From: Stutzerimonas decontaminans
GTDB taxonomy: Bacteria; Pseudomonadota; Gammaproteobacteria; Pseudomonadales; Pseudomonadaceae
DNA length: 64,000 nucleotides
Assembly: GCF_000661915.1 (NCBI RefSeq)
Contig: NZ_CP007509.1
Location: 2,108,001-2,172,000, forward strand
Reading direction: 5' to 3'
The stretch's first letter is position 1, and the number at the start of each line of letters is the position of its first letter. Shown here piece by piece: positions 1 to 64,000 of the stretch. A program made the translations under genes and the position numbers. The notes beneath the pieces were generated by a model, which worked only from the letters and a program-made list of their open reading frames with translations, had not been told where the DNA came from and ran no database searches.

Positions 1-1
1 C

Positions 2-178
2 ATCAAGGCCGGTCGCGTGTGGACCAACTGCTACCACCTGTACCCGGCGCACGCGGCGTTCGGTGGCTACAAGAAGTCCGGCGTCGGCCGTGAAACCCAC
101 AAGATGATGCTCGACCACTATCAGCAGACCAAGAACCTGCTGATCAGCTACGACATCAACCCGCTGGGCTTCTTCTAA
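2..178 (+). CDS. exaC: ExaC-type NAD-dependent aldehyde dehydrogenase, C-terminal part only
   Basis: The window opens inside this gene; only the last 58 codons and the TAA are present. The visible end reads as an aldehyde dehydrogenase C-terminus: a VWTNCYH segment, then [13 protein letters not shown], which is the conserved GG-x-K-x-SG-x-GRE block of the superfamily, and a terminal LGFF as in ExaC/AcoD acetaldehyde dehydrogenases. Its likely job is to oxidise acetaldehyde, the product of the ethanolamine ammonia-lyase encoded just downstream, or of ethanol oxidation. It is 130 bases upstream of eutH on the same strand. The family is clear; the substrate is inferred from neighbours. Confidence 0.8.
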
Positions 179-187
179 CGCAGAACA

Positions 188-218
188 CCGGGGCTGGCTT
201 GCGTGCGTTCAGCCCCGG
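188..218 (+). terminator. hairpin between exaC and eutH
   Basis: CCGGGGCTG at 188-196 is the exact reverse complement of CAGCCCCGG at 210-218, giving a 9-bp GC-rich stem just after the exaC stop. There is no T-run behind it, so it may be a weak terminator or an mRNA-stabilising hairpin that sets different exaC and eut expression levels. Confidence 0.4.
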
Positions 219-308
219 CGCATCAAACTCCGTGATTCCTTCTCCAGCGGTAGCTGCCGCTGAGGATGGGTCTCTGGCGCCTGGTAAAAACAATAAAAGG
301 GCAAAGCA

Positions 309-1592
309 ATGGATCAGATCGGCAATTACGTCCTCTACGTCATCATGTTCTGCGCGGTCCTTGGGGCCTTCGCAGCCATTCGCGATAGCGAAAAAGGCCT
401 CGGCCGCGAGTTCATGGAGGGTATCCATGCCACGGGGCACATCTTCGTCCCGGCAGCCGGGATCATGGCCTCCATCCCTTACCTGACGGTATTGATCGAA
501 AGCGTGTTCGGACCGTTCTTCGATGCGCTGAACGCCGACCCGGCGCTGGCAGCGACGATGATCATCGCCTCGGACATGGGCGGCTACCACCTTGCCGCCG
601 CGCTCACTGAAAGCAAGGAAGCGCTGATCATGGCGCTGATCACCGGCTTCATGGGCGGCGCGACCATCGTCTTCTCGATCCCTATGGGTCTGGCCATGCT
701 CGACAAGCGTGACCACAAGTACATGGCGCTGGGCATCATGTCGGGCATCCTCAGTATCCCAGTCGGTGTGCTGATCGCCAGCGTCGTACTGATGCTGAGC
801 AACCCCGCGGTGCGCGAGGTGGTCGCCACCAACGGTGAGGCCACCTATCAGCTGGCAATGAGCCTTGGCGGTATCTTCGCCAACCTGTTGCCGATCATTG
901 TCTTCGTGGTGGCACTGGCAGCCGGTCTGCGCTTTCTGCCGGATCTGATGATCAAGGGCTTTATCGCCTTCGGACGCGGCCTTGATGCGATGATCAAACT
1001 GGTCCTGGTGTTCTCCATCGTCGAGTACTTCACGGGCTTCTTCACCGTGATCTTCGGGGGCTGGGGCTTCCACCCGATCATCGCCGACGCCGAGGATCAG
1101 ACCCGCGCGCTGGAGACGGCCGGCTACATCGGGATCATGCTGGCCGGTGCCTTTCCAATGGTCTACCTGCTGCGCAAGTACCTCGGTGGGCCGCTGGAAG
1201 CGCTCGGCGGCAGGGTCGGCCTGAGCGCCGTTGGCAGCGCCGGCATGCTGGCGACCATCGCCAATATCCTCGCGATGTTTCGTCTGGTGCGCTTCATGCC
1301 GCCGAAGGACAAGGTGATCAACATCGCCTTCGGCGTGTGCGCGGCCTTCCTGTTGGGCGATCACCTGTCGTTCACCGCCAACTTCCAGCCGACCATCATC
1401 CTACCGGTGCTGATCGGCAAGATCCTCGCCGGCTTCACTGCCGTGGGGCTTGCCTACTGGCTGTCGGTACCCAAGGCGCTGCAACTGGAACAGCAGGATC
1501 GCGCCGCCGGCATCATCGATGCGGATGAATATCCGGGCTCATCGCTACACGACGGCTCTCTGCCGATCCCGAAAGCCGCCGCCCACGCCTGA
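309..1592 (+). CDS. eutH: Ethanolamine permease EutH
   Basis: Inner-membrane uptake of ethanolamine. The 427-residue protein is hydrophobic throughout, with about ten membrane spans. It starts MDQIGNYVLYVIMFCAVLGA and carries the EutH-like GIHATGHIFVPAAGIMASIP and IIASDMGGYHLA segments. The length is close to the enterobacterial protein (about 408). It is followed by eutB and eutC on the same strand, so uptake and ammonia-lyase cleavage are one unit. No carboxysome-shell genes are near, and many pseudomonads use a different permease (Eat), so this is a microcompartment-free version with an EutH carrier. Start chosen at the ATG preceded by an AAGGG sequence. Confidence 0.9.
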   Translation: MDQIGNYVLYVIMFCAVLGAFAAIRDSEKGLGREFMEGIHATGHIFVPAAGIMASIPYLTVLIESVFGPFFDALNADPALAATMIIASDMGGYHLAAALTESKEALIMALITGFMGGATIVFSIPMGLAMLDKRDHKYMALGIMSGILSIPVGVLIASVVLMLSNPAVREVVATNGEATYQLAMSLGGIFANLLPIIVFVVALAAGLRFLPDLMIKGFIAFGRGLDAMIKLVLVFSIVEYFTGFFTVIFGGWGFHPIIADAEDQTRALETAGYIGIMLAGAFPMVYLLRKYLGGPLEALGGRVGLSAVGSAGMLATIANILAMFRLVRFMPPKDKVINIAFGVCAAFLLGDHLSFTANFQPTIILPVLIGKILAGFTAVGLAYWLSVPKALQLEQQDRAAGIIDADEYPGSSLHDGSLPIPKAAAHA

Positions 1593-1699
1593 ACCCCGAC
1601 GACCCCTAAAGCGGGCCACTGCTGCCGCAAGAGGCCTAACGCCCTCATCGGCAGCGTGCTCGCCGGGTCGCCGTTCACCCTGAAAACAGGAGCCCGACC

Positions 1700-3094
1700 A
1701 TGGCAACCTATTCCCACAGTATCGGTGGCCAGACCTGGCGTTTCGACAGCTTGCGCGAGGTGCTGGCCAAGGCCAGTCCGCTGCGTTCTGGCGACTGCCT
1801 GGCGGGCGTCGCTGCAACCAGCGACGCCGAACGCGCGGCAGCGCAGATGACCCTCGCCGATGTGCCGCTCAAGCAGTTTCTGCTCGAAGCGGTGATTCCC
1901 TATGAACGCGACGAAGTCACCCGACTGATCATCGACAGCCATGATGCCAGCGCCTTCGCCCCGGTCAGCCACCTGACCGTAGGCGGCCTGCGCGACTGGC
2001 TGCTGGGCGATCATGCCGACGAGGCCAGCCTGCGCGCCCTGGCCCCCGGCCTGACGCCAGAGATGGCGGCGGCGGTGTCGAAGATCATGCGTGTCCAGGA
2101 CTTGATATTGGTTGCGCAGAAGATTCGCGTGGTCACCCGCTTTCGCAACACGATGGGCCTGCGCGGCCACATGTCCACCCGCTTGCAACCCAACCATCCC
2201 ACCGATGATCCCGCAGGCATCGCCGCCAGCACGCTCGATGGCCTGCTCTACGGCAACGGCGATGCGATGATCGGCATCAACCCGGCGACCGACAGCATGG
2301 GCTCGATCTGCACCCTGCTGGAGATGCTCGATGCCGTCATCCAGCGCTACGAAATACCCACCCAGTCATGCGTGCTGACCCACGTTACGAGCTCCATCGC
2401 GGCCATTGAACGCGGCGCGCCGTTGGACTTGGTGTTCCAGTCCATCGCAGGCACCGAGGCGGCCAACGCCAGCTTCGGTATCAGCCTCAAGGTACTCCAG
2501 GAAGGTTACGAGGCCGGCCTGAGCCTCAAGCGCGGCACGCTCGGCAACAATCTGATGTATTTCGAGACGGGGCAGGGGAGCGCGCTGTCGGCCAACGCCC
2601 ATCACGATGTCGACCAGCAGACCTGCGAGGCCCGGGCCTATGCGGTGGCCCGTCATTTCAATCCCTTCCTGGTCAACACCGTGGTCGGCTTCATCGGCCC
2701 GGAGTATCTCTACAACGGCAAGCAGATCATCCGTGCCGGGCTGGAGGACCACTTCTGCGGCAAGCTGCTCGGCGTGCCAATGGGCTGCGACATCTGCTAC
2801 ACCAACCACGCCGAAGCCGACCAGGACGACATGGACATGCTGCTGACGCTGCTCGGTGCTGCCGGCATCAACTTCATCATGGGCATCCCTGGGTCGGACG
2901 ACGTGATGCTCAACTACCAGACCACTTCCTTTCATGACGCGCTCTACGCGCGCAAGGTGCTCGGTCTGCGTGCGGCACCGGAGTTCGAGCAATGGCTGGC
3001 GCACATGGGCATCTTCCAGCAGCACGACGGCCAACTGCGCCTGGGTAACGAGCTGCCATCCGCCTTCCGCCAGGCCCTGGCACAGCTTTCCTGA
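1700..3094 (+). CDS. eutB: Ethanolamine ammonia-lyase large subunit
   Basis: Catalytic subunit of the adenosylcobalamin-dependent enzyme that splits ethanolamine into acetaldehyde and ammonia. The 464-residue length fits the family (about 453 in E. coli). Recognisable family segments include [20 protein letters not shown] near residue 150, [13 protein letters not shown] near 190 and [18 protein letters not shown] near 240. An AGGAG box sits 9 bases before the ATG. It lies 107 bases after eutH and 26 bases before eutC, consistent with one operon. No reactivating factor (EutA) is present in the window. Confidence 0.95.
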
Positions 3095-3120
3095 TTTCGC
3101 TCACTTATGCAGAGGTACGC

Positions 3121-3930
3121 ATGACCGATAACGCCCCTGCCACAGAGAACCCGTGGCAACAGTTGCGCCAGCTGACCCCCGCGCGCATCGCGCTGGGCCG
3201 TGCCGGCACCAGCCTGCCGACCGGCGCCCAGCTCGATTTCCAGTTCGCCCATGCCCAGGCACGCGACGCTGTGCACCTGCCATTCGACCACGCAGCCCTG
3301 CGTGAAGAACTGCACGCCCGGGGGCATGGCACGCTGCTGCTGCACAGTGCTGCCAGTGATCGCCACACCTACCTGCAGCGTCCTGACCTGGGCCGGCGTT
3401 TGGACGACGCGTCCGCTGCGCTGTTGGATGATCACGTCAAGCAACACGGGGGCGGCCATGACCTGGCCATCGTCATCGCCGATGGTTTGTCATCCCTTGC
3501 CGTCAGCCGCCACAGCCTGCCTTTTTTAACGCGCGTGCTCGAACAGGTGGCTGCCGAAGGCTGGTCGCTGGCGCCGATTACCCTCGTTGAGCAGGGCCGC
3601 GTGGCGGTGGCCGACGAAGTGGGCGAGCGGCTTGGGGCGAAGATGACGGTGATTCTGATCGGCGAACGGCCCGGGCTCAGCTCGCCTGACAGCCTCGGCC
3701 TGTACTTCACGTGGGCCCCACGCGTTGGTCTCAACGATGCCTACCGCAACTGCATCTCCAATGTCCGTCTGGAGGGTCTGAGCTACGGCATGGCCGCCTT
3801 CCGTCTGATGTACCTGATGCGCGAAGCCTGCCGGCGGCAACTGTCCGGTGTCGATCTCAAGGACGAAGCCCAGGTGCCTACTCTGGATAAACAAGGGCCC
3901 GGCAACTTCCTGCTGCCAGACCTGGCCTGA
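3121..3930 (+). CDS. eutC: Ethanolamine ammonia-lyase small subunit
   Basis: Small subunit that completes the cobalamin site of EutBC. The 269-residue product has the family segments near residue 115 ([15 protein letters not shown]), near 178 ([15 protein letters not shown]) and NCISNVR near 205. Its N-terminus is shorter than in the E. coli protein (295). It is preceded by an AGAGG box and ends the eutH-eutB-eutC run; the next gene is about 390 bases away. Confidence 0.95.
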
Positions 3931-4319
3931 AAGAGGATGCACCGGTAGGTAAACAGAAAGAACGGAGCGGCGAAGGGCACCGTGAAACGCGGGTTCGCCT
4001 TTCGAGCCTCGGAGCCCTGCCGCGGTATAGGGCACCATTGACGAGTTCGTGTTGCTCGGACGCACCAGTTTCGTGGCGCTCCAAGCATCGACAACCCTCG
4101 GTTTCGCTCGATGTCCTCACCCCATCGAGACGTACCGTCCGGAACACGGGCTGCTCCATCCGTATGGAGCGTGATACCGATACATTTACCTCGCAGCGCC
4201 CATGAGCAGATCGCCGGTCTTGGAGTAATGTGGGCGTGCTAGGCTTGGGCTTGGCTGCGTTGCCTGCCTATACGAACAATTACGCACGGCCCGACTCGGC
4301 GCCTGGTTTGGAGTCCCGC
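3931..4319. other. intergenic region between eutC and the AcoR-type gene, with an inverted repeat
   Basis: I see no gene here. GCTCCAT at 4153-4159 and ATGGAGC at 4164-4170 form a perfect 7-bp dyad around CCGT, possibly an operator or a short RNA hairpin upstream of the activator gene. I looked for a -24/-12 promoter and found none that fits. Confidence 0.3.
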
Positions 4320-6233
<1,914 letters not shown>

Positions 6234-6329
6234 TGTCTTGACTACGACTCAGTGCTTTCGGTGGCCCGGAGCGCATGGCCGCCCGGTCCACCTAGGATCT
6301 GGGGCTGGTCGTCGCTCGACCAAATAACA

Positions 6330-6353
6330 AGAACCCCGCCGGGGCGGGGTTCT
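6330..6353. terminator. bidirectional terminator
   Basis: AGAACCCCGCC and GGCGGGGTTCT form a near-perfect hairpin between the converging activator gene and aldehyde dehydrogenase gene. Confidence 0.75.
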
Positions 6354-6370
6354 GGATTACCGCAACTCAC

Positions 6371-7807
6371 TCAGCTTTGTAGGTACACCGCATGAGTATG
6401 GGTGTACTCATAAAGGCCGTGCTTTCCGTCCGCACCGCCGATGCCGGACTTGCGCACCCCGGCGTGGTAGCCCTGCATCGCCTCGAAGTTCTCGCGATTG
6501 ATGTAGGTCTCGCCGAAATCCAGGCCGGCGGCTGCCTTCATCGCGATAGAGAGGTCGCGCGTGTAGATCGAGGATGTCAGGCCGTACTCGCAGTCGTTGG
6601 CCATGGCGATGGCTTCGTCGAGATCGTCGATGATCTGGATTGGGAGCACCGGGCCGAAGATCTCCTGGCGCATGATTTCCATGTCATGTGAGCAATTGGC
6701 AAGGATGGTTGGCTGATAGTGGAAGCCCTGGCCGAGATCGGCCACGGCACCGCCAGTGATCAGATGAGCGCCTTGGTTCTGGGCGGTCCGTACCATCTGC
6801 TCGACCTTGCGCAGGCCGGCCTCGTTGATCAACGGGCCCATTTCCACATCCGCTTGGGCAATAGGGTCGCCATAGCGGGTTTCGGCCATGGCCCCGGCGA
6901 TGCGTTCGATGAACTGATCGGCCACGCCGCGCTGAACATAGACGCGCTCTGCGCAGTTGCAGACCTGGCCTGTGTTAATAATTCGGGAGGCGCGAATAGC
7001 CGTCACGGCCAGTTCGAGATCGGCGTCGTTCATCACGATGGCCGGGGCCTTGCCGCCCAGCTCCAGGTTGAGCTTGGTGACGTTGGGCGCTGCTGCGGCC
7101 ATGATCCGTGAGCCGGTGCCGACGCTGCCGGTAAAGCTGATCATGTCGATGCCGCTGCTGGTTGTCAGGGCGCTGCCCACGCCGGCGCCACTGCCGCAGA
7201 CCACGTTGAACACGCCATTGGGCAGGTCGGTCTCGGCCACCAGCTTGGCGAATTCGAAGCAGTTGTTCGGCGTTTCCTCGCTGGGCTTGATGACGATGGT
7301 GTTGCCGGTGACCAGTGCGGGCGCCATCTTCCGGGCGATCAGGAAGAACGGGAAGTTCCACGGCAGAATGCCGGCGACCACGCCCAGCGGCTTGCGGAAC
7401 AGGAAGATGTTCTCGCCAGGGCGGTCGCTGGTGATGATTTCCCCCTCGATACGTCTCGCCCACTCGGCCATGTAATCCATGTAATCGGCCGTGAAATTCA
7501 CCTCCACCAGCGCCAGGCTCTGGATCTTGCCTTGCTCTTCGGTGATGACGCGGGCCAGGCGTTCGGCGTTCTGCCGAATCTTGCTGGCGATGGTGCGCAG
7601 ATAGCCGGCGCGCTCGTTCGCAGGCTTGTTCGCCCAGTCTTTCTGCGCCGTGCGGGCGGCCGCGATGGCGCGCTCGACGGTGGCCGAATCGGACTCCGGG
7701 ACGCGTGAGAGCAGGGCGCCAGTGGCCGGGTTGCGCACCTCGACGAGGTTGTCGCAAGCGACAAAGCTGCCGTCGATATAGTTCTGATAGGTGATTGCGT
7801 CAGTCAT
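6371..7807 (-). CDS. NAD-dependent aldehyde dehydrogenase, AldA-like
   Basis: Oxidises an aldehyde to the acid with NAD. At 478 residues it is full length. It has the cofactor-region ILPWNFPFFL, the general-base segment LELGGKAP near residue 250 and the catalytic cysteine in GQVCNCAERVYV near residue 285. That last segment matches AldA (lactaldehyde/glycolaldehyde dehydrogenase) more than class-1 enzymes. It is second in an operon, 16 bases after the quinohemoprotein alcohol dehydrogenase, so it probably consumes the aldehyde that enzyme makes in the periplasm after uptake. Confidence 0.88.
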   Translation of the reverse strand: MTDAITYQNYIDGSFVACDNLVEVRNPATGALLSRVPESDSATVERAIAAARTAQKDWANKPANERAGYLRTIASKIRQNAERLARVITEEQGKIQSLALVEVNFTADYMDYMAEWARRIEGEIITSDRPGENIFLFRKPLGVVAGILPWNFPFFLIARKMAPALVTGNTIVIKPSEETPNNCFEFAKLVAETDLPNGVFNVVCGSGAGVGSALTTSSGIDMISFTGSVGTGSRIMAAAAPNVTKLNLELGGKAPAIVMNDADLELAVTAIRASRIINTGQVCNCAERVYVQRGVADQFIERIAGAMAETRYGDPIAQADVEMGPLINEAGLRKVEQMVRTAQNQGAHLITGGAVADLGQGFHYQPTILANCSHDMEIMRQEIFGPVLPIQIIDDLDEAIAMANDCEYGLTSSIYTRDLSIAMKAAAGLDFGETYINRENFEAMQGYHAGVRKSGIGGADGKHGLYEYTHTHAVYLQS

Positions 7808-7823
7808 GTCGATCTCCTGGTGC

Positions 7824-9980
7824 TCAGTTGCTGGCCGTTTTTTGGGTGGGCTGCGGCAGGTCGTCCGGGCCGTGTTCGAGACGGTCGTGGGCGCGCTTGA
7901 TCAGGTACTGGTGGATCTGCTCCATCTGTTCGCGATCGAACGCCTCGGCGAAGGAGGGCATGCCATCGGGAATGCGCGCGCCATGGAGGATGCCGAGGAA
8001 TTGCTTGTGCGTTTCCGGCGTCAGCATGCGCAGATCCGGCAGCACGCCGCCGCTGACCGCATGAATACCGTGGCACTGCGAGCAGTAACCGTCATACAGC
8101 TTGGCGCCGGCTTCGACCGTCGCAGCATCGGCCGTCAGCGGTGGCGGCTCGGGGGCGTCTTTGCGCGGTGCCGGCTCCTGCAGTTCAGCCGTGCCGCCGA
8201 GCTTGTAGGTCAGCACCTGTGCGTAGGGCTGCACCCCGGCGCGCAGCGAGAGGGCGCCGGCAAAGGTGGAGAACGCACCGCCCCAGCCCGCCATGAAGGT
8301 CACGTACTGCTCGCCGTCCACGCTGTAGGTGATGGGTGCGGCCATTACGCCGCTGGCGGCCGGCTGCTCCCAGAGCTTGTCGCCATTGTCGGCCGCGTAG
8401 GCGATGACCCGCCCGTCGGCGCTGCCTTCGAACACCAGGTTGCCGGCGGTGCTCAGGGTGCCGCCGTTGAAGATGGTGACGTAGGGCACTTCCCAAGCCT
8501 GCTCTTGCTTGACCGGGTCCCAGGCGATCAGCTTGCCGGACCAGGTGTCGGCGTATTTGCCCAGGCCTTCAGGATCCTCGGGCATCATCCCGGTCTTCAG
8601 ACCCAGCTGGTACATGCTCTTGAACTTGTTGCGCGCAGGCGCATCAGGTACGTGCTCATACCAGGCGGACATGATGTGCGCGGGGATGTAGACCAGCCCG
8701 GTGTTCGGGTTATAGGACATCGGGTGCCAGTCATGCGCCCCCCAGAAGCCCGGCTGGACCAGCTTGGCCTTCTTCTCACCCTTCCAGTAGGCCGCGGCTT
8801 CATCATCGACGATGGGGCGACCGGTCTTCAGATCGACGCCCTTGGCCCAGTTGATCGGCACGATGTTTTCGGCGGAGAGCAGTTCGCCAGTGGCGCGATC
8901 GATGACGTAGAAGAAGCCGTTCTTCGGTGCCTGCATCAGCACCTTGCGCTGTTTGCCCTCGATTTCTAGATCAGCCAGGATCATGTGCTGGGTGGCGGTG
9001 TAATCCCAGGCATCGCCCGGCGTGGTCTGGTAGTGCCAGACGTATTCGCCGGTGTCGGCGTTGACCGCGACGATGGAAGACAGGAACAGGTTGTCGCCCT
9101 TGCCCTCGCTGCGCCAGATCGGATCCCACAGCGAGCCGTTGCCGACACCGATGTAGAGCAGGTTCAGCTCCGGGTCGTAGGCGAAGGAGTCCCAGGCGGT
9201 ACCGCCGCCGCCCTGCTCGACGAACGCGCGGCCATGCCAGGTCTTCTTGGCGATCTCCATACCCTTGCCTTCGACCGGCTTGTCCGGGTCGCCGGGTACG
9301 GTGAAGAAGCGCCAGGCCTGATCGCCGGTTTCGGCATCGTAGGCGGTGACGTAGCCGCGCACGCCGAACTCGGCGCCGCCGTTGCCGATCACCACCTTGC
9401 CGTTGACGACGCGTGGCGCACCCGTGATGGAGTAGCTGCGTTCCTTGTCGTAGCGGGTGTCGACCGACCAGACGCGCTCTCCGGTCTTGGCGTCGATGGC
9501 TTCAAGGCGACCGTCGAGCACGCCGACGTAGACTTTGCCTTTCCACACGGCGACGCCGCGGTTGATCGCATCGCAGCAGGCCTCACCGGCGCGGGAACGG
9601 TCGGACTTGGGGTCGTATTTCCAGATTTCCTTGCCGGTGCGTGCATCCAGTGCATAGACGATGGAGAAGGGGCCGGTGGTGTACATCACCCCGTCGACCA
9701 CGATGGGTGTGGCTTCCACGCCGCGATCGATGTCCAGCTTGTAGCTCCAGGCCAGACCGAGTTTGTCGACGTTTTCGTCGGTGATGTTCTTCAGTGGGCT
9801 GTAGCGCTGCTCGCCGTAGTCGCGACCGTGGCTCATCCAGTTGCCGGGTTCTGCGTCGGCATTGGCGATGCGCTGGCCGTCTACATCGGCGGCGTGCAGC
9901 GGAAGGGACAGTAGCGCGGCAAGGCTGGCGCCAAGCAGAGCGGTGGGCCGTCGGCCCGAATAGGGATCGAACTGATTCAT
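7824..9980 (-). CDS. PQQ- and haem c-dependent alcohol dehydrogenase (type II quinohemoprotein)
   Basis: Periplasmic oxidation of alcohols to aldehydes, passing electrons from PQQ to an internal haem. The 718-residue product starts with a signal peptide (cut predicted after LPLHA), followed by an eight-bladed propeller domain with tryptophan-docking repeats (for example DARTGKEIWKY and DAKTGERVWSV). The adjacent cysteine pair of PQQ dehydrogenases is in GEACCDAINRG near residue 134. A C-terminal cytochrome c domain carries CSQCH near residue 650. The fused haem domain separates it from ExaA-type ethanol dehydrogenase. It is driven by a consensus -24/-12 promoter 59 bases upstream, and it diverges from a PqqU-like receptor. 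Calcium or a lanthanide could be the metal; I did not resolve the deciding residue. Confidence 0.93.
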   Translation of the reverse strand: MNQFDPYSGRRPTALLGASLAALLSLPLHAADVDGQRIANADAEPGNWMSHGRDYGEQRYSPLKNITDENVDKLGLAWSYKLDIDRGVEATPIVVDGVMYTTGPFSIVYALDARTGKEIWKYDPKSDRSRAGEACCDAINRGVAVWKGKVYVGVLDGRLEAIDAKTGERVWSVDTRYDKERSYSITGAPRVVNGKVVIGNGGAEFGVRGYVTAYDAETGDQAWRFFTVPGDPDKPVEGKGMEIAKKTWHGRAFVEQGGGGTAWDSFAYDPELNLLYIGVGNGSLWDPIWRSEGKGDNLFLSSIVAVNADTGEYVWHYQTTPGDAWDYTATQHMILADLEIEGKQRKVLMQAPKNGFFYVIDRATGELLSAENIVPINWAKGVDLKTGRPIVDDEAAAYWKGEKKAKLVQPGFWGAHDWHPMSYNPNTGLVYIPAHIMSAWYEHVPDAPARNKFKSMYQLGLKTGMMPEDPEGLGKYADTWSGKLIAWDPVKQEQAWEVPYVTIFNGGTLSTAGNLVFEGSADGRVIAYAADNGDKLWEQPAASGVMAAPITYSVDGEQYVTFMAGWGGAFSTFAGALSLRAGVQPYAQVLTYKLGGTAELQEPAPRKDAPEPPPLTADAATVEAGAKLYDGYCSQCHGIHAVSGGVLPDLRMLTPETHKQFLGILHGARIPDGMPSFAEAFDREQMEQIHQYLIKRAHDRLEHGPDDLPQPTQKTASN

Positions 9981-10038
9981 CGAAGGCTCTCTCTTGTTAT
10001 TGGCTATGGCCGCCCCGCAGGGCAGTTAAACCGGAGAG

Positions 10039-10054
10039 AGCAACCGCTGTGCCA
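10039..10054 (-). promoter_or_regulatory. sigma54 (-24/-12) promoter of the alcohol dehydrogenase operon
   Basis: Read on the minus strand the site is TGGCACAGCGGTTGCT, a full match to TGGCAC-N5-TTGCW with GG and GC correctly spaced. Transcription would begin about 12 bases downstream, leaving a leader of roughly 50 bases before the start at 9980. Confidence 0.8.
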
Positions 10055-10129
10055 GGCGTTCCAATTTGGCGGCAAAGCTAGCACTGGCGCTGGCTGACGC
10101 GATCCAGGTCGTCCACGGTTGGTGCGGTC

Positions 10130-10181
10130 TGTCGCACCTGGACCGTTGCACGGCTGCGACAACTGTCGCGTCTTGGCGACA
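10130..10181. promoter_or_regulatory. TGTCGC/GCGACA dyads, candidate enhancer for the sigma54 activator
   Basis: Two dyads built from the same half-site: TGTCGC 10130-10135 with GCGACA 10156-10161, and the tighter TGTCGC 10164-10169, six bases, GCGACA 10176-10181. They lie about 110 bases from the minus-strand -24/-12 site and 143 bases from the plus-strand one, a normal distance for an upstream activating sequence. The protein that binds is inferred. Confidence 0.6.
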
Positions 10182-10323
10182 GGGCAAAGGACGCACCCAG
10201 GCCGCGCGATCACCATCTGTATGCGGAGCGGCGATTCAGAAGGCACTGCCGGAACAGCAGGACAGCGGGCTGAGGGCTGTTTCGGGGGCATGAATGGTAA
10301 ACGGTGAAGTCGTCCGGCTCGCT

Positions 10324-10339
10324 TGGCATGTGCGTTGCC
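10324..10339 (+). promoter_or_regulatory. sigma54 (-24/-12) promoter of the TonB receptor gene
   Basis: TGGCATGTGCGTTGCC matches TGGCAC-N5-TTGCW except for T at the sixth position and C at the last. GG and GC spacing is exact. It is 165 bases before the receptor start at 10505. Confidence 0.6.
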
Positions 10340-10504
10340 TTGATGACGCTAAGGGAGGATTTCCCGCTTCCGGTCGTTTCTGTACTTTGAAATACGTGTG
10401 CCGGAGCGCTGGGCTCCAAGGCTGCCCAATCGCGTCCTCTGGTCAGGCTCTTTTCAACAGAGGTCGGTGACAGCATCGTCACTCAATAACAACAAGGCTC
10501 AATC

Positions 10505-12505
10505 ATGCATCGACTACTGCTCGCCGGATCGCTCTCGTTGGTATCCGGTTCACTGCTCGCCCAGACGAGCGAGCCGCTCACGCTCGATCCCCTGTGGGTG
10601 AGTTCGCCTCGAGCGGAATCCGACTGGTTTACCTTGCCGATGGCGGTGTCCGCCGTCGACGCGCAGGACCATCCGGGCGAGCAGTTGCTCAGCCTCGACA
10701 GCCTGCTGGGGCCCGTTCCGGGCGCGCTTTCGCAGAGCCGCTACAACCTGGCACAGGGCATGCGCCTGTCGATTCGCGGCTTCGGTTCCCGTTCCAGTTT
10801 TGGCGTGCGCGGCGTGCGGGTGCTGGTCGACGGGGTGCCCTTGACGATGCCTGACGGGCAGACCGAAATGGACGGCCTCGATACCTCGCTGGTCGAGCGC
10901 ATCGAGGTGATTCGTGGTCCCTCGTCGACCATCTACGGCAATGCCGCCGGTGGCGTTCTGGCGATTCAGACGCGGCAGCCAGGGGACACACCGCGCACTC
11001 AGGTCGAGGTGACGGGCGGCGAACTGGGCTATCGCCGGATGCGCGCGGAAACCAGTGGCAGCACCGGAGCATTGGGCGCATTGTTGGCGGTCAACGCAAC
11101 GCAACTCGATGGCTACCGCAGCCACGGGACCGCCGAAACCAACCACCTCACCGGCAAGCTGCGCTGGCGGGGGGAGGGCGGCACGCTTGGTTTCACCCTG
11201 CATGCAATTGACAACCGGGCCGAAGACCCCGGTGGGCTGACCCTGGATCAGGTCCGGGCTGATCGTTCCCAGGCGCGGCCACAAAGCCTTCAGTTCGATT
11301 CAGACGAGACCATCCAGCAGCAACGCCTTTCGTTGGTCTGGGATGGAAAGGGCGCAGGCGACGATACTTACCAGCTGCGCAGTTATTACGGCCAGCGCGA
11401 GTTCAGCAACCGCCTGCCGCTGCGCTCCAATGGTCAGACAGCTTACGACCGCTGGTTTGCCGGGGTGGGTGCCCAGCGTACCTTTCACCGTGAGCTGGCG
11501 GGCTTGCCCCATCAGTTGACCGTCGGGGTAGATCTGGAGAGTCAGCGGGATAATCGCTCCCGAAACGACAACCTGCCTGGCGGAATCACCGGCGTCCTTA
11601 CTCAGCGCCAGCGCGAAACGGCAGACAGCCGGGGTGTGTTTATCGAGGATCAGGTGAACCTGGGCGATGCCTGGTTGCTCACCGCAGGCCTGCGCTATGA
11701 CAGCGTGCGGCTCGAGGCCAAAGACCGCTACCTGAGCGACGGCGATGCCTCGGGGGAGCGCAACCTGGAAGACTGGAACTACAGCCTGGGCCTGAGCCGG
11801 CAGCTGGATGCCCATCATGTGGCGTACGTGCGTTACGCGACCTCGTTCGAGACGCCAACGATCAACGAAATGGCCAATCCAACCGGGGGCGGCTTCAATC
11901 CATCGCTCGGCGCGGCGCAGTCGGTCAACCGCGAAATTGGCATTAAGGGCGAGCATCCCGGGTTGCGCTACGAAGCGGTCCTCTACAGCATGCGTATCGA
12001 AGACGAGTTGGTCCCCGAAGTCGATGGACGCACCTTCTACGCCAACGCGGGCCGCTCCAGCCGCGACGGTGTGGAGCTCAGCGGAGACTGGTTGCTGGGG
12101 CGCTTTTGGCGATTGACCGGGGCGTGGGCCTACAACCGCTATCGTTTCGAGCAATTCCAGGGCAACGACGGCAACCGCATTCCGGGGATACCACATCAGA
12201 GCCTCTTCGCTGAGGTCAGCTACGACCGTGAAGACTGGTATGCACGGGTCAACGTCAATGCCTATGGCCGCCAATACGCGGACAACGCCAACCTCGATCG
12301 TGTGCCTGGCTATGCGGTAACCAACGCCCGCCTGGGCTGGCGGCTGCAGTGGGGGGATCAACGGTGGGAGCCCTACATCGGTATCGACAACCTGTTCGAT
12401 CGTGACTACTACGACAACCTGCGTATCAACGACAACTTCGGCCGCTACTACGAGCCTGCCCCCGGCCGCACGTTCTACGCCGGAGCAAAGCTGACTTTTG
12501 AATGA
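10505..12505 (+). CDS. pqqU: TonB-dependent receptor resembling the PQQ transporter YncD/PqqU
   Basis: Outer-membrane beta-barrel with plug, 666 residues after a short signal peptide ending at SLLA. The plug has LSIRGFGSRSSFGVRGVRVL, VDGVPLTMPDGQ and VIRGPSSTIYGNAAGGV, and the barrel has SFETPTINEMANPTGG and a C-terminus with DNLFDRDYYD, FGRYYEPAPGR and a final F-E. From memory these match E. coli YncD (PqqU), for which uptake of the cofactor PQQ has been reported, nearly word for word. Placement opposite a PQQ-dependent dehydrogenase, with facing sigma54 promoters, supports PQQ scavenging. No pqq biosynthesis genes are in the window. Receptor family is certain; the ligand is strongly suggested but not proven. 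Confidence 0.85.
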   Translation: MHRLLLAGSLSLVSGSLLAQTSEPLTLDPLWVSSPRAESDWFTLPMAVSAVDAQDHPGEQLLSLDSLLGPVPGALSQSRYNLAQGMRLSIRGFGSRSSFGVRGVRVLVDGVPLTMPDGQTEMDGLDTSLVERIEVIRGPSSTIYGNAAGGVLAIQTRQPGDTPRTQVEVTGGELGYRRMRAETSGSTGALGALLAVNATQLDGYRSHGTAETNHLTGKLRWRGEGGTLGFTLHAIDNRAEDPGGLTLDQVRADRSQARPQSLQFDSDETIQQQRLSLVWDGKGAGDDTYQLRSYYGQREFSNRLPLRSNGQTAYDRWFAGVGAQRTFHRELAGLPHQLTVGVDLESQRDNRSRNDNLPGGITGVLTQRQRETADSRGVFIEDQVNLGDAWLLTAGLRYDSVRLEAKDRYLSDGDASGERNLEDWNYSLGLSRQLDAHHVAYVRYATSFETPTINEMANPTGGGFNPSLGAAQSVNREIGIKGEHPGLRYEAVLYSMRIEDELVPEVDGRTFYANAGRSSRDGVELSGDWLLGRFWRLTGAWAYNRYRFEQFQGNDGNRIPGIPHQSLFAEVSYDREDWYARVNVNAYGRQYADNANLDRVPGYAVTNARLGWRLQWGDQRWEPYIGIDNLFDRDYYDNLRINDNFGRYYEPAPGRTFYAGAKLTFE

Positions 12506-12949
12506 CAACCAGCGAGTGTCGCGATGCGCTGTGGTTTAGTGCGTCAAAGATAAGTGTCTCCTGGGTCGCGACGGGGCCCGCACGCTCGAAGCGAAGCAAG
12601 CCAGCGTCAATCGGCTCGCCCGGCTGGTGCTCCTTCCACAGCCACGCTCATACCTCTCAGTCGGCTGCCCTCGAACGCCGCTCTTCCAACTTTTGCTCGA
12701 TGCGTCTCCACGCTCCGCGAAGTCCAAAACGCAGGTGGGAGAACCGGGTCCGGTCGCGCATGCGGCGTAACCAAAAAGCCGGACGAGCCCGCAGGTTGCT
12801 GTCGAGTATCGGCGAGCCAAGTGCTGTCAAATCCCGTCCATATGGGTGGGATGGGGCCTGCAGATACGAGTGGCAGACGGGTGATAACTCGAAGAAAAGC
12901 ACTGCTGAACACCATTGCCAGTGACCGCGACACCTTCCTTCTGCAGCCT
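12506..12949. other. 444-base gap without a recognisable gene
   Basis: Several short open frames overlap here on both strands, but none has a recognisable product or a convincing ribosome-binding site. I see no clean terminator after the receptor gene. It may be degraded sequence. Confidence 0.4.
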
Positions 12950-14827
12950 TCAGCTTAGCGCCCCGGTTGCATCCTGCCGCCCAGCCACTTGCAACGAGCG
13001 AAGTAAGTCCCGTTTCTTCGCGCGATGCTCCCGCATGCGGCGCAGCACGTCATTGAGGGTTGTCACCGCCTTAAGAATGTATGGCCCCTTGTTGAGCATT
13101 ACGCACTCAGCACGAACGCTCATGGCTGCATCGGTAATTTCTGAGCGCGCCGGGGCTCCCTTCTTAGCCAGGCTTTCAAGAACCTGGGTTGCCCATATCA
13201 CTGGTACATGGGCTGCCTCACACAGGCACAGCATCTCTTCCTGAATTTCGGCCAAACGTTCGAAACCGGTCTCTACGGCCAGGTCGCCCCGGGCGATCAT
13301 GACGCCAAATCGTGGCAATCGCATGCCGGCGAGCAGCATCTTGGGCAGGTTTTCGAATCCGGCACGGGTCTCGATTTTCAACACTACTCCAAGGTGCGTC
13401 GCGTCCAGTCGTTCCAAATGATCAATCAATTCAATCACGTCTTCGGCGCTGTTTGCGAAGGACATCTGAACGATATCGGCGTGTTTCGCCGCAAACGCCA
13501 GTGTTTCAATATCGTCCTCGGTCGGTGCTCGGACTGGGAGGGCGTTGTCTGGGAAGTTGATGCCCTTGTCACTTGCCAGCTTGGCGCGGCCGCTTGCATG
13601 TGCGATTTGGGTAATGCGCAAGATCAGCGCATCGGCAGACGCTTTCTCCACCCGCGCCCCAATTTTGCCATCGTCGAACCAAACAGGGTCGCCCGCTGCG
13701 ACCGCCGCCAATACGTACGGTAGTGTGCAGCCTATCCTTGCGGTCTCGGCATTGTCGTTGCTCGGTGGATCAATAGGTTGGTCATCAGCAGTCAGCGTCA
13801 ACAGGTCGCCAACCCGCAGGGTCAAATGCTGCTCGCGTGGCGGAAGCTCTGTGAGGCGCATTCGGCCATGGGTCTTACTTGCCCGACGCTGCTTGATCTG
13901 CATGCCGTCTGTGAAGTAGGCCGTTTTCTTCAGCTCCGCCAGGCACCCCTCCTCATCAGACGCGATGACCTTCATCTTTCGTTTCGAGCCGCGCGCATCG
14001 CGCAGCCTAAGCGTATCGCCTGCACGGACTGCCAGCGCTTTATCGCTTGTAACCATAAAACAAGCGTCGGTATCGGACTCGTTTATGGCTGCATTCGTCC
14101 ATGTAATACGAACGTGGGCGGGGCTGATGACTTGCCCATAGCAATCACGCGTGGGCCGTACCTTTTTTACACCTGGCGCCGTTGCGATAGGGCCTGTGCG
14201 TAACTTGGGCCCAGCGAGATCGAGCGCTACCTTGCATTCGCGCCCAAGCGCTTTCTCCGCTGCACGAACATGCTCGATCATCGCACGCCAGCTGTCTGGG
14301 TCATCGTGTGCGCAGTTGATGCGTGCGCAATCCATGCCTTCCTTGATCAACGCTTCGATGAGGTCGCGGTTGTGCGCCGCTTCAGAGGGGAGGGTGACCA
14401 TGATTCGAACCGAGCGCGTGCCACGGGCCTTTCCAAACAGCGCGTCGGCGTGAGCCGCCAATAGACGCTCACCCTCGTGGAGACCACGCTCAGGGGCCTT
14501 GGGCTCTTGGGTATTCGGCTCTTCGAGCCGCTGCAACACGCCCATCACCGATGTCACAGCTGCGAGTATTGCCGCCTCGGCGCGGCCCAAGGACGACAAA
14601 CCGATCTCGGCAAGCTGCGCTTGTAACTCGCGCAGGTCATGGCGACGAAGACATAGGTACTGCAGCAGGTTCTCGGCGCTTTGCCTGTAGCACTCATGAA
14701 CCTGGATATTTTTCAGCGATGCCAGGCAGGCGTCGCTCGTCATCTCGTTACGTAGCCGTTCGAGTTGCACGCGTAATGGATTGAAATGCAAGCCCGCAGA
14801 GGGCGGGGTCAGTGCCTTTTTCGACAT
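12950..14827 (-). CDS. Divergent pyruvate-kinase-family protein
   Basis: 625 residues from the ATG at 14827, which has a GGAG box; an upstream in-frame ATG at 14941 lacks one. The first 150 or so residues are helical and not part of pyruvate kinase. The rest follows the kinase barrel in order, with changed signature sequences: GMDCARINCAHD for GMNxxRxNFSH, LDLAGPKLRTG for LDTKGPEIRTG, KIETRAGFENL with the catalytic lysine, MIARGDLAVE, and ATQVLESLAKKGAPARSE for ATQMLESM-PTRAE. The segment that normally reads VMLSGETA is VMLNKGPYI, and the C-terminal allosteric domain is missing. It may retain a phosphoenolpyruvate-related activity; the true substrate is unknown. Confidence 0.75.
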   Translation of the reverse strand: MSKKALTPPSAGLHFNPLRVQLERLRNEMTSDACLASLKNIQVHECYRQSAENLLQYLCLRRHDLRELQAQLAEIGLSSLGRAEAAILAAVTSVMGVLQRLEEPNTQEPKAPERGLHEGERLLAAHADALFGKARGTRSVRIMVTLPSEAAHNRDLIEALIKEGMDCARINCAHDDPDSWRAMIEHVRAAEKALGRECKVALDLAGPKLRTGPIATAPGVKKVRPTRDCYGQVISPAHVRITWTNAAINESDTDACFMVTSDKALAVRAGDTLRLRDARGSKRKMKVIASDEEGCLAELKKTAYFTDGMQIKQRRASKTHGRMRLTELPPREQHLTLRVGDLLTLTADDQPIDPPSNDNAETARIGCTLPYVLAAVAAGDPVWFDDGKIGARVEKASADALILRITQIAHASGRAKLASDKGINFPDNALPVRAPTEDDIETLAFAAKHADIVQMSFANSAEDVIELIDHLERLDATHLGVVLKIETRAGFENLPKMLLAGMRLPRFGVMIARGDLAVETGFERLAEIQEEMLCLCEAAHVPVIWATQVLESLAKKGAPARSEITDAAMSVRAECVMLNKGPYILKAVTTLNDVLRRMREHRAKKRDLLRSLQVAGRQDATGALS

Positions 14828-15051
14828 CGAAATCTCCAGAGAGCCTGCGGTCCGACCGGCCGCTACCGGTATACACTGACCTGATGCAGGTTGGACCTGT
14901 TTCATGACAGCCGACCAGTGGGTCGTCCTAGAAAGCAGCACACGAGGTGTCGACCTGTAGCCGAGAGCATCTTGGCCTATGCAACGTTTCAGACAGCAGC
15001 GGAGTGACTGGGCCTAGAATCACTGTCGGTAGGGGTGGCTTTGAGCTGGAG

Positions 15052-15543
15052 CTACGGGCGTCTCCAAACTGCTTGTGTCCCACGCAGAACGAGCCAAGCC
15101 AATAGCGCGGCCAGCACGTCATCCAAAACGATACCCAAGCCACCACCAATGGTTTCGACGAAATCAATGGGGGGCGGTTTGGTGATATCGAAAAGTCTAT
15201 ACAGTGCGAATCCCGCACCTAGTAGCCACCATCGATGGGTTGTGGCCACTCCCAAAAAAACCAGTGGAAAGGCGAAGTACTCGTCGGCAACGATCTGCGC
15301 GGCATCACCGCCTCCAAGCCAACGCGAGGCCCAGTGACACAGCGGAACGCCGACCGCCAGCAGCGCGGTGATGACCAGCAGTTGCCTTGTCAGCGGCTGC
15401 CCCCAGAGCCACCACGCCAGTGGTATCCCCAGCAGTGATCCGAAGGTTCCAGGCATCCAGGGTAAAGACCCCAGCCCGAAACCAGTGGCAATCAATAAAA
15501 CGACTTGCTCAAAGATCAATTGTCGAACCTCTAGGGTGACCAT
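15052..15543 (-). CDS. pgpA: PgpA-like phosphatidylglycerophosphatase
   Basis: Dephosphorylates phosphatidylglycerol phosphate in the inner membrane. The 163-residue, four-span protein keeps the PgpA pattern: GFGLGSLPWMPGTFGSLLGI near the N-terminus, IVADEYFAFP (IVWDE in E. coli), RLFDITKPPPI and GGLGIVLDDVLA with the conserved aspartates. It stands apart from the thiL/ribosyl genes that usually accompany pgpA, so it may be a second, accessory copy. Confidence 0.8.
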   Translation of the reverse strand: MVTLEVRQLIFEQVVLLIATGFGLGSLPWMPGTFGSLLGIPLAWWLWGQPLTRQLLVITALLAVGVPLCHWASRWLGGGDAAQIVADEYFAFPLVFLGVATTHRWWLLGAGFALYRLFDITKPPPIDFVETIGGGLGIVLDDVLAALLAWLVLRGTQAVWRRP

Positions 15544-15748
15544 TTGGCATTGCGCGAGAAAGGCCTCGCAACATCTGGCATGAAATCGATTCGACCGCTA
15601 GGTATCGAACATCGCTCAAAATGAGCGCTTTTTACTCCTGAGCTACAACTGCGGTGACCTGATACGGCGGTGTGGTCGGCTCGCCGGCTTATCACGACGT
15701 TGCGTCTGCTCGCGAGAAATGCGGTGCATAGATAATTAAGGACCTTCG

Positions 15749-17473
15749 GTGTTTGCAATTGACAAGCTATTGCTGCTGGCAGCAGTACTGATCCTGTTCG
15801 GTGTGCTCTCCAGCAAACTGTCGGCCCGTCTGGGGCTGCCGGTGCTCGTGTTGTTCCTGATCACCGGCATGCTTGCAGGTGAGAACGGTATCGGCGGGAT
15901 CGTTTTTGATAATGCCGTTGCCGCGCATGCCCTCGGCACCCTGGCTTTGGCGCTTATCCTTTTTGACGGCGGCCTGCAAACGCCCGTTTCGTCCATAAGG
16001 AAGGTCTGGAAGCCAGCGTCTCTGCTGGCAACAGTTGGGGTACTCGCAACGGCCGCAATCGCGGGGCTCGCAGCTGCCTGGATGCTTGAGCTTCCAGTTC
16101 TGGAAGGCATGTTGCTGGGTGCGATCATCGGCTCGACCGATGCTGCAGCCGTATTTTCTCTCTTGCGAAACGCCGGAATTCACATCAATCAGCGGCTCAA
16201 GTCGGTGCTGGAGATTGAAAGCGCGTCCAACGACCCCATGGCCATCTTTCTGACGGTGGGCTTGTTGGAGGTGCTGGTTAACAGCATGCCGCTTGGCTGG
16301 GGTCTGCTTCAGATGTTTTTGATGCAGATGGGGATAGGTGCGCTGGTCGGGCTTGGTGTCGGATGGTCGATACTCAAGTTGCTGAGCAGGATAAAACTGG
16401 TCGCGACCGGCTTGTATCCGGTGCTTGTTGCGGCCGGCGGATTGCTCGCCTATGGAGTATCCGCGAATCTGGGCGGCAGCGGATTTCTGGCGATCTTCGT
16501 CGCTGGCGTGATGATCGGAAACCAGAAATTCGTTTTCCAGCGCAGCACCTTCCTGTTCATGGATGGCCTGGCATGGCTTAGCCAGATCACCATGTTCGTA
16601 GTCCTCGGCCTGCTCGTCGATCCGGTTTCGCTGCTCGATGTGTGGGTCGAGGGGTTGGTGATTGCACTGGTCCTGGTGTTGCTGGCCAGGCCGCTGGCCG
16701 TCGCACCAATGCTTGCGCTTTTTGGCTTCAATCTCAGGGAGACGGTACTCGTTTCCTGGGTAGGCCTACGTGGTTCGGTGCCGATCATCCTGGCAATCTT
16801 CCCGTTGCTTTTCGGACTGCCTAATGCGCCCCTGATCTTCAATGTTGTGTTCTTCGTAGTTCTGCTATCGGCGACGGTGCAGGGCTCTACGCTCCCGCTC
16901 GTCGCGCGCAAGCTGGGGCTGACGGAGAAGCCACCGGCGACGCCCGCCGCGACTCTCGAAATCTCGTCACTGCACGATGTCGACGCGGAAATCGTCGAAT
17001 ACACGCTCGGTAACGATGCGAGAGCCGCCGGCCGTTTGCTCTCGCAGATGGCGTTGCCCGAAGGCGTAGTCGTGGCGATGATCACGCGAGGGTCGGCCGT
17101 CATACCGCCTCGAGGGTCGACCAGGCTTGAAGCCGGTGATCATCTGTTTGTCGTCCTCAAGCCAAACAATCAGCCTTTCGTTGACTGCGTTTTTTCCCAG
17201 GCGGTAGAAGCGTCAAGAACCGATCTGCCAAACCTTGAACTTCGGCTCAAGGGCAGCACCAAGGTTGAAGACGTGTGGAATTCCTACGGTATCGACCTGG
17301 CAGCGGAAAAGGGGCAAACCCTGGATCAGTTGATCAAGGAGGCACTCGGTGGCGGCGCTCGTCAGGGGGACGAATTGATGGCCGGATCAGTGCGGCTAAT
17401 CGTTCGCGAGCAACTGCAAGGGCGCATCACGACGGTTGGAATCGAGGCGGTATCGGCCGACGCCAAGACGTAA
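15749..17473 (+). CDS. nhaP2: K+/H+ antiporter of the NhaP2 (CvrA) type
   Basis: CPA1-family cation/proton exchange across the inner membrane. The 574-residue product starts at a GTG with AAGGA nine bases upstream. About 12 to 13 spans occupy residues 1-390, including GAIIGSTDAAAVFSLL (transport-site aspartate) and ESASNDPMAIF. A TrkA-C-like nucleotide-sensing domain (about 405-490) and a CorC/HlyC-like tail (about 495-574) follow, as in NhaP2 (578 residues). Single gene with no close partner. Confidence 0.9.
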   Translation: MFAIDKLLLLAAVLILFGVLSSKLSARLGLPVLVLFLITGMLAGENGIGGIVFDNAVAAHALGTLALALILFDGGLQTPVSSIRKVWKPASLLATVGVLATAAIAGLAAAWMLELPVLEGMLLGAIIGSTDAAAVFSLLRNAGIHINQRLKSVLEIESASNDPMAIFLTVGLLEVLVNSMPLGWGLLQMFLMQMGIGALVGLGVGWSILKLLSRIKLVATGLYPVLVAAGGLLAYGVSANLGGSGFLAIFVAGVMIGNQKFVFQRSTFLFMDGLAWLSQITMFVVLGLLVDPVSLLDVWVEGLVIALVLVLLARPLAVAPMLALFGFNLRETVLVSWVGLRGSVPIILAIFPLLFGLPNAPLIFNVVFFVVLLSATVQGSTLPLVARKLGLTEKPPATPAATLEISSLHDVDAEIVEYTLGNDARAAGRLLSQMALPEGVVVAMITRGSAVIPPRGSTRLEAGDHLFVVLKPNNQPFVDCVFSQAVEASRTDLPNLELRLKGSTKVEDVWNSYGIDLAAEKGQTLDQLIKEALGGGARQGDELMAGSVRLIVREQLQGRITTVGIEAVSADAKT

Positions 17474-17523
17474 TACAGCACGCGCTGCATGCATAGAAAG
17501 AAAGCCGTGCACGGTCGCAGAAC

Positions 17524-17712
17524 CTACGCTTTGCGCTTGCCTTCCTTCTTTTCGATCGGGGAGTGGCGAATGGTCAAGAGTGTGTTGGGGTTGTTGTAGT
17601 CGGTAGTCCGAGCAGCACGATCGCGCTCTGCCGTACGAAGGTCTAGCACTGCGCCCGCGCCAACCGCGCCAATGCTGAGCACGGCGCAAAGGATCATCAT
17701 GGAAGTGTTCAT
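17524..17712 (-). CDS. Small exported or membrane-anchored protein, unknown
   Basis: 62 residues: a hydrophobic N-terminus (MNTSMMILCAVLSIGAVGAG) that looks like a signal anchor, then a polar part ending in a lysine/arginine-rich tail (KKEGKRKA). The ribosome-binding site is weak. Not recognised. Kept because composition changes sharply from membrane to charged, as in real small periplasmic proteins. Confidence 0.4.
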   Translation of the reverse strand: MNTSMMILCAVLSIGAVGAGAVLDLRTAERDRAARTTDYNNPNTLLTIRHSPIEKKEGKRKA

Positions 17713-18240
17713 GAGGTTCTCGTAAGAGTCGAAAGATGGGACGGCGAGAAGGTTGGGGCGCGGCCTCGTTTTTCAATCCGGCTGCGCATTCTGCTCTCAA
17801 AGTACGTGAGACACAGCAGGCATTGTGGTCTGTCCCGGAACTGGCGGACAGGTACATCGGCACTCACCGCCAGCCACAATGATCTGCTAATCGCTATGGA
17901 GGCAGAGGCCATCTGAATTGAGTTCAGTTCGGACCTCGACGGGCCTCTCGCCGGCGCAGTGTGCTGACCACGACAGCCGTGCTCGTCCTGCAGCGCATCG
18001 GGGCAAGGGAATCGACGGTCGCCCCGTCCAAGTGACAGCACCCAGCGGCACTCGACATCTTGGCAGGGGACGACGATCCGCTGGCATTGGTGGCCACAGC
18101 CGCAATGCTCGATGAGTTCGGGCGCCATGCGCGGTGAGCCCTGGCCGGAGGGTCATCGACAGGCAGATGGACAGGGCAGGGACAATTGATAAGTGCTACC
18201 GGCCTTCTAACACCAAACCAACCAAACGACGGTTTCCTTG
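17713..18240. other. gap upstream of the asparaginase gene, no clear gene
   Basis: Overlapping frames on both strands give cysteine/arginine-rich products that I do not recognise. It may hold a decayed gene, with the promoter of the asparaginase gene near its right end. Confidence 0.35.
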
Positions 18241-18279
18241 TCAGTTCCTTTGCCCCATAAACCATTGGCAAGGAACTGA
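18241..18279 (+). promoter_or_regulatory. hairpin that buries the asparaginase ribosome-binding site
   Basis: TCAGTTCCTTTGCC at 18241-18254 pairs with GGCAAGGAACTGA at 18267-18279 over 13 base pairs with one bulged T and a 12-base loop. The AAGGA Shine-Dalgarno sequence is wholly inside the right arm, and the ATG follows two bases later. The fold would block translation unless opened. Confidence 0.65.
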
Positions 18280-18280
18280 A

Positions 18281-19333
18281 ATGAAGAAGCACTCACTTTT
18301 GCTGGCCGGGCTCTGCGCGGTCCTGATCGGAAGCGCCAACGCGCAGGAGAAACCGACAGTCCAGTTCATTGCCACCGGTGGCACGATCGCGATGAAAATC
18401 GACCCGGTCAAGAAGGCCCCGGTGCCAGCGATATCGGGCGATGATCTGCTCGCCACGGTGCCGGAGGTGGCCGAGTTTGCCCGGATCAAGGTCAACAACC
18501 TCTCGAACGTGCCGTCCGACTATATGGATCCGCCGCGCTGGGTCGAGCTGTCCAAGGCCGTGAACGCTGCGCTTGAGCAACCAGACGTATCGGGCGTCAT
18601 CGTTTCGCATGGCACCGATACACTTGAGGAGACTGCTTTCTGGCTCGACCTGACCGTCGAATCGGACAAACCGGTCGTTGTCATCGGGGCACAGCGCAAC
18701 GCCTCATCCTCGGATTTTGACGGCCCGCGCAACCTGCTCAACGCGGTGCGTATTGCGGTCGATGAGCAGGCGAGAGGAAAAGGTGTCCTTCTGGCCATGA
18801 ACAACCAGATCAACGCGGCGCGGCATGTGACCAAGACTCACACCGCCAATGTGGAAACCTTTCAGTCGGGGGACTACGGCTTTCTAGGCGAGGTCTATCC
18901 GGATCGTGTGATCTTCGCGAGGGAGCCGCTGCGCCGGCAGCACATCCAGATCCAGACCGATGACATGCCGAGGGTCGACATCGTGGCGATGTACGGCGGT
19001 GCCGATGGCAGCCTGCTGCGCAGCGCCGTTGACCAGGGCGCGAAGGGTATCGTTGTGCAGGCCTTGGGTATGGGGAACATGAACCAGCCGATGTTCGAGG
19101 CCGTCAAGTACGCACTGGGCAAGCAGGTGCCGGTCGTGATTTCGACGCGCGTCTACAACGGTCGCGTCATGGCCAATTACGGATTTGAGGGCGGCGGCAA
19201 GACTACGTCTGATGCGGGTGCGGTCATGGCTGGGAACCTCAGCCCTCAGAAGGCGCGCATTCTTCTCATGCTGCTGCTGCAAGACGGGAAGATGGGACAG
19301 GAAGACCTGCAGGCGGCGTTCGATGCGATGTGA
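18281..19333 (+). CDS. ansB: Periplasmic type II L-asparaginase/glutaminase
   Basis: Hydrolyses asparagine (and probably glutamine) to the acid and ammonia in the periplasm. 350 residues with a signal peptide ending near SANAQ. Both asparaginase signatures are present: ATGGTIA near residue 34 with the nucleophilic threonine, and SHGTDTLEETAF near residue 110 with the second catalytic threonine-aspartate. Start fixed at 18281 by the signal peptide and by AAGGA eight bases upstream; a longer frame from 18134 would have no signal peptide at its end. Translation may be gated by the hairpin directly in front. Confidence 0.92.
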   Translation: MKKHSLLLAGLCAVLIGSANAQEKPTVQFIATGGTIAMKIDPVKKAPVPAISGDDLLATVPEVAEFARIKVNNLSNVPSDYMDPPRWVELSKAVNAALEQPDVSGVIVSHGTDTLEETAFWLDLTVESDKPVVVIGAQRNASSSDFDGPRNLLNAVRIAVDEQARGKGVLLAMNNQINAARHVTKTHTANVETFQSGDYGFLGEVYPDRVIFAREPLRRQHIQIQTDDMPRVDIVAMYGGADGSLLRSAVDQGAKGIVVQALGMGNMNQPMFEAVKYALGKQVPVVISTRVYNGRVMANYGFEGGGKTTSDAGAVMAGNLSPQKARILLMLLLQDGKMGQEDLQAAFDAM

Positions 19334-19374
19334 AATGTCGATGCTGAACATCGGTCATGTGCGGCATTAAACAA

Positions 19375-19416
19375 TTTTTTGTCTGGCGGCGCCGCGGTGC
19401 GCCGTCTAGAAAAAAC
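19375..19416. terminator. candidate bidirectional terminator
   Basis: CGGCGC and GCGCCG flank a six-base loop, with a T6 run on the left and an A6 run on the right that can extend the stem. It lies between the converging asparaginase and LysR genes. Confidence 0.4.
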
Positions 19417-19488
19417 GAACCGCAAGTGTGCGCACATAGCTCTATCTGCTAGGTATCCCCTCGAGTCGAATCAACTGCTGGAGGGGGA

Positions 19489-20424
19489 CTAGACCGACGT
19501 CGCGACGCGGTTCCGGGACCGGTGATCCTTGGCCAAACGACGTGCGAGCTGGATGAAGTTCAGTAATGCCGGCGACTGGTTGAAGCGTCGGCAGACCATC
19601 GTTAGCGGCGCGACAAGGCGAGGGCGAGCGCCGTGAATGCGGCGGTACACCACGCTATCGCCATGTATGTCGCGCATGGATGCTGGAACTACTGAAATGC
19701 CTTCGCCAGCCGCAACCAGGCTAACGTTTGTGAGCATCCGTTCCACTTCGAATGCGATTTTCGGTTCGAAACCCGCCGTCTGGCAGGCGCGCAGCAGGTT
19801 GGCATACATCCCCGGCGCGCCGGGCCGGCGCACCAGGATGAAGGGCTCGGCACGCATCCTCTGGATGTCGATCGCTCCACCGGCCGCCGTCAACGCCGGA
19901 TGCCCGATTGGCAGTACCCAAAGCAATTCTTCCACCAGCAGACGATGGAATTCGATACCCGCCGGTTGGCTGACCGGTGCGCGCAGCACCCCGACCTCCA
20001 GCTCGCCGGCACTGGCGCGTTCGGTCAGACGCCCGGCGTTACCTTCTTCCAGGGCGATGGACACGGCCGGGTAGCGCTCGCGGTAGGCGCGAATGATCTG
20101 CGGGATCAGTGGGTGCGCCGCTGCCGAGGAGGTGAAGCCGATCTTCAGCGTGCCCTCGACACCGTGGGCGACGCGTGCGGCCCGGCGCGCGCCGGCCTGC
20201 ACCCGCGCCAGGATCGCCTTGGCCTCTTCGAGAAACACCGCGCCACCGGTGGTCAGGTCCACACCCTTGGGATGGCGTTTGAACAACTCGAAGCCGAGCT
20301 CCTCCTCCAGCGCGCGAATCTGCTGGCTCAGCGGTGGTTGCTGCATGTTCAGGCGCGCAGCTGCACGGGTGAAATGCCTCTCCTCGGCGACCATGACGAA
20401 ATAGCGGAGGTGGCGAAGTTCCAT
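19489..20424 (-). CDS. LysR-type transcriptional regulator
   Basis: 311 residues from the ATG at 20424, where the product begins MELRHLRYFVMVAEERHFTR, the usual LysR N-terminus; the longer frame to 20511 adds residues outside the fold. The winged helix-turn-helix spans about 1-60 and contains LNMQQPPLSQQIRALEEELGF, as in the BenM/CatM branch; the rest is a substrate-binding-like effector domain. It diverges from the symporter gene with a 111-base gap, so it probably controls that gene and perhaps the porin/lyase pair beyond. Confidence 0.88.
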   Translation of the reverse strand: MELRHLRYFVMVAEERHFTRAAARLNMQQPPLSQQIRALEEELGFELFKRHPKGVDLTTGGAVFLEEAKAILARVQAGARRAARVAHGVEGTLKIGFTSSAAAHPLIPQIIRAYRERYPAVSIALEEGNAGRLTERASAGELEVGVLRAPVSQPAGIEFHRLLVEELLWVLPIGHPALTAAGGAIDIQRMRAEPFILVRRPGAPGMYANLLRACQTAGFEPKIAFEVERMLTNVSLVAAGEGISVVPASMRDIHGDSVVYRRIHGARPRLVAPLTMVCRRFNQSPALLNFIQLARRLAKDHRSRNRVATSV

Positions 20425-20535
20425 ATGACGGCGTCCTGCTAGGCGCTCGCCAGGGCGTTTGGCTGACGGAGTGCCTCGATGGGGTAGGATAGGGAGCACT
20501 GAAGCGACCAAAACAACAACATCGCTCGGCGGCCC

Positions 20536-21804
20536 ATGATTCTAGCCAAGCTGTACCGCAACGACACCGCTCGGATCCTGATCGCGATAGCCTTGGGCCT
20601 GTCGCTCGGCATCCTGCGGCCGGAACTGGCGGTCCAGATGAAACCGCTCAGCGACGCCTTCCTCGGCGTGATCGGCCACGCGGTGCCGCTGGTGATGTTC
20701 GTACTGGTCGCCTCGGCGGTATCGGCGTTCGGTGAGCGCGGGCAGCACACCCGCTGCGCAGGTCGCGTGGTGGTTTACTTCCTGATGATGGCCGTGTTCT
20801 CGCTGATCACCGGTGCAGGCGCGGGGTGGTTGTTGGCGCCGGGCGCCGAGGCGTTGCCACTGACCGGCTCGACCGTTCGCCCCCTGAGCGATCTGCCGAC
20901 CGCAGTGCTGACCAGCCTGGTGCAGGTCATTTCTCATACGCTCATCCTTCCGGTGTTGTTGGCCGCTTTGCTGTTCGGCCTCGGGCTGGGTTGGGCGGGC
21001 GATGCGGGCGAGCCGCTGCGGCGTCGGCTGGATACGTGTGTGGACTGGCTGCTCAAAGCCCTGCGCATGGTGCTGCGATTCGCCCCGCTGGCCGCCTTCG
21101 GCGCCATGGCCTATACCGTTGGCCGATACGGGCCGGCGTCCGCCTGGCCGTTGCTCAAGTTCGTCGGCACTGTCTACTTCGCCTGCGTCTTGTTTCTTGT
21201 GGTTGTCCTGGGCGTCGTTGCCAGGTTGGCAGGCGTCGGCTTGTTTCGACTCATCGCCTACATCAGGGACGAGCTCTGTCTGGTCGCGTTCACCGGCGCT
21301 TCGGTGGCGGCGGTGCCGGGCCTGATCGAGAAACTTGAGCGCGCGGGATGCGCGCGGCGGGTAGTGCGGCTGGTGCTCAGCACCGGCTATACCTTCAATC
21401 TGGCCGGTTCGAATATCTACGTGACCTGTGCTGCGGTATTCCTGGCGCAGCTCGCCGGTGCCACCCTGGATGTTGCACATGTGTTGAGCCTGTTGCTGGT
21501 GGCGCTGCTGACCTCGTTGGGCTCGACCAGCGCGGCGGGCTCGGCCTTCCTGACGCTGACCGCCACGGTTGCCGGCCTCAATCTGGTTCCGCTGGAAGCG
21601 CTCGGCCTGTTGCTCGGTGTCGAGCGGTTGATGAAGTGCCGCTCGCTGACCAATGTGATCGGCAATACGTTGGCCAGCGTGGTGATTTCGGCCTGGAGCG
21701 GTGCGCTGGATCGCAGTGCGTTGCGTGAGGCGCTGATGCCCTGTCGGCAGGCAGCGTTTCCCGGCGCGGTGGTCGGGAAACGCCGAGGGCGCGCAACCTC
21801 TTAG
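20536..21804 (+). CDS. Dicarboxylate/amino acid:cation symporter (DAACS family)
   Basis: Sodium- or proton-coupled uptake of dicarboxylates such as fumarate, aspartate or glutamate. 422 residues, with about eight spans and the family's substrate-site stretches TGYTFNLAGSNIYVT near residue 285 and GSTSAAGSAFLTLTA near 325. The end overlaps the converging lyase gene by four bases. Neighbours (LysR regulator, fumarate-releasing lyase, OprD porin) suggest it imports the lyase product. Confidence 0.87.
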   Translation: MILAKLYRNDTARILIAIALGLSLGILRPELAVQMKPLSDAFLGVIGHAVPLVMFVLVASAVSAFGERGQHTRCAGRVVVYFLMMAVFSLITGAGAGWLLAPGAEALPLTGSTVRPLSDLPTAVLTSLVQVISHTLILPVLLAALLFGLGLGWAGDAGEPLRRRLDTCVDWLLKALRMVLRFAPLAAFGAMAYTVGRYGPASAWPLLKFVGTVYFACVLFLVVVLGVVARLAGVGLFRLIAYIRDELCLVAFTGASVAAVPGLIEKLERAGCARRVVRLVLSTGYTFNLAGSNIYVTCAAVFLAQLAGATLDVAHVLSLLLVALLTSLGSTSAAGSAFLTLTATVAGLNLVPLEALGLLLGVERLMKCRSLTNVIGNTLASVVISAWSGALDRSALREALMPCRQAAFPGAVVGKRRGRATS

Positions 21805-23396
21805 TTCTTCAACAACGCGTTGAAGGCCTTGTCCAGCTCGCTTTCAGCGTTCGCCAGCCGGTCACGGCGTACCTTTGTCCAGTGCTGGTCGCCCGCGAGT
21901 GCCTGGTTGGCCTCTTTGAGCATACGCTTGACCTCGGCCGGCTGCGGGCCGCCGGTGCCGACACGGGTCTTGACCATGTTCTGCGGCGACAGTGTGGCGC
22001 GAAACGCCGACTCGCTCATCGGCAACTCGCGGGTCTTCCAGTCGTACTTCTCGGTGGCCTTGGTGAACAGTCGCTGCGCCTCGGCGTAGGGGAAGTTGGC
22101 CGGCACGAAACCTTCCTTGCGCGCATGACCGACAACCGCCGAGGCGAAGCTGTGACCGATTCGGAAGGGGACCTTGTGCTCGCGCTCCAGGGTATCGGCC
22201 AGCTCCATCGAGGTGGTCCATTCTGCTTCAAGCTCCTCCAGCGCGCGTTCGGGATTGATCACCAGTGCATCCATCACCTTGCCCGTACGGACGAACATCT
22301 CGTGGGCGCTATCGAACAGCCCGAGGCCGTCGAAGGCGAACTTGTAGTCGGTCATCCCGGTAGTCACGTTGTGCGCACGCAGGGTGACGGTATGGGCCAG
22401 TCCGACGACGTCCGAGGCTGATTCGCGCGCTCGCATGATCAGACCGGGGTTGCGCTTCTGCGGCATGGCGCTGCTGGTGTAGGTGGCGCCTTCTTCGAGC
22501 AGCATCCACGGACGGATCTGGTGGTATTGCGTATGAATGTCGCCCAGCATCGCGCCGATGCGGATCGCCGATGACGAGGCGATGCCCGCGGCCTCGATGG
22601 GAATGTCGTAGGTCGACACCTGGCCGGCATCCAATGAGTTTTCGCGCACATCATCGAAGCCGAGCAGCTCGGACAAGCGCTCGCGGTTGAGCGGCCAGCC
22701 GGAATTGGCGAGCACCGCCGTGCCCATGGGGCTACGGTTCAGGCGGTCGTACAGCTCGCGGATGCGCTGGGCATCGCGCTCGAACGCCGCCTCATACGCC
22801 AGCAGGTAGTGGGCATAGGTGATCGGCTGTGCCTGTACACCGTTGGTGTAGGCCGGGATCAGCGTGTCGACGTTTTCCTTCGCCAGCTCCAGCAACTGGG
22901 CGCGGGTGGCGTTCATCGCGTCGGTGTAGTCGAGCAACTGGCTGCGCAGCGTGGCGAGCCGGTAGGTCGCATACATGTCCTGGCGGCTGCGGCCGGAGTG
23001 GATCAGCGAAGCCTGCGGCCCGATCTTGTCGATCATGATCCGCTCGATCTGCAGCACGTCACTGGGCTTCTTGCCGTCGGGCTTGCCGGCCTGATTGATC
23101 ACATACTGCACGCCGCTGGCGATCTCACGGCCCTGTTTGCGGCTGACGATCCCTTCTTCGGTCAGCATCACGATGGACGCCTTGTTGATCCGGTTGACCC
23201 AAGTGAACTGATCGTCGTGCTTGCCGGATTTAGCGCTGGAGCGATCGACCGTGGCGCCGATCTTGGCCGCTTCGGCCGCGCATTCGGCCGTGGTTCGGCA
23301 GGGCAGGTCGGCCGTATCCGCCGCCTGAGCGCTCAGATGGCTGGTGACCAGGGCGAAGGCAACGGCCAGCGATAGCAGATTTTTTTGCATGGTCAT
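21801..23396 (-). CDS. Exported argininosuccinate-lyase-family C-N lyase
   Basis: Member of the fumarase/aspartase superfamily, which splits N-(carboxyalkyl) substrates and usually frees fumarate. 531 residues from the ATG at 23396, chosen because AGGAG is seven bases upstream. The first 25 or so residues are a signal peptide (NLLSLAVAFALVTSHLSAQA), unusual because argininosuccinate lyase itself is cytosolic. Family features: HSGRSRQDMYATYRL near residue 133 and the signature TSSAMPQKRNPGLIM near 320. Residues 30-45 hold two cysteines that could form a disulphide. It follows the OprD gene by 60 bases. Likely substrates are N-succinyl amino acids or EDDS-like chelators; this is inference. Confidence 0.8.
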   Translation of the reverse strand: MTMQKNLLSLAVAFALVTSHLSAQAADTADLPCRTTAECAAEAAKIGATVDRSSAKSGKHDDQFTWVNRINKASIVMLTEEGIVSRKQGREIASGVQYVINQAGKPDGKKPSDVLQIERIMIDKIGPQASLIHSGRSRQDMYATYRLATLRSQLLDYTDAMNATRAQLLELAKENVDTLIPAYTNGVQAQPITYAHYLLAYEAAFERDAQRIRELYDRLNRSPMGTAVLANSGWPLNRERLSELLGFDDVRENSLDAGQVSTYDIPIEAAGIASSSAIRIGAMLGDIHTQYHQIRPWMLLEEGATYTSSAMPQKRNPGLIMRARESASDVVGLAHTVTLRAHNVTTGMTDYKFAFDGLGLFDSAHEMFVRTGKVMDALVINPERALEELEAEWTTSMELADTLEREHKVPFRIGHSFASAVVGHARKEGFVPANFPYAEAQRLFTKATEKYDWKTRELPMSESAFRATLSPQNMVKTRVGTGGPQPAEVKRMLKEANQALAGDQHWTKVRRDRLANAESELDKAFNALLKN

Positions 23397-23456
23397 GGTG
23401 AATCTCCTGTTCAGCGATACCGTCACCGCGGGGCGACGGGAAGGCGAGGGCGGCCG

Positions 23457-24698
23457 TTACAGCAGCGGCAAGGTGTAACTGAGGATGAAGCGGGTCTGAT
23501 CGATGTCATTCCCCGTACTTCGGTAGGTGCCGTTACGCAGCTTCACGCCGAAGTTTTTCAGCGCACCCTGCTGGAACACGTAACCGATGTCGGTATCGCG
23601 CTCCCACTCGCGGCCATTGCGCCCGCCTGGACCGTCGAAACCATCGCCGCGCAGGTAGCGCGTCATGAAGCTCAGCCCCGGAATGCCTACGGCGGCAAAA
23701 TCGTAGTCGTAGCGCAGCTGCCACGACTTCTCGCCGGGACTGGCGAAGTCGGCCGAAATCATCACGTAGTTGACCAAGTAGGAATTGGTCCCATTGATGT
23801 GCGGAAAGCCAGTCTCGCCGCTCATCTTCTGGTACGCCGCGCCAAAGGCGTGGCCGCCGAGCTGATAGGTGAACTTGGCGCCGAACGCATCGTTGTCAAC
23901 GTTGGTGTTGCCCGCCTCGGTGGAGCGAGCGAAGCGTAGGTCGCTCTTGAAGGCCTGGTCCTCGCCCAACGGCAAGACATGGGAAAGGTTGAAGATGTGC
24001 TGTTTGTAGTTCTGGTCGAGATGGCCGTAGTGGTAGCCAGTGGTCAGGCGGTCGGTCCAGCGATAGCTGGCGCTGGCGAAATCGAACTGATCGCTGTCCT
24101 GCCCACCGCGGATGCCCTTGCCGGCGACCTGCATGTCGTCGTTGGCCGCCGAGTTGCGTACGCTGTTCTGCGTCAGCCGACCGGCGTTGAGCGTCAGTCC
24201 GTCGATCTCCTTCGAGGTCACCATACCGCCGCGAAAGGTCTGCGGCAGGAGGCGGGAATCGTTTGGCAGCACCGTTGGCAGCTTCGGCAGCAGAGTCCCG
24301 ACTCGTGCCGTGGTTTTCGAATAGCGCATCTTCGCCGCCGCGCCGAGCTGGCTGTATTCGTCCGGCGCCTTCTCGTCGCCGACCGGCAGCAGTCCGGAAT
24401 TCTGGCGCTCCGGCCCGGAGTCGAGCTTCACCCCGAGCAGGCCGATGGCATCGACGCCGAAGCCGAGCGGCCCCTCGGTAAAGCCGGACTCGTAATTGAG
24501 CAGAAAGCCCTGCGCCCACTCGTCGCGCTTCGACTGGTTGGCGCCATCCTGTCGGTAGTCGGCATTGAAATAGAAGTTGCGCAGTTCCAGCGTGGCCTTG
24601 CTATCGGCGAGAAAATCCGCCATGGCCACACCCGGCAAACCCGCACCCAGCGCAGCAATCGTTATCGCCGTAGCAAGCGGCTTCGGTGACTTGTGCAT
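23457..24698 (-). CDS. OprD-family outer-membrane porin
   Basis: Substrate-selective 18-strand porin. 413 residues from the ATG at 24698 (AGGAG seven bases upstream), with a signal peptide ending at VAMA. The mature start FLADSKATLELRNFYFN and the internal SYRWTDRLTTGYHYGHL and SWQLRYDYDFA segments are typical of OprD, as is the final aromatic-rich beta strand. First gene of a two-gene unit with the exported lyase, so it should admit the substrate of that enzyme. Confidence 0.9.
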   Translation of the reverse strand: MHKSPKPLATAITIAALGAGLPGVAMADFLADSKATLELRNFYFNADYRQDGANQSKRDEWAQGFLLNYESGFTEGPLGFGVDAIGLLGVKLDSGPERQNSGLLPVGDEKAPDEYSQLGAAAKMRYSKTTARVGTLLPKLPTVLPNDSRLLPQTFRGGMVTSKEIDGLTLNAGRLTQNSVRNSAANDDMQVAGKGIRGGQDSDQFDFASASYRWTDRLTTGYHYGHLDQNYKQHIFNLSHVLPLGEDQAFKSDLRFARSTEAGNTNVDNDAFGAKFTYQLGGHAFGAAYQKMSGETGFPHINGTNSYLVNYVMISADFASPGEKSWQLRYDYDFAAVGIPGLSFMTRYLRGDGFDGPGGRNGREWERDTDIGYVFQQGALKNFGVKLRNGTYRSTGNDIDQTRFILSYTLPLL

Positions 24699-24810
24699 CA
24701 CTGTCTCCTGATTGTTTTTATACGGAGGTGACGCCGCCGACACGAGGCTGGCGGGCGTCTGGCGTGATGCTAGGGAATTGATTTCAATATGAAAAATATC
24801 TAGATCGTAT

Positions 24811-24837
24811 CCGCCGGATATCTATTGGATATGGCGG
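24811..24837. promoter_or_regulatory. inverted repeat upstream of the porin gene
   Basis: CCGCC-GG-ATATC and GATAT-GGCGG make an imperfect dyad 113 bases before the porin start and in the gap shared with the FNR-type gene. It could be an operator; no binding protein can be named. Confidence 0.25.
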
Positions 24838-25121
24838 TGGTTCGTTCCTGGGCGGTGCGGCAGATTCTCAATTGCCAATAACCAGGCGGCACTGGATAGA
24901 CATCGCGGCTTCACGATGTGGCGAGATCGACGGGTCGCCGGCAGCCTGACCTCACGCCGTACTTTCCCTCCCGTTGTCAGAGACGCCGTTTAGACGGCCA
25001 CCGAGTGCAGCGTGTCATTTGGATCAATAACGTTGAACTTAAAGGGCAAATCTATTCATTGGTGTTGATTTATTTCGTGGGGCACGCTTCTAGGCTAGTC
25101 AGCAGTAGAGGCGCTTGGCAT

Positions 25122-25928
25122 GTGTACTACCATTCAAATGCGCACCGCGCGCCGTCGTCGGTGACGGGCTTGCCCCAGGCCGATTGCAGGGACTGTGTTC
25201 TATCCAGCCGTTGCCTACCGTCCGTGCTTGGTCGCAATGACATTCCTGCGCACGAGCTGCGGTTCCGTTCGTCGACCTTGGTTAAGGGACAGCTTTTGTT
25301 CGAAGAGGGGGACCGAGCAACCAGCCTCTATATGGTCCGGTCGGGTGCAATGAGCGCATCTCGCGCGAATGTTTATGGCGCTCAGCAGATTCTTTCCTTC
25401 AGCCTTAGAGGTGATCTGGTTGGGGCTTGCTCGCTTCACGAGCCTAGGCATCAAGTCACCGTTCGAGCTGTGCAACGAACCGCCTTGTGTGAGCTTCCGT
25501 TGGACGTGCTGCATCGACTGAGCAGCATCAACGGCGGCGTCGCTCGATTTTTGCGTAAGGTTCTTAGCAAGGAACTCAAGCGCAACCGGGAAGCTCGGTT
25601 GCAACTTGCAGTGCCTCGGGCGGATAGCCGGGTGGCGAGCTTTCTGGCCTGGTATGCAGGCGCATTGATCGAACGGCGCCAGCCCGCTGCTCGCTTTCGC
25701 CTTCCCATGTCTCGCGTAGAAATTGCCAATCACCTCGGGCTCGCGGTCGAGTCGGTCTCGCGCGCGCTCGCCGAGCTTCGTGCCGAGGGCATCCTCGAAG
25801 CAAAGGGGAGGGAGATCGAGATCCTCGATTCATGTCGGCTATGGGAAGTGGCATGCAGCATGCAATTCCGGCGCGCTGCATGCGTCCCTGCGCGACGGCA
25901 TTCCCCAGATGTCATTGCAGCCTGTTGA
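25122..25928 (+). CDS. FNR/ANR-family iron-sulphur regulator
   Basis: Crp-Fnr transcription factor with the FNR cluster ligands intact: DCRDCVLSSRC supplies three cysteines and the CEL of TALCELPL supplies the fourth. A cyclic-nucleotide-fold domain, then a helix-turn-helix with MSRVEIANHLGLAVESVSRAL, which carries the E-x2-S-R recognition pattern of FNR/ANR. I favour the GTG at 25122, which gives 268 residues; the open frame runs up to 24918 but that extension is basic and unlike the family. The C-terminal 30 residues go beyond ANR. It is not the usual anr locus, so it is probably an accessory paralogue sensing oxygen or nitric oxide. Confidence 0.78.
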   Translation: MYYHSNAHRAPSSVTGLPQADCRDCVLSSRCLPSVLGRNDIPAHELRFRSSTLVKGQLLFEEGDRATSLYMVRSGAMSASRANVYGAQQILSFSLRGDLVGACSLHEPRHQVTVRAVQRTALCELPLDVLHRLSSINGGVARFLRKVLSKELKRNREARLQLAVPRADSRVASFLAWYAGALIERRQPAARFRLPMSRVEIANHLGLAVESVSRALAELRAEGILEAKGREIEILDSCRLWEVACSMQFRRAACVPARRHSPDVIAAC

Positions 25929-25931
25929 ATG

Positions 25932-25953
25932 AACGGGGGCTTGCGCCCCCGTT
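25932..25953. terminator. terminator after the FNR-type gene
   Basis: AACGGGGGC, four bases, GCCCCCGTT, then TTT; it also faces the end of the radC-like gene on the other strand. Confidence 0.75.
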
Positions 25954-25957
25954 TGGA

Positions 25958-26464
25958 TTAGAGGAGCCCGAATTCAGCCAGCGAGGCCGACGCATGACCG
26001 GCCACGATTACGTGGTCGAGGGTCCGCACATCGACGAGCTCGAGTGCCTGCTTTAGGCGCCTGGTCAACGCCTTGTCCGCTTCGCTCGGTTCGGGATGCC
26101 CACTTGGATGGTTGTGAGAAAAAATCACTGCCGCCGCGTTGAGTCGCAGGGCTTCCTTCACCACCTCGCGCGGGTACACCGAAGCGGCGTCGATGGTGCC
26201 GCGAAACAGCTCGACGTACTCGATTAGCCGATGGCGGTTATCCAGGAAAAGGGCAGCGAACATTTCGTGTTCGAAGCCAGCAAGCTTGGCCTGCAGGAAG
26301 TTCTTGACGATGTCCGGCGACGTGAATGCTGCGCCTCTCTTCATCTTTAGGTCGATGGCTCGTCGAGCGGCGTCGAGAATCTGTTCAGGGGTCGCCGGTA
26401 CATAACGGCCTGCATTGTCTCGAACCAGCAGGATCGAATCGTCGGAGGAGGTGAAGTTCGACAT
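25958..26464 (-). CDS. RadC-like JAB/MPN metalloprotein of mobile elements
   Basis: 168 residues. The zinc site is plain: an upstream conserved segment FLDNRHRLIEYVELFRGT and the metal-binding HNHPSGHPEPSEAD near residue 117. It lacks the helix-hairpin-helix part of chromosomal RadC, the short form common in Pseudomonas integrative and conjugative elements. Its biochemical role is unresolved. Start at 26464 gives the usual N-terminus; the frame continues upstream without a sensible extension. Confidence 0.85.
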   Translation of the reverse strand: MSNFTSSDDSILLVRDNAGRYVPATPEQILDAARRAIDLKMKRGAAFTSPDIVKNFLQAKLAGFEHEMFAALFLDNRHRLIEYVELFRGTIDAASVYPREVVKEALRLNAAAVIFSHNHPSGHPEPSEADKALTRRLKQALELVDVRTLDHVIVAGHASASLAEFGLL

Positions 26465-26651
26465 GTCGGTGCTCCGGTTGCTCGGGCGAGATTGCCCGGA
26501 ACCGACCCGGCACGGCGCAGCGCAAGCAGTCAGGGGGCGAAGCCGGCGCCAGCCGCGAACACGCACCGGCGGGTGAAGCCCTTGACGGCGAGCACGCCGT
26601 GGCAAGGTGAAGGAAAACAGCAAGTCCGCCCCATTAACTCTCTGGCACGAT

Positions 26652-26677
26652 AAAAAAAAGCGCCCTGTCGGGCGCCC
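26652..26677 (-). terminator. minus-strand terminator between the DUF736 and radC-like genes
   Basis: GCGCCC, TGTC, GGGCGC with eight T residues following on the minus strand. It stands between two same-strand genes that already have another hairpin at 26776-26803, so it may end a short RNA or act as an attenuator in front of the radC-like gene. Confidence 0.6.
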
Positions 26678-26775
26678 AACGGTCCTCACTAGGCTATGAG
26701 AACCAAGCAGTGCGGGGTGTAGCACCCCGCGCAAACCGTAGCGCACGTCACGCAGTGCAAGCGGAACTGACTCAC

Positions 26776-26803
26776 AAAAATGCGCCCTGGATTGCCAGGG
26801 CGC
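26776..26803 (-). terminator. terminator of the DUF736 gene
   Basis: GCGCCCTGG, ATTG, CCAGGGCGC, with ATTTTTG following on the minus strand, eight bases past the DUF736 stop. Confidence 0.65.
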
Positions 26804-26810
26804 CTTGGCG

Positions 26811-27119
26811 TCATTCAGCCTTGCTTCGGCTCCACATCAGTACGTGGGAGCCTTCGGACTCCTCCAGGAGTCGCGCGTATACGGTGGCGGGGAACGCAGG
26901 ATCATCGAGCGTGACTGACAGGTAGGGGCGATCGTTCTGGCTGAGCTTCTTCCAGGCGGCGCCGATCTCGACCCCGCCCGAGGTGAGGATGCGAAAATCG
27001 GGCGCATTGGCTGTGCCCTTGTCGTTGGGCACGAAGGCGACCTTCGCTTTGAGCATCAGGGTTTGCAGCGTGCCGGTGAAGCCGTCGTTGAGAGTGGTAA
27101 AGGTGCCGATGTTGGCCAT
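26811..27119 (-). CDS. DUF736-family protein
   Basis: 102 residues beginning [20 protein letters not shown], which is characteristic of DUF736, with the later [17 protein letters not shown]. Function is unknown; the family is found almost only in integrative and conjugative elements and plasmids of proteobacteria. A strong AAAGGAG sits seven bases before the ATG. With the radC-like gene it marks the left part of the accessory region as element-derived. Confidence 0.88.
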
Positions 27120-27673
27120 GGTGTTTCTCCTTTCGGATTGAGGGCCGCGCCTATCGCGTCCTCGTTGTGATCCGGTCGGTGGGAGAGGGCGGGCCGCACT
27201 GCCTGCAGCCGTAACGCAGAGAAGGACCGAAAGGACCTAACAATTTGCCTCGCGAGGAAGCCGGGCACCGGCGGGGAAATTGTTTGGTTCGACGGTTGTG
27301 GCCACAAAGCCCGAGCCCTCCAGGATTCACTACGAGCAGAGGACGCCTGGCCGGCGCTCTGGCACGGGCTGGCACCAGGCTATATCGATCACCCTGCGCC
27401 AGACGACCATTCGCTCGCTTGCACCTGATGTCTGTCGCGACGTCGCCGTGCCTTGCGATGGGGGAATGCCGCGCGCGATGAGTCGACACGGGGCCACAGT
27501 GCGAGATCGTCGGTTAAATGATTGAAGGGACCTTGATCGACATGCTCTGCGAAGATCAAGAACTCGGCTACCGGCAGGAGCGCAGCCGGGCCAGGCTGGC
27601 CGCAGCGTGGCGTATAGGTAGAAGATTTCGATGCAACAAAGGCCCGATGCAGGCCTTTGTTGCGATCGACAGA
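27120..27673. other. gene-free element debris with a hairpin at 27631-27661
   Basis: No credible gene. An imperfect dyad bounded by CAATTT (27241) and AAATTG (27282) lies in the DUF736 leader. At the right end GCAACAAAGGCC and GGCCTTTGTTGC form a strong hairpin that would terminate minus-strand transcription coming from the chemotaxis-receptor remnant beside it. Confidence 0.4.
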
Positions 27674-27742
27674 TCAGCGGAGCCTGAATCGATTGACCAG
27701 CGCCGTCAGGCGGGCATTGCTGCCGACCAGGGACTCTGTGCT
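27674..27742 (-). pseudogene. last codons of a methyl-accepting chemotaxis protein gene
   Basis: On the minus strand the sequence reads STESLVGSNARLTALVNRF and then RLR and a stop. This is the type of C-terminus seen on Pseudomonas chemotaxis receptors. Upstream in that frame the likeness stops abruptly at about 27743, and the normal receptor body is absent, so only the 3' end survives. It is followed by a proper terminator hairpin. The break probably marks the left edge of the inserted 21-kb operon. Confidence 0.45.
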
Positions 27743-28000
27743 GACTTCACACACTGTGAATAAGCAAAAGCGGCGGGCATGCGAGCCTTCGACAATGAGG
27801 CTCGCTGTTGAGGTTGGGTTTTCCCCGCCTGCGGGAGACGAGGGCGATGCCGGCGAGGCAAGTTTGATCTAACTGCGGGATGGTGCAGTGGTAGGGGCAT
27901 CGCAACGCAAGGAAACCCTCATGGGGACACTTTTTCAGGCATCAACGTATCGAAGAATCATTTGGAAAGCTGACATGCATTGAGCTACGGCATTCATAGG
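27743..28000. other. junction sequence downstream of the 14-gene operon
   Basis: About 260 bases between the receptor remnant and the stop of the last operon gene. No gene or clear terminator is seen. The composition is mixed. Confidence 0.35.
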
Positions 28001-31000
28001 TCACTCGTCCTGACTATCAGAAATTCGACTGATGTGGATTGCGTTCGCGCCATCGTCGCCGGTCAGATACAGGCGCAGTGCAAAAAGCAGGTCCGGTGTA
28101 TGGTCACCGTCGGGCTTTTCGATATTGATCTGCACCCGGCAAGACAAAATGGCAGTCGATTCTTCAACGAGTTCGCTCACCCGTTCGACCCTGCGGGCCA
28201 AGGCCTTGGTTATCTGTTGATGAGGCTGGAGCAGCATTCTCAGCCGCACATCGGCGGCTTCGCGCGTACGAAGCACGCCCAGCAGGAGTTCAAGCAACTC
28301 GGTGGTTGCGCGCATCCAGTTGACCGCAGCTCTGTCGTCTTTTGCACTTTTCTTCCTAGGGCATGGATTGATTTGACCCAGCGCCACGTTAAGGGACGTC
28401 AAAACCATTGTCATTTGCGCAGAATCGAACTGTTCAACGAAGTGCCGGTCTCGCCAGATCGCGCAAGCAAAGATGCGCAGGACACTTTCCGTGATGTTCC
28501 GCATGAGGCCCGAGAAAAGGGCTCGCTGCCAGGGTTCATCCAGGCGTCCCAGCGCGAAGCCAATGGCTTGCGGGTTGCGAAAGCTGCCCTTCTCGAGCTC
28601 CCTGGCTAGGTGCTGGATGAAGGTGCTTGGGGCGTCTTTGTGCATGCAACACATCAACACGAAAATCGCGTTTTTCACCGATGCTGGAAGATCGTCCTCC
28701 GCCAGCAGCGAAACGAGATAGTCAATATGGATGCGGGCTGCTTCGGCAAAGACGCCGGGGCAGTCGGCGTCGTCGATGGAGCGACCATCGCGCCATGTCT
28801 GGATGACGGGGTAATACAGGGATTTGCGGATCTGGGTGACGAGGTCCTTGCTGGTGGTTTCGTCGAACCGCTTCAGTCGTTGCACTTCCTCGTGATGCTC
28901 GCCTGCGACGCGGCGGCCAGAACACTTGCCGTCCTGTTCGTGGCGTTCGAATGAAATGCTGTCGCCGACGTTGAAGTCCGTGTACGCATGTCCGTCCAAG
29001 ATATTTTTCTGATGAACGAACACGCGTTCCTGTGTGGTGTTGGTGGTGGCGAAAGTGAAATAGCCTCCGTTCTTGTCAGGGCGCCACTCCCTGCAGATCA
29101 CGGCCTTCGTCCTGGCTCTGGGGCGGATGTAGATATCCTGGTCCAGTCGCGCGATCGCGCGGGTTATCCAGTCGAGCAGGTCAGTAGTTTCACTGCTGCC
29201 GGGTTTTGGCACATGGCGCAGATCGGCCCAGGCCATCGGAGCGGGATACTCCGGAGCGGGGGCGTCGGTGACCACCAGATCCCTGGTACGCCGCCAGGTG
29301 GCTCGCACGTGTGCGAAGGCGCCATTGCGCGGGATGAACGTCAGTTGATAGGGATCGTCGGCCCCGTATTCGAAGGTCAGGTGGAGCGCACAGTCGACAC
29401 TTTCCTCCAATGGAAACGCGGAAGAATCCAGGCGGGCCGAGTAGCCGAGGTCTTCGCTGCTGTCGCCAAGGAAGAGCGGGAACTGGTAGAACGGTCTCTT
29501 CGCTGGGAGGGTGAAATCCTCCTTTACCTCGATTCTGACGGGTCTGCCACGGATCGGAGTGACCGTCGTGCCGCGGGATACAAGCTGGAAGCGCTGCTGA
29601 CGTCCGTCCTTGAGGGCCTTGATCGTCAGTTCAGGTATCTGGTCGCGCCACAGGGGGATCTCTCCGGCACGCTGTTGCAGCGCATGAAAATGAAGGCCTC
29701 CGGATACCGGGCTGTCCGTCACGATGATGGAGAAGGCGAAGCCGCCGATGCGTGGATCCTGTTTCAGCATCGAGGTATCGAGGGAGGCTGGCCTGGCCGG
29801 GACAGCCGGCGGATGCCATTGGTCCTGGTCGTCGATGGAGGTGATGGCGCAGCCGGGTTCTGACTCCTGCGCAGGGGTGTCCGAAAGGATCACCGGTGGA
29901 TGCCGCTCCCAGTAGAAACCTCTCGTTTCCGGGAGCTTGTCCTTGAGCGCCGGATCGAACCTGGCGACCAGTCTCGTTACGCAGGTCGTGCCGCCGACGT
30001 TGTCGATCACGACTATCGGAAAGCCAGCGTTCACTTTCGAGTAGTCCACGCGTTGAACAGCGGCGGCAATACTGCGGGGGAGCGGCACCGCGCCCTGGAA
30101 GCGAGCGTTGAGATTGCGCCGGGTGACGTCGAGTTCGAAATCACTGAGGGCATCGGGCACGAGCCAGATCAGCGTGTCGCTCCTGAACACCTCGTGCAGT
30201 CTGGAGGTGAAGGCGCGTGCAGCGCGGTCCAGATGCTCGGGAGCGGCTTTGGAGAAGAACAGATCCGTCGGGAATAGGGTCGTCACCTGTGGATGCCGAT
30301 AAATCGCGTCTGAGGTGAACAGGTCAAGTGCTACTTCGGTGTTCTCGCCTTGCCATTGTTGCCATAGGAAAGACCCAGGCAGGTACCTGGCCGTTTTACC
30401 TGCGGCATAGCGTGGGAGTGAAGTCGCCAGATCAACGCACACCGGTATCCGAACTTCGATCCTTGTGTCGCGCTTGATCTTCTCCGGTACCGATTGCATC
30501 GCGACGCTGTTGAACCAGGGGCGGATCTCGAAGGTATCGAAGTCGAAGAAAATCGGCATGTCTGCCAGGCAGTGGCGACCCTCGCTCCATATCCGGCTGT
30601 AGGTGATCCAGCGATGCCGGGTCTGGCGACGCGCGTGGACCTCGGACAGGTCGCGAGCGGTGTCATCCTCCAGGGTCTGCATCCAACGCCAGGCGTCCCA
30701 TACCCGTCGGTAATCGCGATGTGACAAAAGCGTGTTGTTGGGCGGCAGGTTCTCCCAGTTCCCGATGTCCCGCGCTTCTCCGGAGCGCAGCCAGGACAGG
30801 ATCGTCACCAGCAGGTCGTCCTGTCGATCATGGCGCGCGCCGCACAGCTCCAAGTGTTGCGCGAGACGCACCATGCATGCCTTGAACAGGCGGTTCTCCG
30901 GCAGGTCGACGGACTGGAACCGCCGAACACCTTGCAGATAGGGGTTGCCCGCGAGCTTTTCTCGCAGGTTGCGTCCGGGGCGATTGCTCAGCTTGATGAA

Positions 31001-31345
31001 ACTGGTGGCATCGAGTTCGCGCACCGCATGGGCGGGCAGTAATGCTTGCTCCCGGCAAGGTGCCTCGTTGAGGCCGCGGACAAGCCGATCTACCGCCGCG
31101 CGGCAATGTTCGGTGATGCGCCAGAGGCGGTCGCGGCACGGGGATCCTGCCTCGGGCGGTGAGTATCCGGCGACCCTGGCCAGAAATACCGACAGTGATT
31201 GCGGCAGCGCCTGCCCGCTCCTGGGGTCGAAGTCGGCGGCATGGCAGAACCAGTCCGACTGCTCGAGAACCTCGCTGATGGCGGCGCTGTCTTGCGCGAC
31301 GTTGCGGCGTACGGAGTCAAAGCTCGACAGGCGTTCACTGGTCAC
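28001..31345 (-). CDS. DUF2357-type protein with an internal cold-shock domain
   Basis: Large protein (1114 residues), last gene of the operon, overlapping the McrB-like gene by 11 bases. Residues about 120-170 have the DUF2357 pattern (LREKLAGNPYLQ, then VDLPENRLFKACMVRLAQHL). In known McrB-type systems DUF2357 proteins take the place of the McrC nuclease partner. Residues about 765-810 read as a cold-shock OB fold: GGYFTFATTNT, ERVFVHQKNILDG and FNVGDSISFERHEQDGKC, so a single-stranded nucleic acid contact is likely. The last 300 residues are helical. I could not point to a complete PD-(D/E)XK site, so nuclease activity is an open question. Inferred role: effector or specificity partner of the neighbouring AAA+ protein. 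Confidence 0.7.
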   Translation of the reverse strand: MTSERLSSFDSVRRNVAQDSAAISEVLEQSDWFCHAADFDPRSGQALPQSLSVFLARVAGYSPPEAGSPCRDRLWRITEHCRAAVDRLVRGLNEAPCREQALLPAHAVRELDATSFIKLSNRPGRNLREKLAGNPYLQGVRRFQSVDLPENRLFKACMVRLAQHLELCGARHDRQDDLLVTILSWLRSGEARDIGNWENLPPNNTLLSHRDYRRVWDAWRWMQTLEDDTARDLSEVHARRQTRHRWITYSRIWSEGRHCLADMPIFFDFDTFEIRPWFNSVAMQSVPEKIKRDTRIEVRIPVCVDLATSLPRYAAGKTARYLPGSFLWQQWQGENTEVALDLFTSDAIYRHPQVTTLFPTDLFFSKAAPEHLDRAARAFTSRLHEVFRSDTLIWLVPDALSDFELDVTRRNLNARFQGAVPLPRSIAAAVQRVDYSKVNAGFPIVVIDNVGGTTCVTRLVARFDPALKDKLPETRGFYWERHPPVILSDTPAQESEPGCAITSIDDQDQWHPPAVPARPASLDTSMLKQDPRIGGFAFSIIVTDSPVSGGLHFHALQQRAGEIPLWRDQIPELTIKALKDGRQQRFQLVSRGTTVTPIRGRPVRIEVKEDFTLPAKRPFYQFPLFLGDSSEDLGYSARLDSSAFPLEESVDCALHLTFEYGADDPYQLTFIPRNGAFAHVRATWRRTRDLVVTDAPAPEYPAPMAWADLRHVPKPGSSETTDLLDWITRAIARLDQDIYIRPRARTKAVICREWRPDKNGGYFTFATTNTTQERVFVHQKNILDGHAYTDFNVGDSISFERHEQDGKCSGRRVAGEHHEEVQRLKRFDETTSKDLVTQIRKSLYYPVIQTWRDGRSIDDADCPGVFAEAARIHIDYLVSLLAEDDLPASVKNAIFVLMCCMHKDAPSTFIQHLARELEKGSFRNPQAIGFALGRLDEPWQRALFSGLMRNITESVLRIFACAIWRDRHFVEQFDSAQMTMVLTSLNVALGQINPCPRKKSAKDDRAAVNWMRATTELLELLLGVLRTREAADVRLRMLLQPHQQITKALARRVERVSELVEESTAILSCRVQINIEKPDGDHTPDLLFALRLYLTGDDGANAIHISRISDSQDE

Positions 31346-33887
31346 GGCCGGCGATTCTCCCTTTCCTGGCGTTTTCCTCCAACGCCCTGCGCAATTCGTT
31401 TCGTTTCTCAGGGGACTTCAGGTTCCAGACCCTGCGGCGCTCGTCCGGATCCGTCAGGCCTAAGTTGAACAGGGACGGCGGTTCTTCCAGGGTGTTTGAG
31501 GTCGGAATGGCGGGGTGGGCGTCGTGTTCCAGCACCGTTGGCGAATCAGATGCGTTGAGATAGTTCGCCGATTGCCAGATGAACTGGCCGTAGCCCAGCT
31601 CGCAGGCTATATCGAAGTCCTCGGTAAGGTTGAAGGGACGGCCACCGATGCCATTGATCAGTCGGTTGCGGATCTTGTCGAGGCACTCCGTCTTGCTCTT
31701 GCCGCGAGTGTCGATGCCACGCAGCTTGGGCATGACCTTCTGTACCAACTGGTCTTCGAACGCAGTATGCATCGCGTCGGCAAGTCGGGATGGGGACTTG
31801 TCATTCTTGGCCGCCCGGACCTCCGGGTAGTTGGCCATGTAGTACTCGATGGATTGCCATACCCGATGGCCAAGTGCCCGACCAGACACGGATAGTGCTT
31901 CATTCAACGCCTCGATGAAGGCCATGTACGGCTTGACTTCGTCTTCCGAGAAGCTGCTGCCTTCTGCCAGCCAGCTTTGCCAGGCGGTTTTGTGCAGCGC
32001 TGGGCCGCGATTCCGGTCATCGAGCGGCAGCAATTTCAGGCGGCGTTTCAATTCGGTCGGCCGCGGGAAATTGACGATGATGGAGCGGTCCAGAACCTTG
32101 TCGGAAAGAGACTTGGTGGTTTCATCCTGGTTCATCGTTCCAGTCCACAGCACATTCCGGCCCAGCGGCAGTTTGTAGGCTGGCATGCCTGCCCCGACCT
32201 TCACCGGCAGCCAGGGCACGTCGTTGCCCTTCCTGCCACGGCGCAGCTCGAGCTTGCTCAGGAATTCGGCAAAGTACAGCTCCGGATGGGCAAGGTTCAT
32301 TTCGTCGAGCAGGACCAGGCACATAGCCTCGGACAAGCCGGGGTAGTCCTCGCTCCAGGGCTTCTGGCTCTGCGCGAGGAAGTTCAGTACCGGTTGGGCG
32401 TCGAACTTGTTGTCGATCGAGTTGAAGAAGCCGAGCATGGACTCCTGCGAGTCCCAGTTCGGCTGGACCGACAGCGGCTCGAAGAAAATGCCGCCGAAGT
32501 GGGCGTACAGGCGGGGCAGTTCGGACTTGCCGGTGCCGGAGACGCCCGAGAGCACGGTCAGGGGCGACCACTCGGCGGTCTTGAGCGCCGTGTGGAAGGC
32601 GTTGAGGATCCGTGGGTTGAAACTTAGGCCATAGCTTCTGCACGCATTGCCGATACCCTTGAGCCAAGTCAGCTCGTCGATCTCCGCCTTCACCGGCAGC
32701 GTGGCACGATCCACGGCGAAATGCGGCCGTTCGATTTCCTTGTGCCGTGCCTCGACCTCGGCAGGGCGTTCATAGGCGGCACGGAGACGGTTGAGTTCGA
32801 CTTGTGCTTCGTTTGCTGCGCCCTCGAAGATCGAGGCCTTCTGCATCAAGGACTGGTTTTCCGCGGAGAGCTCGGAGTTCTTCCGGCGTAGCTGGCCAAC
32901 TTCCGCAACGGCGGTGTCATTGCTCGCGATCTGTCGGGCAAGTTCATCCGCCCGGGCCTTGTGGGACCTTATTTCGGTTTCGAGTTCGAGGGTTCGCTTG
33001 CGCATCTCCTCGGTGGGCCGGTTGGCGAGCTCCTCACGCAGGCGCTTCAGTTCATCGGTCTGACTGTTCAGGTCACGCAGGATCGCGGACGGGTCTTTCC
33101 CTCCGAGCTGGCGCTTCAACTGCTCGAAGACGCCCAGCAGGTCGGCCTGTATGGCAAGGGTTTCACGCAGGCGCCGGTTGTCCTCGATACAGGACTGCTT
33201 CTGCATTTCCAGTGATCTGCGCGCTTCCTCTAGGTTGCTCTCGAGCTCATCGGCGAATTGTTCACTACGCCGCCTGGATTGCTGTTCGAGCCGCTGTTCC
33301 TTGCGTTCCAGATTGCGCTCGGCGGCTTCCAGTTCCATCGCACGCCCGTGTACTTCGCTCTGCAAGGCGCATAATGCCCCCTTCTGTTTAGCCAGCTCGG
33401 ACAGTTCTGCATCCAGTCGTGCGCGAGCGTCGTCCTGTTGTTTCGTCCAGGCCTCACGCTGCCTGCTCAATTCGTCGCGGATGCGCTCGCGCTCGGCGTC
33501 GCCGGCTGCGGATACTTCTGACAGGCGCCTGGACCGGAGATTGGCAAGCTCTTCTTCCAGAGCCGATAGCTGCTGCTCCCGGATTTCTGAAATCCGGCGC
33601 TCGCCCTCGGCGCGTTTCTGGCGCAACTCCGCATTCAAGGCGGCGCGCTTCTCGTCATCGTCCGCTGCGCGTTGCTGTTCGGCGAACTTGAGCTGATCTT
33701 CGCGCCGGCTGAGTTCGGCGGCTTTTCTGGCGAGGGCCTCGCGCTCGGCAGCTATCCGCTGTTTTTCTTCCTCCACGGCGTGCTGGCCCTTGGCGATAGC
33801 CTCGAGGAGCGCGATCTCGGTGTCGCGCAGCAGTTGCGCGGCGGCATCCCGCTTTGTGACGTCTTCCCTATTGTCGGAGTGCTCCAT
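31335..33887 (-). CDS. McrB-family AAA+ ATPase/GTPase with a long coiled coil
   Basis: 850 residues. About residues 15-385 are an almost unbroken coiled coil rich in E, R, Q and A heptads. The AAA+ domain follows: Walker A GVSGTGKS near 450, Walker B LVLLDEMNLAHPE near 525, and WTGTMNQDE near 585 in the place of the McrB MNTADRS signature, with DKVLDRSIIVNF after it. This is the McrB group of ring-forming motors. The coiled coil replaces the DNA-binding N-terminus of classical McrB and may serve as spacer or oligomer sensor. It starts three bases after the stop of the preceding gene and overlaps the DUF2357 gene, so the pair should form an McrBC-like complex. Confidence 0.85.
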   Translation of the reverse strand: MEHSDNREDVTKRDAAAQLLRDTEIALLEAIAKGQHAVEEEKQRIAAEREALARKAAELSRREDQLKFAEQQRAADDDEKRAALNAELRQKRAEGERRISEIREQQLSALEEELANLRSRRLSEVSAAGDAERERIRDELSRQREAWTKQQDDARARLDAELSELAKQKGALCALQSEVHGRAMELEAAERNLERKEQRLEQQSRRRSEQFADELESNLEEARRSLEMQKQSCIEDNRRLRETLAIQADLLGVFEQLKRQLGGKDPSAILRDLNSQTDELKRLREELANRPTEEMRKRTLELETEIRSHKARADELARQIASNDTAVAEVGQLRRKNSELSAENQSLMQKASIFEGAANEAQVELNRLRAAYERPAEVEARHKEIERPHFAVDRATLPVKAEIDELTWLKGIGNACRSYGLSFNPRILNAFHTALKTAEWSPLTVLSGVSGTGKSELPRLYAHFGGIFFEPLSVQPNWDSQESMLGFFNSIDNKFDAQPVLNFLAQSQKPWSEDYPGLSEAMCLVLLDEMNLAHPELYFAEFLSKLELRRGRKGNDVPWLPVKVGAGMPAYKLPLGRNVLWTGTMNQDETTKSLSDKVLDRSIIVNFPRPTELKRRLKLLPLDDRNRGPALHKTAWQSWLAEGSSFSEDEVKPYMAFIEALNEALSVSGRALGHRVWQSIEYYMANYPEVRAAKNDKSPSRLADAMHTAFEDQLVQKVMPKLRGIDTRGKSKTECLDKIRNRLINGIGGRPFNLTEDFDIACELGYGQFIWQSANYLNASDSPTVLEHDAHPAIPTSNTLEEPPSLFNLGLTDPDERRRVWNLKSPEKRNELRRALEENARKGRIAGRDQ

Positions 33888-33890
33888 TTC

Positions 33891-35831
33891 CTAAACCTCG
33901 ATCAGTGCTTTGATAATTTTGTACGATGCCTTGCGCAGCTTCGCGACATCTGTGCTTGCTAATGGCAGTGGCTCATTACCGTGTCCGCGTCTGACGATGT
34001 TCACGGCTACATCGTCGACAAAGGACGGTTGGGTCGCCGCGAGCGACTTGAGGACCAGCTCGTCAGCCATCAGCAGGAACGCGATCATGCAGGCCCCGAG
34101 CGACTGGCCGCTGCCTTGCAGCGTCTGGCGTACAGCCGAAGCCCTGACGGTGAGCAGGCTTGGAGGCAGCCGATGGCACAAGCCGGACCCGATGGCCCTG
34201 TCTTGCGCAGCCTCGATCAGCAGTGCATCTGCCATGTCCGGTGGCAGCCAACGGTTCAGCGACAGCTCGATGACGGACTGCATTGCTGCATAGAGGTCGC
34301 GGACGAACGCCAGGGCATCGTCTCCCTCCTGGCAGGACAGGAAGACCCGTTCGGCATGGACGAGCCGCTCCTTCACGTTCGTCCCGAGGCGGTTGAATGC
34401 GCCGAAGCCGAACTCGTCCTGGATGCTCGCGCGGGCATCCAGTAAGACGTCCGCGTAGGCGTCAGGGTTGCTGCTGGCGGTCGGCTCGCGGGTGAAGGTC
34501 ACTTCCTGCAGCAAGATCTCGATGATCTCGCGCACCAGCGGTTCTGCCAGCAACTCCGATTCCGGGGCGTCGGCACTGCCTTTGCCATGTCCCTTTTCGT
34601 CACGCGCCTTCTTGATTTCGAGTAGGCGGCTGATGAGTGCAGGGTCGCGCGCAGCCAGGCGTCGCAAGGGGTGAGAACCATCGAGTTGCGCGCGAAGGAT
34701 GCTCAAGGTAAGCACCGTTTCCAGCTCTGCCTTTCCCTCCTGGAAGTCCCGCAGCTTGCCCTCCCGAACAGGCCTGAAACCGCATCCCGGTGGTAACAGC
34801 CCGACCTCGGTGGCCGCCCGACCGAGCAACTGCGCATGCTCCGCCTGCGGGGTGAATCTCAAGCGCTCGATATCACCTTCGAAGGGGCGCTTGGCACAGG
34901 CGTAGAACAATGACCACTCCACGGCGGCATAGAGCTGGGCGATCGAGCGGAACGCGGCGTTCGGCAGCAGCCGCAAGTTGCTGATGAGCTTGGGGTATCG
35001 CTGCTGGTTGGCAGGCGTGTCGAACGGTTCTTTAATACGGGGATCCTGGGATGGCGAGCGCGGCTGGCTCAGTGAGGCTTTCCACTTGCCCAGCCACTCC
35101 GTTGCGTATTCATCCTGTTCGAGCAACTGTTCGAATGCCCGTTCGAGCACCAGTGAGAACCCGTTGCCGAAGGGATCTGCGATACGGAATTCGCCGTCGC
35201 TTTTCTGAATGGCGATAGGGCAGTCCAGGTAATACCGTTCCGGCTGCTCCACGATCATGATCTTGTGCAGTGCAGGCGTTCGCTCCGCTTTCCCGAACGC
35301 CGCGGCCCTCCTTTGCATCGCTCGCGTCACCTTGATCACATCCCGCTGGGTGGGCGGCATTTGCGCGGCAGCGAGAGCGCGAATCTTGTAGGCGGCCTGC
35401 TTCTGTTCCTTCTTGCGCAACGGTTGGTGTTCCAGCAGTTGCATGAAGGGCAGGACCTGCCCGCTGACGAGCTCGCGAAACAGCAGCGCGGTCACGAATG
35501 CCGTAGCGCCGGCTTCGCTTGCAGCGTTGCTGCCGGATGCTTCAAGGACGCCGTTGAAATCGTCGATCAACCCTCTGTCCCGAAGACGCAACAGGATGCT
35601 TTTGACCAGGTCGAGCGGAATGCAGGTTTCCTCGGCCAGTGCCTGTGAGGTCATGTTTCCAAGGGCGAGCAGGCTGAGGATGACCTGCTCGAACGGGTTG
35701 AGGCTCAGGCCGTCTTCGTCAGGCTTGGGCAGGGTGATCCGGTAGGCGTCGACGGGCCAGGACAGATTGCGGCGTCGGCCGACGGTTGCCCCGAAGGGGT
35801 CCGGGGTGCCGTAATCCAGGAGCTTCAACAT
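33891..35831 (-). CDS. Unknown helical protein with winged-helix-like N-terminus and a HEPN-like RxxxxH motif
   Basis: 646 residues, not recognised as a whole. Residues 45-95 look like a winged helix (FEQVILSLLALGNMTSQALAEETCIPLDLVKSILLRL). Residues 360-440 are helical and contain KKARDEKGHGKG, where R410 and H415 fit the Rx4-6H catalytic motif of HEPN ribonucleases with an acidic residue after the arginine. A second VRRGHG lies near residue 614. The gene overlaps the helicase gene by seven bases and precedes the McrB-like gene. HEPN assignment is inference from one short motif; a structural adaptor is the alternative. Confidence 0.5.
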   Translation of the reverse strand: MLKLLDYGTPDPFGATVGRRRNLSWPVDAYRITLPKPDEDGLSLNPFEQVILSLLALGNMTSQALAEETCIPLDLVKSILLRLRDRGLIDDFNGVLEASGSNAASEAGATAFVTALLFRELVSGQVLPFMQLLEHQPLRKKEQKQAAYKIRALAAAQMPPTQRDVIKVTRAMQRRAAAFGKAERTPALHKIMIVEQPERYYLDCPIAIQKSDGEFRIADPFGNGFSLVLERAFEQLLEQDEYATEWLGKWKASLSQPRSPSQDPRIKEPFDTPANQQRYPKLISNLRLLPNAAFRSIAQLYAAVEWSLFYACAKRPFEGDIERLRFTPQAEHAQLLGRAATEVGLLPPGCGFRPVREGKLRDFQEGKAELETVLTLSILRAQLDGSHPLRRLAARDPALISRLLEIKKARDEKGHGKGSADAPESELLAEPLVREIIEILLQEVTFTREPTASSNPDAYADVLLDARASIQDEFGFGAFNRLGTNVKERLVHAERVFLSCQEGDDALAFVRDLYAAMQSVIELSLNRWLPPDMADALLIEAAQDRAIGSGLCHRLPPSLLTVRASAVRQTLQGSGQSLGACMIAFLLMADELVLKSLAATQPSFVDDVAVNIVRRGHGNEPLPLASTDVAKLRKASYKIIKALIEV

Positions 35832-38800
35832 TCCAGCACGACTCCTTGTTCGCGGCAGAGCTTATAGAAGTCAACGAGCCCGGGAATGAACTCGGCTGCA
35901 AGGTCGCCTTCCAGCAGGCCCGGGTCGCCGACTACCACCAGCAGTTTCTTCTGGCGGCTCATCGAGACATTCAGGCGGTTGTACAGGCAAAGGTGACCGA
36001 ATAGTGATTGCGCCTGTTTCTCGCGGTCATCGGTGGCGGATTTCCACGGCTGTGGCACGGTCCTAACCGTCGACAGGAAGACCACGTCGAACTCCATGCC
36101 CTGGAACGAGTCCACCGTACCGATACGTAGTCGCTTGTCATTGTCACCGAGTGTGCCGAGCTGCTGCCTGATGTATTCGGCTTGCGCCCTGTAGAAGGAA
36201 ATCACCCCGAAGGTTAAGTCCTTGCCAGCCTCGCAATTCATCCATGCGAGTAGCTGGCGGACGATCAAAGTGGCCTCGATCTGCCGAATCCAGCTGGTTC
36301 CGCTGCGTTGGTGCTTGCCTTTCTCCACGGGTACCGCCAGCCACGCGGCGGGTTTGCCTCCGGTGTCGGGGAGGGCGTGGGCAAAATCGCTTGGAGGCCT
36401 TCCGGAGTCGAACTTCTCGGAAGGGTCGAAGCGCTCGTAGAAATTGCGGCTGATGAAGTCGCCCAGCAGCTCATGCATGCGGTATTGCCTGTCCAGTGTG
36501 ACCCGACGAGTGATTTTGTCGCCTTCCTCCAGGGTCTTCAGGCGCTCCGAGAACAGGTAGTGAAACATCGATTTTTTTAGCCAATCGGTTTCCGACGGGC
36601 CGTTTTCGCCGTCTTCCATCCGGCGTGCGACCTCGTCATCGATAATATGCGGCAACTGGCGGTGGTCGCCGACCAGGATGATGCGCCTGCCCTGTGCCAT
36701 CGGCACCATCAGGTCACGTGGCGAGACGCGTGCGGCTTCGTCGACGATCACATACTCGTACTCCAATTGCTGTTGGTTCAGGTTGGTGTCGCCCCCCCGA
36801 ATGCCCTTCTGGAATTGCATGCTTCGGTTGACGCTTTGCTGGCACGTTGCGGCGAAAGCGAAGCTGTAGTCGGATACAGCCTCCAGCATGGCGCGAGGAT
36901 TGTTGTCGAGTTGGGCGAGAAACTCGGCCAGCGCGGCGGATTTCCTGTCGCGGCCCGAGTACCCTTTGAGCTTGATCTGCTCGATTGCGAAGTTTGCCAG
37001 GGCGACGATCTCGTCATTGGTTTTTTCGATGCGAAAAACGGGAGGTGCGCTGAAGCGGGTCAGCAACTTCTTCTTCAGTGCTACCAACCGCGGCAGGAAA
37101 GACGGGAGGTCATTTTCGTTGCGCCACAGGCTGGCATCGTCCAGCAGCGCAAGGTCCTCGCTGTCCAGCACATCGGAGAGATCGGCCAGCGCGTCGGCGG
37201 CGCGTTCGGGACCGTCGTCGGCAAAGCTTTCAGGCCGGCAGCGAAGGCGACGCACCACGTCGAGCCACTGGTGGTTGGCGTCATTGAGCTTTTCTTCCAG
37301 GCACAGTTTCTTCTGCAGGTTCTCGGCTTGACGTACCCGCTCCTCGCCCAGGACCGTAATGCCGAGCGCTGCGATCCGACCTGCAAGGCGGGCGCCGAGT
37401 ACCCGTGTCGGCGTCTGGTTGTATTGCAGGTACAGGTGCCTGATTTCCGTTTCTTGCTCGATTTCGGCGATCTGTGGGTTTCGTTCACGCAATTCGGTAG
37501 CGAGTTTTCCACACCAACCATCGAGCTGTTCCTCGAAGAAGCTGGCGTTCTCCGTAGCTGCATTGGCGCGCTTGCCGAATTTTGGAACGGGGAGGCTGTT
37601 GAGCGACAGGCGTTCGATCATGTTCTCGACCGCGTCGTGCTGGAACCCTGTCAGCAGCACCTGGCCCCTTATGGTGGCGCCACGCTTGTCCGCCATTTCA
37701 TTCAAGCGCTCGAGAATGGCAGCGATGACCGTGGTCTTGCCGGTTCCGGGAGGTCCCTGGATAAGGGCAATGTCCGGCGTTTCCAAGGCACAGCTTATGG
37801 CATCTAGCTGTTTTGGCGTGGGCGTGCTCTTGAAGACCTTGTTCAGGACGAACGCCGTCAGCGGCTCCACAGGTGACGGCCTACGAGTCTGAGTAATGAC
37901 GCCTTTTTCCTCGATCAGCGGTCCGAGCTGGGGATTGGCTGCCCGGCCTTCGAGAATCAACCGGCGCGCCACCAGGCGGCGCTTGATCTGGGCAACTTCG
38001 CCTGCGAGTGAAAGGATGAGCATGCCCGACTTTTCTGGAAGCCGTTCAGTCTTCAGCTTGAGCGTGTTCGATGCCTTGTCGAACTCGATCACCTCGTAAT
38101 GCTTAGGGTTGGCTTGTGGTTCATCCTGGGGTGAAGAGGGGGGATTGTCCGCAGAGCGCTCGATGCCGCTGGCGAAGTCCTTGAAGAGCAGGGCGGGGTC
38201 AAGCAGATAGTCCGGGAGCTCCTCGACCGACCGGAGTTCGCCGACCTGGCCTTTATCCAGGGCTTTGAGGGCGGCCTCGGAGGCCTGGGCCACGCGTACG
38301 GCCACGGTTCCGTCTCTGTTCTCGACTGCGCCGGCAACGTGCAAGACCCCCACCTGACGTGCCTTCTCCAGCAGCAGTTCGCCTTCGAGGTCGCCGAACT
38401 CGTCCCATTTTCTCAAGTAACTGACGTGTGTCTGCGTCAAGGCTGTCATTTGGGCTTTGGCAAGGAGCCGGATATGTCCGGTTCTGCTCCAGTCAGCGAA
38501 GTGAAGCTTGCCTCGGACCAGGCGTAGAGCGCGGTCCGGGTGCTTGCGTGCCTTGGTCAAGCGCGTGGTGAGGAAAATCGATTTGCCCTGGGGTAACGGC
38601 GTCTCTGTCGCAACGAAGCGCAATCCATCGCCGCTGATGCAGAACGAGTTGTTGCGGGTTGGTTGCTCGCTTCGAGCTGGCTGTGTGTCGCCGGGCATTG
38701 CATCCTGGCCGGCTTGTGATTCCGGGTCTGGCGCCAGGTCGATGTCGTCCCCGCCTGCTGCCGTTTCCTCTTCCTGGACCGGGTCCAGCTTGAGGATCTC

Positions 38801-39277
38801 GTCGATGGCCGGACCTGCGGTCAGGAAGAAGAAGTCGCTGTCGCCTTGTCGAAAGCAGAAACGGCGCTCCAGCAGCTTGTAGAGTGGCTCACCCTTGAGT
38901 CCATTTCTGCGGCGCTCGAGGCCTGCCATTGCCTTCTCGGCATATTCGTCCACGCCGATTTCCAGTTCACCCATCTCCAGGCACGGGCCGGAGAAAAAGG
39001 CGATTTGAAGTTCCATGCTGCCGTCGGCAGCACGATTGGCCAGTTGCGCAAGCAGCGCGCGGCCAATGGCGAGCTCGGCGTTCAACCGCCGATTATCGAT
39101 CGCTGTGACGGTCTGCACCGCGATCATTGCGTCCTTGAGACGCAGGTCGAACTCACCGGGGCGCGAGAGATCGTACTCGATCGAGTAGACGGCCTGGTCG
39201 CGCCAGTCCTGCGTGCAGTGGTCAGCCAGTCGGACGCGGATGGAAAGAATATCGGCCGGTATGTCCTGGAATTTCAT
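35825..39277 (-). CDS. SF1 helicase of the UPF1/DNA2 type
   Basis: 1150 residues. The N-terminal 450 are unassigned, with a low-complexity acidic stretch around 170-200. Helicase core: motif I GPPGTGKTT near 510, motif II VIVDEAARVSP near 845, motif III VGDHRQLPHI near 870, motif IV-like LDRQYRMHELLGDF near 925, motif V DSFQGMEFDVVFLSTVR near 1050, motif VI NVSMSRQKKLLVVVGD near 1105. DEAA in motif II and QYRMH put it with the AAA_11/AAA_12 proteins. Such helicases occur in several defence systems, including Mokosh, where one is joined to a kinase. Here a kinase gene is directly upstream with a four-base overlap. Confidence 0.88.
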   Translation of the reverse strand: MKFQDIPADILSIRVRLADHCTQDWRDQAVYSIEYDLSRPGEFDLRLKDAMIAVQTVTAIDNRRLNAELAIGRALLAQLANRAADGSMELQIAFFSGPCLEMGELEIGVDEYAEKAMAGLERRRNGLKGEPLYKLLERRFCFRQGDSDFFFLTAGPAIDEILKLDPVQEEETAAGGDDIDLAPDPESQAGQDAMPGDTQPARSEQPTRNNSFCISGDGLRFVATETPLPQGKSIFLTTRLTKARKHPDRALRLVRGKLHFADWSRTGHIRLLAKAQMTALTQTHVSYLRKWDEFGDLEGELLLEKARQVGVLHVAGAVENRDGTVAVRVAQASEAALKALDKGQVGELRSVEELPDYLLDPALLFKDFASGIERSADNPPSSPQDEPQANPKHYEVIEFDKASNTLKLKTERLPEKSGMLILSLAGEVAQIKRRLVARRLILEGRAANPQLGPLIEEKGVITQTRRPSPVEPLTAFVLNKVFKSTPTPKQLDAISCALETPDIALIQGPPGTGKTTVIAAILERLNEMADKRGATIRGQVLLTGFQHDAVENMIERLSLNSLPVPKFGKRANAATENASFFEEQLDGWCGKLATELRERNPQIAEIEQETEIRHLYLQYNQTPTRVLGARLAGRIAALGITVLGEERVRQAENLQKKLCLEEKLNDANHQWLDVVRRLRCRPESFADDGPERAADALADLSDVLDSEDLALLDDASLWRNENDLPSFLPRLVALKKKLLTRFSAPPVFRIEKTNDEIVALANFAIEQIKLKGYSGRDRKSAALAEFLAQLDNNPRAMLEAVSDYSFAFAATCQQSVNRSMQFQKGIRGGDTNLNQQQLEYEYVIVDEAARVSPRDLMVPMAQGRRIILVGDHRQLPHIIDDEVARRMEDGENGPSETDWLKKSMFHYLFSERLKTLEEGDKITRRVTLDRQYRMHELLGDFISRNFYERFDPSEKFDSGRPPSDFAHALPDTGGKPAAWLAVPVEKGKHQRSGTSWIRQIEATLIVRQLLAWMNCEAGKDLTFGVISFYRAQAEYIRQQLGTLGDNDKRLRIGTVDSFQGMEFDVVFLSTVRTVPQPWKSATDDREKQAQSLFGHLCLYNRLNVSMSRQKKLLVVVGDPGLLEGDLAAEFIPGLVDFYKLCREQGVVLEC

Positions 39278-40608
39278 TGCGCACCCGCCTCAAATGTAAA
39301 GGTCAAGGTATCGGGGAAAGCAGGGGTTCCTCGTACAGGACGTGCGGTCCTGGCGGTGAAATCGATGTCGACTTCGTATGCCTGCGTCTCGTTATGCTCG
39401 AATGAGAAAGGATGGAAAAGACGATGCGGCAGGGGGAAGTGCCGGGCGCTGGCGGGAATCACGATCTCACCCCGCGAAGTCCGGGCGCAGGCGAACGGCG
39501 GGCGGGGTGCGCCGCAGTAAGGGCAGCGGGTGTGTTCGTCTGCCAGGTAGCTCATTGTGCAGGCACCGCAGTGCAGCGAGCGGTCGAACGCCTTTTTCAG
39601 TTCCAGCGCCCAGAAGGCCATGGCTGGACGGCGATGCGGCTGAAGTCTTCCGGCTCCGAAGGTTTCCTGGAAAAGCCGGCGAAGCCCGGGCGTGGCGACC
39701 AGTTCACGCGGCAGCCCGCCACGCCCGGCGTTGGAATCATCCTCCGCATCATCGATAAAGGGCAGATATCCCGCGTACGCCTGTTCATCCAGGTCAGCGG
39801 CTTGGCCATCTTCGTCTGGCTCGGAGTCCCAGCCGCTGTCGTCTTCCTCGGGTTCCAGTACTGTCTTGCCGATGAACGGATGACAGAGTGCAAGAGTCTT
39901 GAAGGCCATGACCGCAAATGACCAGCAATCCGAGCGTGGGCGCGAGGTATCGGTGCCCCGCACCACTTCCGGCGCGCCGTAGGCCGGGGTATAGACCGAG
40001 ATACCTCCGCTGGCCATTTCAAATCGCAGGTTGTCCGCATCGATGAGCCAGACATCGTTCGATTGCGCACCAATGAAGGCGTTGTTGCTGGATATGTCGC
40101 CGTAGACCATTCCCGAGCAGTGCAGGCGCGCGAGGATGGCTGCGCACTCCGACAGCGCGAACAGGCGACGGCGGGTCGAGCCCGTGCGAGCGTAATGGAT
40201 GAGACGCAACGCCAGGTCCTTGTCAGGGACGCCAGCCAGCCATCCAGGAAGGGTGAACTGCTGCTCTTCGAGGTCCTTTTTCGTTTTGCCGTCGAGATCG
40301 AAGACGGTGAAGGGTGTCATGTCGTTGAGCAGGCGCATCACGTACCCCGGTTGATCCCGCAGGATGGCCAGGGGCAACGACAGTGGAATGCGCGGCGGCA
40401 GGGGCAGCAGGCGGATGTTCTGGAAGCGATGACGCAGGTTGATGTTGGTGTCCGGCTCACCCTGAGGGTTGAGCGGTTGCTTGATGGCCAGGTCTGCGTC
40501 CTTGGTGCGGAAGACGACGCCTTGCCCACCCCTGGCGAGTTCATCGGCAAGCGCATGGTGATTACCATATTCGTCGCACAGCGGCGGTGTCCATTCAGTC
40601 TTGTCCAT
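39274..40608 (-). CDS. Ser/Thr protein-kinase-like protein with zinc ribbon
   Basis: 444 residues. Kinase features in order: glycine loop ARGGQGVVF (25-33), lysine in AIK (43), catalytic loop GMVYGDISSNNAF with D171 and N176 (HRD replaced by YGD), metal site IDADN (DFG replaced by DAD, D190 or D192), activation-segment end YGAPEV (210-215). An acidic stretch lies at 252-292. A zinc ribbon follows the kinase: C347, C350, C362 and C365 (CGAC and CPYC). Altered HRD/DFG with both acidic residues kept suggests an active but divergent enzyme. It overlaps the PP2C gene by 14 bases, forming the kinase-phosphatase pair of TerY-P-like modules. Confidence 0.85.
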   Translation of the reverse strand: MDKTEWTPPLCDEYGNHHALADELARGGQGVVFRTKDADLAIKQPLNPQGEPDTNINLRHRFQNIRLLPLPPRIPLSLPLAILRDQPGYVMRLLNDMTPFTVFDLDGKTKKDLEEQQFTLPGWLAGVPDKDLALRLIHYARTGSTRRRLFALSECAAILARLHCSGMVYGDISSNNAFIGAQSNDVWLIDADNLRFEMASGGISVYTPAYGAPEVVRGTDTSRPRSDCWSFAVMAFKTLALCHPFIGKTVLEPEEDDSGWDSEPDEDGQAADLDEQAYAGYLPFIDDAEDDSNAGRGGLPRELVATPGLRRLFQETFGAGRLQPHRRPAMAFWALELKKAFDRSLHCGACTMSYLADEHTRCPYCGAPRPPFACARTSRGEIVIPASARHFPLPHRLFHPFSFEHNETQAYEVDIDFTARTARPVRGTPAFPDTLTFTFEAGAQ

Positions 40609-41311
40609 GGGAAATCTCCTCGCGACAGAGACAGGCGATGGTCTTGTCGTCGCTGTGCTTTGGGGTGGGCCAGTGCTCGAGCATCGCTTGAAGACGCTGG
40701 CTGGCAGTGACGGCGGCCAGCGAACGATGCGCTTCGATTACACCGGTCACGAAGCCGGGGATGTCCTCCAGGTCGTCCGCTACGCCGTCGGAGCAGAGCA
40801 GGATGGCTAGGCAATCCCGCTCCGGCAGCGAGGTGATCTGCCAGTGCCGCTCTGAGACGCGCTGGGACAGTGCTGACGTGATGTTGGAAAAGCCTTGCGA
40901 CTTGTCATCAGTCAGGGTCATCACCGAACCATCCGATCTGATAGCTGCGACCAGGCCATCGCCCAGCATTCCCAAGTGGATCACGCCGTTCCCCGCCCGG
41001 AAGGCGAACAGGCACGTGGCGGCGCAATCACGGGGTTCGAGTGGTGCGACGAGAGACAGCCAGTTCGACGTGATGCGTTGCAGTAGGGACGCCGAGGCTG
41101 CTCCGGCGCGGGAGCGGCAAGCCTGTGCTACAGCCTGGCAGGCGGCCTTGCTGCCGAAACTGGAATACGGCTTCGAGCCAAGGCCGTCGGAAACCACGAT
41201 GGCATCTCCCCAGCTACGGTGGGAGGCTGTCCATGCGTCCTGGTTGGGGATGCCGGCGGCCAGGTGCGCGGGGCCTGGAACGCTGGCGCCGAAGCTCCTC
41301 CACAACATCAT
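40595..41311 (-). CDS. PP2C-family protein phosphatase
   Basis: 238 residues from the ATG at 41311, which overlaps the preceding stop as ATGA. PP2C metal and core motifs: IPNQDAW (21-27), VVSDGLGSKPYSSFGS (39-54), HLGMLGDGLVAAI near 115, LLCSDGVADDLED near 180 and SDDKTIACL near 225. It should remove phosphate placed by the kinase encoded next. The long open frame reaching 41452 is not used, since it runs into the vWA gene. Confidence 0.87.
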   Translation of the reverse strand: MMLWRSFGASVPGPAHLAAGIPNQDAWTASHRSWGDAIVVSDGLGSKPYSSFGSKAACQAVAQACRSRAGAASASLLQRITSNWLSLVAPLEPRDCAATCLFAFRAGNGVIHLGMLGDGLVAAIRSDGSVMTLTDDKSQGFSNITSALSQRVSERHWQITSLPERDCLAILLCSDGVADDLEDIPGFVTGVIEAHRSLAAVTASQRLQAMLEHWPTPKHSDDKTIACLCREEISHGQD

Positions 41312-41775
41312 GCCGAGGGTGCTTCCAGCCACCCGTCCAGCGCTGCGAACAGGTCCTCGGCAAGGAAAACGTCCGGGCCTTTCAGCTGCGGATTGGCGTC
41401 CGCGCCGGTCTTGATAAACCGCACCGAGTCGTGGGGAAGCCCCGCCCGCCACTGTTTCAGGTGGCGGGTTTCGGTGCTGGACCAGAAACCGTCGGTCAGG
41501 AGTAATACTTTTCCGTCGGGTGAATCACCCAGCAGGCGGGTCAGGGCGGTTGCGCTGGAGGTACCGCTGCAAACCCGCATGTGCTCCGGGTAATCGTCGG
41601 TCATGGTCCAGTCGCTGAAGACGGCTTCGCTCCCCCAGGCACACAACCTGATCTGTTCCTGTCCTCCCGCCAGATGTATCCACTGGGCGATGGTCATGAC
41701 CGCCGTCCTCGTGATGAATGGCTTGCCCCCCTCGCTCATGCTGCCGGAGGTGTCGCACACCAGGAATAGCGTCAT
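41308..41775 (-). CDS. Small vWA-domain protein
   Basis: 155 residues, essentially one von Willebrand A domain. The metal-ion-dependent adhesion site is complete: DTSGSMS at residues 8-14, a TSS segment near 72, and LLLTDGFW near 90. No other domain or membrane span. ATGA overlap with the gene before it and with the PP2C gene after it. In TerY-P-type modules such vWA proteins act as partners or substrates of the kinase and phosphatase. Confidence 0.83.
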   Translation of the reverse strand: MTLFLVCDTSGSMSEGGKPFITRTAVMTIAQWIHLAGGQEQIRLCAWGSEAVFSDWTMTDDYPEHMRVCSGTSSATALTRLLGDSPDGKVLLLTDGFWSSTETRHLKQWRAGLPHDSVRFIKTGADANPQLKGPDVFLAEDLFAALDGWLEAPSA

Positions 41776-43562
41776 GCCGGCTCCCTGGCCAGCCTGGTGC
41801 GTGCGGCGATCCCGTTCATCAAGCTATTGAGTTGCTCCAGGAACGAACCGCCGCAACAAAGTGCCAGCTTCGCGTCGCTGATTTTTTTCCGTACCGAGTC
41901 CGACCTTGGCGGGAAACAGCAGGCGACGATTCCACGACCTTCGACGCCACCATAGAAGCGGACGAGGTTCTGCAGCTTCATCACTTGCTCCTGCGTGACC
42001 TTGCCCGCCTTGCATTCGACGATGTAGAGCGAATGTCCGTCGGTGAAGGTGACGTCGAGCTCGTTGTGTTGCACGTCGCGGTGAAATGAACCGGTCATGC
42101 CCTGGTTGAGTTGCAGGGTGAGGTTGATTCGGAGGTCCCGGATGATGCCGCGCTCCTCATAGGGTTTGCACTGTAGATAGACAAACTCTTCGAACCAGCC
42201 ACCGGACATGTATTTGGCGAAACCCGTCCAGTGCTTGAAGTGCAGGTTCAGACCGTTGCCCACAACCGATGCCTCGGCTTCCCGGGTGAAGGCGAAGACG
42301 AAACCGTGGCATTCGATGCGGAACGGTGTCAGTGGCTCATCTCTTTGCAGGCATCTTTCGTGTTCGTTGTTGAACCTGCACAAGTCGGTGTAGGCGTCAG
42401 CGATCTTGCTTCGGTATTTCCACAGTGTTCTGGTCAGGCGGCATCGGTCCGCCGAGAACTCGTCCTGGGGCTCGGCGGTCGACACTTTCAGTCCATCGCC
42501 GTTGAGTAGCAGGAAGGTTTCTATCGAGTCGATGGGCCGGATGATTTCCCGATGCAGACTATCGACATAGGTCACGCGCTGGTTGCGGCTGTCGAAGTAG
42601 AAGGGCACGGCACCCAGTGCCCTGGCTGCGGAAAGCGCGCCTGCGAACATCAGCTTGGTGCCGCCCGTAAGGTTCACGCCGATACGCGCGCCTGGCGGCA
42701 AGGTCCTGGCATGGGCAATGATCCTTTCCTGTACGTCCTTGGCATCCCACGGGTCGACGGGGAGTTCATAGAAGTCTGCATCCTGGATGAACGCGCGCAT
42801 GCAGGTCGCTGGAAAGTCCTGGGAGTTCACGAACACATGCCGGTCCGAGGCGAACTGGCGGATGCCTAGCAGCGACGGCATGCGTTGCTCCCCGAACAGG
42901 TGATAGGTCACGGCGAACCCTTCGTGGACGTTGCCTATCGCCGTCTGGCTGGCACCGTGGCGCTCGAGCCATTCGGCAGGCAGGGCAATGGCTTCGGGAG
43001 GCTTGCCGACAACGGGCGAGACGATAAGGCGTTTCTTCAGGTGAGGATGGGCCAGCGCAGCCAGTGCCCACATGAACGCCATGACCGGTGTGCCCGGGCT
43101 CAGGTATAGCGTGACGAGTTTCTCGCCGGCGGCCTTGGCGACGAAATCCAGGGCGCGCATGGCACAGGCGTAGATGCCCTCTGAATCGTTCAGTTCGCGG
43201 AGCGTTTCGCTCTTGAGCGAGATGCACGAGTGCCTGCCGAACTTCTGCAATTGCGCTTCTAGCCAGCGGAGGTAGTGCTCGTGGGCGGCGGGGGTATTGG
43301 CGAAGGTGGAAATGAAGTCGTTGGTCACGCCCCGATCATGTTGCTGGTTGGCGGCATGGATCGCTGCCAGCCGCGTCGCCAGGTCAGCGCAGGCCGGTGT
43401 AGGCGCATGATCCTGGAGGTCGCTTCGCGTGTAGCCAAGAATGACGATTTCGCTATAGTCCTCTGCCGCCAGCGCTGCGGCGATCGGACCTTCCGTGCTT
43501 TCGAATCCCAGCGATGCGCGAAAATCCGTGATGCCATACCAGGTGAGTAGAAACTTCTTCAT
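41772..43562 (-). CDS. Card1/Can2-like protein: CARF sensor plus PD-(D/E)XK nuclease
   Basis: 596 residues from the ATG at 43562 (ATGA overlap). An N-terminal Rossmann-like part (1-240) has the turn LYLSPGTPVM at 152-161. A second (245-345) has GVNLTGGTKLMFAGAL, the N-x-TGGTK motif of the DUF1887/Card1 CARF domain. After a helical linker, the C-terminal nuclease has GGWFEEF (E458 or E459), HNELDVTF (D503) and YIVECKAGK (E516, K518), the full PD-(D/E)XK set. Known Card1 and Can proteins are switched on by cyclic oligoadenylate from type III CRISPR complexes. No Cas10 or CRISPR array is in this window, so the ligand must come from elsewhere or be different. Confidence 0.82.
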   Translation of the reverse strand: MKKFLLTWYGITDFRASLGFESTEGPIAAALAAEDYSEIVILGYTRSDLQDHAPTPACADLATRLAAIHAANQQHDRGVTNDFISTFANTPAAHEHYLRWLEAQLQKFGRHSCISLKSETLRELNDSEGIYACAMRALDFVAKAAGEKLVTLYLSPGTPVMAFMWALAALAHPHLKKRLIVSPVVGKPPEAIALPAEWLERHGASQTAIGNVHEGFAVTYHLFGEQRMPSLLGIRQFASDRHVFVNSQDFPATCMRAFIQDADFYELPVDPWDAKDVQERIIAHARTLPPGARIGVNLTGGTKLMFAGALSAARALGAVPFYFDSRNQRVTYVDSLHREIIRPIDSIETFLLLNGDGLKVSTAEPQDEFSADRCRLTRTLWKYRSKIADAYTDLCRFNNEHERCLQRDEPLTPFRIECHGFVFAFTREAEASVVGNGLNLHFKHWTGFAKYMSGGWFEEFVYLQCKPYEERGIIRDLRINLTLQLNQGMTGSFHRDVQHNELDVTFTDGHSLYIVECKAGKVTQEQVMKLQNLVRFYGGVEGRGIVACCFPPRSDSVRKKISDAKLALCCGGSFLEQLNSLMNGIAARTRLAREPA

Positions 43563-46324
43563 AGGGAACTCCTGGCAACGTAGGGACGGAACCACGTCGT
43601 CTCACCGGTCATGCGGTTCACCAGAACGGCCCGGTTTGGCTTTTCGAGACCTTTGAACTTGCCGATGCCGGTGGAGACAAGCGAGCCGGCGTCGTCTTCA
43701 GTCATGCAATACGCCAGGCGCAGTTCAAAGCACGAAAGAAGGTCCTTGCATGCCGATGCGCAGCGCTGCCAGCGCTCGACGAAGGCGAGCACGAACACCC
43801 CCTGGCGCGGACCATCCTCGGCAATCCGCTTGAGCAGATCGCCGGGAGAGGGCGGCTCACCCGGCTTGGGGGCCCTGAAGGCGGTCGGTGGATGTAGCAG
43901 TTTTTCTGAATCGAGACCGTCGATGATCAACGCGACGCGGCGACTGCCGATGGCGTCGGCAACCGCCTGCAACGGGAGTGCCGCGAGGTCGTCGAATACC
44001 TGCACGGGACTGCCGGACGCGCGCGTGGCTGAGGTGAACCCGCCGTTCGCGGTGACGCCGCGAGCGTTGAAGTAAATGATCTCGTCGAAACGGTTGGATG
44101 CAGCCAGGCTGGACAACGTTGCGTTGAGCAAACCATCGTGGATGGCATCGTTGTAACCGCTGAACAGGATATTGAAGGCCGGGCGCTGAATGAGCGGGAC
44201 CGTGAGCATGTCGGCGTCGAACGTCAGCTGTTGCCCGAGGAGCAGGGCGCCCTCGCGTGCACAGACGTTCTGGTAGGTACTGGCGGAAGGCGGCTCAGGC
44301 AGGCTGGCGCCATTGAAGATTCGGGTCTTGTCCTCCATACGCAGGAGCGCGGCGTGCTCCGCCAGCTTGCTGATGTGCTTGCGGCACGCGTCGCTGTCTG
44401 CCAGGGGTATCAGGAACTTGATGTTGCCGGACCTGGCCCCGTTGGCATTGTTGATGATGCCTTCGGGCGGGCTCTGCAGTTCCGACGCGGCCCAGTTGTT
44501 CGCGCCCAGGATCATCGCCGAGTCTTCCTGGCCGCAGGCCAGAGCGATGCGGCAGCCCAGTTGGGTGGTGATGCTGCCCAAGGACATGGCATTGATGCCT
44601 TTGAGGGTCTGCGTCGCGAGCAGGACATGAATGCCGAATGAGCGCCCCTGTTTCAAAAGTTGCGAAAGGAGTTGTTCTGCGGCCTCCGCTACCGGGCGTG
44701 TGCCGGCGAAGAGCACCTGGAACTCGTCGATGACCAGGAGGCTCCTGGGCAACCGTTCACCGGTCCTTGCGCGGAATCCGGCGAAGTCGGACACCTTGTG
44801 GTCCTTGAACAGGCGTGCGCGCCTCTGCATTTCGCCCACCAGGTGCCGAAGGACCGTGACGCCGTATTCGGGATCGCTTTCCGTGGCAACCAGCCGGGCA
44901 TGCGGGAGGGGCGGGTCCGCATAGATGTTGAATTCCGTCGATTCCTTGTAATCCAGCAGGTAAAGGTCGACTTCCGCTGGCGAATAGCGCTGGCACAGAG
45001 AGTGGATCAGGACGTGCAGCAGGTTCGACTTGCCTGACCCGGTCTTGCCGGCGAGCAATGCATGGTGTTCGGACGTCGTGGCACCGAGGATGAAGGAGGC
45101 GGGCGCGCCGGCGGCCGTCCAGCCGATCGGGATGTCGAAGCCTGCGCAGGTCGTGGCGCCCTTGTGGAAGCCGGCCCAGAGATCCTCCAATGATCGGCTG
45201 AACCGCGCCTTCCGGGCGCACTCTTCAGCGAGCGCCAAAAGATAGGGTCCTAGCCGTTCTTGGCTGGGCCATTGCTCGGGCTTACAGGTCAATGAAAGGC
45301 CAGTGCGTGTGTCGGACGAGGGCGTGAAAAGGGCGTCGAACGCTGCGACCGCTTGCGCTGCGGTTGCGCGGAATTTTTCGTAGCGCTGGTCCGTCAAGCG
45401 GCGCTCGTCGATCGCGATGATCGGCAGGACGCCACAGCGCGGGCCGTTTTCGCACAAACGCTGGAGGAACCACAGGCTCTTTTCGGACAGTTGCTCCGGC
45501 GCGTCGAACAGCACCAGCGCTTTATAGGCAAGCCGGCAGTCGGGGTTCTTCGCGTTGTACGCTGACCAATTGGATGATTCGTCATTGAAACGATGCTGAA
45601 GTAGTTCCTCGACGTCGTCCGTCAGCCGGCCGAGCGCAGACTCGATCTCGTCCGCGCGAGTCAGCACCCGTTGTGCCGGTACCAGTTGCTCGACCTTGAG
45701 CAGGGGCAGGAACGGCTCGACCGATTGTCCGAGTCGCAGCGGGTCGATGAACGTCAACTCCAACTGCGTTGGGGGCAAGGCAGAGAGCAAGCGCAGCAGC
45801 AGGCCAGTTACCCACTGTTTGTGCCCGGTGTGGCTTTGCAAAAAAGCGAGCGCGCTGGTGAGGGGAAATGGGATGCTGTTTGGCGTCGAGCAGGTGAGAT
45901 CTTCGAAGCCCAGTTGCCGAGAACCGAGAAACAGGCACGCAGGCATATCCGCGACCGCCCATGGCGTTGTAGGGACGAGATCCGCCAAAGCCGGCTGTTC
46001 GCGGCGGAGCCGCCCACTCGAACGCTTTTCGTTCGTGGCGATTCCTTCCCATCGCTGCACGAACGCCGATCGCCAGGCCGTTGTCCGCTGGCCGCGGCTG
46101 GCGTTTGTCTTTCTTTCTTCATCTGCCAGCCGCCGTACGGCTTCTTGCGCCGGGGCAGCGAGGTGCGTTTGCCCAGGTTTACGTAAACCCTGGAGGGTTT
46201 GCTCCCTCCTGGTCGCGGCCGCATCGAATTCGCGGTCGATGCGGGCCAGCCCTTCTTGATAGTCGGCGATGGCTTGAATAATCCTGCAGACAATCTGGTC
46301 CGGATGCTCGAGTGATCCCTTCAT
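43559..46324 (-). CDS. EccC/FtsK-like ATPase with three tandem domains
   Basis: 921 residues. The middle domain is an intact FtsK/SpoIIIE motor: LLAGKTGSGKSNLL near 435, LLVIDEFQVLF near 530 and GIHVLLATQ near 560. The parts before and after resemble degenerate copies: TGLLLRLLSALPPTQLELTFID near 185, and FNILFSGYNDAIHDGLLNATLS near 735 with LIIDGLDSEKLL near 815, both without a Walker A lysine. Three units with one or few active sites is the plan of EccC, the motor of ESX (type VII) secretion. No membrane span is evident, unlike EccC and FtsK. ATGA overlaps at both ends. A WXG100-like protein is encoded four genes upstream. Confidence 0.8.
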   Translation of the reverse strand: MKGSLEHPDQIVCRIIQAIADYQEGLARIDREFDAAATRREQTLQGLRKPGQTHLAAPAQEAVRRLADEERKTNASRGQRTTAWRSAFVQRWEGIATNEKRSSGRLRREQPALADLVPTTPWAVADMPACLFLGSRQLGFEDLTCSTPNSIPFPLTSALAFLQSHTGHKQWVTGLLLRLLSALPPTQLELTFIDPLRLGQSVEPFLPLLKVEQLVPAQRVLTRADEIESALGRLTDDVEELLQHRFNDESSNWSAYNAKNPDCRLAYKALVLFDAPEQLSEKSLWFLQRLCENGPRCGVLPIIAIDERRLTDQRYEKFRATAAQAVAAFDALFTPSSDTRTGLSLTCKPEQWPSQERLGPYLLALAEECARKARFSRSLEDLWAGFHKGATTCAGFDIPIGWTAAGAPASFILGATTSEHHALLAGKTGSGKSNLLHVLIHSLCQRYSPAEVDLYLLDYKESTEFNIYADPPLPHARLVATESDPEYGVTVLRHLVGEMQRRARLFKDHKVSDFAGFRARTGERLPRSLLVIDEFQVLFAGTRPVAEAAEQLLSQLLKQGRSFGIHVLLATQTLKGINAMSLGSITTQLGCRIALACGQEDSAMILGANNWAASELQSPPEGIINNANGARSGNIKFLIPLADSDACRKHISKLAEHAALLRMEDKTRIFNGASLPEPPSASTYQNVCAREGALLLGQQLTFDADMLTVPLIQRPAFNILFSGYNDAIHDGLLNATLSSLAASNRFDEIIYFNARGVTANGGFTSATRASGSPVQVFDDLAALPLQAVADAIGSRRVALIIDGLDSEKLLHPPTAFRAPKPGEPPSPGDLLKRIAEDGPRQGVFVLAFVERWQRCASACKDLLSCFELRLAYCMTEDDAGSLVSTGIGKFKGLEKPNRAVLVNRMTGETTWFRPYVARSSL

Positions 46325-46551
46325 GCATCACACTCCGAATGTGACGTGCCGACGCCTTGCGCTTCCGCTAGGACGCAGTGGATGGCCGCAACCTGACGCT
46401 GGTAGTCTTCGCTGAAACTGCGCAGGAAGGCGATGTTCTCCAGGATCGGGGAGAGCACTTCATTGACGATGGATGTGCCGAATGCATCCCGCACCCCAGC
46501 GTCGAACCTGTTTGCACAGCCCACCATCAACCCCATGACATCGTCAAACAT
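46321..46551 (-). CDS. Small unknown protein (76 residues)
   Basis: Begins MFDDVMGLMVGCANRFDAGV at the ATG at 46551, with GGGAG nine bases upstream; the frame continues further up but without a start that fits. Predicted all-helical. Overlaps the preceding gene by eight bases and the ATPase gene by four, so it is kept as real. Size and placement between a WXG100-like gene and an EccC-like gene suggest a chaperone or second small substrate; not recognised. Confidence 0.6.
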   Translation of the reverse strand: MFDDVMGLMVGCANRFDAGVRDAFGTSIVNEVLSPILENIAFLRSFSEDYQRQVAAIHCVLAEAQGVGTSHSECDA

Positions 46552-46879
46552 CGAAGTCTCCCGGTTCATCATCCATGGGGATTTCCAAAACGTGCGCATC
46601 GTTGGCGATGCCTGGGAGCAACGAAGCACACGGCTGGGCCGCCAGCAGGTAACGGGACTCGAACTCGGGATAAACGCGCCTTATTCCGCTCAGGAACGTT
46701 CGCCACTCCTCCTCGGATAGGTCGATCGAGCGGCAGCCTGCGGTCAACTCCAACAAGCGCGTAGTGGCCTCGTCCACGTCATCCATGTCGCCGGTGTTGA
46801 CCGCTCGCTGCAACTGCTCCACTCCCGCCCGAACCGCTTCAAGGATGGCAGGATCCACTACGGCGAATCGCACTTTCAT
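46544..46879 (-). CDS. Unknown acidic protein (111 residues)
   Basis: Helical, with many acidic residues, beginning MKVRFAVVDPAILEAVRAGV and ending in an acidic tail (MDDEPGDFDV). No known motif. ATGA overlap with the coiled-coil nuclease-like gene before it and an eight-base overlap with the next gene. It could be an immunity-like or adaptor protein for its upstream neighbour. Confidence 0.6.
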   Translation of the reverse strand: MKVRFAVVDPAILEAVRAGVEQLQRAVNTGDMDDVDEATTRLLELTAGCRSIDLSEEEWRTFLSGIRRVYPEFESRYLLAAQPCASLLPGIANDAHVLEIPMDDEPGDFDV

Positions 46880-48186
46880 GGTTGTACTTCCTCGCTCTGA
46901 CGGACGAAATCAAGACAGGACAGGTCTATCTCGTTCTTGCTCGGCAACATGCCTATCAGAGGCGAGCCCGCCTCTCGCAAGGCATCGCGCAGTTCTTTCT
47001 GTTTCTCGGGCGAAAGGTCCTGAATGTCCCGCGAGCAGAGCGTGAATTGCGCATCCGCGTGCTTGTGTCCTTCAGCCTGGAACACCATGTGGTCCTTCTG
47101 CGCGTAGAGATATTGGGCTTTGCCGCATTTCACCTCCAACGCCAGCGATCCACCCACCTGTGCTCCCATGCCTTGACCCCGCCCCAGTACAACCGGGACG
47201 CGCAAGTCGGTTATCAGTAGGTCGGTTTTGGTGTATCGACCGTTCTCGCCAACGAACGTCCGCCCTTGTGTTTCGATGCGTCCACCCATTGGGGCCAAGG
47301 CGTGGCGAGCCAATTGTTCACCGAACTCGCCACACAGTTCGATGCGGATCTTGCGTACAACCCCGTTGCGCTCGACATCGCCATTCGCGGCTACCCATTG
47401 CTCACGGAATCTGTCGACCTTCGCCCGATAATCAGGATTACGTTCGTACAGATATTCCTGGAGCATCTGCCGATGCTCCGACGACAGGTTCATTCGATCC
47501 CGCAGTACTTCCGGTGTCACGACGCCACCCTGTTTCACCGGGTCCCACTTCAGCCAGGCATAGAAGTCCGCAGCGACGGGATTGGTTGCGAGGTAGGCCT
47601 CCAGCGCCTGCTGGGCCGCAGAAAGGCGTGCAATACCGCGATCGATGGCCTGGCGGACGCTGAGAAGTCGTGTATTGCACTCCTGCATCGCTTGCGCCAG
47701 TGCCTGCGCGGCCATCGTCGTAGCCTGCCTAGTCATTTCCAAGCGACGTTCCATGGCCATGCGGTTCTCCATGGCAGTTTCGAGATCGGCGCGCGTTTGC
47801 TCCAGCGCATTACATGCCTGGTCCACCTCGGCTCTGGCTTCGACAGTGCGGTCATGTTCCCAGGAACAATCAGGGCTTGCCCCGTCTTCGAAGACTGGTT
47901 GGGCGGCACAGCTGGACAGCGAGGCCTCGGCGGCGTCGAGACTGGCGTATGCCGTGTCCACTGCCCGCTGGGCGTCCTCGGACGCCTGGCTGGTGCTTAG
48001 TTCCTGCTGAATGGCGTCGTCGAGCAAATCCTCGCTGAGTTGCGAGGCGTTCTCAGCGCCTTCGTACGTTCGCTCTGCCAGAGCAATCTGCGCACGGCAG
48101 GAGGACTCTAGAGCCTCATGAACGGCCTGCAGGTCGCGCACGAGGTCTTCGAGATTCTCCACTTGCCCTATGGATACGAGTGCCAT
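46876..48186 (-). CDS. Coiled-coil protein with PD-(D/E)XK-like C-terminal domain
   Basis: 436 residues from the ATG at 48186 (AAGGG just upstream); an ATG at 48237 would overlap the WXG100-like gene by 35 bases. About residues 5-200 are coiled coil. The C-terminal part contains ELCGEFGEQLARHAL near 290, KTDLLITDLRVPVV near 322 and GGSLALEVKCGKAQYLYAQ near 350. E, then D, then E-x-K in this order is the PD-(D/E)XK nuclease pattern, and QAEGHK follows. Next to a WXG100-like protein and upstream of an EccC-like motor it looks like an effector of that pair, or a nuclease subunit of the defence complex. Nuclease activity is inferred. Confidence 0.62.
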   Translation of the reverse strand: MALVSIGQVENLEDLVRDLQAVHEALESSCRAQIALAERTYEGAENASQLSEDLLDDAIQQELSTSQASEDAQRAVDTAYASLDAAEASLSSCAAQPVFEDGASPDCSWEHDRTVEARAEVDQACNALEQTRADLETAMENRMAMERRLEMTRQATTMAAQALAQAMQECNTRLLSVRQAIDRGIARLSAAQQALEAYLATNPVAADFYAWLKWDPVKQGGVVTPEVLRDRMNLSSEHRQMLQEYLYERNPDYRAKVDRFREQWVAANGDVERNGVVRKIRIELCGEFGEQLARHALAPMGGRIETQGRTFVGENGRYTKTDLLITDLRVPVVLGRGQGMGAQVGGSLALEVKCGKAQYLYAQKDHMVFQAEGHKHADAQFTLCSRDIQDLSPEKQKELRDALREAGSPLIGMLPSKNEIDLSCLDFVRQSEEVQP

Positions 48187-48202
48187 TGCCCTTGCGACGT
48201 CC

Positions 48203-48472
48203 TCAGCTTTGAAGGTAATCGCGCAGGCGCGACGCAAGTGCGATCAAATAGGGCACCTGTTCTGTTGCGCTCGCATTGAACTGATGGAGGTGCTGGACGA
48301 GCATGTTGAACTCTTCTTCGAATTGTGAGCGTTTCTCGTCCTGCCAGGTGTCACCGAGCGACACGAACGCTCCATCTAGGGCGCCGACACTGTCATTGAG
48401 CGAGTCGGTGAAACGCTGCAACGCATACGCAAAGCGCTCTAGCTCTTCGGGATCTCCAATTGCTTGTGCCAT
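48203..48472 (-). CDS. WXG100-like small helical protein
   Basis: 89 residues in two helices joined by LGDTWQDEKRSQFEEEF. The W43-Q44-D45 turn followed by a phenylalanine eight residues after the tryptophan is the WXG100 (ESAT-6) layout with the glycine changed to aspartate. Length and the helix-turn-helix hairpin also match. Its start overlaps the stop of the vWA gene (TAATG). WXG100 proteins are normally substrates and activators of EccC motors; an EccC-like motor is in this operon. Confidence 0.68.
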   Translation of the reverse strand: MAQAIGDPEELERFAYALQRFTDSLNDSVGALDGAFVSLGDTWQDEKRSQFEEEFNMLVQHLHQFNASATEQVPYLIALASRLRDYLQS

Positions 48473-49206
48473 TACCAGTAGCCTCCGTCCTCTTCTGCAA
48501 CCTGTGCCGCCGACGTCGGTGATCCCTGTCGGGCGCCGATGGTTGCTGGCTGGACATCGATCGCACTTGCAGGCGGTATGGAGTTCGGGGTCTGCGACCT
48601 GGTGCGCAAGGTTACGGACATGGTCACGTACTTGAAGAACTCCTTCAGTTGCCTCGCATTCTCTGCATAGAAGAGCGCGTTCTGCGTGCCCTCGATGAAT
48701 GTACGGAGCACGGCCTCGTTGGCGTCGGCACCGATGGCCATCGCCATGCGATCACATTTCGAGGAACGCCCCTCACTGACGAACGCCTGCAAAGCGTCTT
48801 CCCAGCCATTGTCCGGCTGCCCGTCCGAGACCAGCACCACGGTGGGACGATAAGCGCGTGATGGCACGACATCCTTGTCTTCAATCATTGCTTTGGCCAT
48901 CTCAAGTGCGACACCCAACGGAGTCGTGCCGCCAGCTGCAAGCGCTTGCCATCGGATGTCGTTAGCACTGGCCAGGGGTTGGTGCAGCGTCACCTGAGCG
49001 CCGAACGTGATGATTGAAACCCAGATCTCCGTCTCGCTGGTCTCGTTGTCACGGAACACGTTTAGCATGTCGCGCACCGCGTCATTTAGGTTGTGAATCT
49101 TTTCCCCACCCATGCTGCCGCTGACGTCGAGCAAGAAAATAACAGGGAGTGGCTTGGCTTTTGGCGCCGTGAATTTAGACGGATCAAAGGGAGTGTTCAC
49201 AGGCAA
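48472..49206 (-). CDS. TerY-like vWA protein, first gene of the operon
   Basis: 244 residues. The vWA domain (about 15-190) has the adhesion-site motif LLDVSGSMGGEKI at 24-36, TTPLGVALEMA near 93 and VLVSDGQPDNGW near 125. It resembles TerY, the vWA partner of phosphorylation modules linked to tellurite resistance. The last 50 residues are proline/serine rich and disordered. The start codon that fits is TTG at 49206, with AAAGAG a few bases upstream; a GTG six bases later is the alternative. A rare start may keep expression of the whole operon low. Confidence 0.82.
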   Translation of the reverse strand: MPVNTPFDPSKFTAPKAKPLPVIFLLDVSGSMGGEKIHNLNDAVRDMLNVFRDNETSETEIWVSIITFGAQVTLHQPLASANDIRWQALAAGGTTPLGVALEMAKAMIEDKDVVPSRAYRPTVVLVSDGQPDNGWEDALQAFVSEGRSSKCDRMAMAIGADANEAVLRTFIEGTQNALFYAENARQLKEFFKYVTMSVTLRTRSQTPNSIPPASAIDVQPATIGARQGSPTSAAQVAEEDGGYW

Positions 49207-49603
49207 TACTCTTTAATCAAAGAAGGTGGATAGACCAGTTGCAGAGCTGCGCTCATTGCATCAGCGATGCTGAAATGAAGCGATATAGAGAGGATCCCCA
49301 AGCCTGCTTTCGTAAGACTCTGTCTGTAATGTGATGGAAAACAGCGATCAGGATGAGGCGGGGATACTGTTCTGGCAGAATATCGTCGCTTGGCACATGG
49401 GACTTCCTTGTTCTAAAACACCGGCCGAGTGGACATCAGTCTGAAGGTGAGAAGAACCAATGCTACTCAATTGGATGGCGATGTGCCATCTGCTTGTGGG
49501 GAGCTAATCTGGCGTTTTTTGCTACGAGAAACGAGGGAAGCGAGACCATAATTGAGTCCTGTGAGGGTGCGCATAATAGTGACCAGTCCAGACTTTCTTC
49601 TAG
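49207..49603. other. operon upstream region up to the IS element
   Basis: No gene is supported. It should hold the promoter of the 14-gene minus-strand operon. I could not fix a -35/-10 pair with confidence. The IS insertion lies 398 bases upstream of the first start codon and may have moved the native promoter context. Confidence 0.4.
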
Positions 49604-50795
49604 GGATGGTCTGAAAAAGACTTCCCGAATCTGGTGAAATACGCCGATCCCGCCAGCCGAGTTTTTCCATGAAGCAGATGACCTTCGCCGACGCCGAGTA
49701 CGCCGGCAAGCGCAAGCAGACCCGTAAAGAATTGTTCCTGATCGAGATGGATCAGGTGGTGCCGTGGAAGGGATTGATTGCCCTGATCGAGCCACACTAC
49801 CCAAAGGGTGAAGGTGGTCGTCCAGCCTATCCGCTGATGGCCATGTTACGTATCCATCTGATGCAGAACTGGTTCGGCTACAGCGACCCGGCCATGGAAG
49901 AAGCGCTCTACGAGACGACCATCCTGCGTCAGTTCGCCGGGCTGAGCCTGGAGCGCATTCCCGACGAAACCACCATCCTCAACTTCCGTCGCTTGCTGGA
50001 GAAACATGAGCTGGCAGCCGGCATCCTCGGCGTAATCAATGGCTACCTGGGGGATCGCGGCCTGTCGCTGCGCCAGGGCACTATCGTCGATGCCACACTG
50101 ATCCACGCGCCCAGCTCGACCAAGAACCAGGACGGCAAGCGTGACCCGGAAATGCACCAGAGCAAGAAAGGGAACCAGTATTACTTTGGCATGAAGGCGC
50201 ATATCGGTGTGGATGACGAGTCGGGGCTGGTGCACAGCGTGGTCGGCACGGCGGCAAACGTGGCGGATGTCACCCAGGTCGACAAACTGCTGCATGGTGA
50301 AGAGAACGTCGTCTGCGCCGATGCCGGCTACACCGGCGTCGAAAAGCGCCCCGAACATGCTGGCCGCGAAGTGATCTGGCAGGTCGCAGCACGCCGCAGC
50401 ACCTACAAGAAGCTCGATAAACGCAGCGCCCTGTACAAAGCCGAGCGCAAGATCGAGAAGGCCAAGGCACAAGTGCGAGCGAAGGTCGAGCACCCGTTTC
50501 GAGTGATCAAGCGCCAGTTCGGTTACGTGAAGGTGCGCTTCCGTGGCCTGGCCAAGAACACCGCTCAGCTGGTGACGCTGTTCGCGCTGTCAAACCTATG
50601 GATGGCGCGCCGACATTTGCTGACTACCGCAGGAGAGGTACGCCTGTAATGCGGAAAATGGCTGCTGCGAGGTGCTCGCGGCGGCCAAAAACGGAGAACT
50701 GAGCGGGTTACCTGGTCGATTTTGATCGACGGCCCGCTTTCAAAAGCAGCGAGGGCTGAAGTCGACCGGAAATACAGGGTTACTTCAGACCTTCC
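49604..50795 (+). mobile_element. complete IS5-family insertion sequence with CTAG target duplication
   Basis: 1192 bases. The left end GGATGGTCTGAA matches the reverse complement of the right end, GGAAGGTCTGAA, in 11 of 12 bases. CTAG stands directly outside both ends (49600-49603 and 50796-50799), a four-base target duplication typical of this group. One intact transposase gene. The perfect duplication argues for a single, fairly recent insertion. Confidence 0.88.
49669..50649 (+). CDS. IS5-family transposase
   Basis: 326 residues, DDE-type. An N-terminal DNA-binding part (HPMAMLRIHL-like region read as YPLMAMLRIHLMQNWFGYSD) is followed by the catalytic residues in GTIVDATLIHAPSS (first D), VCADAGYTGVEKR (second D) and RAKVEHPFRVIKRQFG (E in the Y/R-x-K-E region). 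Full length with no frame break, so the element is probably still able to move. Confidence 0.92.
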   Translation: MKQMTFADAEYAGKRKQTRKELFLIEMDQVVPWKGLIALIEPHYPKGEGGRPAYPLMAMLRIHLMQNWFGYSDPAMEEALYETTILRQFAGLSLERIPDETTILNFRRLLEKHELAAGILGVINGYLGDRGLSLRQGTIVDATLIHAPSSTKNQDGKRDPEMHQSKKGNQYYFGMKAHIGVDDESGLVHSVVGTAANVADVTQVDKLLHGEENVVCADAGYTGVEKRPEHAGREVIWQVAARRSTYKKLDKRSALYKAERKIEKAKAQVRAKVEHPFRVIKRQFGYVKVRFRGLAKNTAQLVTLFALSNLWMARRHLLTTAGEVRL

Positions 50796-50799
50796 CTAG

Positions 50800-51433
50800 G
50801 ATCGCTTCTATACTCATCGTCAAAGTAGGCTTCAGGTACGGCTGATCTAGGCTATGTCACTGTCGCTACTTGCATGCGTAGGTTTCTGCAAGGGCGCGCT
50901 ACCCAGGGCCGTCCTGGTTATCCGGCGGGTGTGCCCAAGCTCTACGTACACGGTTACGTCCAGCGAACGATTTCCGCCCGAGCGCCAACGCAATGGCTAT
51001 TTGATGTGGCTGCTGGGACCGCTGGCGGCGATTTTTCATTGCCGATTTTCGCAAGCACAGCGCTGTGGCCGTTCAGGGCCTGCCGGACCTTCGTTCAGTT
51101 CTGTAGTCAGCAGGGGCTGATTAGCGGGTAGTTCGACGCATCGATGGCAACAAGGCGGTGTTTCACGATGCGAGCACCGGAGCGTGTCGAAGTTTAAGTA
51201 TCAACAAGTGCAAAAATGAATGGCGCAGATCGCTCATTATCTGGTGGTAGCCCGGGTTCAAGGCAGGCTTCACACACTCCATATAAATGGAAGTAGAGGG
51301 CTCGGCTGCGAGCAGATGGTGTGGTGGGAGTTTTGCGGGGATCCGTTGAGCATCGTTGAACAGCGTAGGGCGTTGATTGCAGTAGGGCGCCGTTAAAAAA
51401 GTATTTAAAAACAAGTAGATAGGTGGTCGATAA
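50800..51433. other. gap between IS element and tRNA fragment
   Basis: No recognisable gene on either strand. Probably the eroded right end of the integrated element. Confidence 0.4.
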
Positions 51434-51483
51434 CCCGCATGGGGTGCAAGGGGTCGAGTGTTCGAATCACTCCGTCCCGACCA
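51434..51483 (+). tRNA. 3' fragment of a proline tRNA gene (GGG anticodon), probable attachment site
   Basis: The sequence has the anticodon GGGG run, a T-arm GAGTG-TTCGAAT-CACTC, then CGTCCCGACCA with encoded CCA, matching the 3' half of bacterial tRNA-Pro. The first 30 or so bases, including the CGGGACG strand that should pair with CGTCCCG, are absent. The remaining anticodon stem also has mismatches, so it cannot fold as tRNA. This is what remains after an element inserts into the 3' end of a tRNA gene. Confidence 0.7.
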
Positions 51484-51494
51484 AATCGAAGATG

Positions 51495-51527
51495 AAAAAG
51501 CCCGGTTCGGAAACGACCGGGCTTTTT
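51495..51527 (+). terminator. rho-independent terminator after the tRNA fragment
   Basis: AAAAAGCCCGGT, then ACCGGGCTTTTT across a short loop. It is probably the original terminator of the intact tRNA gene, left attached to the chromosome side. Confidence 0.85.
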
Positions 51528-51599
51528 CGTTTGTGCACGCGTTGCGCGCGCCGCTCAATCCGTTGCGGTGGGCTGGGTGCGAATCTGGAGGATGCTGCC

Positions 51600-52676
51600 A
51601 TGCGCGAGCGTTTGCTTGCTGCGGAAAAGGTGAAGTCAATCGAGTGGCTGGATGGTCGGCTGAGGTTGCTTGATCAGCGCAAGCTGCCCGCCGAAGAGGT
51701 TTGGTATACCTACGATTCTGCCGCGGCGGTTGCGGGGGCGATCAGGGATATGGTCGTGCGCGGTGCGCCAGCAATTGGAATTGCTGCAGCCTATGGTTTA
51801 GTCCTTGCCGCGCGCGCTCGTAATGCTACGGGCGGTGACTGGCGGTTTGCGTTGGAGGAGGACTTCAGTGTCCTGGCCGGTTCTCGCCCAACTGCGATCA
51901 ATCTTTTCTGGGCGCTTAACCAGATGCGTGAGCGGTTGGAACGTCTCAAACCGGGTGAAGACCCTTGCTTGGCGCTCGAAGCCCAGGCTATTTCGATCCA
52001 TGACAGCGACCGCGAGGCAAATCTCGCAATGGCGCAGCTCGGCGTAAACCTCATTCGGCGGCATCAGGGCAATCCGCAGAATTTCCTTACTCATTGCAAT
52101 ACGGGCGCGTTGGCGACCGGCGGCTTCGGTACGGCGCTCGGGGTCATCCGTGCGGCGCATCTCGAGGGGCTGGTGGAGCGAGTATATGTCGATGAGACTC
52201 GGCCGTGGTTGCAGGGCTCTCGGTTGACTGCCTGGGAGCTGCTCGGTGATGGCGTTCCGGCTATGGTGAATGCCGACTCGGCTGCTGCTCATCTGATGAA
52301 ATCCAGAGGCATCTCTTGGGTGATCGTTGGTGCGGATCGCATCACCGCCAATGGCGACGTGGCGAACAAGATCGGCACCTACCAGCTTGCGGTTCTGGCG
52401 ATGCACCACGGTGTTCGCTTTATGGTGGTGGCGGCGAGTTCGACCATCGACATGGCGTTGGAGAGTGGCGAAGAGATCCAGATCGAGGAGCGCGCCGGCA
52501 GTGAGCTGCTCGAGGTTAATGGTCGGCGCTTCGCGGCTGATGTCGAGGCATTCAATCCGGTGTTCGACGTGACGCCGGCCGACCTCATCGACGCCATCGT
52601 CACCGAGAAAGGTGTGGTCGAGCGCCCGAACGCCGCGAAGCTGGCTGAGCTGATGAGCCGCAAACGGCTGCACTGA
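51600..52676 (+). CDS. mtnA: Methylthioribose-1-phosphate isomerase
   Basis: Converts 5-methylthioribose 1-phosphate to the ribulose form in methionine salvage. 358 residues from the ATG at 51600 (GGAGGA nine bases upstream), beginning [19 protein letters not shown] as in P. aeruginosa. Family motifs: [16 protein letters not shown] near 47, [19 protein letters not shown] near 160 with the catalytic cysteine, and [20 protein letters not shown] near 243. It begins the conserved core block to the right of the island. Confidence 0.93.
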
Positions 52677-52810
52677 GCAACGGTCGATCGCGCTCGGGCG
52701 TGGTGTGCAAGCCGGTTTTGCTCCGTGCAAGGCTCAGTTTATAGCAGTCGTCTGTGTTACCATCCCGCGCTTATTACAGGACCCTGCTGACTATAAGGAA
52801 CCAGGCTTCC

Positions 52811-55621
52811 ATGGGCGAACTGGCCAAAGAAATCCTCCCGGTCAATATCGAAGACGAGCTCAAGCAGTCCTACCTTGATTACGCCATGAGCGTGATCATT
52901 GGCCGTGCGCTGCCGGACGCGCGCGATGGCCTGAAACCGGTACACCGCCGCGTGCTGTTCGCCATGAGCGAGCTCGGCAACGACTGGAACAAGCCGTACA
53001 AGAAATCCGCCCGTGTGGTCGGTGACGTGATCGGTAAATACCACCCGCACGGTGACTCGGCGGTATACGACACCATCGTGCGCATGGCGCAGCCTTTTTC
53101 GCTGCGCTACATGCTGGTCGACGGCCAGGGCAACTTCGGTTCGGTCGACGGCGACAGCGCTGCGGCGATGCGTTACACCGAAGTGCGCATGGCCAAGCTG
53201 GCCCATGAGCTGCTGGCCGACCTGGAGAAGGAAACTGTCGACTGGGTGCCCAACTACGACGGCACCGAGCAGATTCCGGCGGTCATGCCGACCAAGGTTC
53301 CCAACCTGCTGGTGAACGGCTCCAGCGGTATCGCGGTAGGCATGGCAACCAACATCCCGCCGCATAACCTGGGCGAAGTCATTGATGGTTGCCTGGCGCT
53401 GATCGACAACGCCGATATCACCATCGACGAACTCATGCAGTTCATCCCGGGTCCCGATTTCCCCACCGCCGGTATCATCAATGGCCGTGCTGGCATCATC
53501 GAGGCCTACCGCACCGGCCGTGGCCGCATCTATATCCGTGCTCGTGCCGATATCGAAGATATCGACAAGGTCGGCGGCCGCCAGCAGATCGTCATCACCG
53601 AACTGCCTTACCAGCTGAACAAGGCGCGGCTGATCGAGAAGATCGCCGAGCTGGTGAAAGAGAAGAAGATCGAAGGCATCACCGAGCTACGTGACGAGTC
53701 CGACAAGGACGGCATGCGCGTGGTCATCGAGCTGCGCCGCGGCGAAGTGCCCGAGGTGATCCTCAACAACCTCTATGCGCAGACCCAGCTGCAGAGCGTC
53801 TTCGGTATCAACGTGGTCGCGCTCATCGATGGCCAGCCGCGCACGCTGAACCTCAAAGAGCTGCTGGAAGCCTTCGTTCGCCACCGCCGCGAAGTCGTCA
53901 CCCGCCGTACCGTCTATGAACTGCGCAAGGCACGCGAGCGTGGGCACATTCTTGAGGGGCAGGCGGTCGCGCTGTCCAATATCGATCCTGTCATTGCGGT
54001 GATCAAGGCCTCGCCAACTCCAGCCGAGGCGAAGGATGCGCTGATTTCCACTGCTTGGGAATCGAGCGCCGTCGAGGCGATGGTGGAGCGCGCAGGTGCT
54101 GATGCCTGTCGTCCGGAAGGTCTCGATCCGCAGTTCGGGTTGCGTGATGGCAAGTATTTCCTCTCGCCAGAGCAGGCCCAGGCGATTCTCGATCTGCGCC
54201 TGCACCGCCTGACCGGGCTTGAGCACGAGAAGCTGCTCAGCGAATACCAGGAAATCCTCACTCAGATTGGCGAGTTGATTCGCATCCTGACCAATCCGGT
54301 TCGCTTGATGGAAGTCATCCGCGAAGAGCTGGAAGGCGTGAAGCGCGATTTCGGCGATGCGCGGCGCACCGAGATCCTCGAGTCGCGCCTGGACCTGACG
54401 CTGGCGGACCTGATCACCGAAGAAGAGCGCGTCGTCACTATCTCGCATGGTGGCTATGCCAAGTCGCAACCGCTGGCCGCCTACCAGGCACAGCGTCGCG
54501 GTGGTCGCGGCAAGGCTGCGACTGGTGTGAAGGAAGAGGATTACGTCGAGCATCTGCTGGTTGCCAACAGTCATACCACGCTGCTGTTGTTCTCCAGCAA
54601 GGGAAAGGTGTACTGGCTGAAGACCTACGAGATTCCCGAAGCATCCCGTACTTCGCGCGGTCGCCCGCTGGTCAATCTGCTACCGCTCGACGACGGCGAG
54701 CGCATCACCGCGATGCTTCAGGTGGATCTGGAAGCCCTGCGCAAGCAGGCAGCCGAAGGTGAGGACGACCTGGACGAAGCCGAAGGCCTCGTCATCGAGC
54801 ACGATGATGCGGACGACGTCGAAAGCGATGACGCCGACAGCGACGAAAAAGACGAGCCGACCGGCTCCTACATCTTCATGGCTACCGCCAATGGCACGGT
54901 CAAGAAGACACCGCTGGTGCAGTTCAGCCGACCGCGTACGTCCGGTCTGATTGCACTGAAGCTGGAAGAAGGCGACACCCTCATCGCTGCGGCTGTCACT
55001 GACGGTGCCCAGGAGGTGATGATGTTCTCCGATGGCGGCAAGGTCATCCGCTTCAAGGAAAGCAAGGTTCGCATCATGGGCCGCAATGCCCGCGGTGTAC
55101 GCGGTATGCGTCTGCCGGAAGGGCAGCGCATCATCTCCATGCTGATTCCGGAATCGGGCGCGCAGATCCTTACCGCATCTTTGCGTGGCTATGGCAAACG
55201 CACCGCTATGGAAGAGTTTCCACGCCGCGGCCGCGGTGGACAGGGCGTCATCGCCATGGTGACCAACGAGCGTAACGGCCCGCTGATCGGTGCCGTGCAG
55301 GTGCTGGAAGGCGAGGAGATCATGCTGATCTCCGATCAGGGCACGCTCGTGCGGACGCGGGTCGACGAAGTTTCGTCGCTGGGCCGCAACACCCAGGGCG
55401 TCACGCTGATCAAGCTGAGCAAGGGCGAGCACCTGGTTGGTCTGGAGCGTGTGCAGGAGCCATCCGAAGAAGAGGTGCTGGAGGACATCGAAGCGTTGCT
55501 CGATGACGACGCCCTCGAGAAGGAAATGCCCGTCGTCAGTACCGAGCCGAGTGAGGATGAGTTACTGGGCGGTGGCGGTGATGTGTCGCCAGATGTAGTC
55601 CCTACTGACGACGAAGACTGA
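52811..55621 (+). CDS. gyrA: DNA gyrase subunit A
   Basis: Breaks and rejoins DNA in the gyrase tetramer that introduces negative supercoils. 936 residues starting [20 protein letters not shown]. Catalytic tyrosine Y122 is in AMRYTEV. The quinolone region reads [13 protein letters not shown] with S83 and D87, the unmutated state. C-terminal pinwheel repeats follow, with an acidic insert around residues 650-690 that pseudomonads share. An in-frame start 57 bases earlier lacks a ribosome-binding site. Confidence 0.97.
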
Positions 55622-55736
55622 TTGGCGGACGCTATCCCACAGCAGCACACCGGGAAGGGTGGTAGCGAGGCGGGCGGTAGAGATGCCGGCCGCTGCGTCC
55701 CGGGAATCAACATCGAGCAAGAGCGAGAGAACAGCA

Positions 55737-56822
55737 GTGAGCAAACGCGCCTTTAACTTCTGTGCCGGTCCGGCTGCGCTTCCCGAAGCCGTCCTTCTGC
55801 GCGCCCAGGCAGAGCTTCTTGACTGGCATGGCAAGGGCCTGTCGGTCATGGAGATGAGTCACCGCAGCGACGAATACACCGCTATCGCCGAAAAGGCCGA
55901 ACAGGATCTGCGCGACCTGCTGGCAATTCCGTCGAACTACAAGGTGCTGTTCCTGCAGGGGGGCGCCAGCCAGCAGTTTGCCGAGATTCCGCTGAACCTG
56001 CTGCCGGAAGATGGCGTTGCCGACTATATCGATACGGGCATCTGGTCGCGCAAGGCGATCGAAGAGGCGCGTCGTTTCGGTAACGTCAACGTGGCGGCCA
56101 GCGCCAAACCCCTCGATTACTTCGCCATTCCGGGGCAGAACGACTGGCAGTTGAGCGAGCGCGCAGCGTACCTGCACTACGCGAGCAACGAGACCATCGG
56201 CGGCCTGCAGTTCGACTGGGTTCCGGAGGTGGGCGATACGCCCTTAGTCGTCGACATGTCCTCGGATATCCTCTCGCGAACCATCGACGTCTCGAAGTTC
56301 GGCCTGATCTACGCCGGTGCGCAGAAGAACATCGGACCATCCGGGCTGGTGGTCGTCATCGTTCGTGAAGACCTGCTCGGCCATTCACGTTCCGCTTGCC
56401 CGACCATGCTCGACTATAAGGTCGCGGCGGATAACGGCTCGATGTACAACACGCCGGCAACCTTTTCTTGGTACCTATCTGGCCTAGTCTTCGAGTGGCT
56501 CAAAGAGCAGGGCGGCGTCGAGGCGATGGAGCAGCGCAATCGCGCGAAGAAGGACATGCTCTACGGCGCTATCGATGCTAGCGATTTCTACACCAATCCG
56601 ATCGCCATCAATGCGCGTTCGTGGATGAACGTGCCGTTCCGTCTGGCCGATGAGCGCCTGGACAAGGCGTTCCTGGTCGGCGCCGACGCGCGCGGTCTGT
56701 TGAACCTCAAAGGTCACCGCTCCGTGGGCGGCATGCGTGCCTCGATCTACAACGCTGTCGGCCTGGATGCGGTCGAGGCTCTGGTGGCCTACATGGCCGA
56801 GTTCGAGAAGGAGCACGGCTGA
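55737..56822 (+). CDS. serC: Phosphoserine aminotransferase
   Basis: PLP enzyme of serine and pyridoxine synthesis. 361 residues from a GTG at 55737, giving MSKRAFNFCAGPAALPEAVL, the normal N-terminus. The PLP lysine is in YAGAQKNIGPSGL near 197. The gene is 115 bases after gyrA, and its stop shares a base with the pheA start (TGATG). Confidence 0.95.
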   Translation: MSKRAFNFCAGPAALPEAVLLRAQAELLDWHGKGLSVMEMSHRSDEYTAIAEKAEQDLRDLLAIPSNYKVLFLQGGASQQFAEIPLNLLPEDGVADYIDTGIWSRKAIEEARRFGNVNVAASAKPLDYFAIPGQNDWQLSERAAYLHYASNETIGGLQFDWVPEVGDTPLVVDMSSDILSRTIDVSKFGLIYAGAQKNIGPSGLVVVIVREDLLGHSRSACPTMLDYKVAADNGSMYNTPATFSWYLSGLVFEWLKEQGGVEAMEQRNRAKKDMLYGAIDASDFYTNPIAINARSWMNVPFRLADERLDKAFLVGADARGLLNLKGHRSVGGMRASIYNAVGLDAVEALVAYMAEFEKEHG

Positions 56823-57919
56823 TGAGCGACGCCGATCAGCTGAAGGCCCTGCGGGTTCGAATCGACAGCCTTGACGAGCGCATTCTTGACCTGATCAGTG
56901 AGCGCGCCCGCTGCGCCCAGGAAGTGGCTAGGGTCAAGACCGCGGCGCTGGCCGAGGGCGAGTCGGCGGTGTTCTACCGACCAGAGCGCGAAGCTTGGGT
57001 GCTCAAGCACATCATGGAGCTCAATCGCGGGCCGCTCGATAACGAGGAGATGGCGCGCCTATTCCGCGAGATCATGTCGTCCTGCCTGGCCCTGGAGCAG
57101 CCGCTCCGGGTCGCCTATCTCGGCCCGGAAGGTACGTTCTCTCAGGCCGCGGCGCTCAAGCATTTCGGCCATGCGGTGATCAGCACGCCAATGGCGGCCA
57201 TCGACGAGGTGTTTCGTGAGGTTGTGGCGGGGGCCGTGAATTTCGGCGTAGTGCCGGTGGAGAACTCCACCGAAGGCGCGGTCAATCACACGCTGGATAG
57301 CTTCCTCGAACACGACATCGTGATCTGCGGCGAGGTGGAGTTGCGTATCCATCATCATCTGCTGGTGGGTGAGACGACCAAGACTGATCGGATCACGCGC
57401 ATCTACTCCCATGCGCAATCGCTGGCGCAGTGCCGTAAGTGGCTTGACGCCCACTACCCGAATGTCGAGCGCGTAGCGGTTTCCAGCAATGCGGATGCAG
57501 CCAAGCGGGTCAAGAGCGAGTGGAACTCTGCGGCCATCGCCGGCGACATGGCGGCCCAGCTCTACGGTCTGACCAAGCTGGCCGAGAAGATCGAGGATCG
57601 CCCGGATAACTCCACGCGGTTCCTGATCATCGGTAGCCAGGAAGTCCCGCCGACCGGCGACGACAAGACGTCGATCATCGTCTCGATGCGTAACAAGCCG
57701 GGTGCGCTGCACGAGTTGCTGGTGCCATTCCACGCCAACCGCATCGATCTCACCCGCATCGAGACGCGGCCGTCGCGCAGCGGAAAATGGACCTACGTGT
57801 TCTTCATCGACTTCCTCGGTCATCATCAGGATCCGCTGATCAAGGATGTCCTGGAGAAGATCGGTCAGGAAGCCGTGGCGCTGAAAGTGTTGGGCTCCTA
57901 TCCCAAAGCAGTCCTTTGA
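56822..57919 (+). CDS. pheA: Chorismate mutase/prephenate dehydratase
   Basis: Two-step enzyme of phenylalanine synthesis. 365 residues: AroQ-type mutase (1-90, LKALRVRIDSLDERILDLIS), dehydratase (about 95-275, YLGPEGTFSQAAA and FGVVPVENSTEGAVNHT) and ACT regulatory domain (about 280-360, KPGALHELL and ETRPSRSGKWTYVFF), the usual phenylalanine site. Translationally coupled to serC. Confidence 0.96.
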   Translation: MSDADQLKALRVRIDSLDERILDLISERARCAQEVARVKTAALAEGESAVFYRPEREAWVLKHIMELNRGPLDNEEMARLFREIMSSCLALEQPLRVAYLGPEGTFSQAAALKHFGHAVISTPMAAIDEVFREVVAGAVNFGVVPVENSTEGAVNHTLDSFLEHDIVICGEVELRIHHHLLVGETTKTDRITRIYSHAQSLAQCRKWLDAHYPNVERVAVSSNADAAKRVKSEWNSAAIAGDMAAQLYGLTKLAEKIEDRPDNSTRFLIIGSQEVPPTGDDKTSIIVSMRNKPGALHELLVPFHANRIDLTRIETRPSRSGKWTYVFFIDFLGHHQDPLIKDVLEKIGQEAVALKVLGSYPKAVL

Positions 57920-57926
57920 TATTGCG

Positions 57927-57999
57927 GCTTCAGGCTGCGGCGGCGGGGACAGGCGGGCGGCTTGTACCAGCCGCCCGAGGCCTGCGGCCTGAGGCTTTT
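57927..57999 (+). terminator. attenuator-like hairpins between pheA and hisC
   Basis: GGGCGGCT (57955-57962) pairs with AGCCGCCC (57969-57976), and an outer CTTCAGGC/GCCTGAGG stem encloses it, followed by six T residues that run into the hisC start codon. This could reduce read-through from pheA into hisC. Confidence 0.5.
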
Positions 58000-58001
58000 T
58001 T

Positions 58002-59111
58002 ATGAGTTGTGATTACCTCGCCCTGGCTCAGCCGGGCGTGCAGAAGCTGTCTCCCTATGTACCGGGTAAGCCGGTTGACGAGCTGGCGCGCGAGCTGAAT
58101 CTGGACCCTGCTGGAATCGTGAAGCTGGCCAGCAACGAAAACCCGCTGGGGCCGAGCCCGAAAGTGCTCGACGCTATCAGGGCTGAGCTTTCGGAGCTGA
58201 CACGCTACCCGGACGGCAACGGTTTCGCGCTCAAAAAGCGACTCGCCGAACGCTATTCGGTCGACATCGGTCAGGTAACGTTGGGCAATGGCTCCAATGA
58301 CATCCTTGAACTGGTCGCTCGCGCCTACCTGGCGCCGGGGCTGAATGCCGTTTTCAGCGAACATGCCTTCGCTGTCTATCCGATTGCCACGCAAGCGGTC
58401 GGTGCCGAGGGGCGTGCCGTGCCGGCAAAGAACTGGGGCCACGATCTCGACGCAATGGCGGCGGCCATCGACGAAAACACCCGAGTGGCTTTCGTCGCCA
58501 ATCCCAACAATCCGACCGGAACCTGGTTCGATGCTGCTGCGCTGGGCGGATTTCTCGCTCGCGTGCCGGAGCATGTCCTGGTGGTGCTGGACGAGGCCTA
58601 CATTGAATATGCCGAAGGGCAGGAGTTGCCGGATGGCCTGGCATTTCTGGCCGACTGTCCGAACCTGCTGGTTTCGCGCACCTTCTCCAAGGCCTATGGC
58701 CTGGCGGCCCTGCGCGTCGGCTACGCCATCAGCTCGCCAGTGATCGCCGACGTACTGAACCGCGTCAGGCAGCCGTTCAATGTGAATGGTCTGGCACTGG
58801 CAGCGGCTTGCGCAGCGCTGGACGATGTCGATTATCTGGTCGCCAGTCGCAAGGTGAATGACGCCGGAATGGCCCAGCTGGAGTCTGGCTTTCGTCAGTT
58901 GGGACTGGAGTGGATTCCGTCGCGGGGCAATTTCATCGCGGTGGATTTCGCCCGCGATGCTACACCGATCAATCAGGCCCTCTTGCGTGAGGGCGTGATT
59001 GTGCGGCCTGTGGCTGGATACGGCATGCCAACGTTCCTGCGTGTCTCAATTGGTACCGAGCAGGAAAATGCACGCTTTCTCGATGTGCTGCGCCAGGTGC
59101 TCGCTCAGTGA
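58002..59111 (+). CDS. hisC: Histidinol-phosphate aminotransferase (aromatic-cluster copy)
   Basis: PLP aminotransferase of fold type I. 369 residues, starting MSCDYLALAQPGVQKLSPYV. Motifs: KLASNENPLGPSP near 44, FVANPNNPTGTWF near 165 and SRTFSKAYGLAALRVGYA with the PLP lysine near 228. In this aromatic operon it is the hisC2-type copy and may act on aromatic amino acid precursors. Confidence 0.93.
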   Translation: MSCDYLALAQPGVQKLSPYVPGKPVDELARELNLDPAGIVKLASNENPLGPSPKVLDAIRAELSELTRYPDGNGFALKKRLAERYSVDIGQVTLGNGSNDILELVARAYLAPGLNAVFSEHAFAVYPIATQAVGAEGRAVPAKNWGHDLDAMAAAIDENTRVAFVANPNNPTGTWFDAAALGGFLARVPEHVLVVLDEAYIEYAEGQELPDGLAFLADCPNLLVSRTFSKAYGLAALRVGYAISSPVIADVLNRVRQPFNVNGLALAAACAALDDVDYLVASRKVNDAGMAQLESGFRQLGLEWIPSRGNFIAVDFARDATPINQALLREGVIVRPVAGYGMPTFLRVSIGTEQENARFLDVLRQVLAQ

Positions 59112-61351
59112 ATCACGTTCGTCACGCCCAGCAGCCTTCGCCTGTTGTAAATCGCCTGGTGGTGATCGGCCTCGGGCTGATCGGCGGCTCGTTCGCCAAG
59201 GGTTTGCGTGAGGCTGGCCTTTGTCGCGAAGTGATTGGCTTCGACCTGGACGTGCGCTCGCGGGAACTGGCGGTCGAACTGGGTGTGGTGGATCGTTGCG
59301 CCGACACGCTCGCCGAGGCTTGTCATGGGGCTGACGTAATCCAGCTTGCGACGCCTATCCTTGCGCTGGAGCGGCTGCTCGGTGAGCTGGCGAAGCTCGA
59401 ACTGGGCGAGGCGGTGATCACCGATGTCGGCAGTGCCAAGGGTAACGTGGTGCGCTGTGCGCGCAACGTGTTCGGCGAGATGCCTTCCCACTTTGTCCCT
59501 GGCCATCCCATTGCGGGTTCTGAACTGAGTGGCGTGACGGCGGCCAAGAGCACGCTGTTCCGACGGCACAAGGTCATCCTTACGCCGGGGGAGAACACCG
59601 ATCCACAAGCGCTCGCGCTGGTGACTAAGCTCTGGTCGGCACTCGGTGCAGACGTCGAGCACATGGACGTCGCGCATCACGACGAGGTGCTGGCTGCCAC
59701 TAGTCATCTGCCTCACTTGTTGGCCTTCGGTCTGGTTGATTCGCTTGCCAAGCGCCATGAGAATCTCGAGATCTTCCGTTACGCGGCAGGTGGCTTTCGC
59801 GATTTCACCCGTATCGCTGGTAGCGATCCGGTGATGTGGCACGACATTTTTCTCGCCAATCGCGAGGCCGTGCTGCACACCCTGGACGATTTTCGTGCCG
59901 ATCTCGACGCGCTGCGCGCCGCGGTCGATGAAGGAGACGGGCACCAGTTGTTGGGCGTGTTTACACGTGCCAAGGCGGCCCGGGAACATTTCAGTAAAAT
60001 ACTGGCTCGCCGAGCCTATGTGGACGTTATGCATTCCAATGACCTCGTTTTCCTCGCCAACCCCGGCGGCAGCCTGACTGGCCATCTGCGTGTGCCAGGC
60101 GACAAATCCATTTCTCATCGTTCGATCATGCTCGGCTCCCTTGCCGAGGGTGTAACGGAAGTCGAAGGCTTCCTCGAGGGCGAAGATGCTCTGGCGACCA
60201 TTCAGGCGTTCCGGGACATGGGCGTCGTCATCGAAGGCCCGCATCAGGGCCGCGTGACGGTCCATGGTGTCGGCCTGCACGGCCTCAAGGCACCGCCGGG
60301 CCCGATCTACCTGGGCAATTCCGGAACCTCCATGCGGTTACTGTCCGGTTTGCTCGCGGCGCAACCGTTCGATACGACGCTGACCGGCGATGCGTCCCTG
60401 TCCAAGCGGCCGATGAATCGCGTCGCCAAGCCGTTGCGCGAGATGGGCGCGGTCATCGAGACGGCTCCGGAGGGGCGGCCTCCGCTGACCATTCGTGGCG
60501 GTCAGCGTCTGTCAGGTATGCATTACGAGATGCCGATGGCCAGCGCCCAGGTCAAGTCCTGCCTGTTGCTGGCTGGCCTGTATGCCGCAGGCCAGACTTC
60601 GGTCACCGAACCGGCCCCGACGCGCGACCATACCGAGCGCATGCTGTGTGGCTTCGGCTATCCGGTGACCGTCAAGGGCAGCACTGCGCTCGTCGAGCCC
60701 GGACATAAGCTGCAGGCGACCCATATTGAAGTGCCGGCAGATATCTCTTCGGCGGCGTTCTTCATGGTTGCGGCGAGCATCGCCCAAGGCTCGGAAATCC
60801 TGCTCGAGCACGTTGGTGTGAATCCGACCCGCACTGGTGTGATCGACATCCTCAAACTGATGGGTGGCGATATCTCCCTGGAGAACCCCCGTGAAGTGGG
60901 TGGTGAGCCGGTGGCGGACATCCGTGTGCGTGGTGCAAAGCTCAAAGGCATCGATATTCCTGAAGATCTGGTGCCGCTGGCTATTGATGAGTTTCCGGTG
61001 CTCTTCGTCGCAGCGGCCTGCGCGGAAGGTCGTACCACGTTGCGTGGTGCCGAGGAGCTGCGGGTCAAGGAGTCAGACCGCATCCAGGTCATGGCGGACG
61101 GGCTGCAGACCCTCGGTGTCAAGGCTGAACCGACCCCGGACGGAATTGTCATCGAAGGGGGGGCAATTGGCTCCGGCGAAGTCTGGGCTCATGGCGACCA
61201 TCGTATTGCCATGTCCTTCAGCGTAGCGGCGCTACGCGCCAGTGGTCCTATCCGTATCCACGACTGCGCCAATGTCGCGACATCGTTCCCCAACTTCCTT
61301 GCCTTGGCGCAGCGTGCCGGCATGCAGGTTCATTCGGAGGGTGATTCATGA
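59108..61351 (+). CDS. tyrA-aroA: Fused prephenate dehydrogenase / EPSP synthase
   Basis: 747 residues from a GTG that overlaps the hisC stop (GTGA). Residues 1-295: NAD-dependent cyclohexadienyl/prephenate dehydrogenase, with [15 protein letters not shown] and [13 protein letters not shown]. Residues about 310-747: 5-enolpyruvylshikimate-3-phosphate synthase, with [29 protein letters not shown] and RVKESDRI. The fusion is known in pseudomonads. The EPSPS part lacks nothing obvious; the glyphosate-site stretch is LGNSGTSMR. Confidence 0.95.
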
Positions 61352-62037
61352 TCAGGCCTGTACCGGTCATCACTATCGATGGGCCGAGTGGTTCCGGGAA
61401 GGGGACAGTAGCGGCGCTGCTCGCCGGCAAGCTTGGCTGGAATTTCCTAGACTCCGGTGCCCTGTATCGACTGCTGGCATTCGCAGCGCGCAATCATGGG
61501 GTCGATCTGACCAACGAAGAAGCACTGAAGGTGCTCGCCGAGCATCTTGATGTTCAGTTCGGTGCGGCGCGCGAAGGGCACGGCATGGTCATCACGCTCG
61601 AAGGGGAGGACGTCACCGAGGCCATTCGCAACGAGAGCGTTGGTGCGGGTGCATCCCAGGTCGCGGCGTTGCCGGTGGTTCGCACAGCTTTGTTGCAGCG
61701 GCAGAAGGCCTTTCGTGAGGCCCCCGGACTGGTCGCCGATGGCCGCGACATGGGTACGGTAGTTTTCCCCGATGCACCATTGAAGATTTTCCTCACCGCT
61801 AGCGCCGAAGAGCGTGCTCGTCGACGTTACTTGCAGTTGAAGGCGCGGGGTGATGATGTTAATCTCGCGAGTCTTCTTGAGGAGATCCGGGAGCGCGATG
61901 AGCGCGATACCCAACGTGCGGTGGCGCCGCTGAAGCCGGCAGATGATGCCGTTCAATTGGATTCCACTACACTCTCCATCGAAGAAGTGCTGCAAAAGAT
62001 TCTGAGCGAAGTCGTCGAACGCGATTTGGCTGGATGA
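61348..62037 (+). CDS. cmk: Cytidylate kinase
   Basis: Phosphorylates CMP and dCMP. 229 residues; P-loop [13 protein letters not shown] near the N-terminus, [11 protein letters not shown], and [15 protein letters not shown] near 135. Four-base overlap with tyrA-aroA. Confidence 0.95.
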
Positions 62038-62111
62038 ATGGAACGCCGAAAGGTGGCCAAACGGACTCAAGACAGCTCAACCCTTTCGGAGCATGTCAGA
62101 GCCGTTAACAA

Positions 62112-62155
62112 GGAGGCATGTGGGAGACCAGATCCAGTCCCGCAGGCCTTTTTTT
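62112..62155 (+). terminator. terminator or attenuator between cmk and rpsA
   Basis: GGCATGTGGGA and TCCCGCAGGCC pair imperfectly, followed by T7. It separates the aromatic/cmk operon from rpsA, whose own leader follows. Confidence 0.7.
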
Positions 62156-62227
62156 ATATGAATGAACCCACATTGTCTGGAATGTGGAGATTGGGCGGAT
62201 CCTCGCCTGAAAACAGCAGGAATCAAC

Positions 62228-63910
62228 ATGAGCGAAAGCTTCGCAGAACTTTTTGAAGAAAGCCTTAAATCCCTCGACATGCAGCCGGGCGCCATCATCA
62301 CCGGCATCGTGGTCGACATCGACGGTGACTGGGTCACCGTGCATGCCGGCCTCAAGTCCGAGGGCGTCATCCCGGTCGAGCAGTTCTACAACGAGCAGGG
62401 CGAGCTGACCATCAAGGTGGGTGACGAGGTCCACGTTGCTCTGGACGCGGTTGAAGATGGCTTTGGCGAAACCAAGCTGTCCCGTGAAAAAGCCAAGCGC
62501 GCGGAATCCTGGATTGTTCTGGAAGCGGCTTTCGCTGCAGAAGAAGTGGTCAAGGGCGTCATCAACGGCAAAGTCAAAGGTGGCTTCACCGTCGACGTCA
62601 ACGGTATTCGTGCGTTCCTGCCGGGTTCGCTGGTCGATGTCCGCCCTGTGCGCGACACCACCCACCTGGAAGGCAAAGAGCTCGAGTTCAAGGTCATCAA
62701 GCTGGACCAGAAGCGCAACAACGTTGTCGTTTCCCGCCGCAGCGTGCTGGAAGCCGAGAACAGCGCCGAGCGCGAAGCTCTGCTCGAGTCCCTGCAGGAA
62801 GGTCAGCAGGTCAAGGGTATCGTCAAGAACCTCACCGACTACGGTGCGTTCGTTGATCTGGGCGGCGTCGATGGTCTGCTGCACATCACCGACATGGCCT
62901 GGAAGCGTATCAAGCATCCGTCCGAGATCGTCAACGTTGGCGACGAGATCGATGTCAAGGTGCTGAAGTTCGACCGCGAGCGCAACCGCGTATCGCTGGG
63001 TCTGAAGCAGCTGGGCGAAGACCCATGGGTTGCCATCAAGGCTCGTTACCCGGAAGGCACCCGCGTTCAGGCGCGTGTCACCAACCTCACCGACTACGGC
63101 TGCTTCGCCGAGCTGGAAGAAGGCGTCGAAGGTCTGGTACACGTTTCCGAAATGGATTGGACCAACAAGAACATCCACCCGTCGAAGGTCGTTCAGGTCG
63201 GCGACGAAGTGGAAGTCATGGTTCTGGACATCGACGAAGAGCGTCGTCGCATCTCCCTGGGCATCAAGCAGTGCAAGTCCAACCCATGGGAAGACTTCTC
63301 TGGCCAGTTCAACAAGGGCGACCGCATCTCCGGCACCATCAAGTCGATCACCGACTTCGGTATCTTCATTGGTCTGGACGGCGGCATCGACGGTCTGGTT
63401 CACCTGTCCGACATCTCCTGGAACGAGCCGGGTGAAGAAGCCGTTCGCCGCTTCAAGAAGGGCGACGAGCTGGATACCGTCATCCTGTCGGTCGACCCGG
63501 AGCGTGAGCGCATCTCCCTGGGCATCAAGCAGCTGGAAGACGATCCGTTCTCCAACTACGCCGCCGTCAATGACAAGGGCAGCATCGTTCGCGGTACCGT
63601 GAAAGAAGTTGACGCCAAGGGCGCCATCATTGATCTGGGTAACGATATCGAAGCTACTCTGAAAGCTTCCGAAATCAGCCGTGACCGCGTTGAAGATGCG
63701 CGCAACGTGCTGAAGGAAGGCGACGAAGTCGAAGCCAAGATCATCAGCATCGACCGCAAGTCCCGCGTAATCAGCCTGTCCATCAAGTCCAAAGACGTCG
63801 AAGACGAAAAGGATGCGATGAAAGAGCTGCGCACCAAGCAGGACGTAGAAAGCACTGGCCCGACCACCATTGGTGATCTGATCCGTGCTCAGATGGAAAA
63901 CCAGAACTAA
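62228..63910 (+). CDS. rpsA: 30S ribosomal protein S1
   Basis: 560 residues from the ATG at 62228, beginning [18 protein letters not shown]. Six S1 OB-fold repeats (for example [20 protein letters not shown] and [20 protein letters not shown]). It brings structured mRNAs to the 30S subunit. The 22-residue extension upstream in frame has no family likeness. Confidence 0.97.
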
Positions 63911-63926
63911 GTTCGGGTTCTTCATG

Positions 63927-63955
63927 AAAAAGGGCGACTTCGGTCGCCCTTTTTT
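63927..63955 (+). terminator. rpsA terminator
   Basis: AAAAAGGGCGAC, TTCG, GTCGCCCTTTTTT; a classic hairpin with tetraloop and T-run 17 bases after the stop. Confidence 0.9.
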
Positions 63956-64000
63956 GTGCCCCTGAGAAAGCGGTTGAACGATGATGCCTTCCGGTCGAGT

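Follow-up and report, generated by a model that had tools for sequence, protein, structure and literature searches.

A 14-gene operon of Stutzerimonas decontaminans, very probably a Type III-A CoCoNuT with an EssC/WXG100 extension

Results and discussion

Identity of the operon

The 14 genes found on the minus strand of a 64,000-nucleotide window of Stutzerimonas decontaminans (the window being the whole stretch of DNA analysed) very probably form a Type III-A CoCoNuT that bears the EssC/WXG100 5' extension reported by Bell et al. 2024 (PMC11090510); we put the probability of this assignment at roughly 0.9. CoCoNuTs are presented there as McrBC-derived, Type IV restriction-like systems predicted to target RNA, and that text treats three Type III-A variants extended at the 5' end, the first of which has the set seen here. 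The sequence-only reading had rightly linked these genes to conflict and defence modules, while its statement that no described system has this set was wrong: the set is already known as a predicted anti-virus system, with an exchangeable EssC block that may handle a toxin.

By the text of Bell et al. (PMC11090510), the 5' classes of the variant are the same as here (two VWA proteins, two WXG100-like proteins, a coiled-coil-D-ExK protein, a following small protein and an EssC-like motor), and so are the further classes (CARF-D-ExK, given as 2xCARF for the variant, PP2C, kinase-ZnR, CnuH, CnuE, CnuB and CnuCD). Our copy departs from that variant in having W-x-D in g2, one detected cold-shock domain and a threonine kept near the MIDAS of g8, whereas in the same text two cold-shock domains in CnuC are typical, if not strict, for the CARF variants of III-A, and the internal VWA of the EssC extension lacks the middle MIDAS threonine. 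The position of g4 is that of the HU-binding DNA mimic of Bell et al. Decayed relatives appear in a 2016 pan-genome paper on H. pylori (PMC4978471), which for the cluster refers to previous work; its reconstructed ancestral TerY-P island shares WxG, FtsK, AAA+ helicase, ParA-like SMC+McrB and DUF2357 genes and the TerY-P triad, but the copies are decayed and an LHH nuclease is named, whereas all 14 frames of the window's copy are open.

Gene content and layout

The genes are consecutive open reading frames in the ORF list of the window, running from 49206 to 28001 (Table 1), so that the single minus-strand operon first proposed was confirmed. Concerning start sites, better starts for g3, g5, g7 and g9 lie downstream, at 48186, 46551, 43562 and 41311 respectively, chosen as in an annotated Caballeronia plasmid and other relatives; the longest frame of g3, starting at 48237, is too long. 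With the corrected starts 11 of the 13 junctions overlap, by 1-14 nt, and the other two have gaps of 16 nt and 3 nt, which agrees with the earlier remark that nearly every start overlaps the preceding stop. A promoter scan of the locus found none, and a terminator scan found fewer than in shuffled sequences. The gene set is not a product of chance, because 5 of 17 related loci contain the complete set of 14 genes as well.

Table 1. The 14 genes of the operon, with positions in the window and the evidence for each assignment
Gene	Product	Position	Strand	Evidence
g1	5' VWA (TerY-like)	48472..49206	-	Pfam VWA, E 3.3e-15
g2	WXG100-like helical protein	48203..48472	-	PF06013, E 4.6e-6, 27.3 bits (exactly the Pfam cut-off)
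g3	Coiled-coil hairpin and D-ExK nuclease-like domain, 436 aa	46876..48186	-	Alignment, AF2 model
g4	Small acidic protein, pI 4.26	46544..46879	-	Position, alignment
g5	Second small protein, 76 aa, taken as a WXG100-like partner without W	46321..46551	-	
g6	EssC/EccC-like FtsK-family motor	43559..46324	-	FtsK_SpoIIIE, E 8.5e-31
g7	CARF D-ExK nuclease, Card1/Can2 relative, 596 aa	41772..43562	-	PDLC01882, 907 bits
g8	Internal shorter VWA	41308..41775	-	Pfam VWA_2, weakly, E 0.085
g9	PP2C phosphatase, 238 aa	40595..41311	-	PF13672, E 2.7e-46
g10	Ser/Thr kinase, C-terminal CxxC...CPxC zinc-ribbon motif	39274..40608	-	Pkinase, E 1e-8
g11	CnuH, UPF1-like SF1 helicase	35825..39277	-	AAA_12, E 1.7e-33; AAA_11, E 3.2e-26
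g12	CnuE, wHTH-like N-terminus and HEPN motifs RxxxxH, RxH	33891..35831	-	Motif rows
g13	CnuB, long N-terminus and McrB-like GTPase	31335..33887	-	Walker A, Walker B and NxD rows
g14	CnuCD: DUF2357, Hsp70-like NBD/SBD, cold-shock domain, candidate HEAT-like helical repeats	28001..31345	-	

Core genes, TerY-P triad and CARF nuclease

Most domain calls made from the letters were upheld by Pfam (VWA, WXG100, FtsK, Card1-type, PP2C, kinase, AAA_11/AAA_12) and by the 907-bit CARF-PDDEXK match. The EccC, DUF2357 and McrB calls also hold, the first two with scores under the model cut-offs and the third by motifs in the face of a missing Pfam match. In g13 these GTPase motifs could be read directly and are conserved: NxD stands in place of NxxD (NQDE, residues 586-589), as is characteristic of CoCoNuTs, in 17/17 rows covering the region, an 18th row (G668) being truncated. 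In CoCoNuTs a long coiled coil is fused to this GTPase; residues ~30-380 of g13 look coiled-coil when judged by eye, and the protein matches the PDC-M26A profile with 85 bits. The large insertion after Walker A that marks the UPF1-like CnuH of CoCoNuT Types II and III is present in g11, where ~330 residues separate Walker A (508-515) from Walker B (DEAA 846-849); its score against TIGR00376, 126 bits, is under the model cut-off. For the N-terminus of CnuH, the Type III-A description names SPB and RTL domains.

The CnuE of Type III-A is described with two HEPN domains, RxxxxH and RxH; at the motif level the HEPN signature of g12 is found as RxxxxH in 17/18 rows and RxH in 15/18, and its N-terminus gives weak Pfam HTH matches, under cut-off. 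In g14 an Hsp70-like NBD/SBD is fused to CnuC, a trait of Type III-A; DUF2357 (E 0.0015) and a single cold-shock domain (residues 747-813, E 1.1e-4) are both under the Pfam cut-offs. Type III-A CnuCD is further described with HEAT-like helical repeats and with the PD-(D/E)xK nuclease of CnuC lost. Neither Pfam nor solved-structure searches returned such a nuclease in g14, a missing match which is no proof of loss.

The composition of g8 to g10 is that of a TerY-P triad, namely VWA, PP2C and a kinase with a C-terminal zinc ribbon, the latter with CxxC in 17/18 rows and CPxC in 18/18. Homologues of g8 are present in 15/17 loci; at the middle MIDAS position the window's row reads GTS and most of the distant rows have S or A. 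In g1 the alignment shows a complete MIDAS motif (DxSxS, T, D). Concerning g7, CARF and PD-(D/E)xK nuclease are combined as in Can2/Card1 (PDB 7bdv, 6wxw): residues 281-559 match PDB Can2 (E 1.9e-9), the Card1-type endonuclease is matched in Pfam (E 4.5e-9), and the nuclease residues D and ExK are kept in 12/12 readable rows. In the 607-aa frame Pfam gives one CARF domain at residues 233-341, under cut-off, and a conserved motif near 153-162 marks a candidate second one.

The helicase and the wHTH protein of Mokosh, MkoA and MkoB, are related to g11 and g12, with profile scores of 281 and 35 bits. That the operon is a Mokosh system with neighbours is nevertheless very improbable. Mokosh, to our knowledge, does not account for g13, g14, the triad and the extension. 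All of these are covered by the CoCoNuT description, for which reason the label was rejected. According to Bell et al. (PMC11090510), helicases of this large family typically adjoin genes for wHTH effectors, which explains the two profile matches.

Comparison of related loci

The 17 related loci compared were chosen by core or CARF queries and are therefore a biased sample. A genome-wide scan with the CnuH alignment, which selected generic helicase motifs, returned at least 80 loci and yields no frequency; among the matches listed, 13/80 were compared (L004-L015 and L082), L016-L081 and L083 lie outside the comparison, and L011, L012, L014 and L082 were dropped as too distant or partial. The full set has the same order as here in four loci (L002, L004, L005 and G443), and in the fifth, L008, the CARF gene has moved. 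All 17 loci of this selection-biased sample combine PP2C and kinase with CnuH/E/B/CD; the EssC block is complete or almost so in 6/17, with a fragment in one more, and CARF is present in 12/17, behind g14 in three of these.

The locus is thus a core with add-on slots, and the view that all 14 genes act together proves too strong, because the core is constant while the EssC block and CARF vary. Closely similar cores carry different cassettes in the same slot: G443 (EssC block), L003/L102 (SpoVK-type block) and L009 (no block) share 82-89% in CnuH and form one clade in the tree (support 100/99). Inheritance of the set as one unit, also proposed earlier, is borne out for close relatives by the trees, made for CnuH and CnuB, and fails beyond them. 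Blocks regularly found apart had been named as the observation that would count against a joint system, and the relatives show this in part, for the EssC block and CARF and not for the core with PP2C and kinase.

It could be hypothesized that the operon consists of three independent defence units, brought side by side by clustering in an island and acting separately. The extensions indeed fail to track the core within the clade just described, and CARF was not found in the examined stretch of 5/17 loci and is displaced in others; but the reading frames overlap, core, PP2C and kinase stay together throughout the sample, its bias noted, and in 10/10 rows that combine the 5' VWA with a block of EssC or SpoVK type, a VWA gene immediately precedes that block. 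We consider this explanation improbable.

The EssC block

In g2 the strict W-x-G of WXG100 proteins is replaced by W-x-D (WQD in 7/7 rows), and therefore the protein is called WXG100-like. The AF2 model of g3, built with 5 sequences (pLDDT 90.3), has two long helices followed by an alpha/beta domain; D322, E351 and K353 are conserved in 7/7 rows. The motor g6, which scores 102 bits against TIGR03924 (EccC), far under the model cut-off of 509, keeps one intact Walker A/B site, in its middle domain, while the D1 and D3 equivalents lack Walker A; no 19-residue segment exceeds a Kyte-Doolittle mean of 1.19. An intact middle ATPase site alone, with no transmembrane part, is what distinguishes the motor of the III-A EssC extension.

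EssC-type motors are part of the T7SSb, and the presence of such a motor beside a WXG100-like protein would suit a true type VII-like system exporting WXG100 proteins. Bell et al. (PMC11090510) lean, in their text, to a secretion reading of this block. We find it unlikely: strongly hydrophobic segments are absent from all 14 proteins, the 19-residue mean never exceeding 1.70, and YukC/EssB (PF10140) was not found in the genome (0/1), with a positive control in B. subtilis. The search for PF05108 (EccB) was uninformative, because no control genome gave a match. With YukC/EssB and EccB as the membrane parts covered, the classical type VII label was rejected. The T7SSb toxin operons EsaD-EsaG-EsxBCD (PMC10653861) and LXG-Lap1-Lap2 (PMC9600955) resemble the block in joining, by these sources, a nuclease toxin with a helical transport part, an immunity protein and small WXG100-like partners; they differ in that here YukC/EssB was not found, g3 has no LXG match (Pfam, E 0.1) and the block is embedded in a CoCoNuT.

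An alternative, which we hold only tentatively, is that the block represents a polymorphic-toxin cassette which was captured and now works inward: g3 would be a nuclease toxin whose hairpin is bound by g2 and g5, g4 may be its immunity protein, and the cytosolic g6 would strip or release g3 inside the cell once the core and the TerY-P switch report infection, the slot behind the 5' VWA alternating such cassettes with others (SpoVK-type). Cassettes of this kind join a constant trafficking part to a C-terminal toxin that can be exchanged, with an immunity gene to match. Outside CoCoNuTs the EssC cassette also has relatives, and one of them resembles a toxin/immunity unit: g3/g4 are exchanged for one Helicobacter WHH/SUKH pair, and g4 has the position of the SUKH gene in L103. 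The coil of g3 compares with the Helicobacter protein at 12.1 bits, weak but above shuffles, and with a protein of Rhodococcus L105 at 1.5 bits, no better than shuffles; since another coil protein, from Deinococcus, reached 10.7, part of these scores may come from the composition of the coils. Some results speak against the toxin reading: L015 lacks g4 while its g3 retains the D-ExK residues, the sequence of g4 is not related to SUKH, and the cysteine motif was defined post hoc from the sequences. Within CoCoNuTs the nuclease is D-ExK in 7/7, so no toxin exchange is seen there. The fold search with the g3 model says little, long-helix proteins filling the list and colicins appearing by helical-hairpin shape only; PDB sequences gave tektins only, and the WHH protein, searched against plasmids, found only itself.

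Relatives of g6 were found in 304 of 72,556 plasmid records, of which six contexts were compared (Caballeronia, Helicobacter, two Rhodococcus, Deinococcus and Polaromonas). The Caballeronia context is a CoCoNuT. Pfam detected WXG100 under cut-off in the Helicobacter and Deinococcus contexts and weakly in Rhodococcus L105 (E 0.0051, under cut-off), and none in L104. The annotation around the 1811-aa protein of Polaromonas L106 lists no WXG100-like or toxin-like gene and gives the cassette idea no support. Viral contigs searched with the EssC alignment gave 23 distant loci, with identity up to 32%.

Proposed working and significance

The mechanism as a whole is put forward with less than even confidence and, for RNA as target, cyclic-nucleotide gating, the phosphorylation switch and dormancy or death as the outcome, follows Bell et al.; the toxin and inhibitor roles of g3 and g4 are proposed in the present work. 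What the analysis shows directly is the architecture, the motifs, the synteny, the Hsp70-like fold and the lack of strongly hydrophobic segments. A core made of the CnuB NxD GTPase, CnuCD (Hsp70-like, cold-shock, HEAT-like), CnuH and the CnuE HEPN RNase would sense RNA that is abnormal or of viral origin, or translation that has stalled, and then cut RNA. The VWA-PP2C-kinase triad would switch the core by phosphorylation, the CARF-D-ExK protein would act as a second, cyclic-nucleotide-gated nuclease stage, and g2-g6 (nuclease g3, putative small inhibitor g4, helical partners g2/g5 and cytosolic motor g6) may provide a last-resort release.

No experiment on this published system is known to us; since the window holds a complete copy of it, with 14 open frames, the locus is a good test object. 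For another type, a 2025 preprint assigns Druantia I and II, both of them known to act in defence, to the Type IV CoCoNuTs. The variation in the slot bears on a question left open in the text of Bell et al., namely the reason for the VWA genes that flank motors of the secretion type. If the toxin reading is true, type VII-style toxin machinery would here serve abortive defence and not secretion.

Identity of the operon with a described system

The operon proposed by the sequence-only reading was confirmed in its frames and junctions: it consists of 14 genes, all on the same strand, numbered here g1 to g14 from 5' to 3'. Four genes, g3, g5, g7 and g9, were compared with their counterparts on an annotated Caballeronia plasmid and in other relatives, which places their starts further downstream than the longest frames would put them. 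With these starts, overlaps of 1-14 nt are found at 11 of the 13 junctions, the remaining two being gaps of 16 and 3 nt.

A literature search on the domain set of the operon turned up Bell et al. 2024 (PMC11090510), whose variant description sets out three 5'-extended Type III-A CoCoNuT variants. As described there, the first variant has a 5' VWA gene and another, shorter one, two WXG100 proteins, a coiled-coil-D-ExK fusion, a small protein resembling HU-binding DNA mimics, a motor of EssC type in which a single ATPase site is active, a 2xCARF-D-ExK protein, a PP2C, a kinase with a zinc ribbon, and CnuH, CnuE, CnuB and CnuCD. The gene list of the operon is the gene list of this variant, and the system is already known. 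Decayed relatives of the cluster are also described in a 2016 H. pylori paper (PMC4978471), in the part that concerns them. The domains named by the sequence-only reading are borne out well by domain searches, but its statement that no described system holds this set is wrong; its interpretation is thus supported in part. As regards the wider family, a 2025 preprint (PMC12458937) counts Druantia I and II, in the passage concerned, as Type IV CoCoNuTs. In the sources returned by a literature search on the system, as far as they cover it, no experiments on a Type III-A CoCoNuT were found.

Location of the features discussed
Feature	Location	Strand
14-gene operon	window 49206 down to 28001	minus
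RadC-like JAB gene and DUF736 gene	window 25958-27119	
DDE transposase gene (PF01609)	window 49669-50649	plus
49-bp copy of tRNA-Pro(GGG) 3' end	window 51437-51485	
Intact tRNA-Pro gene, window's own genome	G000:C1:1966674-1966750	
Third VWA gene (PF13519, E 4e-9)	L008 1111-1920	
Hsp70-like gene, Rhodococcus (Pfam E 1.8e-132)	L104 5656-7188	
Gene Hsp70-like by eye only, Helicobacter plasmid	L103 6215-8101	

Distribution

The CARF protein was found in one of the 97 genomes searched as relatives, namely the window's own. In Pseudomonas it has protein relatives with identity up to 95%. CnuCD, searched at E <= 1e-20, occurs in 2 of 390 genomes of the order, 4 of 369 of the class and 2 of 398 of the phylum, in samples that overlap and that each count the window's own genome. 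Among 72,556 plasmid records, matches were obtained to the CARF protein (16), to CnuCD (17) and to the WXG100-like g2 (2).

Comparison of related loci

We compared 17 loci, which were selected with core or CARF queries, so that the sample is biased towards the core; with this bias in favour of the core, PP2C, the kinase and the four Cnu genes are present in all 17. The complete set of 14 genes occurs in five, and in four of these the order is unchanged: a Caballeronia plasmid (L002), Acetobacter persici (L004, where some frames are shorter), Pseudomonas sp. BBP2017 (L005) and genome G443. The fifth, L008, holds all 14 genes, but its CARF gene lies behind g14; it also carries a third VWA gene, flanked by the 5' VWA gene on one side and the WXG100-like gene on the other. 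A CARF gene was found in 12 of the 17 loci, and it stands 3' of CnuCD in three, the Treponema, Cryobacterium and Chthoniobacteraceae loci (L006, L007, L008); in four of the five loci counted as lacking it (all but L101) just 0.9-1.4 kb is available behind g14, and a CARF gene may lie further out. The EssC block is present, with g2, g3, g5 and g6, in six of the 17, besides a g6 fragment in genome G668.

Three decayed relatives were observed: in L003 an IS element interrupts the DUF2357 gene, in G668 (L099/L100) g6, g13 and g14 are shortened, and in genome G501 (L096) the CARF gene is not in one frame.

Genomic surroundings

The genome comprises two contigs with a total of 4.83 Mb. Just upstream of mtnA/gyrA there is a 49-bp copy of the tRNA-Pro(GGG) 3' end, at a distance of 192.7 kb from the intact tRNA-Pro gene; in the relatives G018 and G012 only about 5.9 kb separate the intact gene and the mtnA match. 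The copy and this difference in spacing fit a large tRNA-Pro island whose right end lies close to the operon, the whole stretch being putatively one element.

Near the 3' end of the operon lie genes for a RadC-like JAB protein and a DUF736 protein, a pair common in integrative elements, and just upstream of the operon a DDE transposase gene.

Exchangeable slot and proposed working

CnuH of G443, whose locus has the EssC block, matches at 84-85% the proteins of Klebsiella and Phytobacter plasmids, which have a SpoVK-type block, and at 89% that of a Cloacimonadota locus without block; between these plasmids and the Cloacimonadota locus the value is 82%. These four form one clade (support 100/99), in the CnuH and CnuB trees alike. 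Behind the 5' VWA gene, then, the slot differs in content between closely similar cores, which have an EssC block, a SpoVK-type block or no block. A comparison of near-identical cores with differing slots was not found in the variant description of Bell et al. 2024 (PMC11090510).

Concerning the working of the system, the core may sense RNA or stalled translation and then act by HEPN cleavage, as proposed in the relevant part of Bell et al. (PMC11090510). The VWA-PP2C-kinase triad (TerY-P) would provide a switch by phosphorylation, and the CARF protein, by analogy with Can2, a second nuclease gated by cyclic nucleotide. We infer that the EssC block may be a toxin kept in check and freed within the cell. 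Two EssC-type cassettes were also observed outside CoCoNuTs, in Rhodococcus beside a gene that is clearly Hsp70-like by Pfam and on a Helicobacter plasmid beside a gene that looks Hsp70-like by eye only, the Pfam search giving no match. A functional link between the Hsp70-like genes adjoining such cassettes and the Hsp70-like part of CnuCD is possible. The system itself is known; the remaining interest lies in the exchangeable slot and in the reading of its content as a putative toxin cassette.
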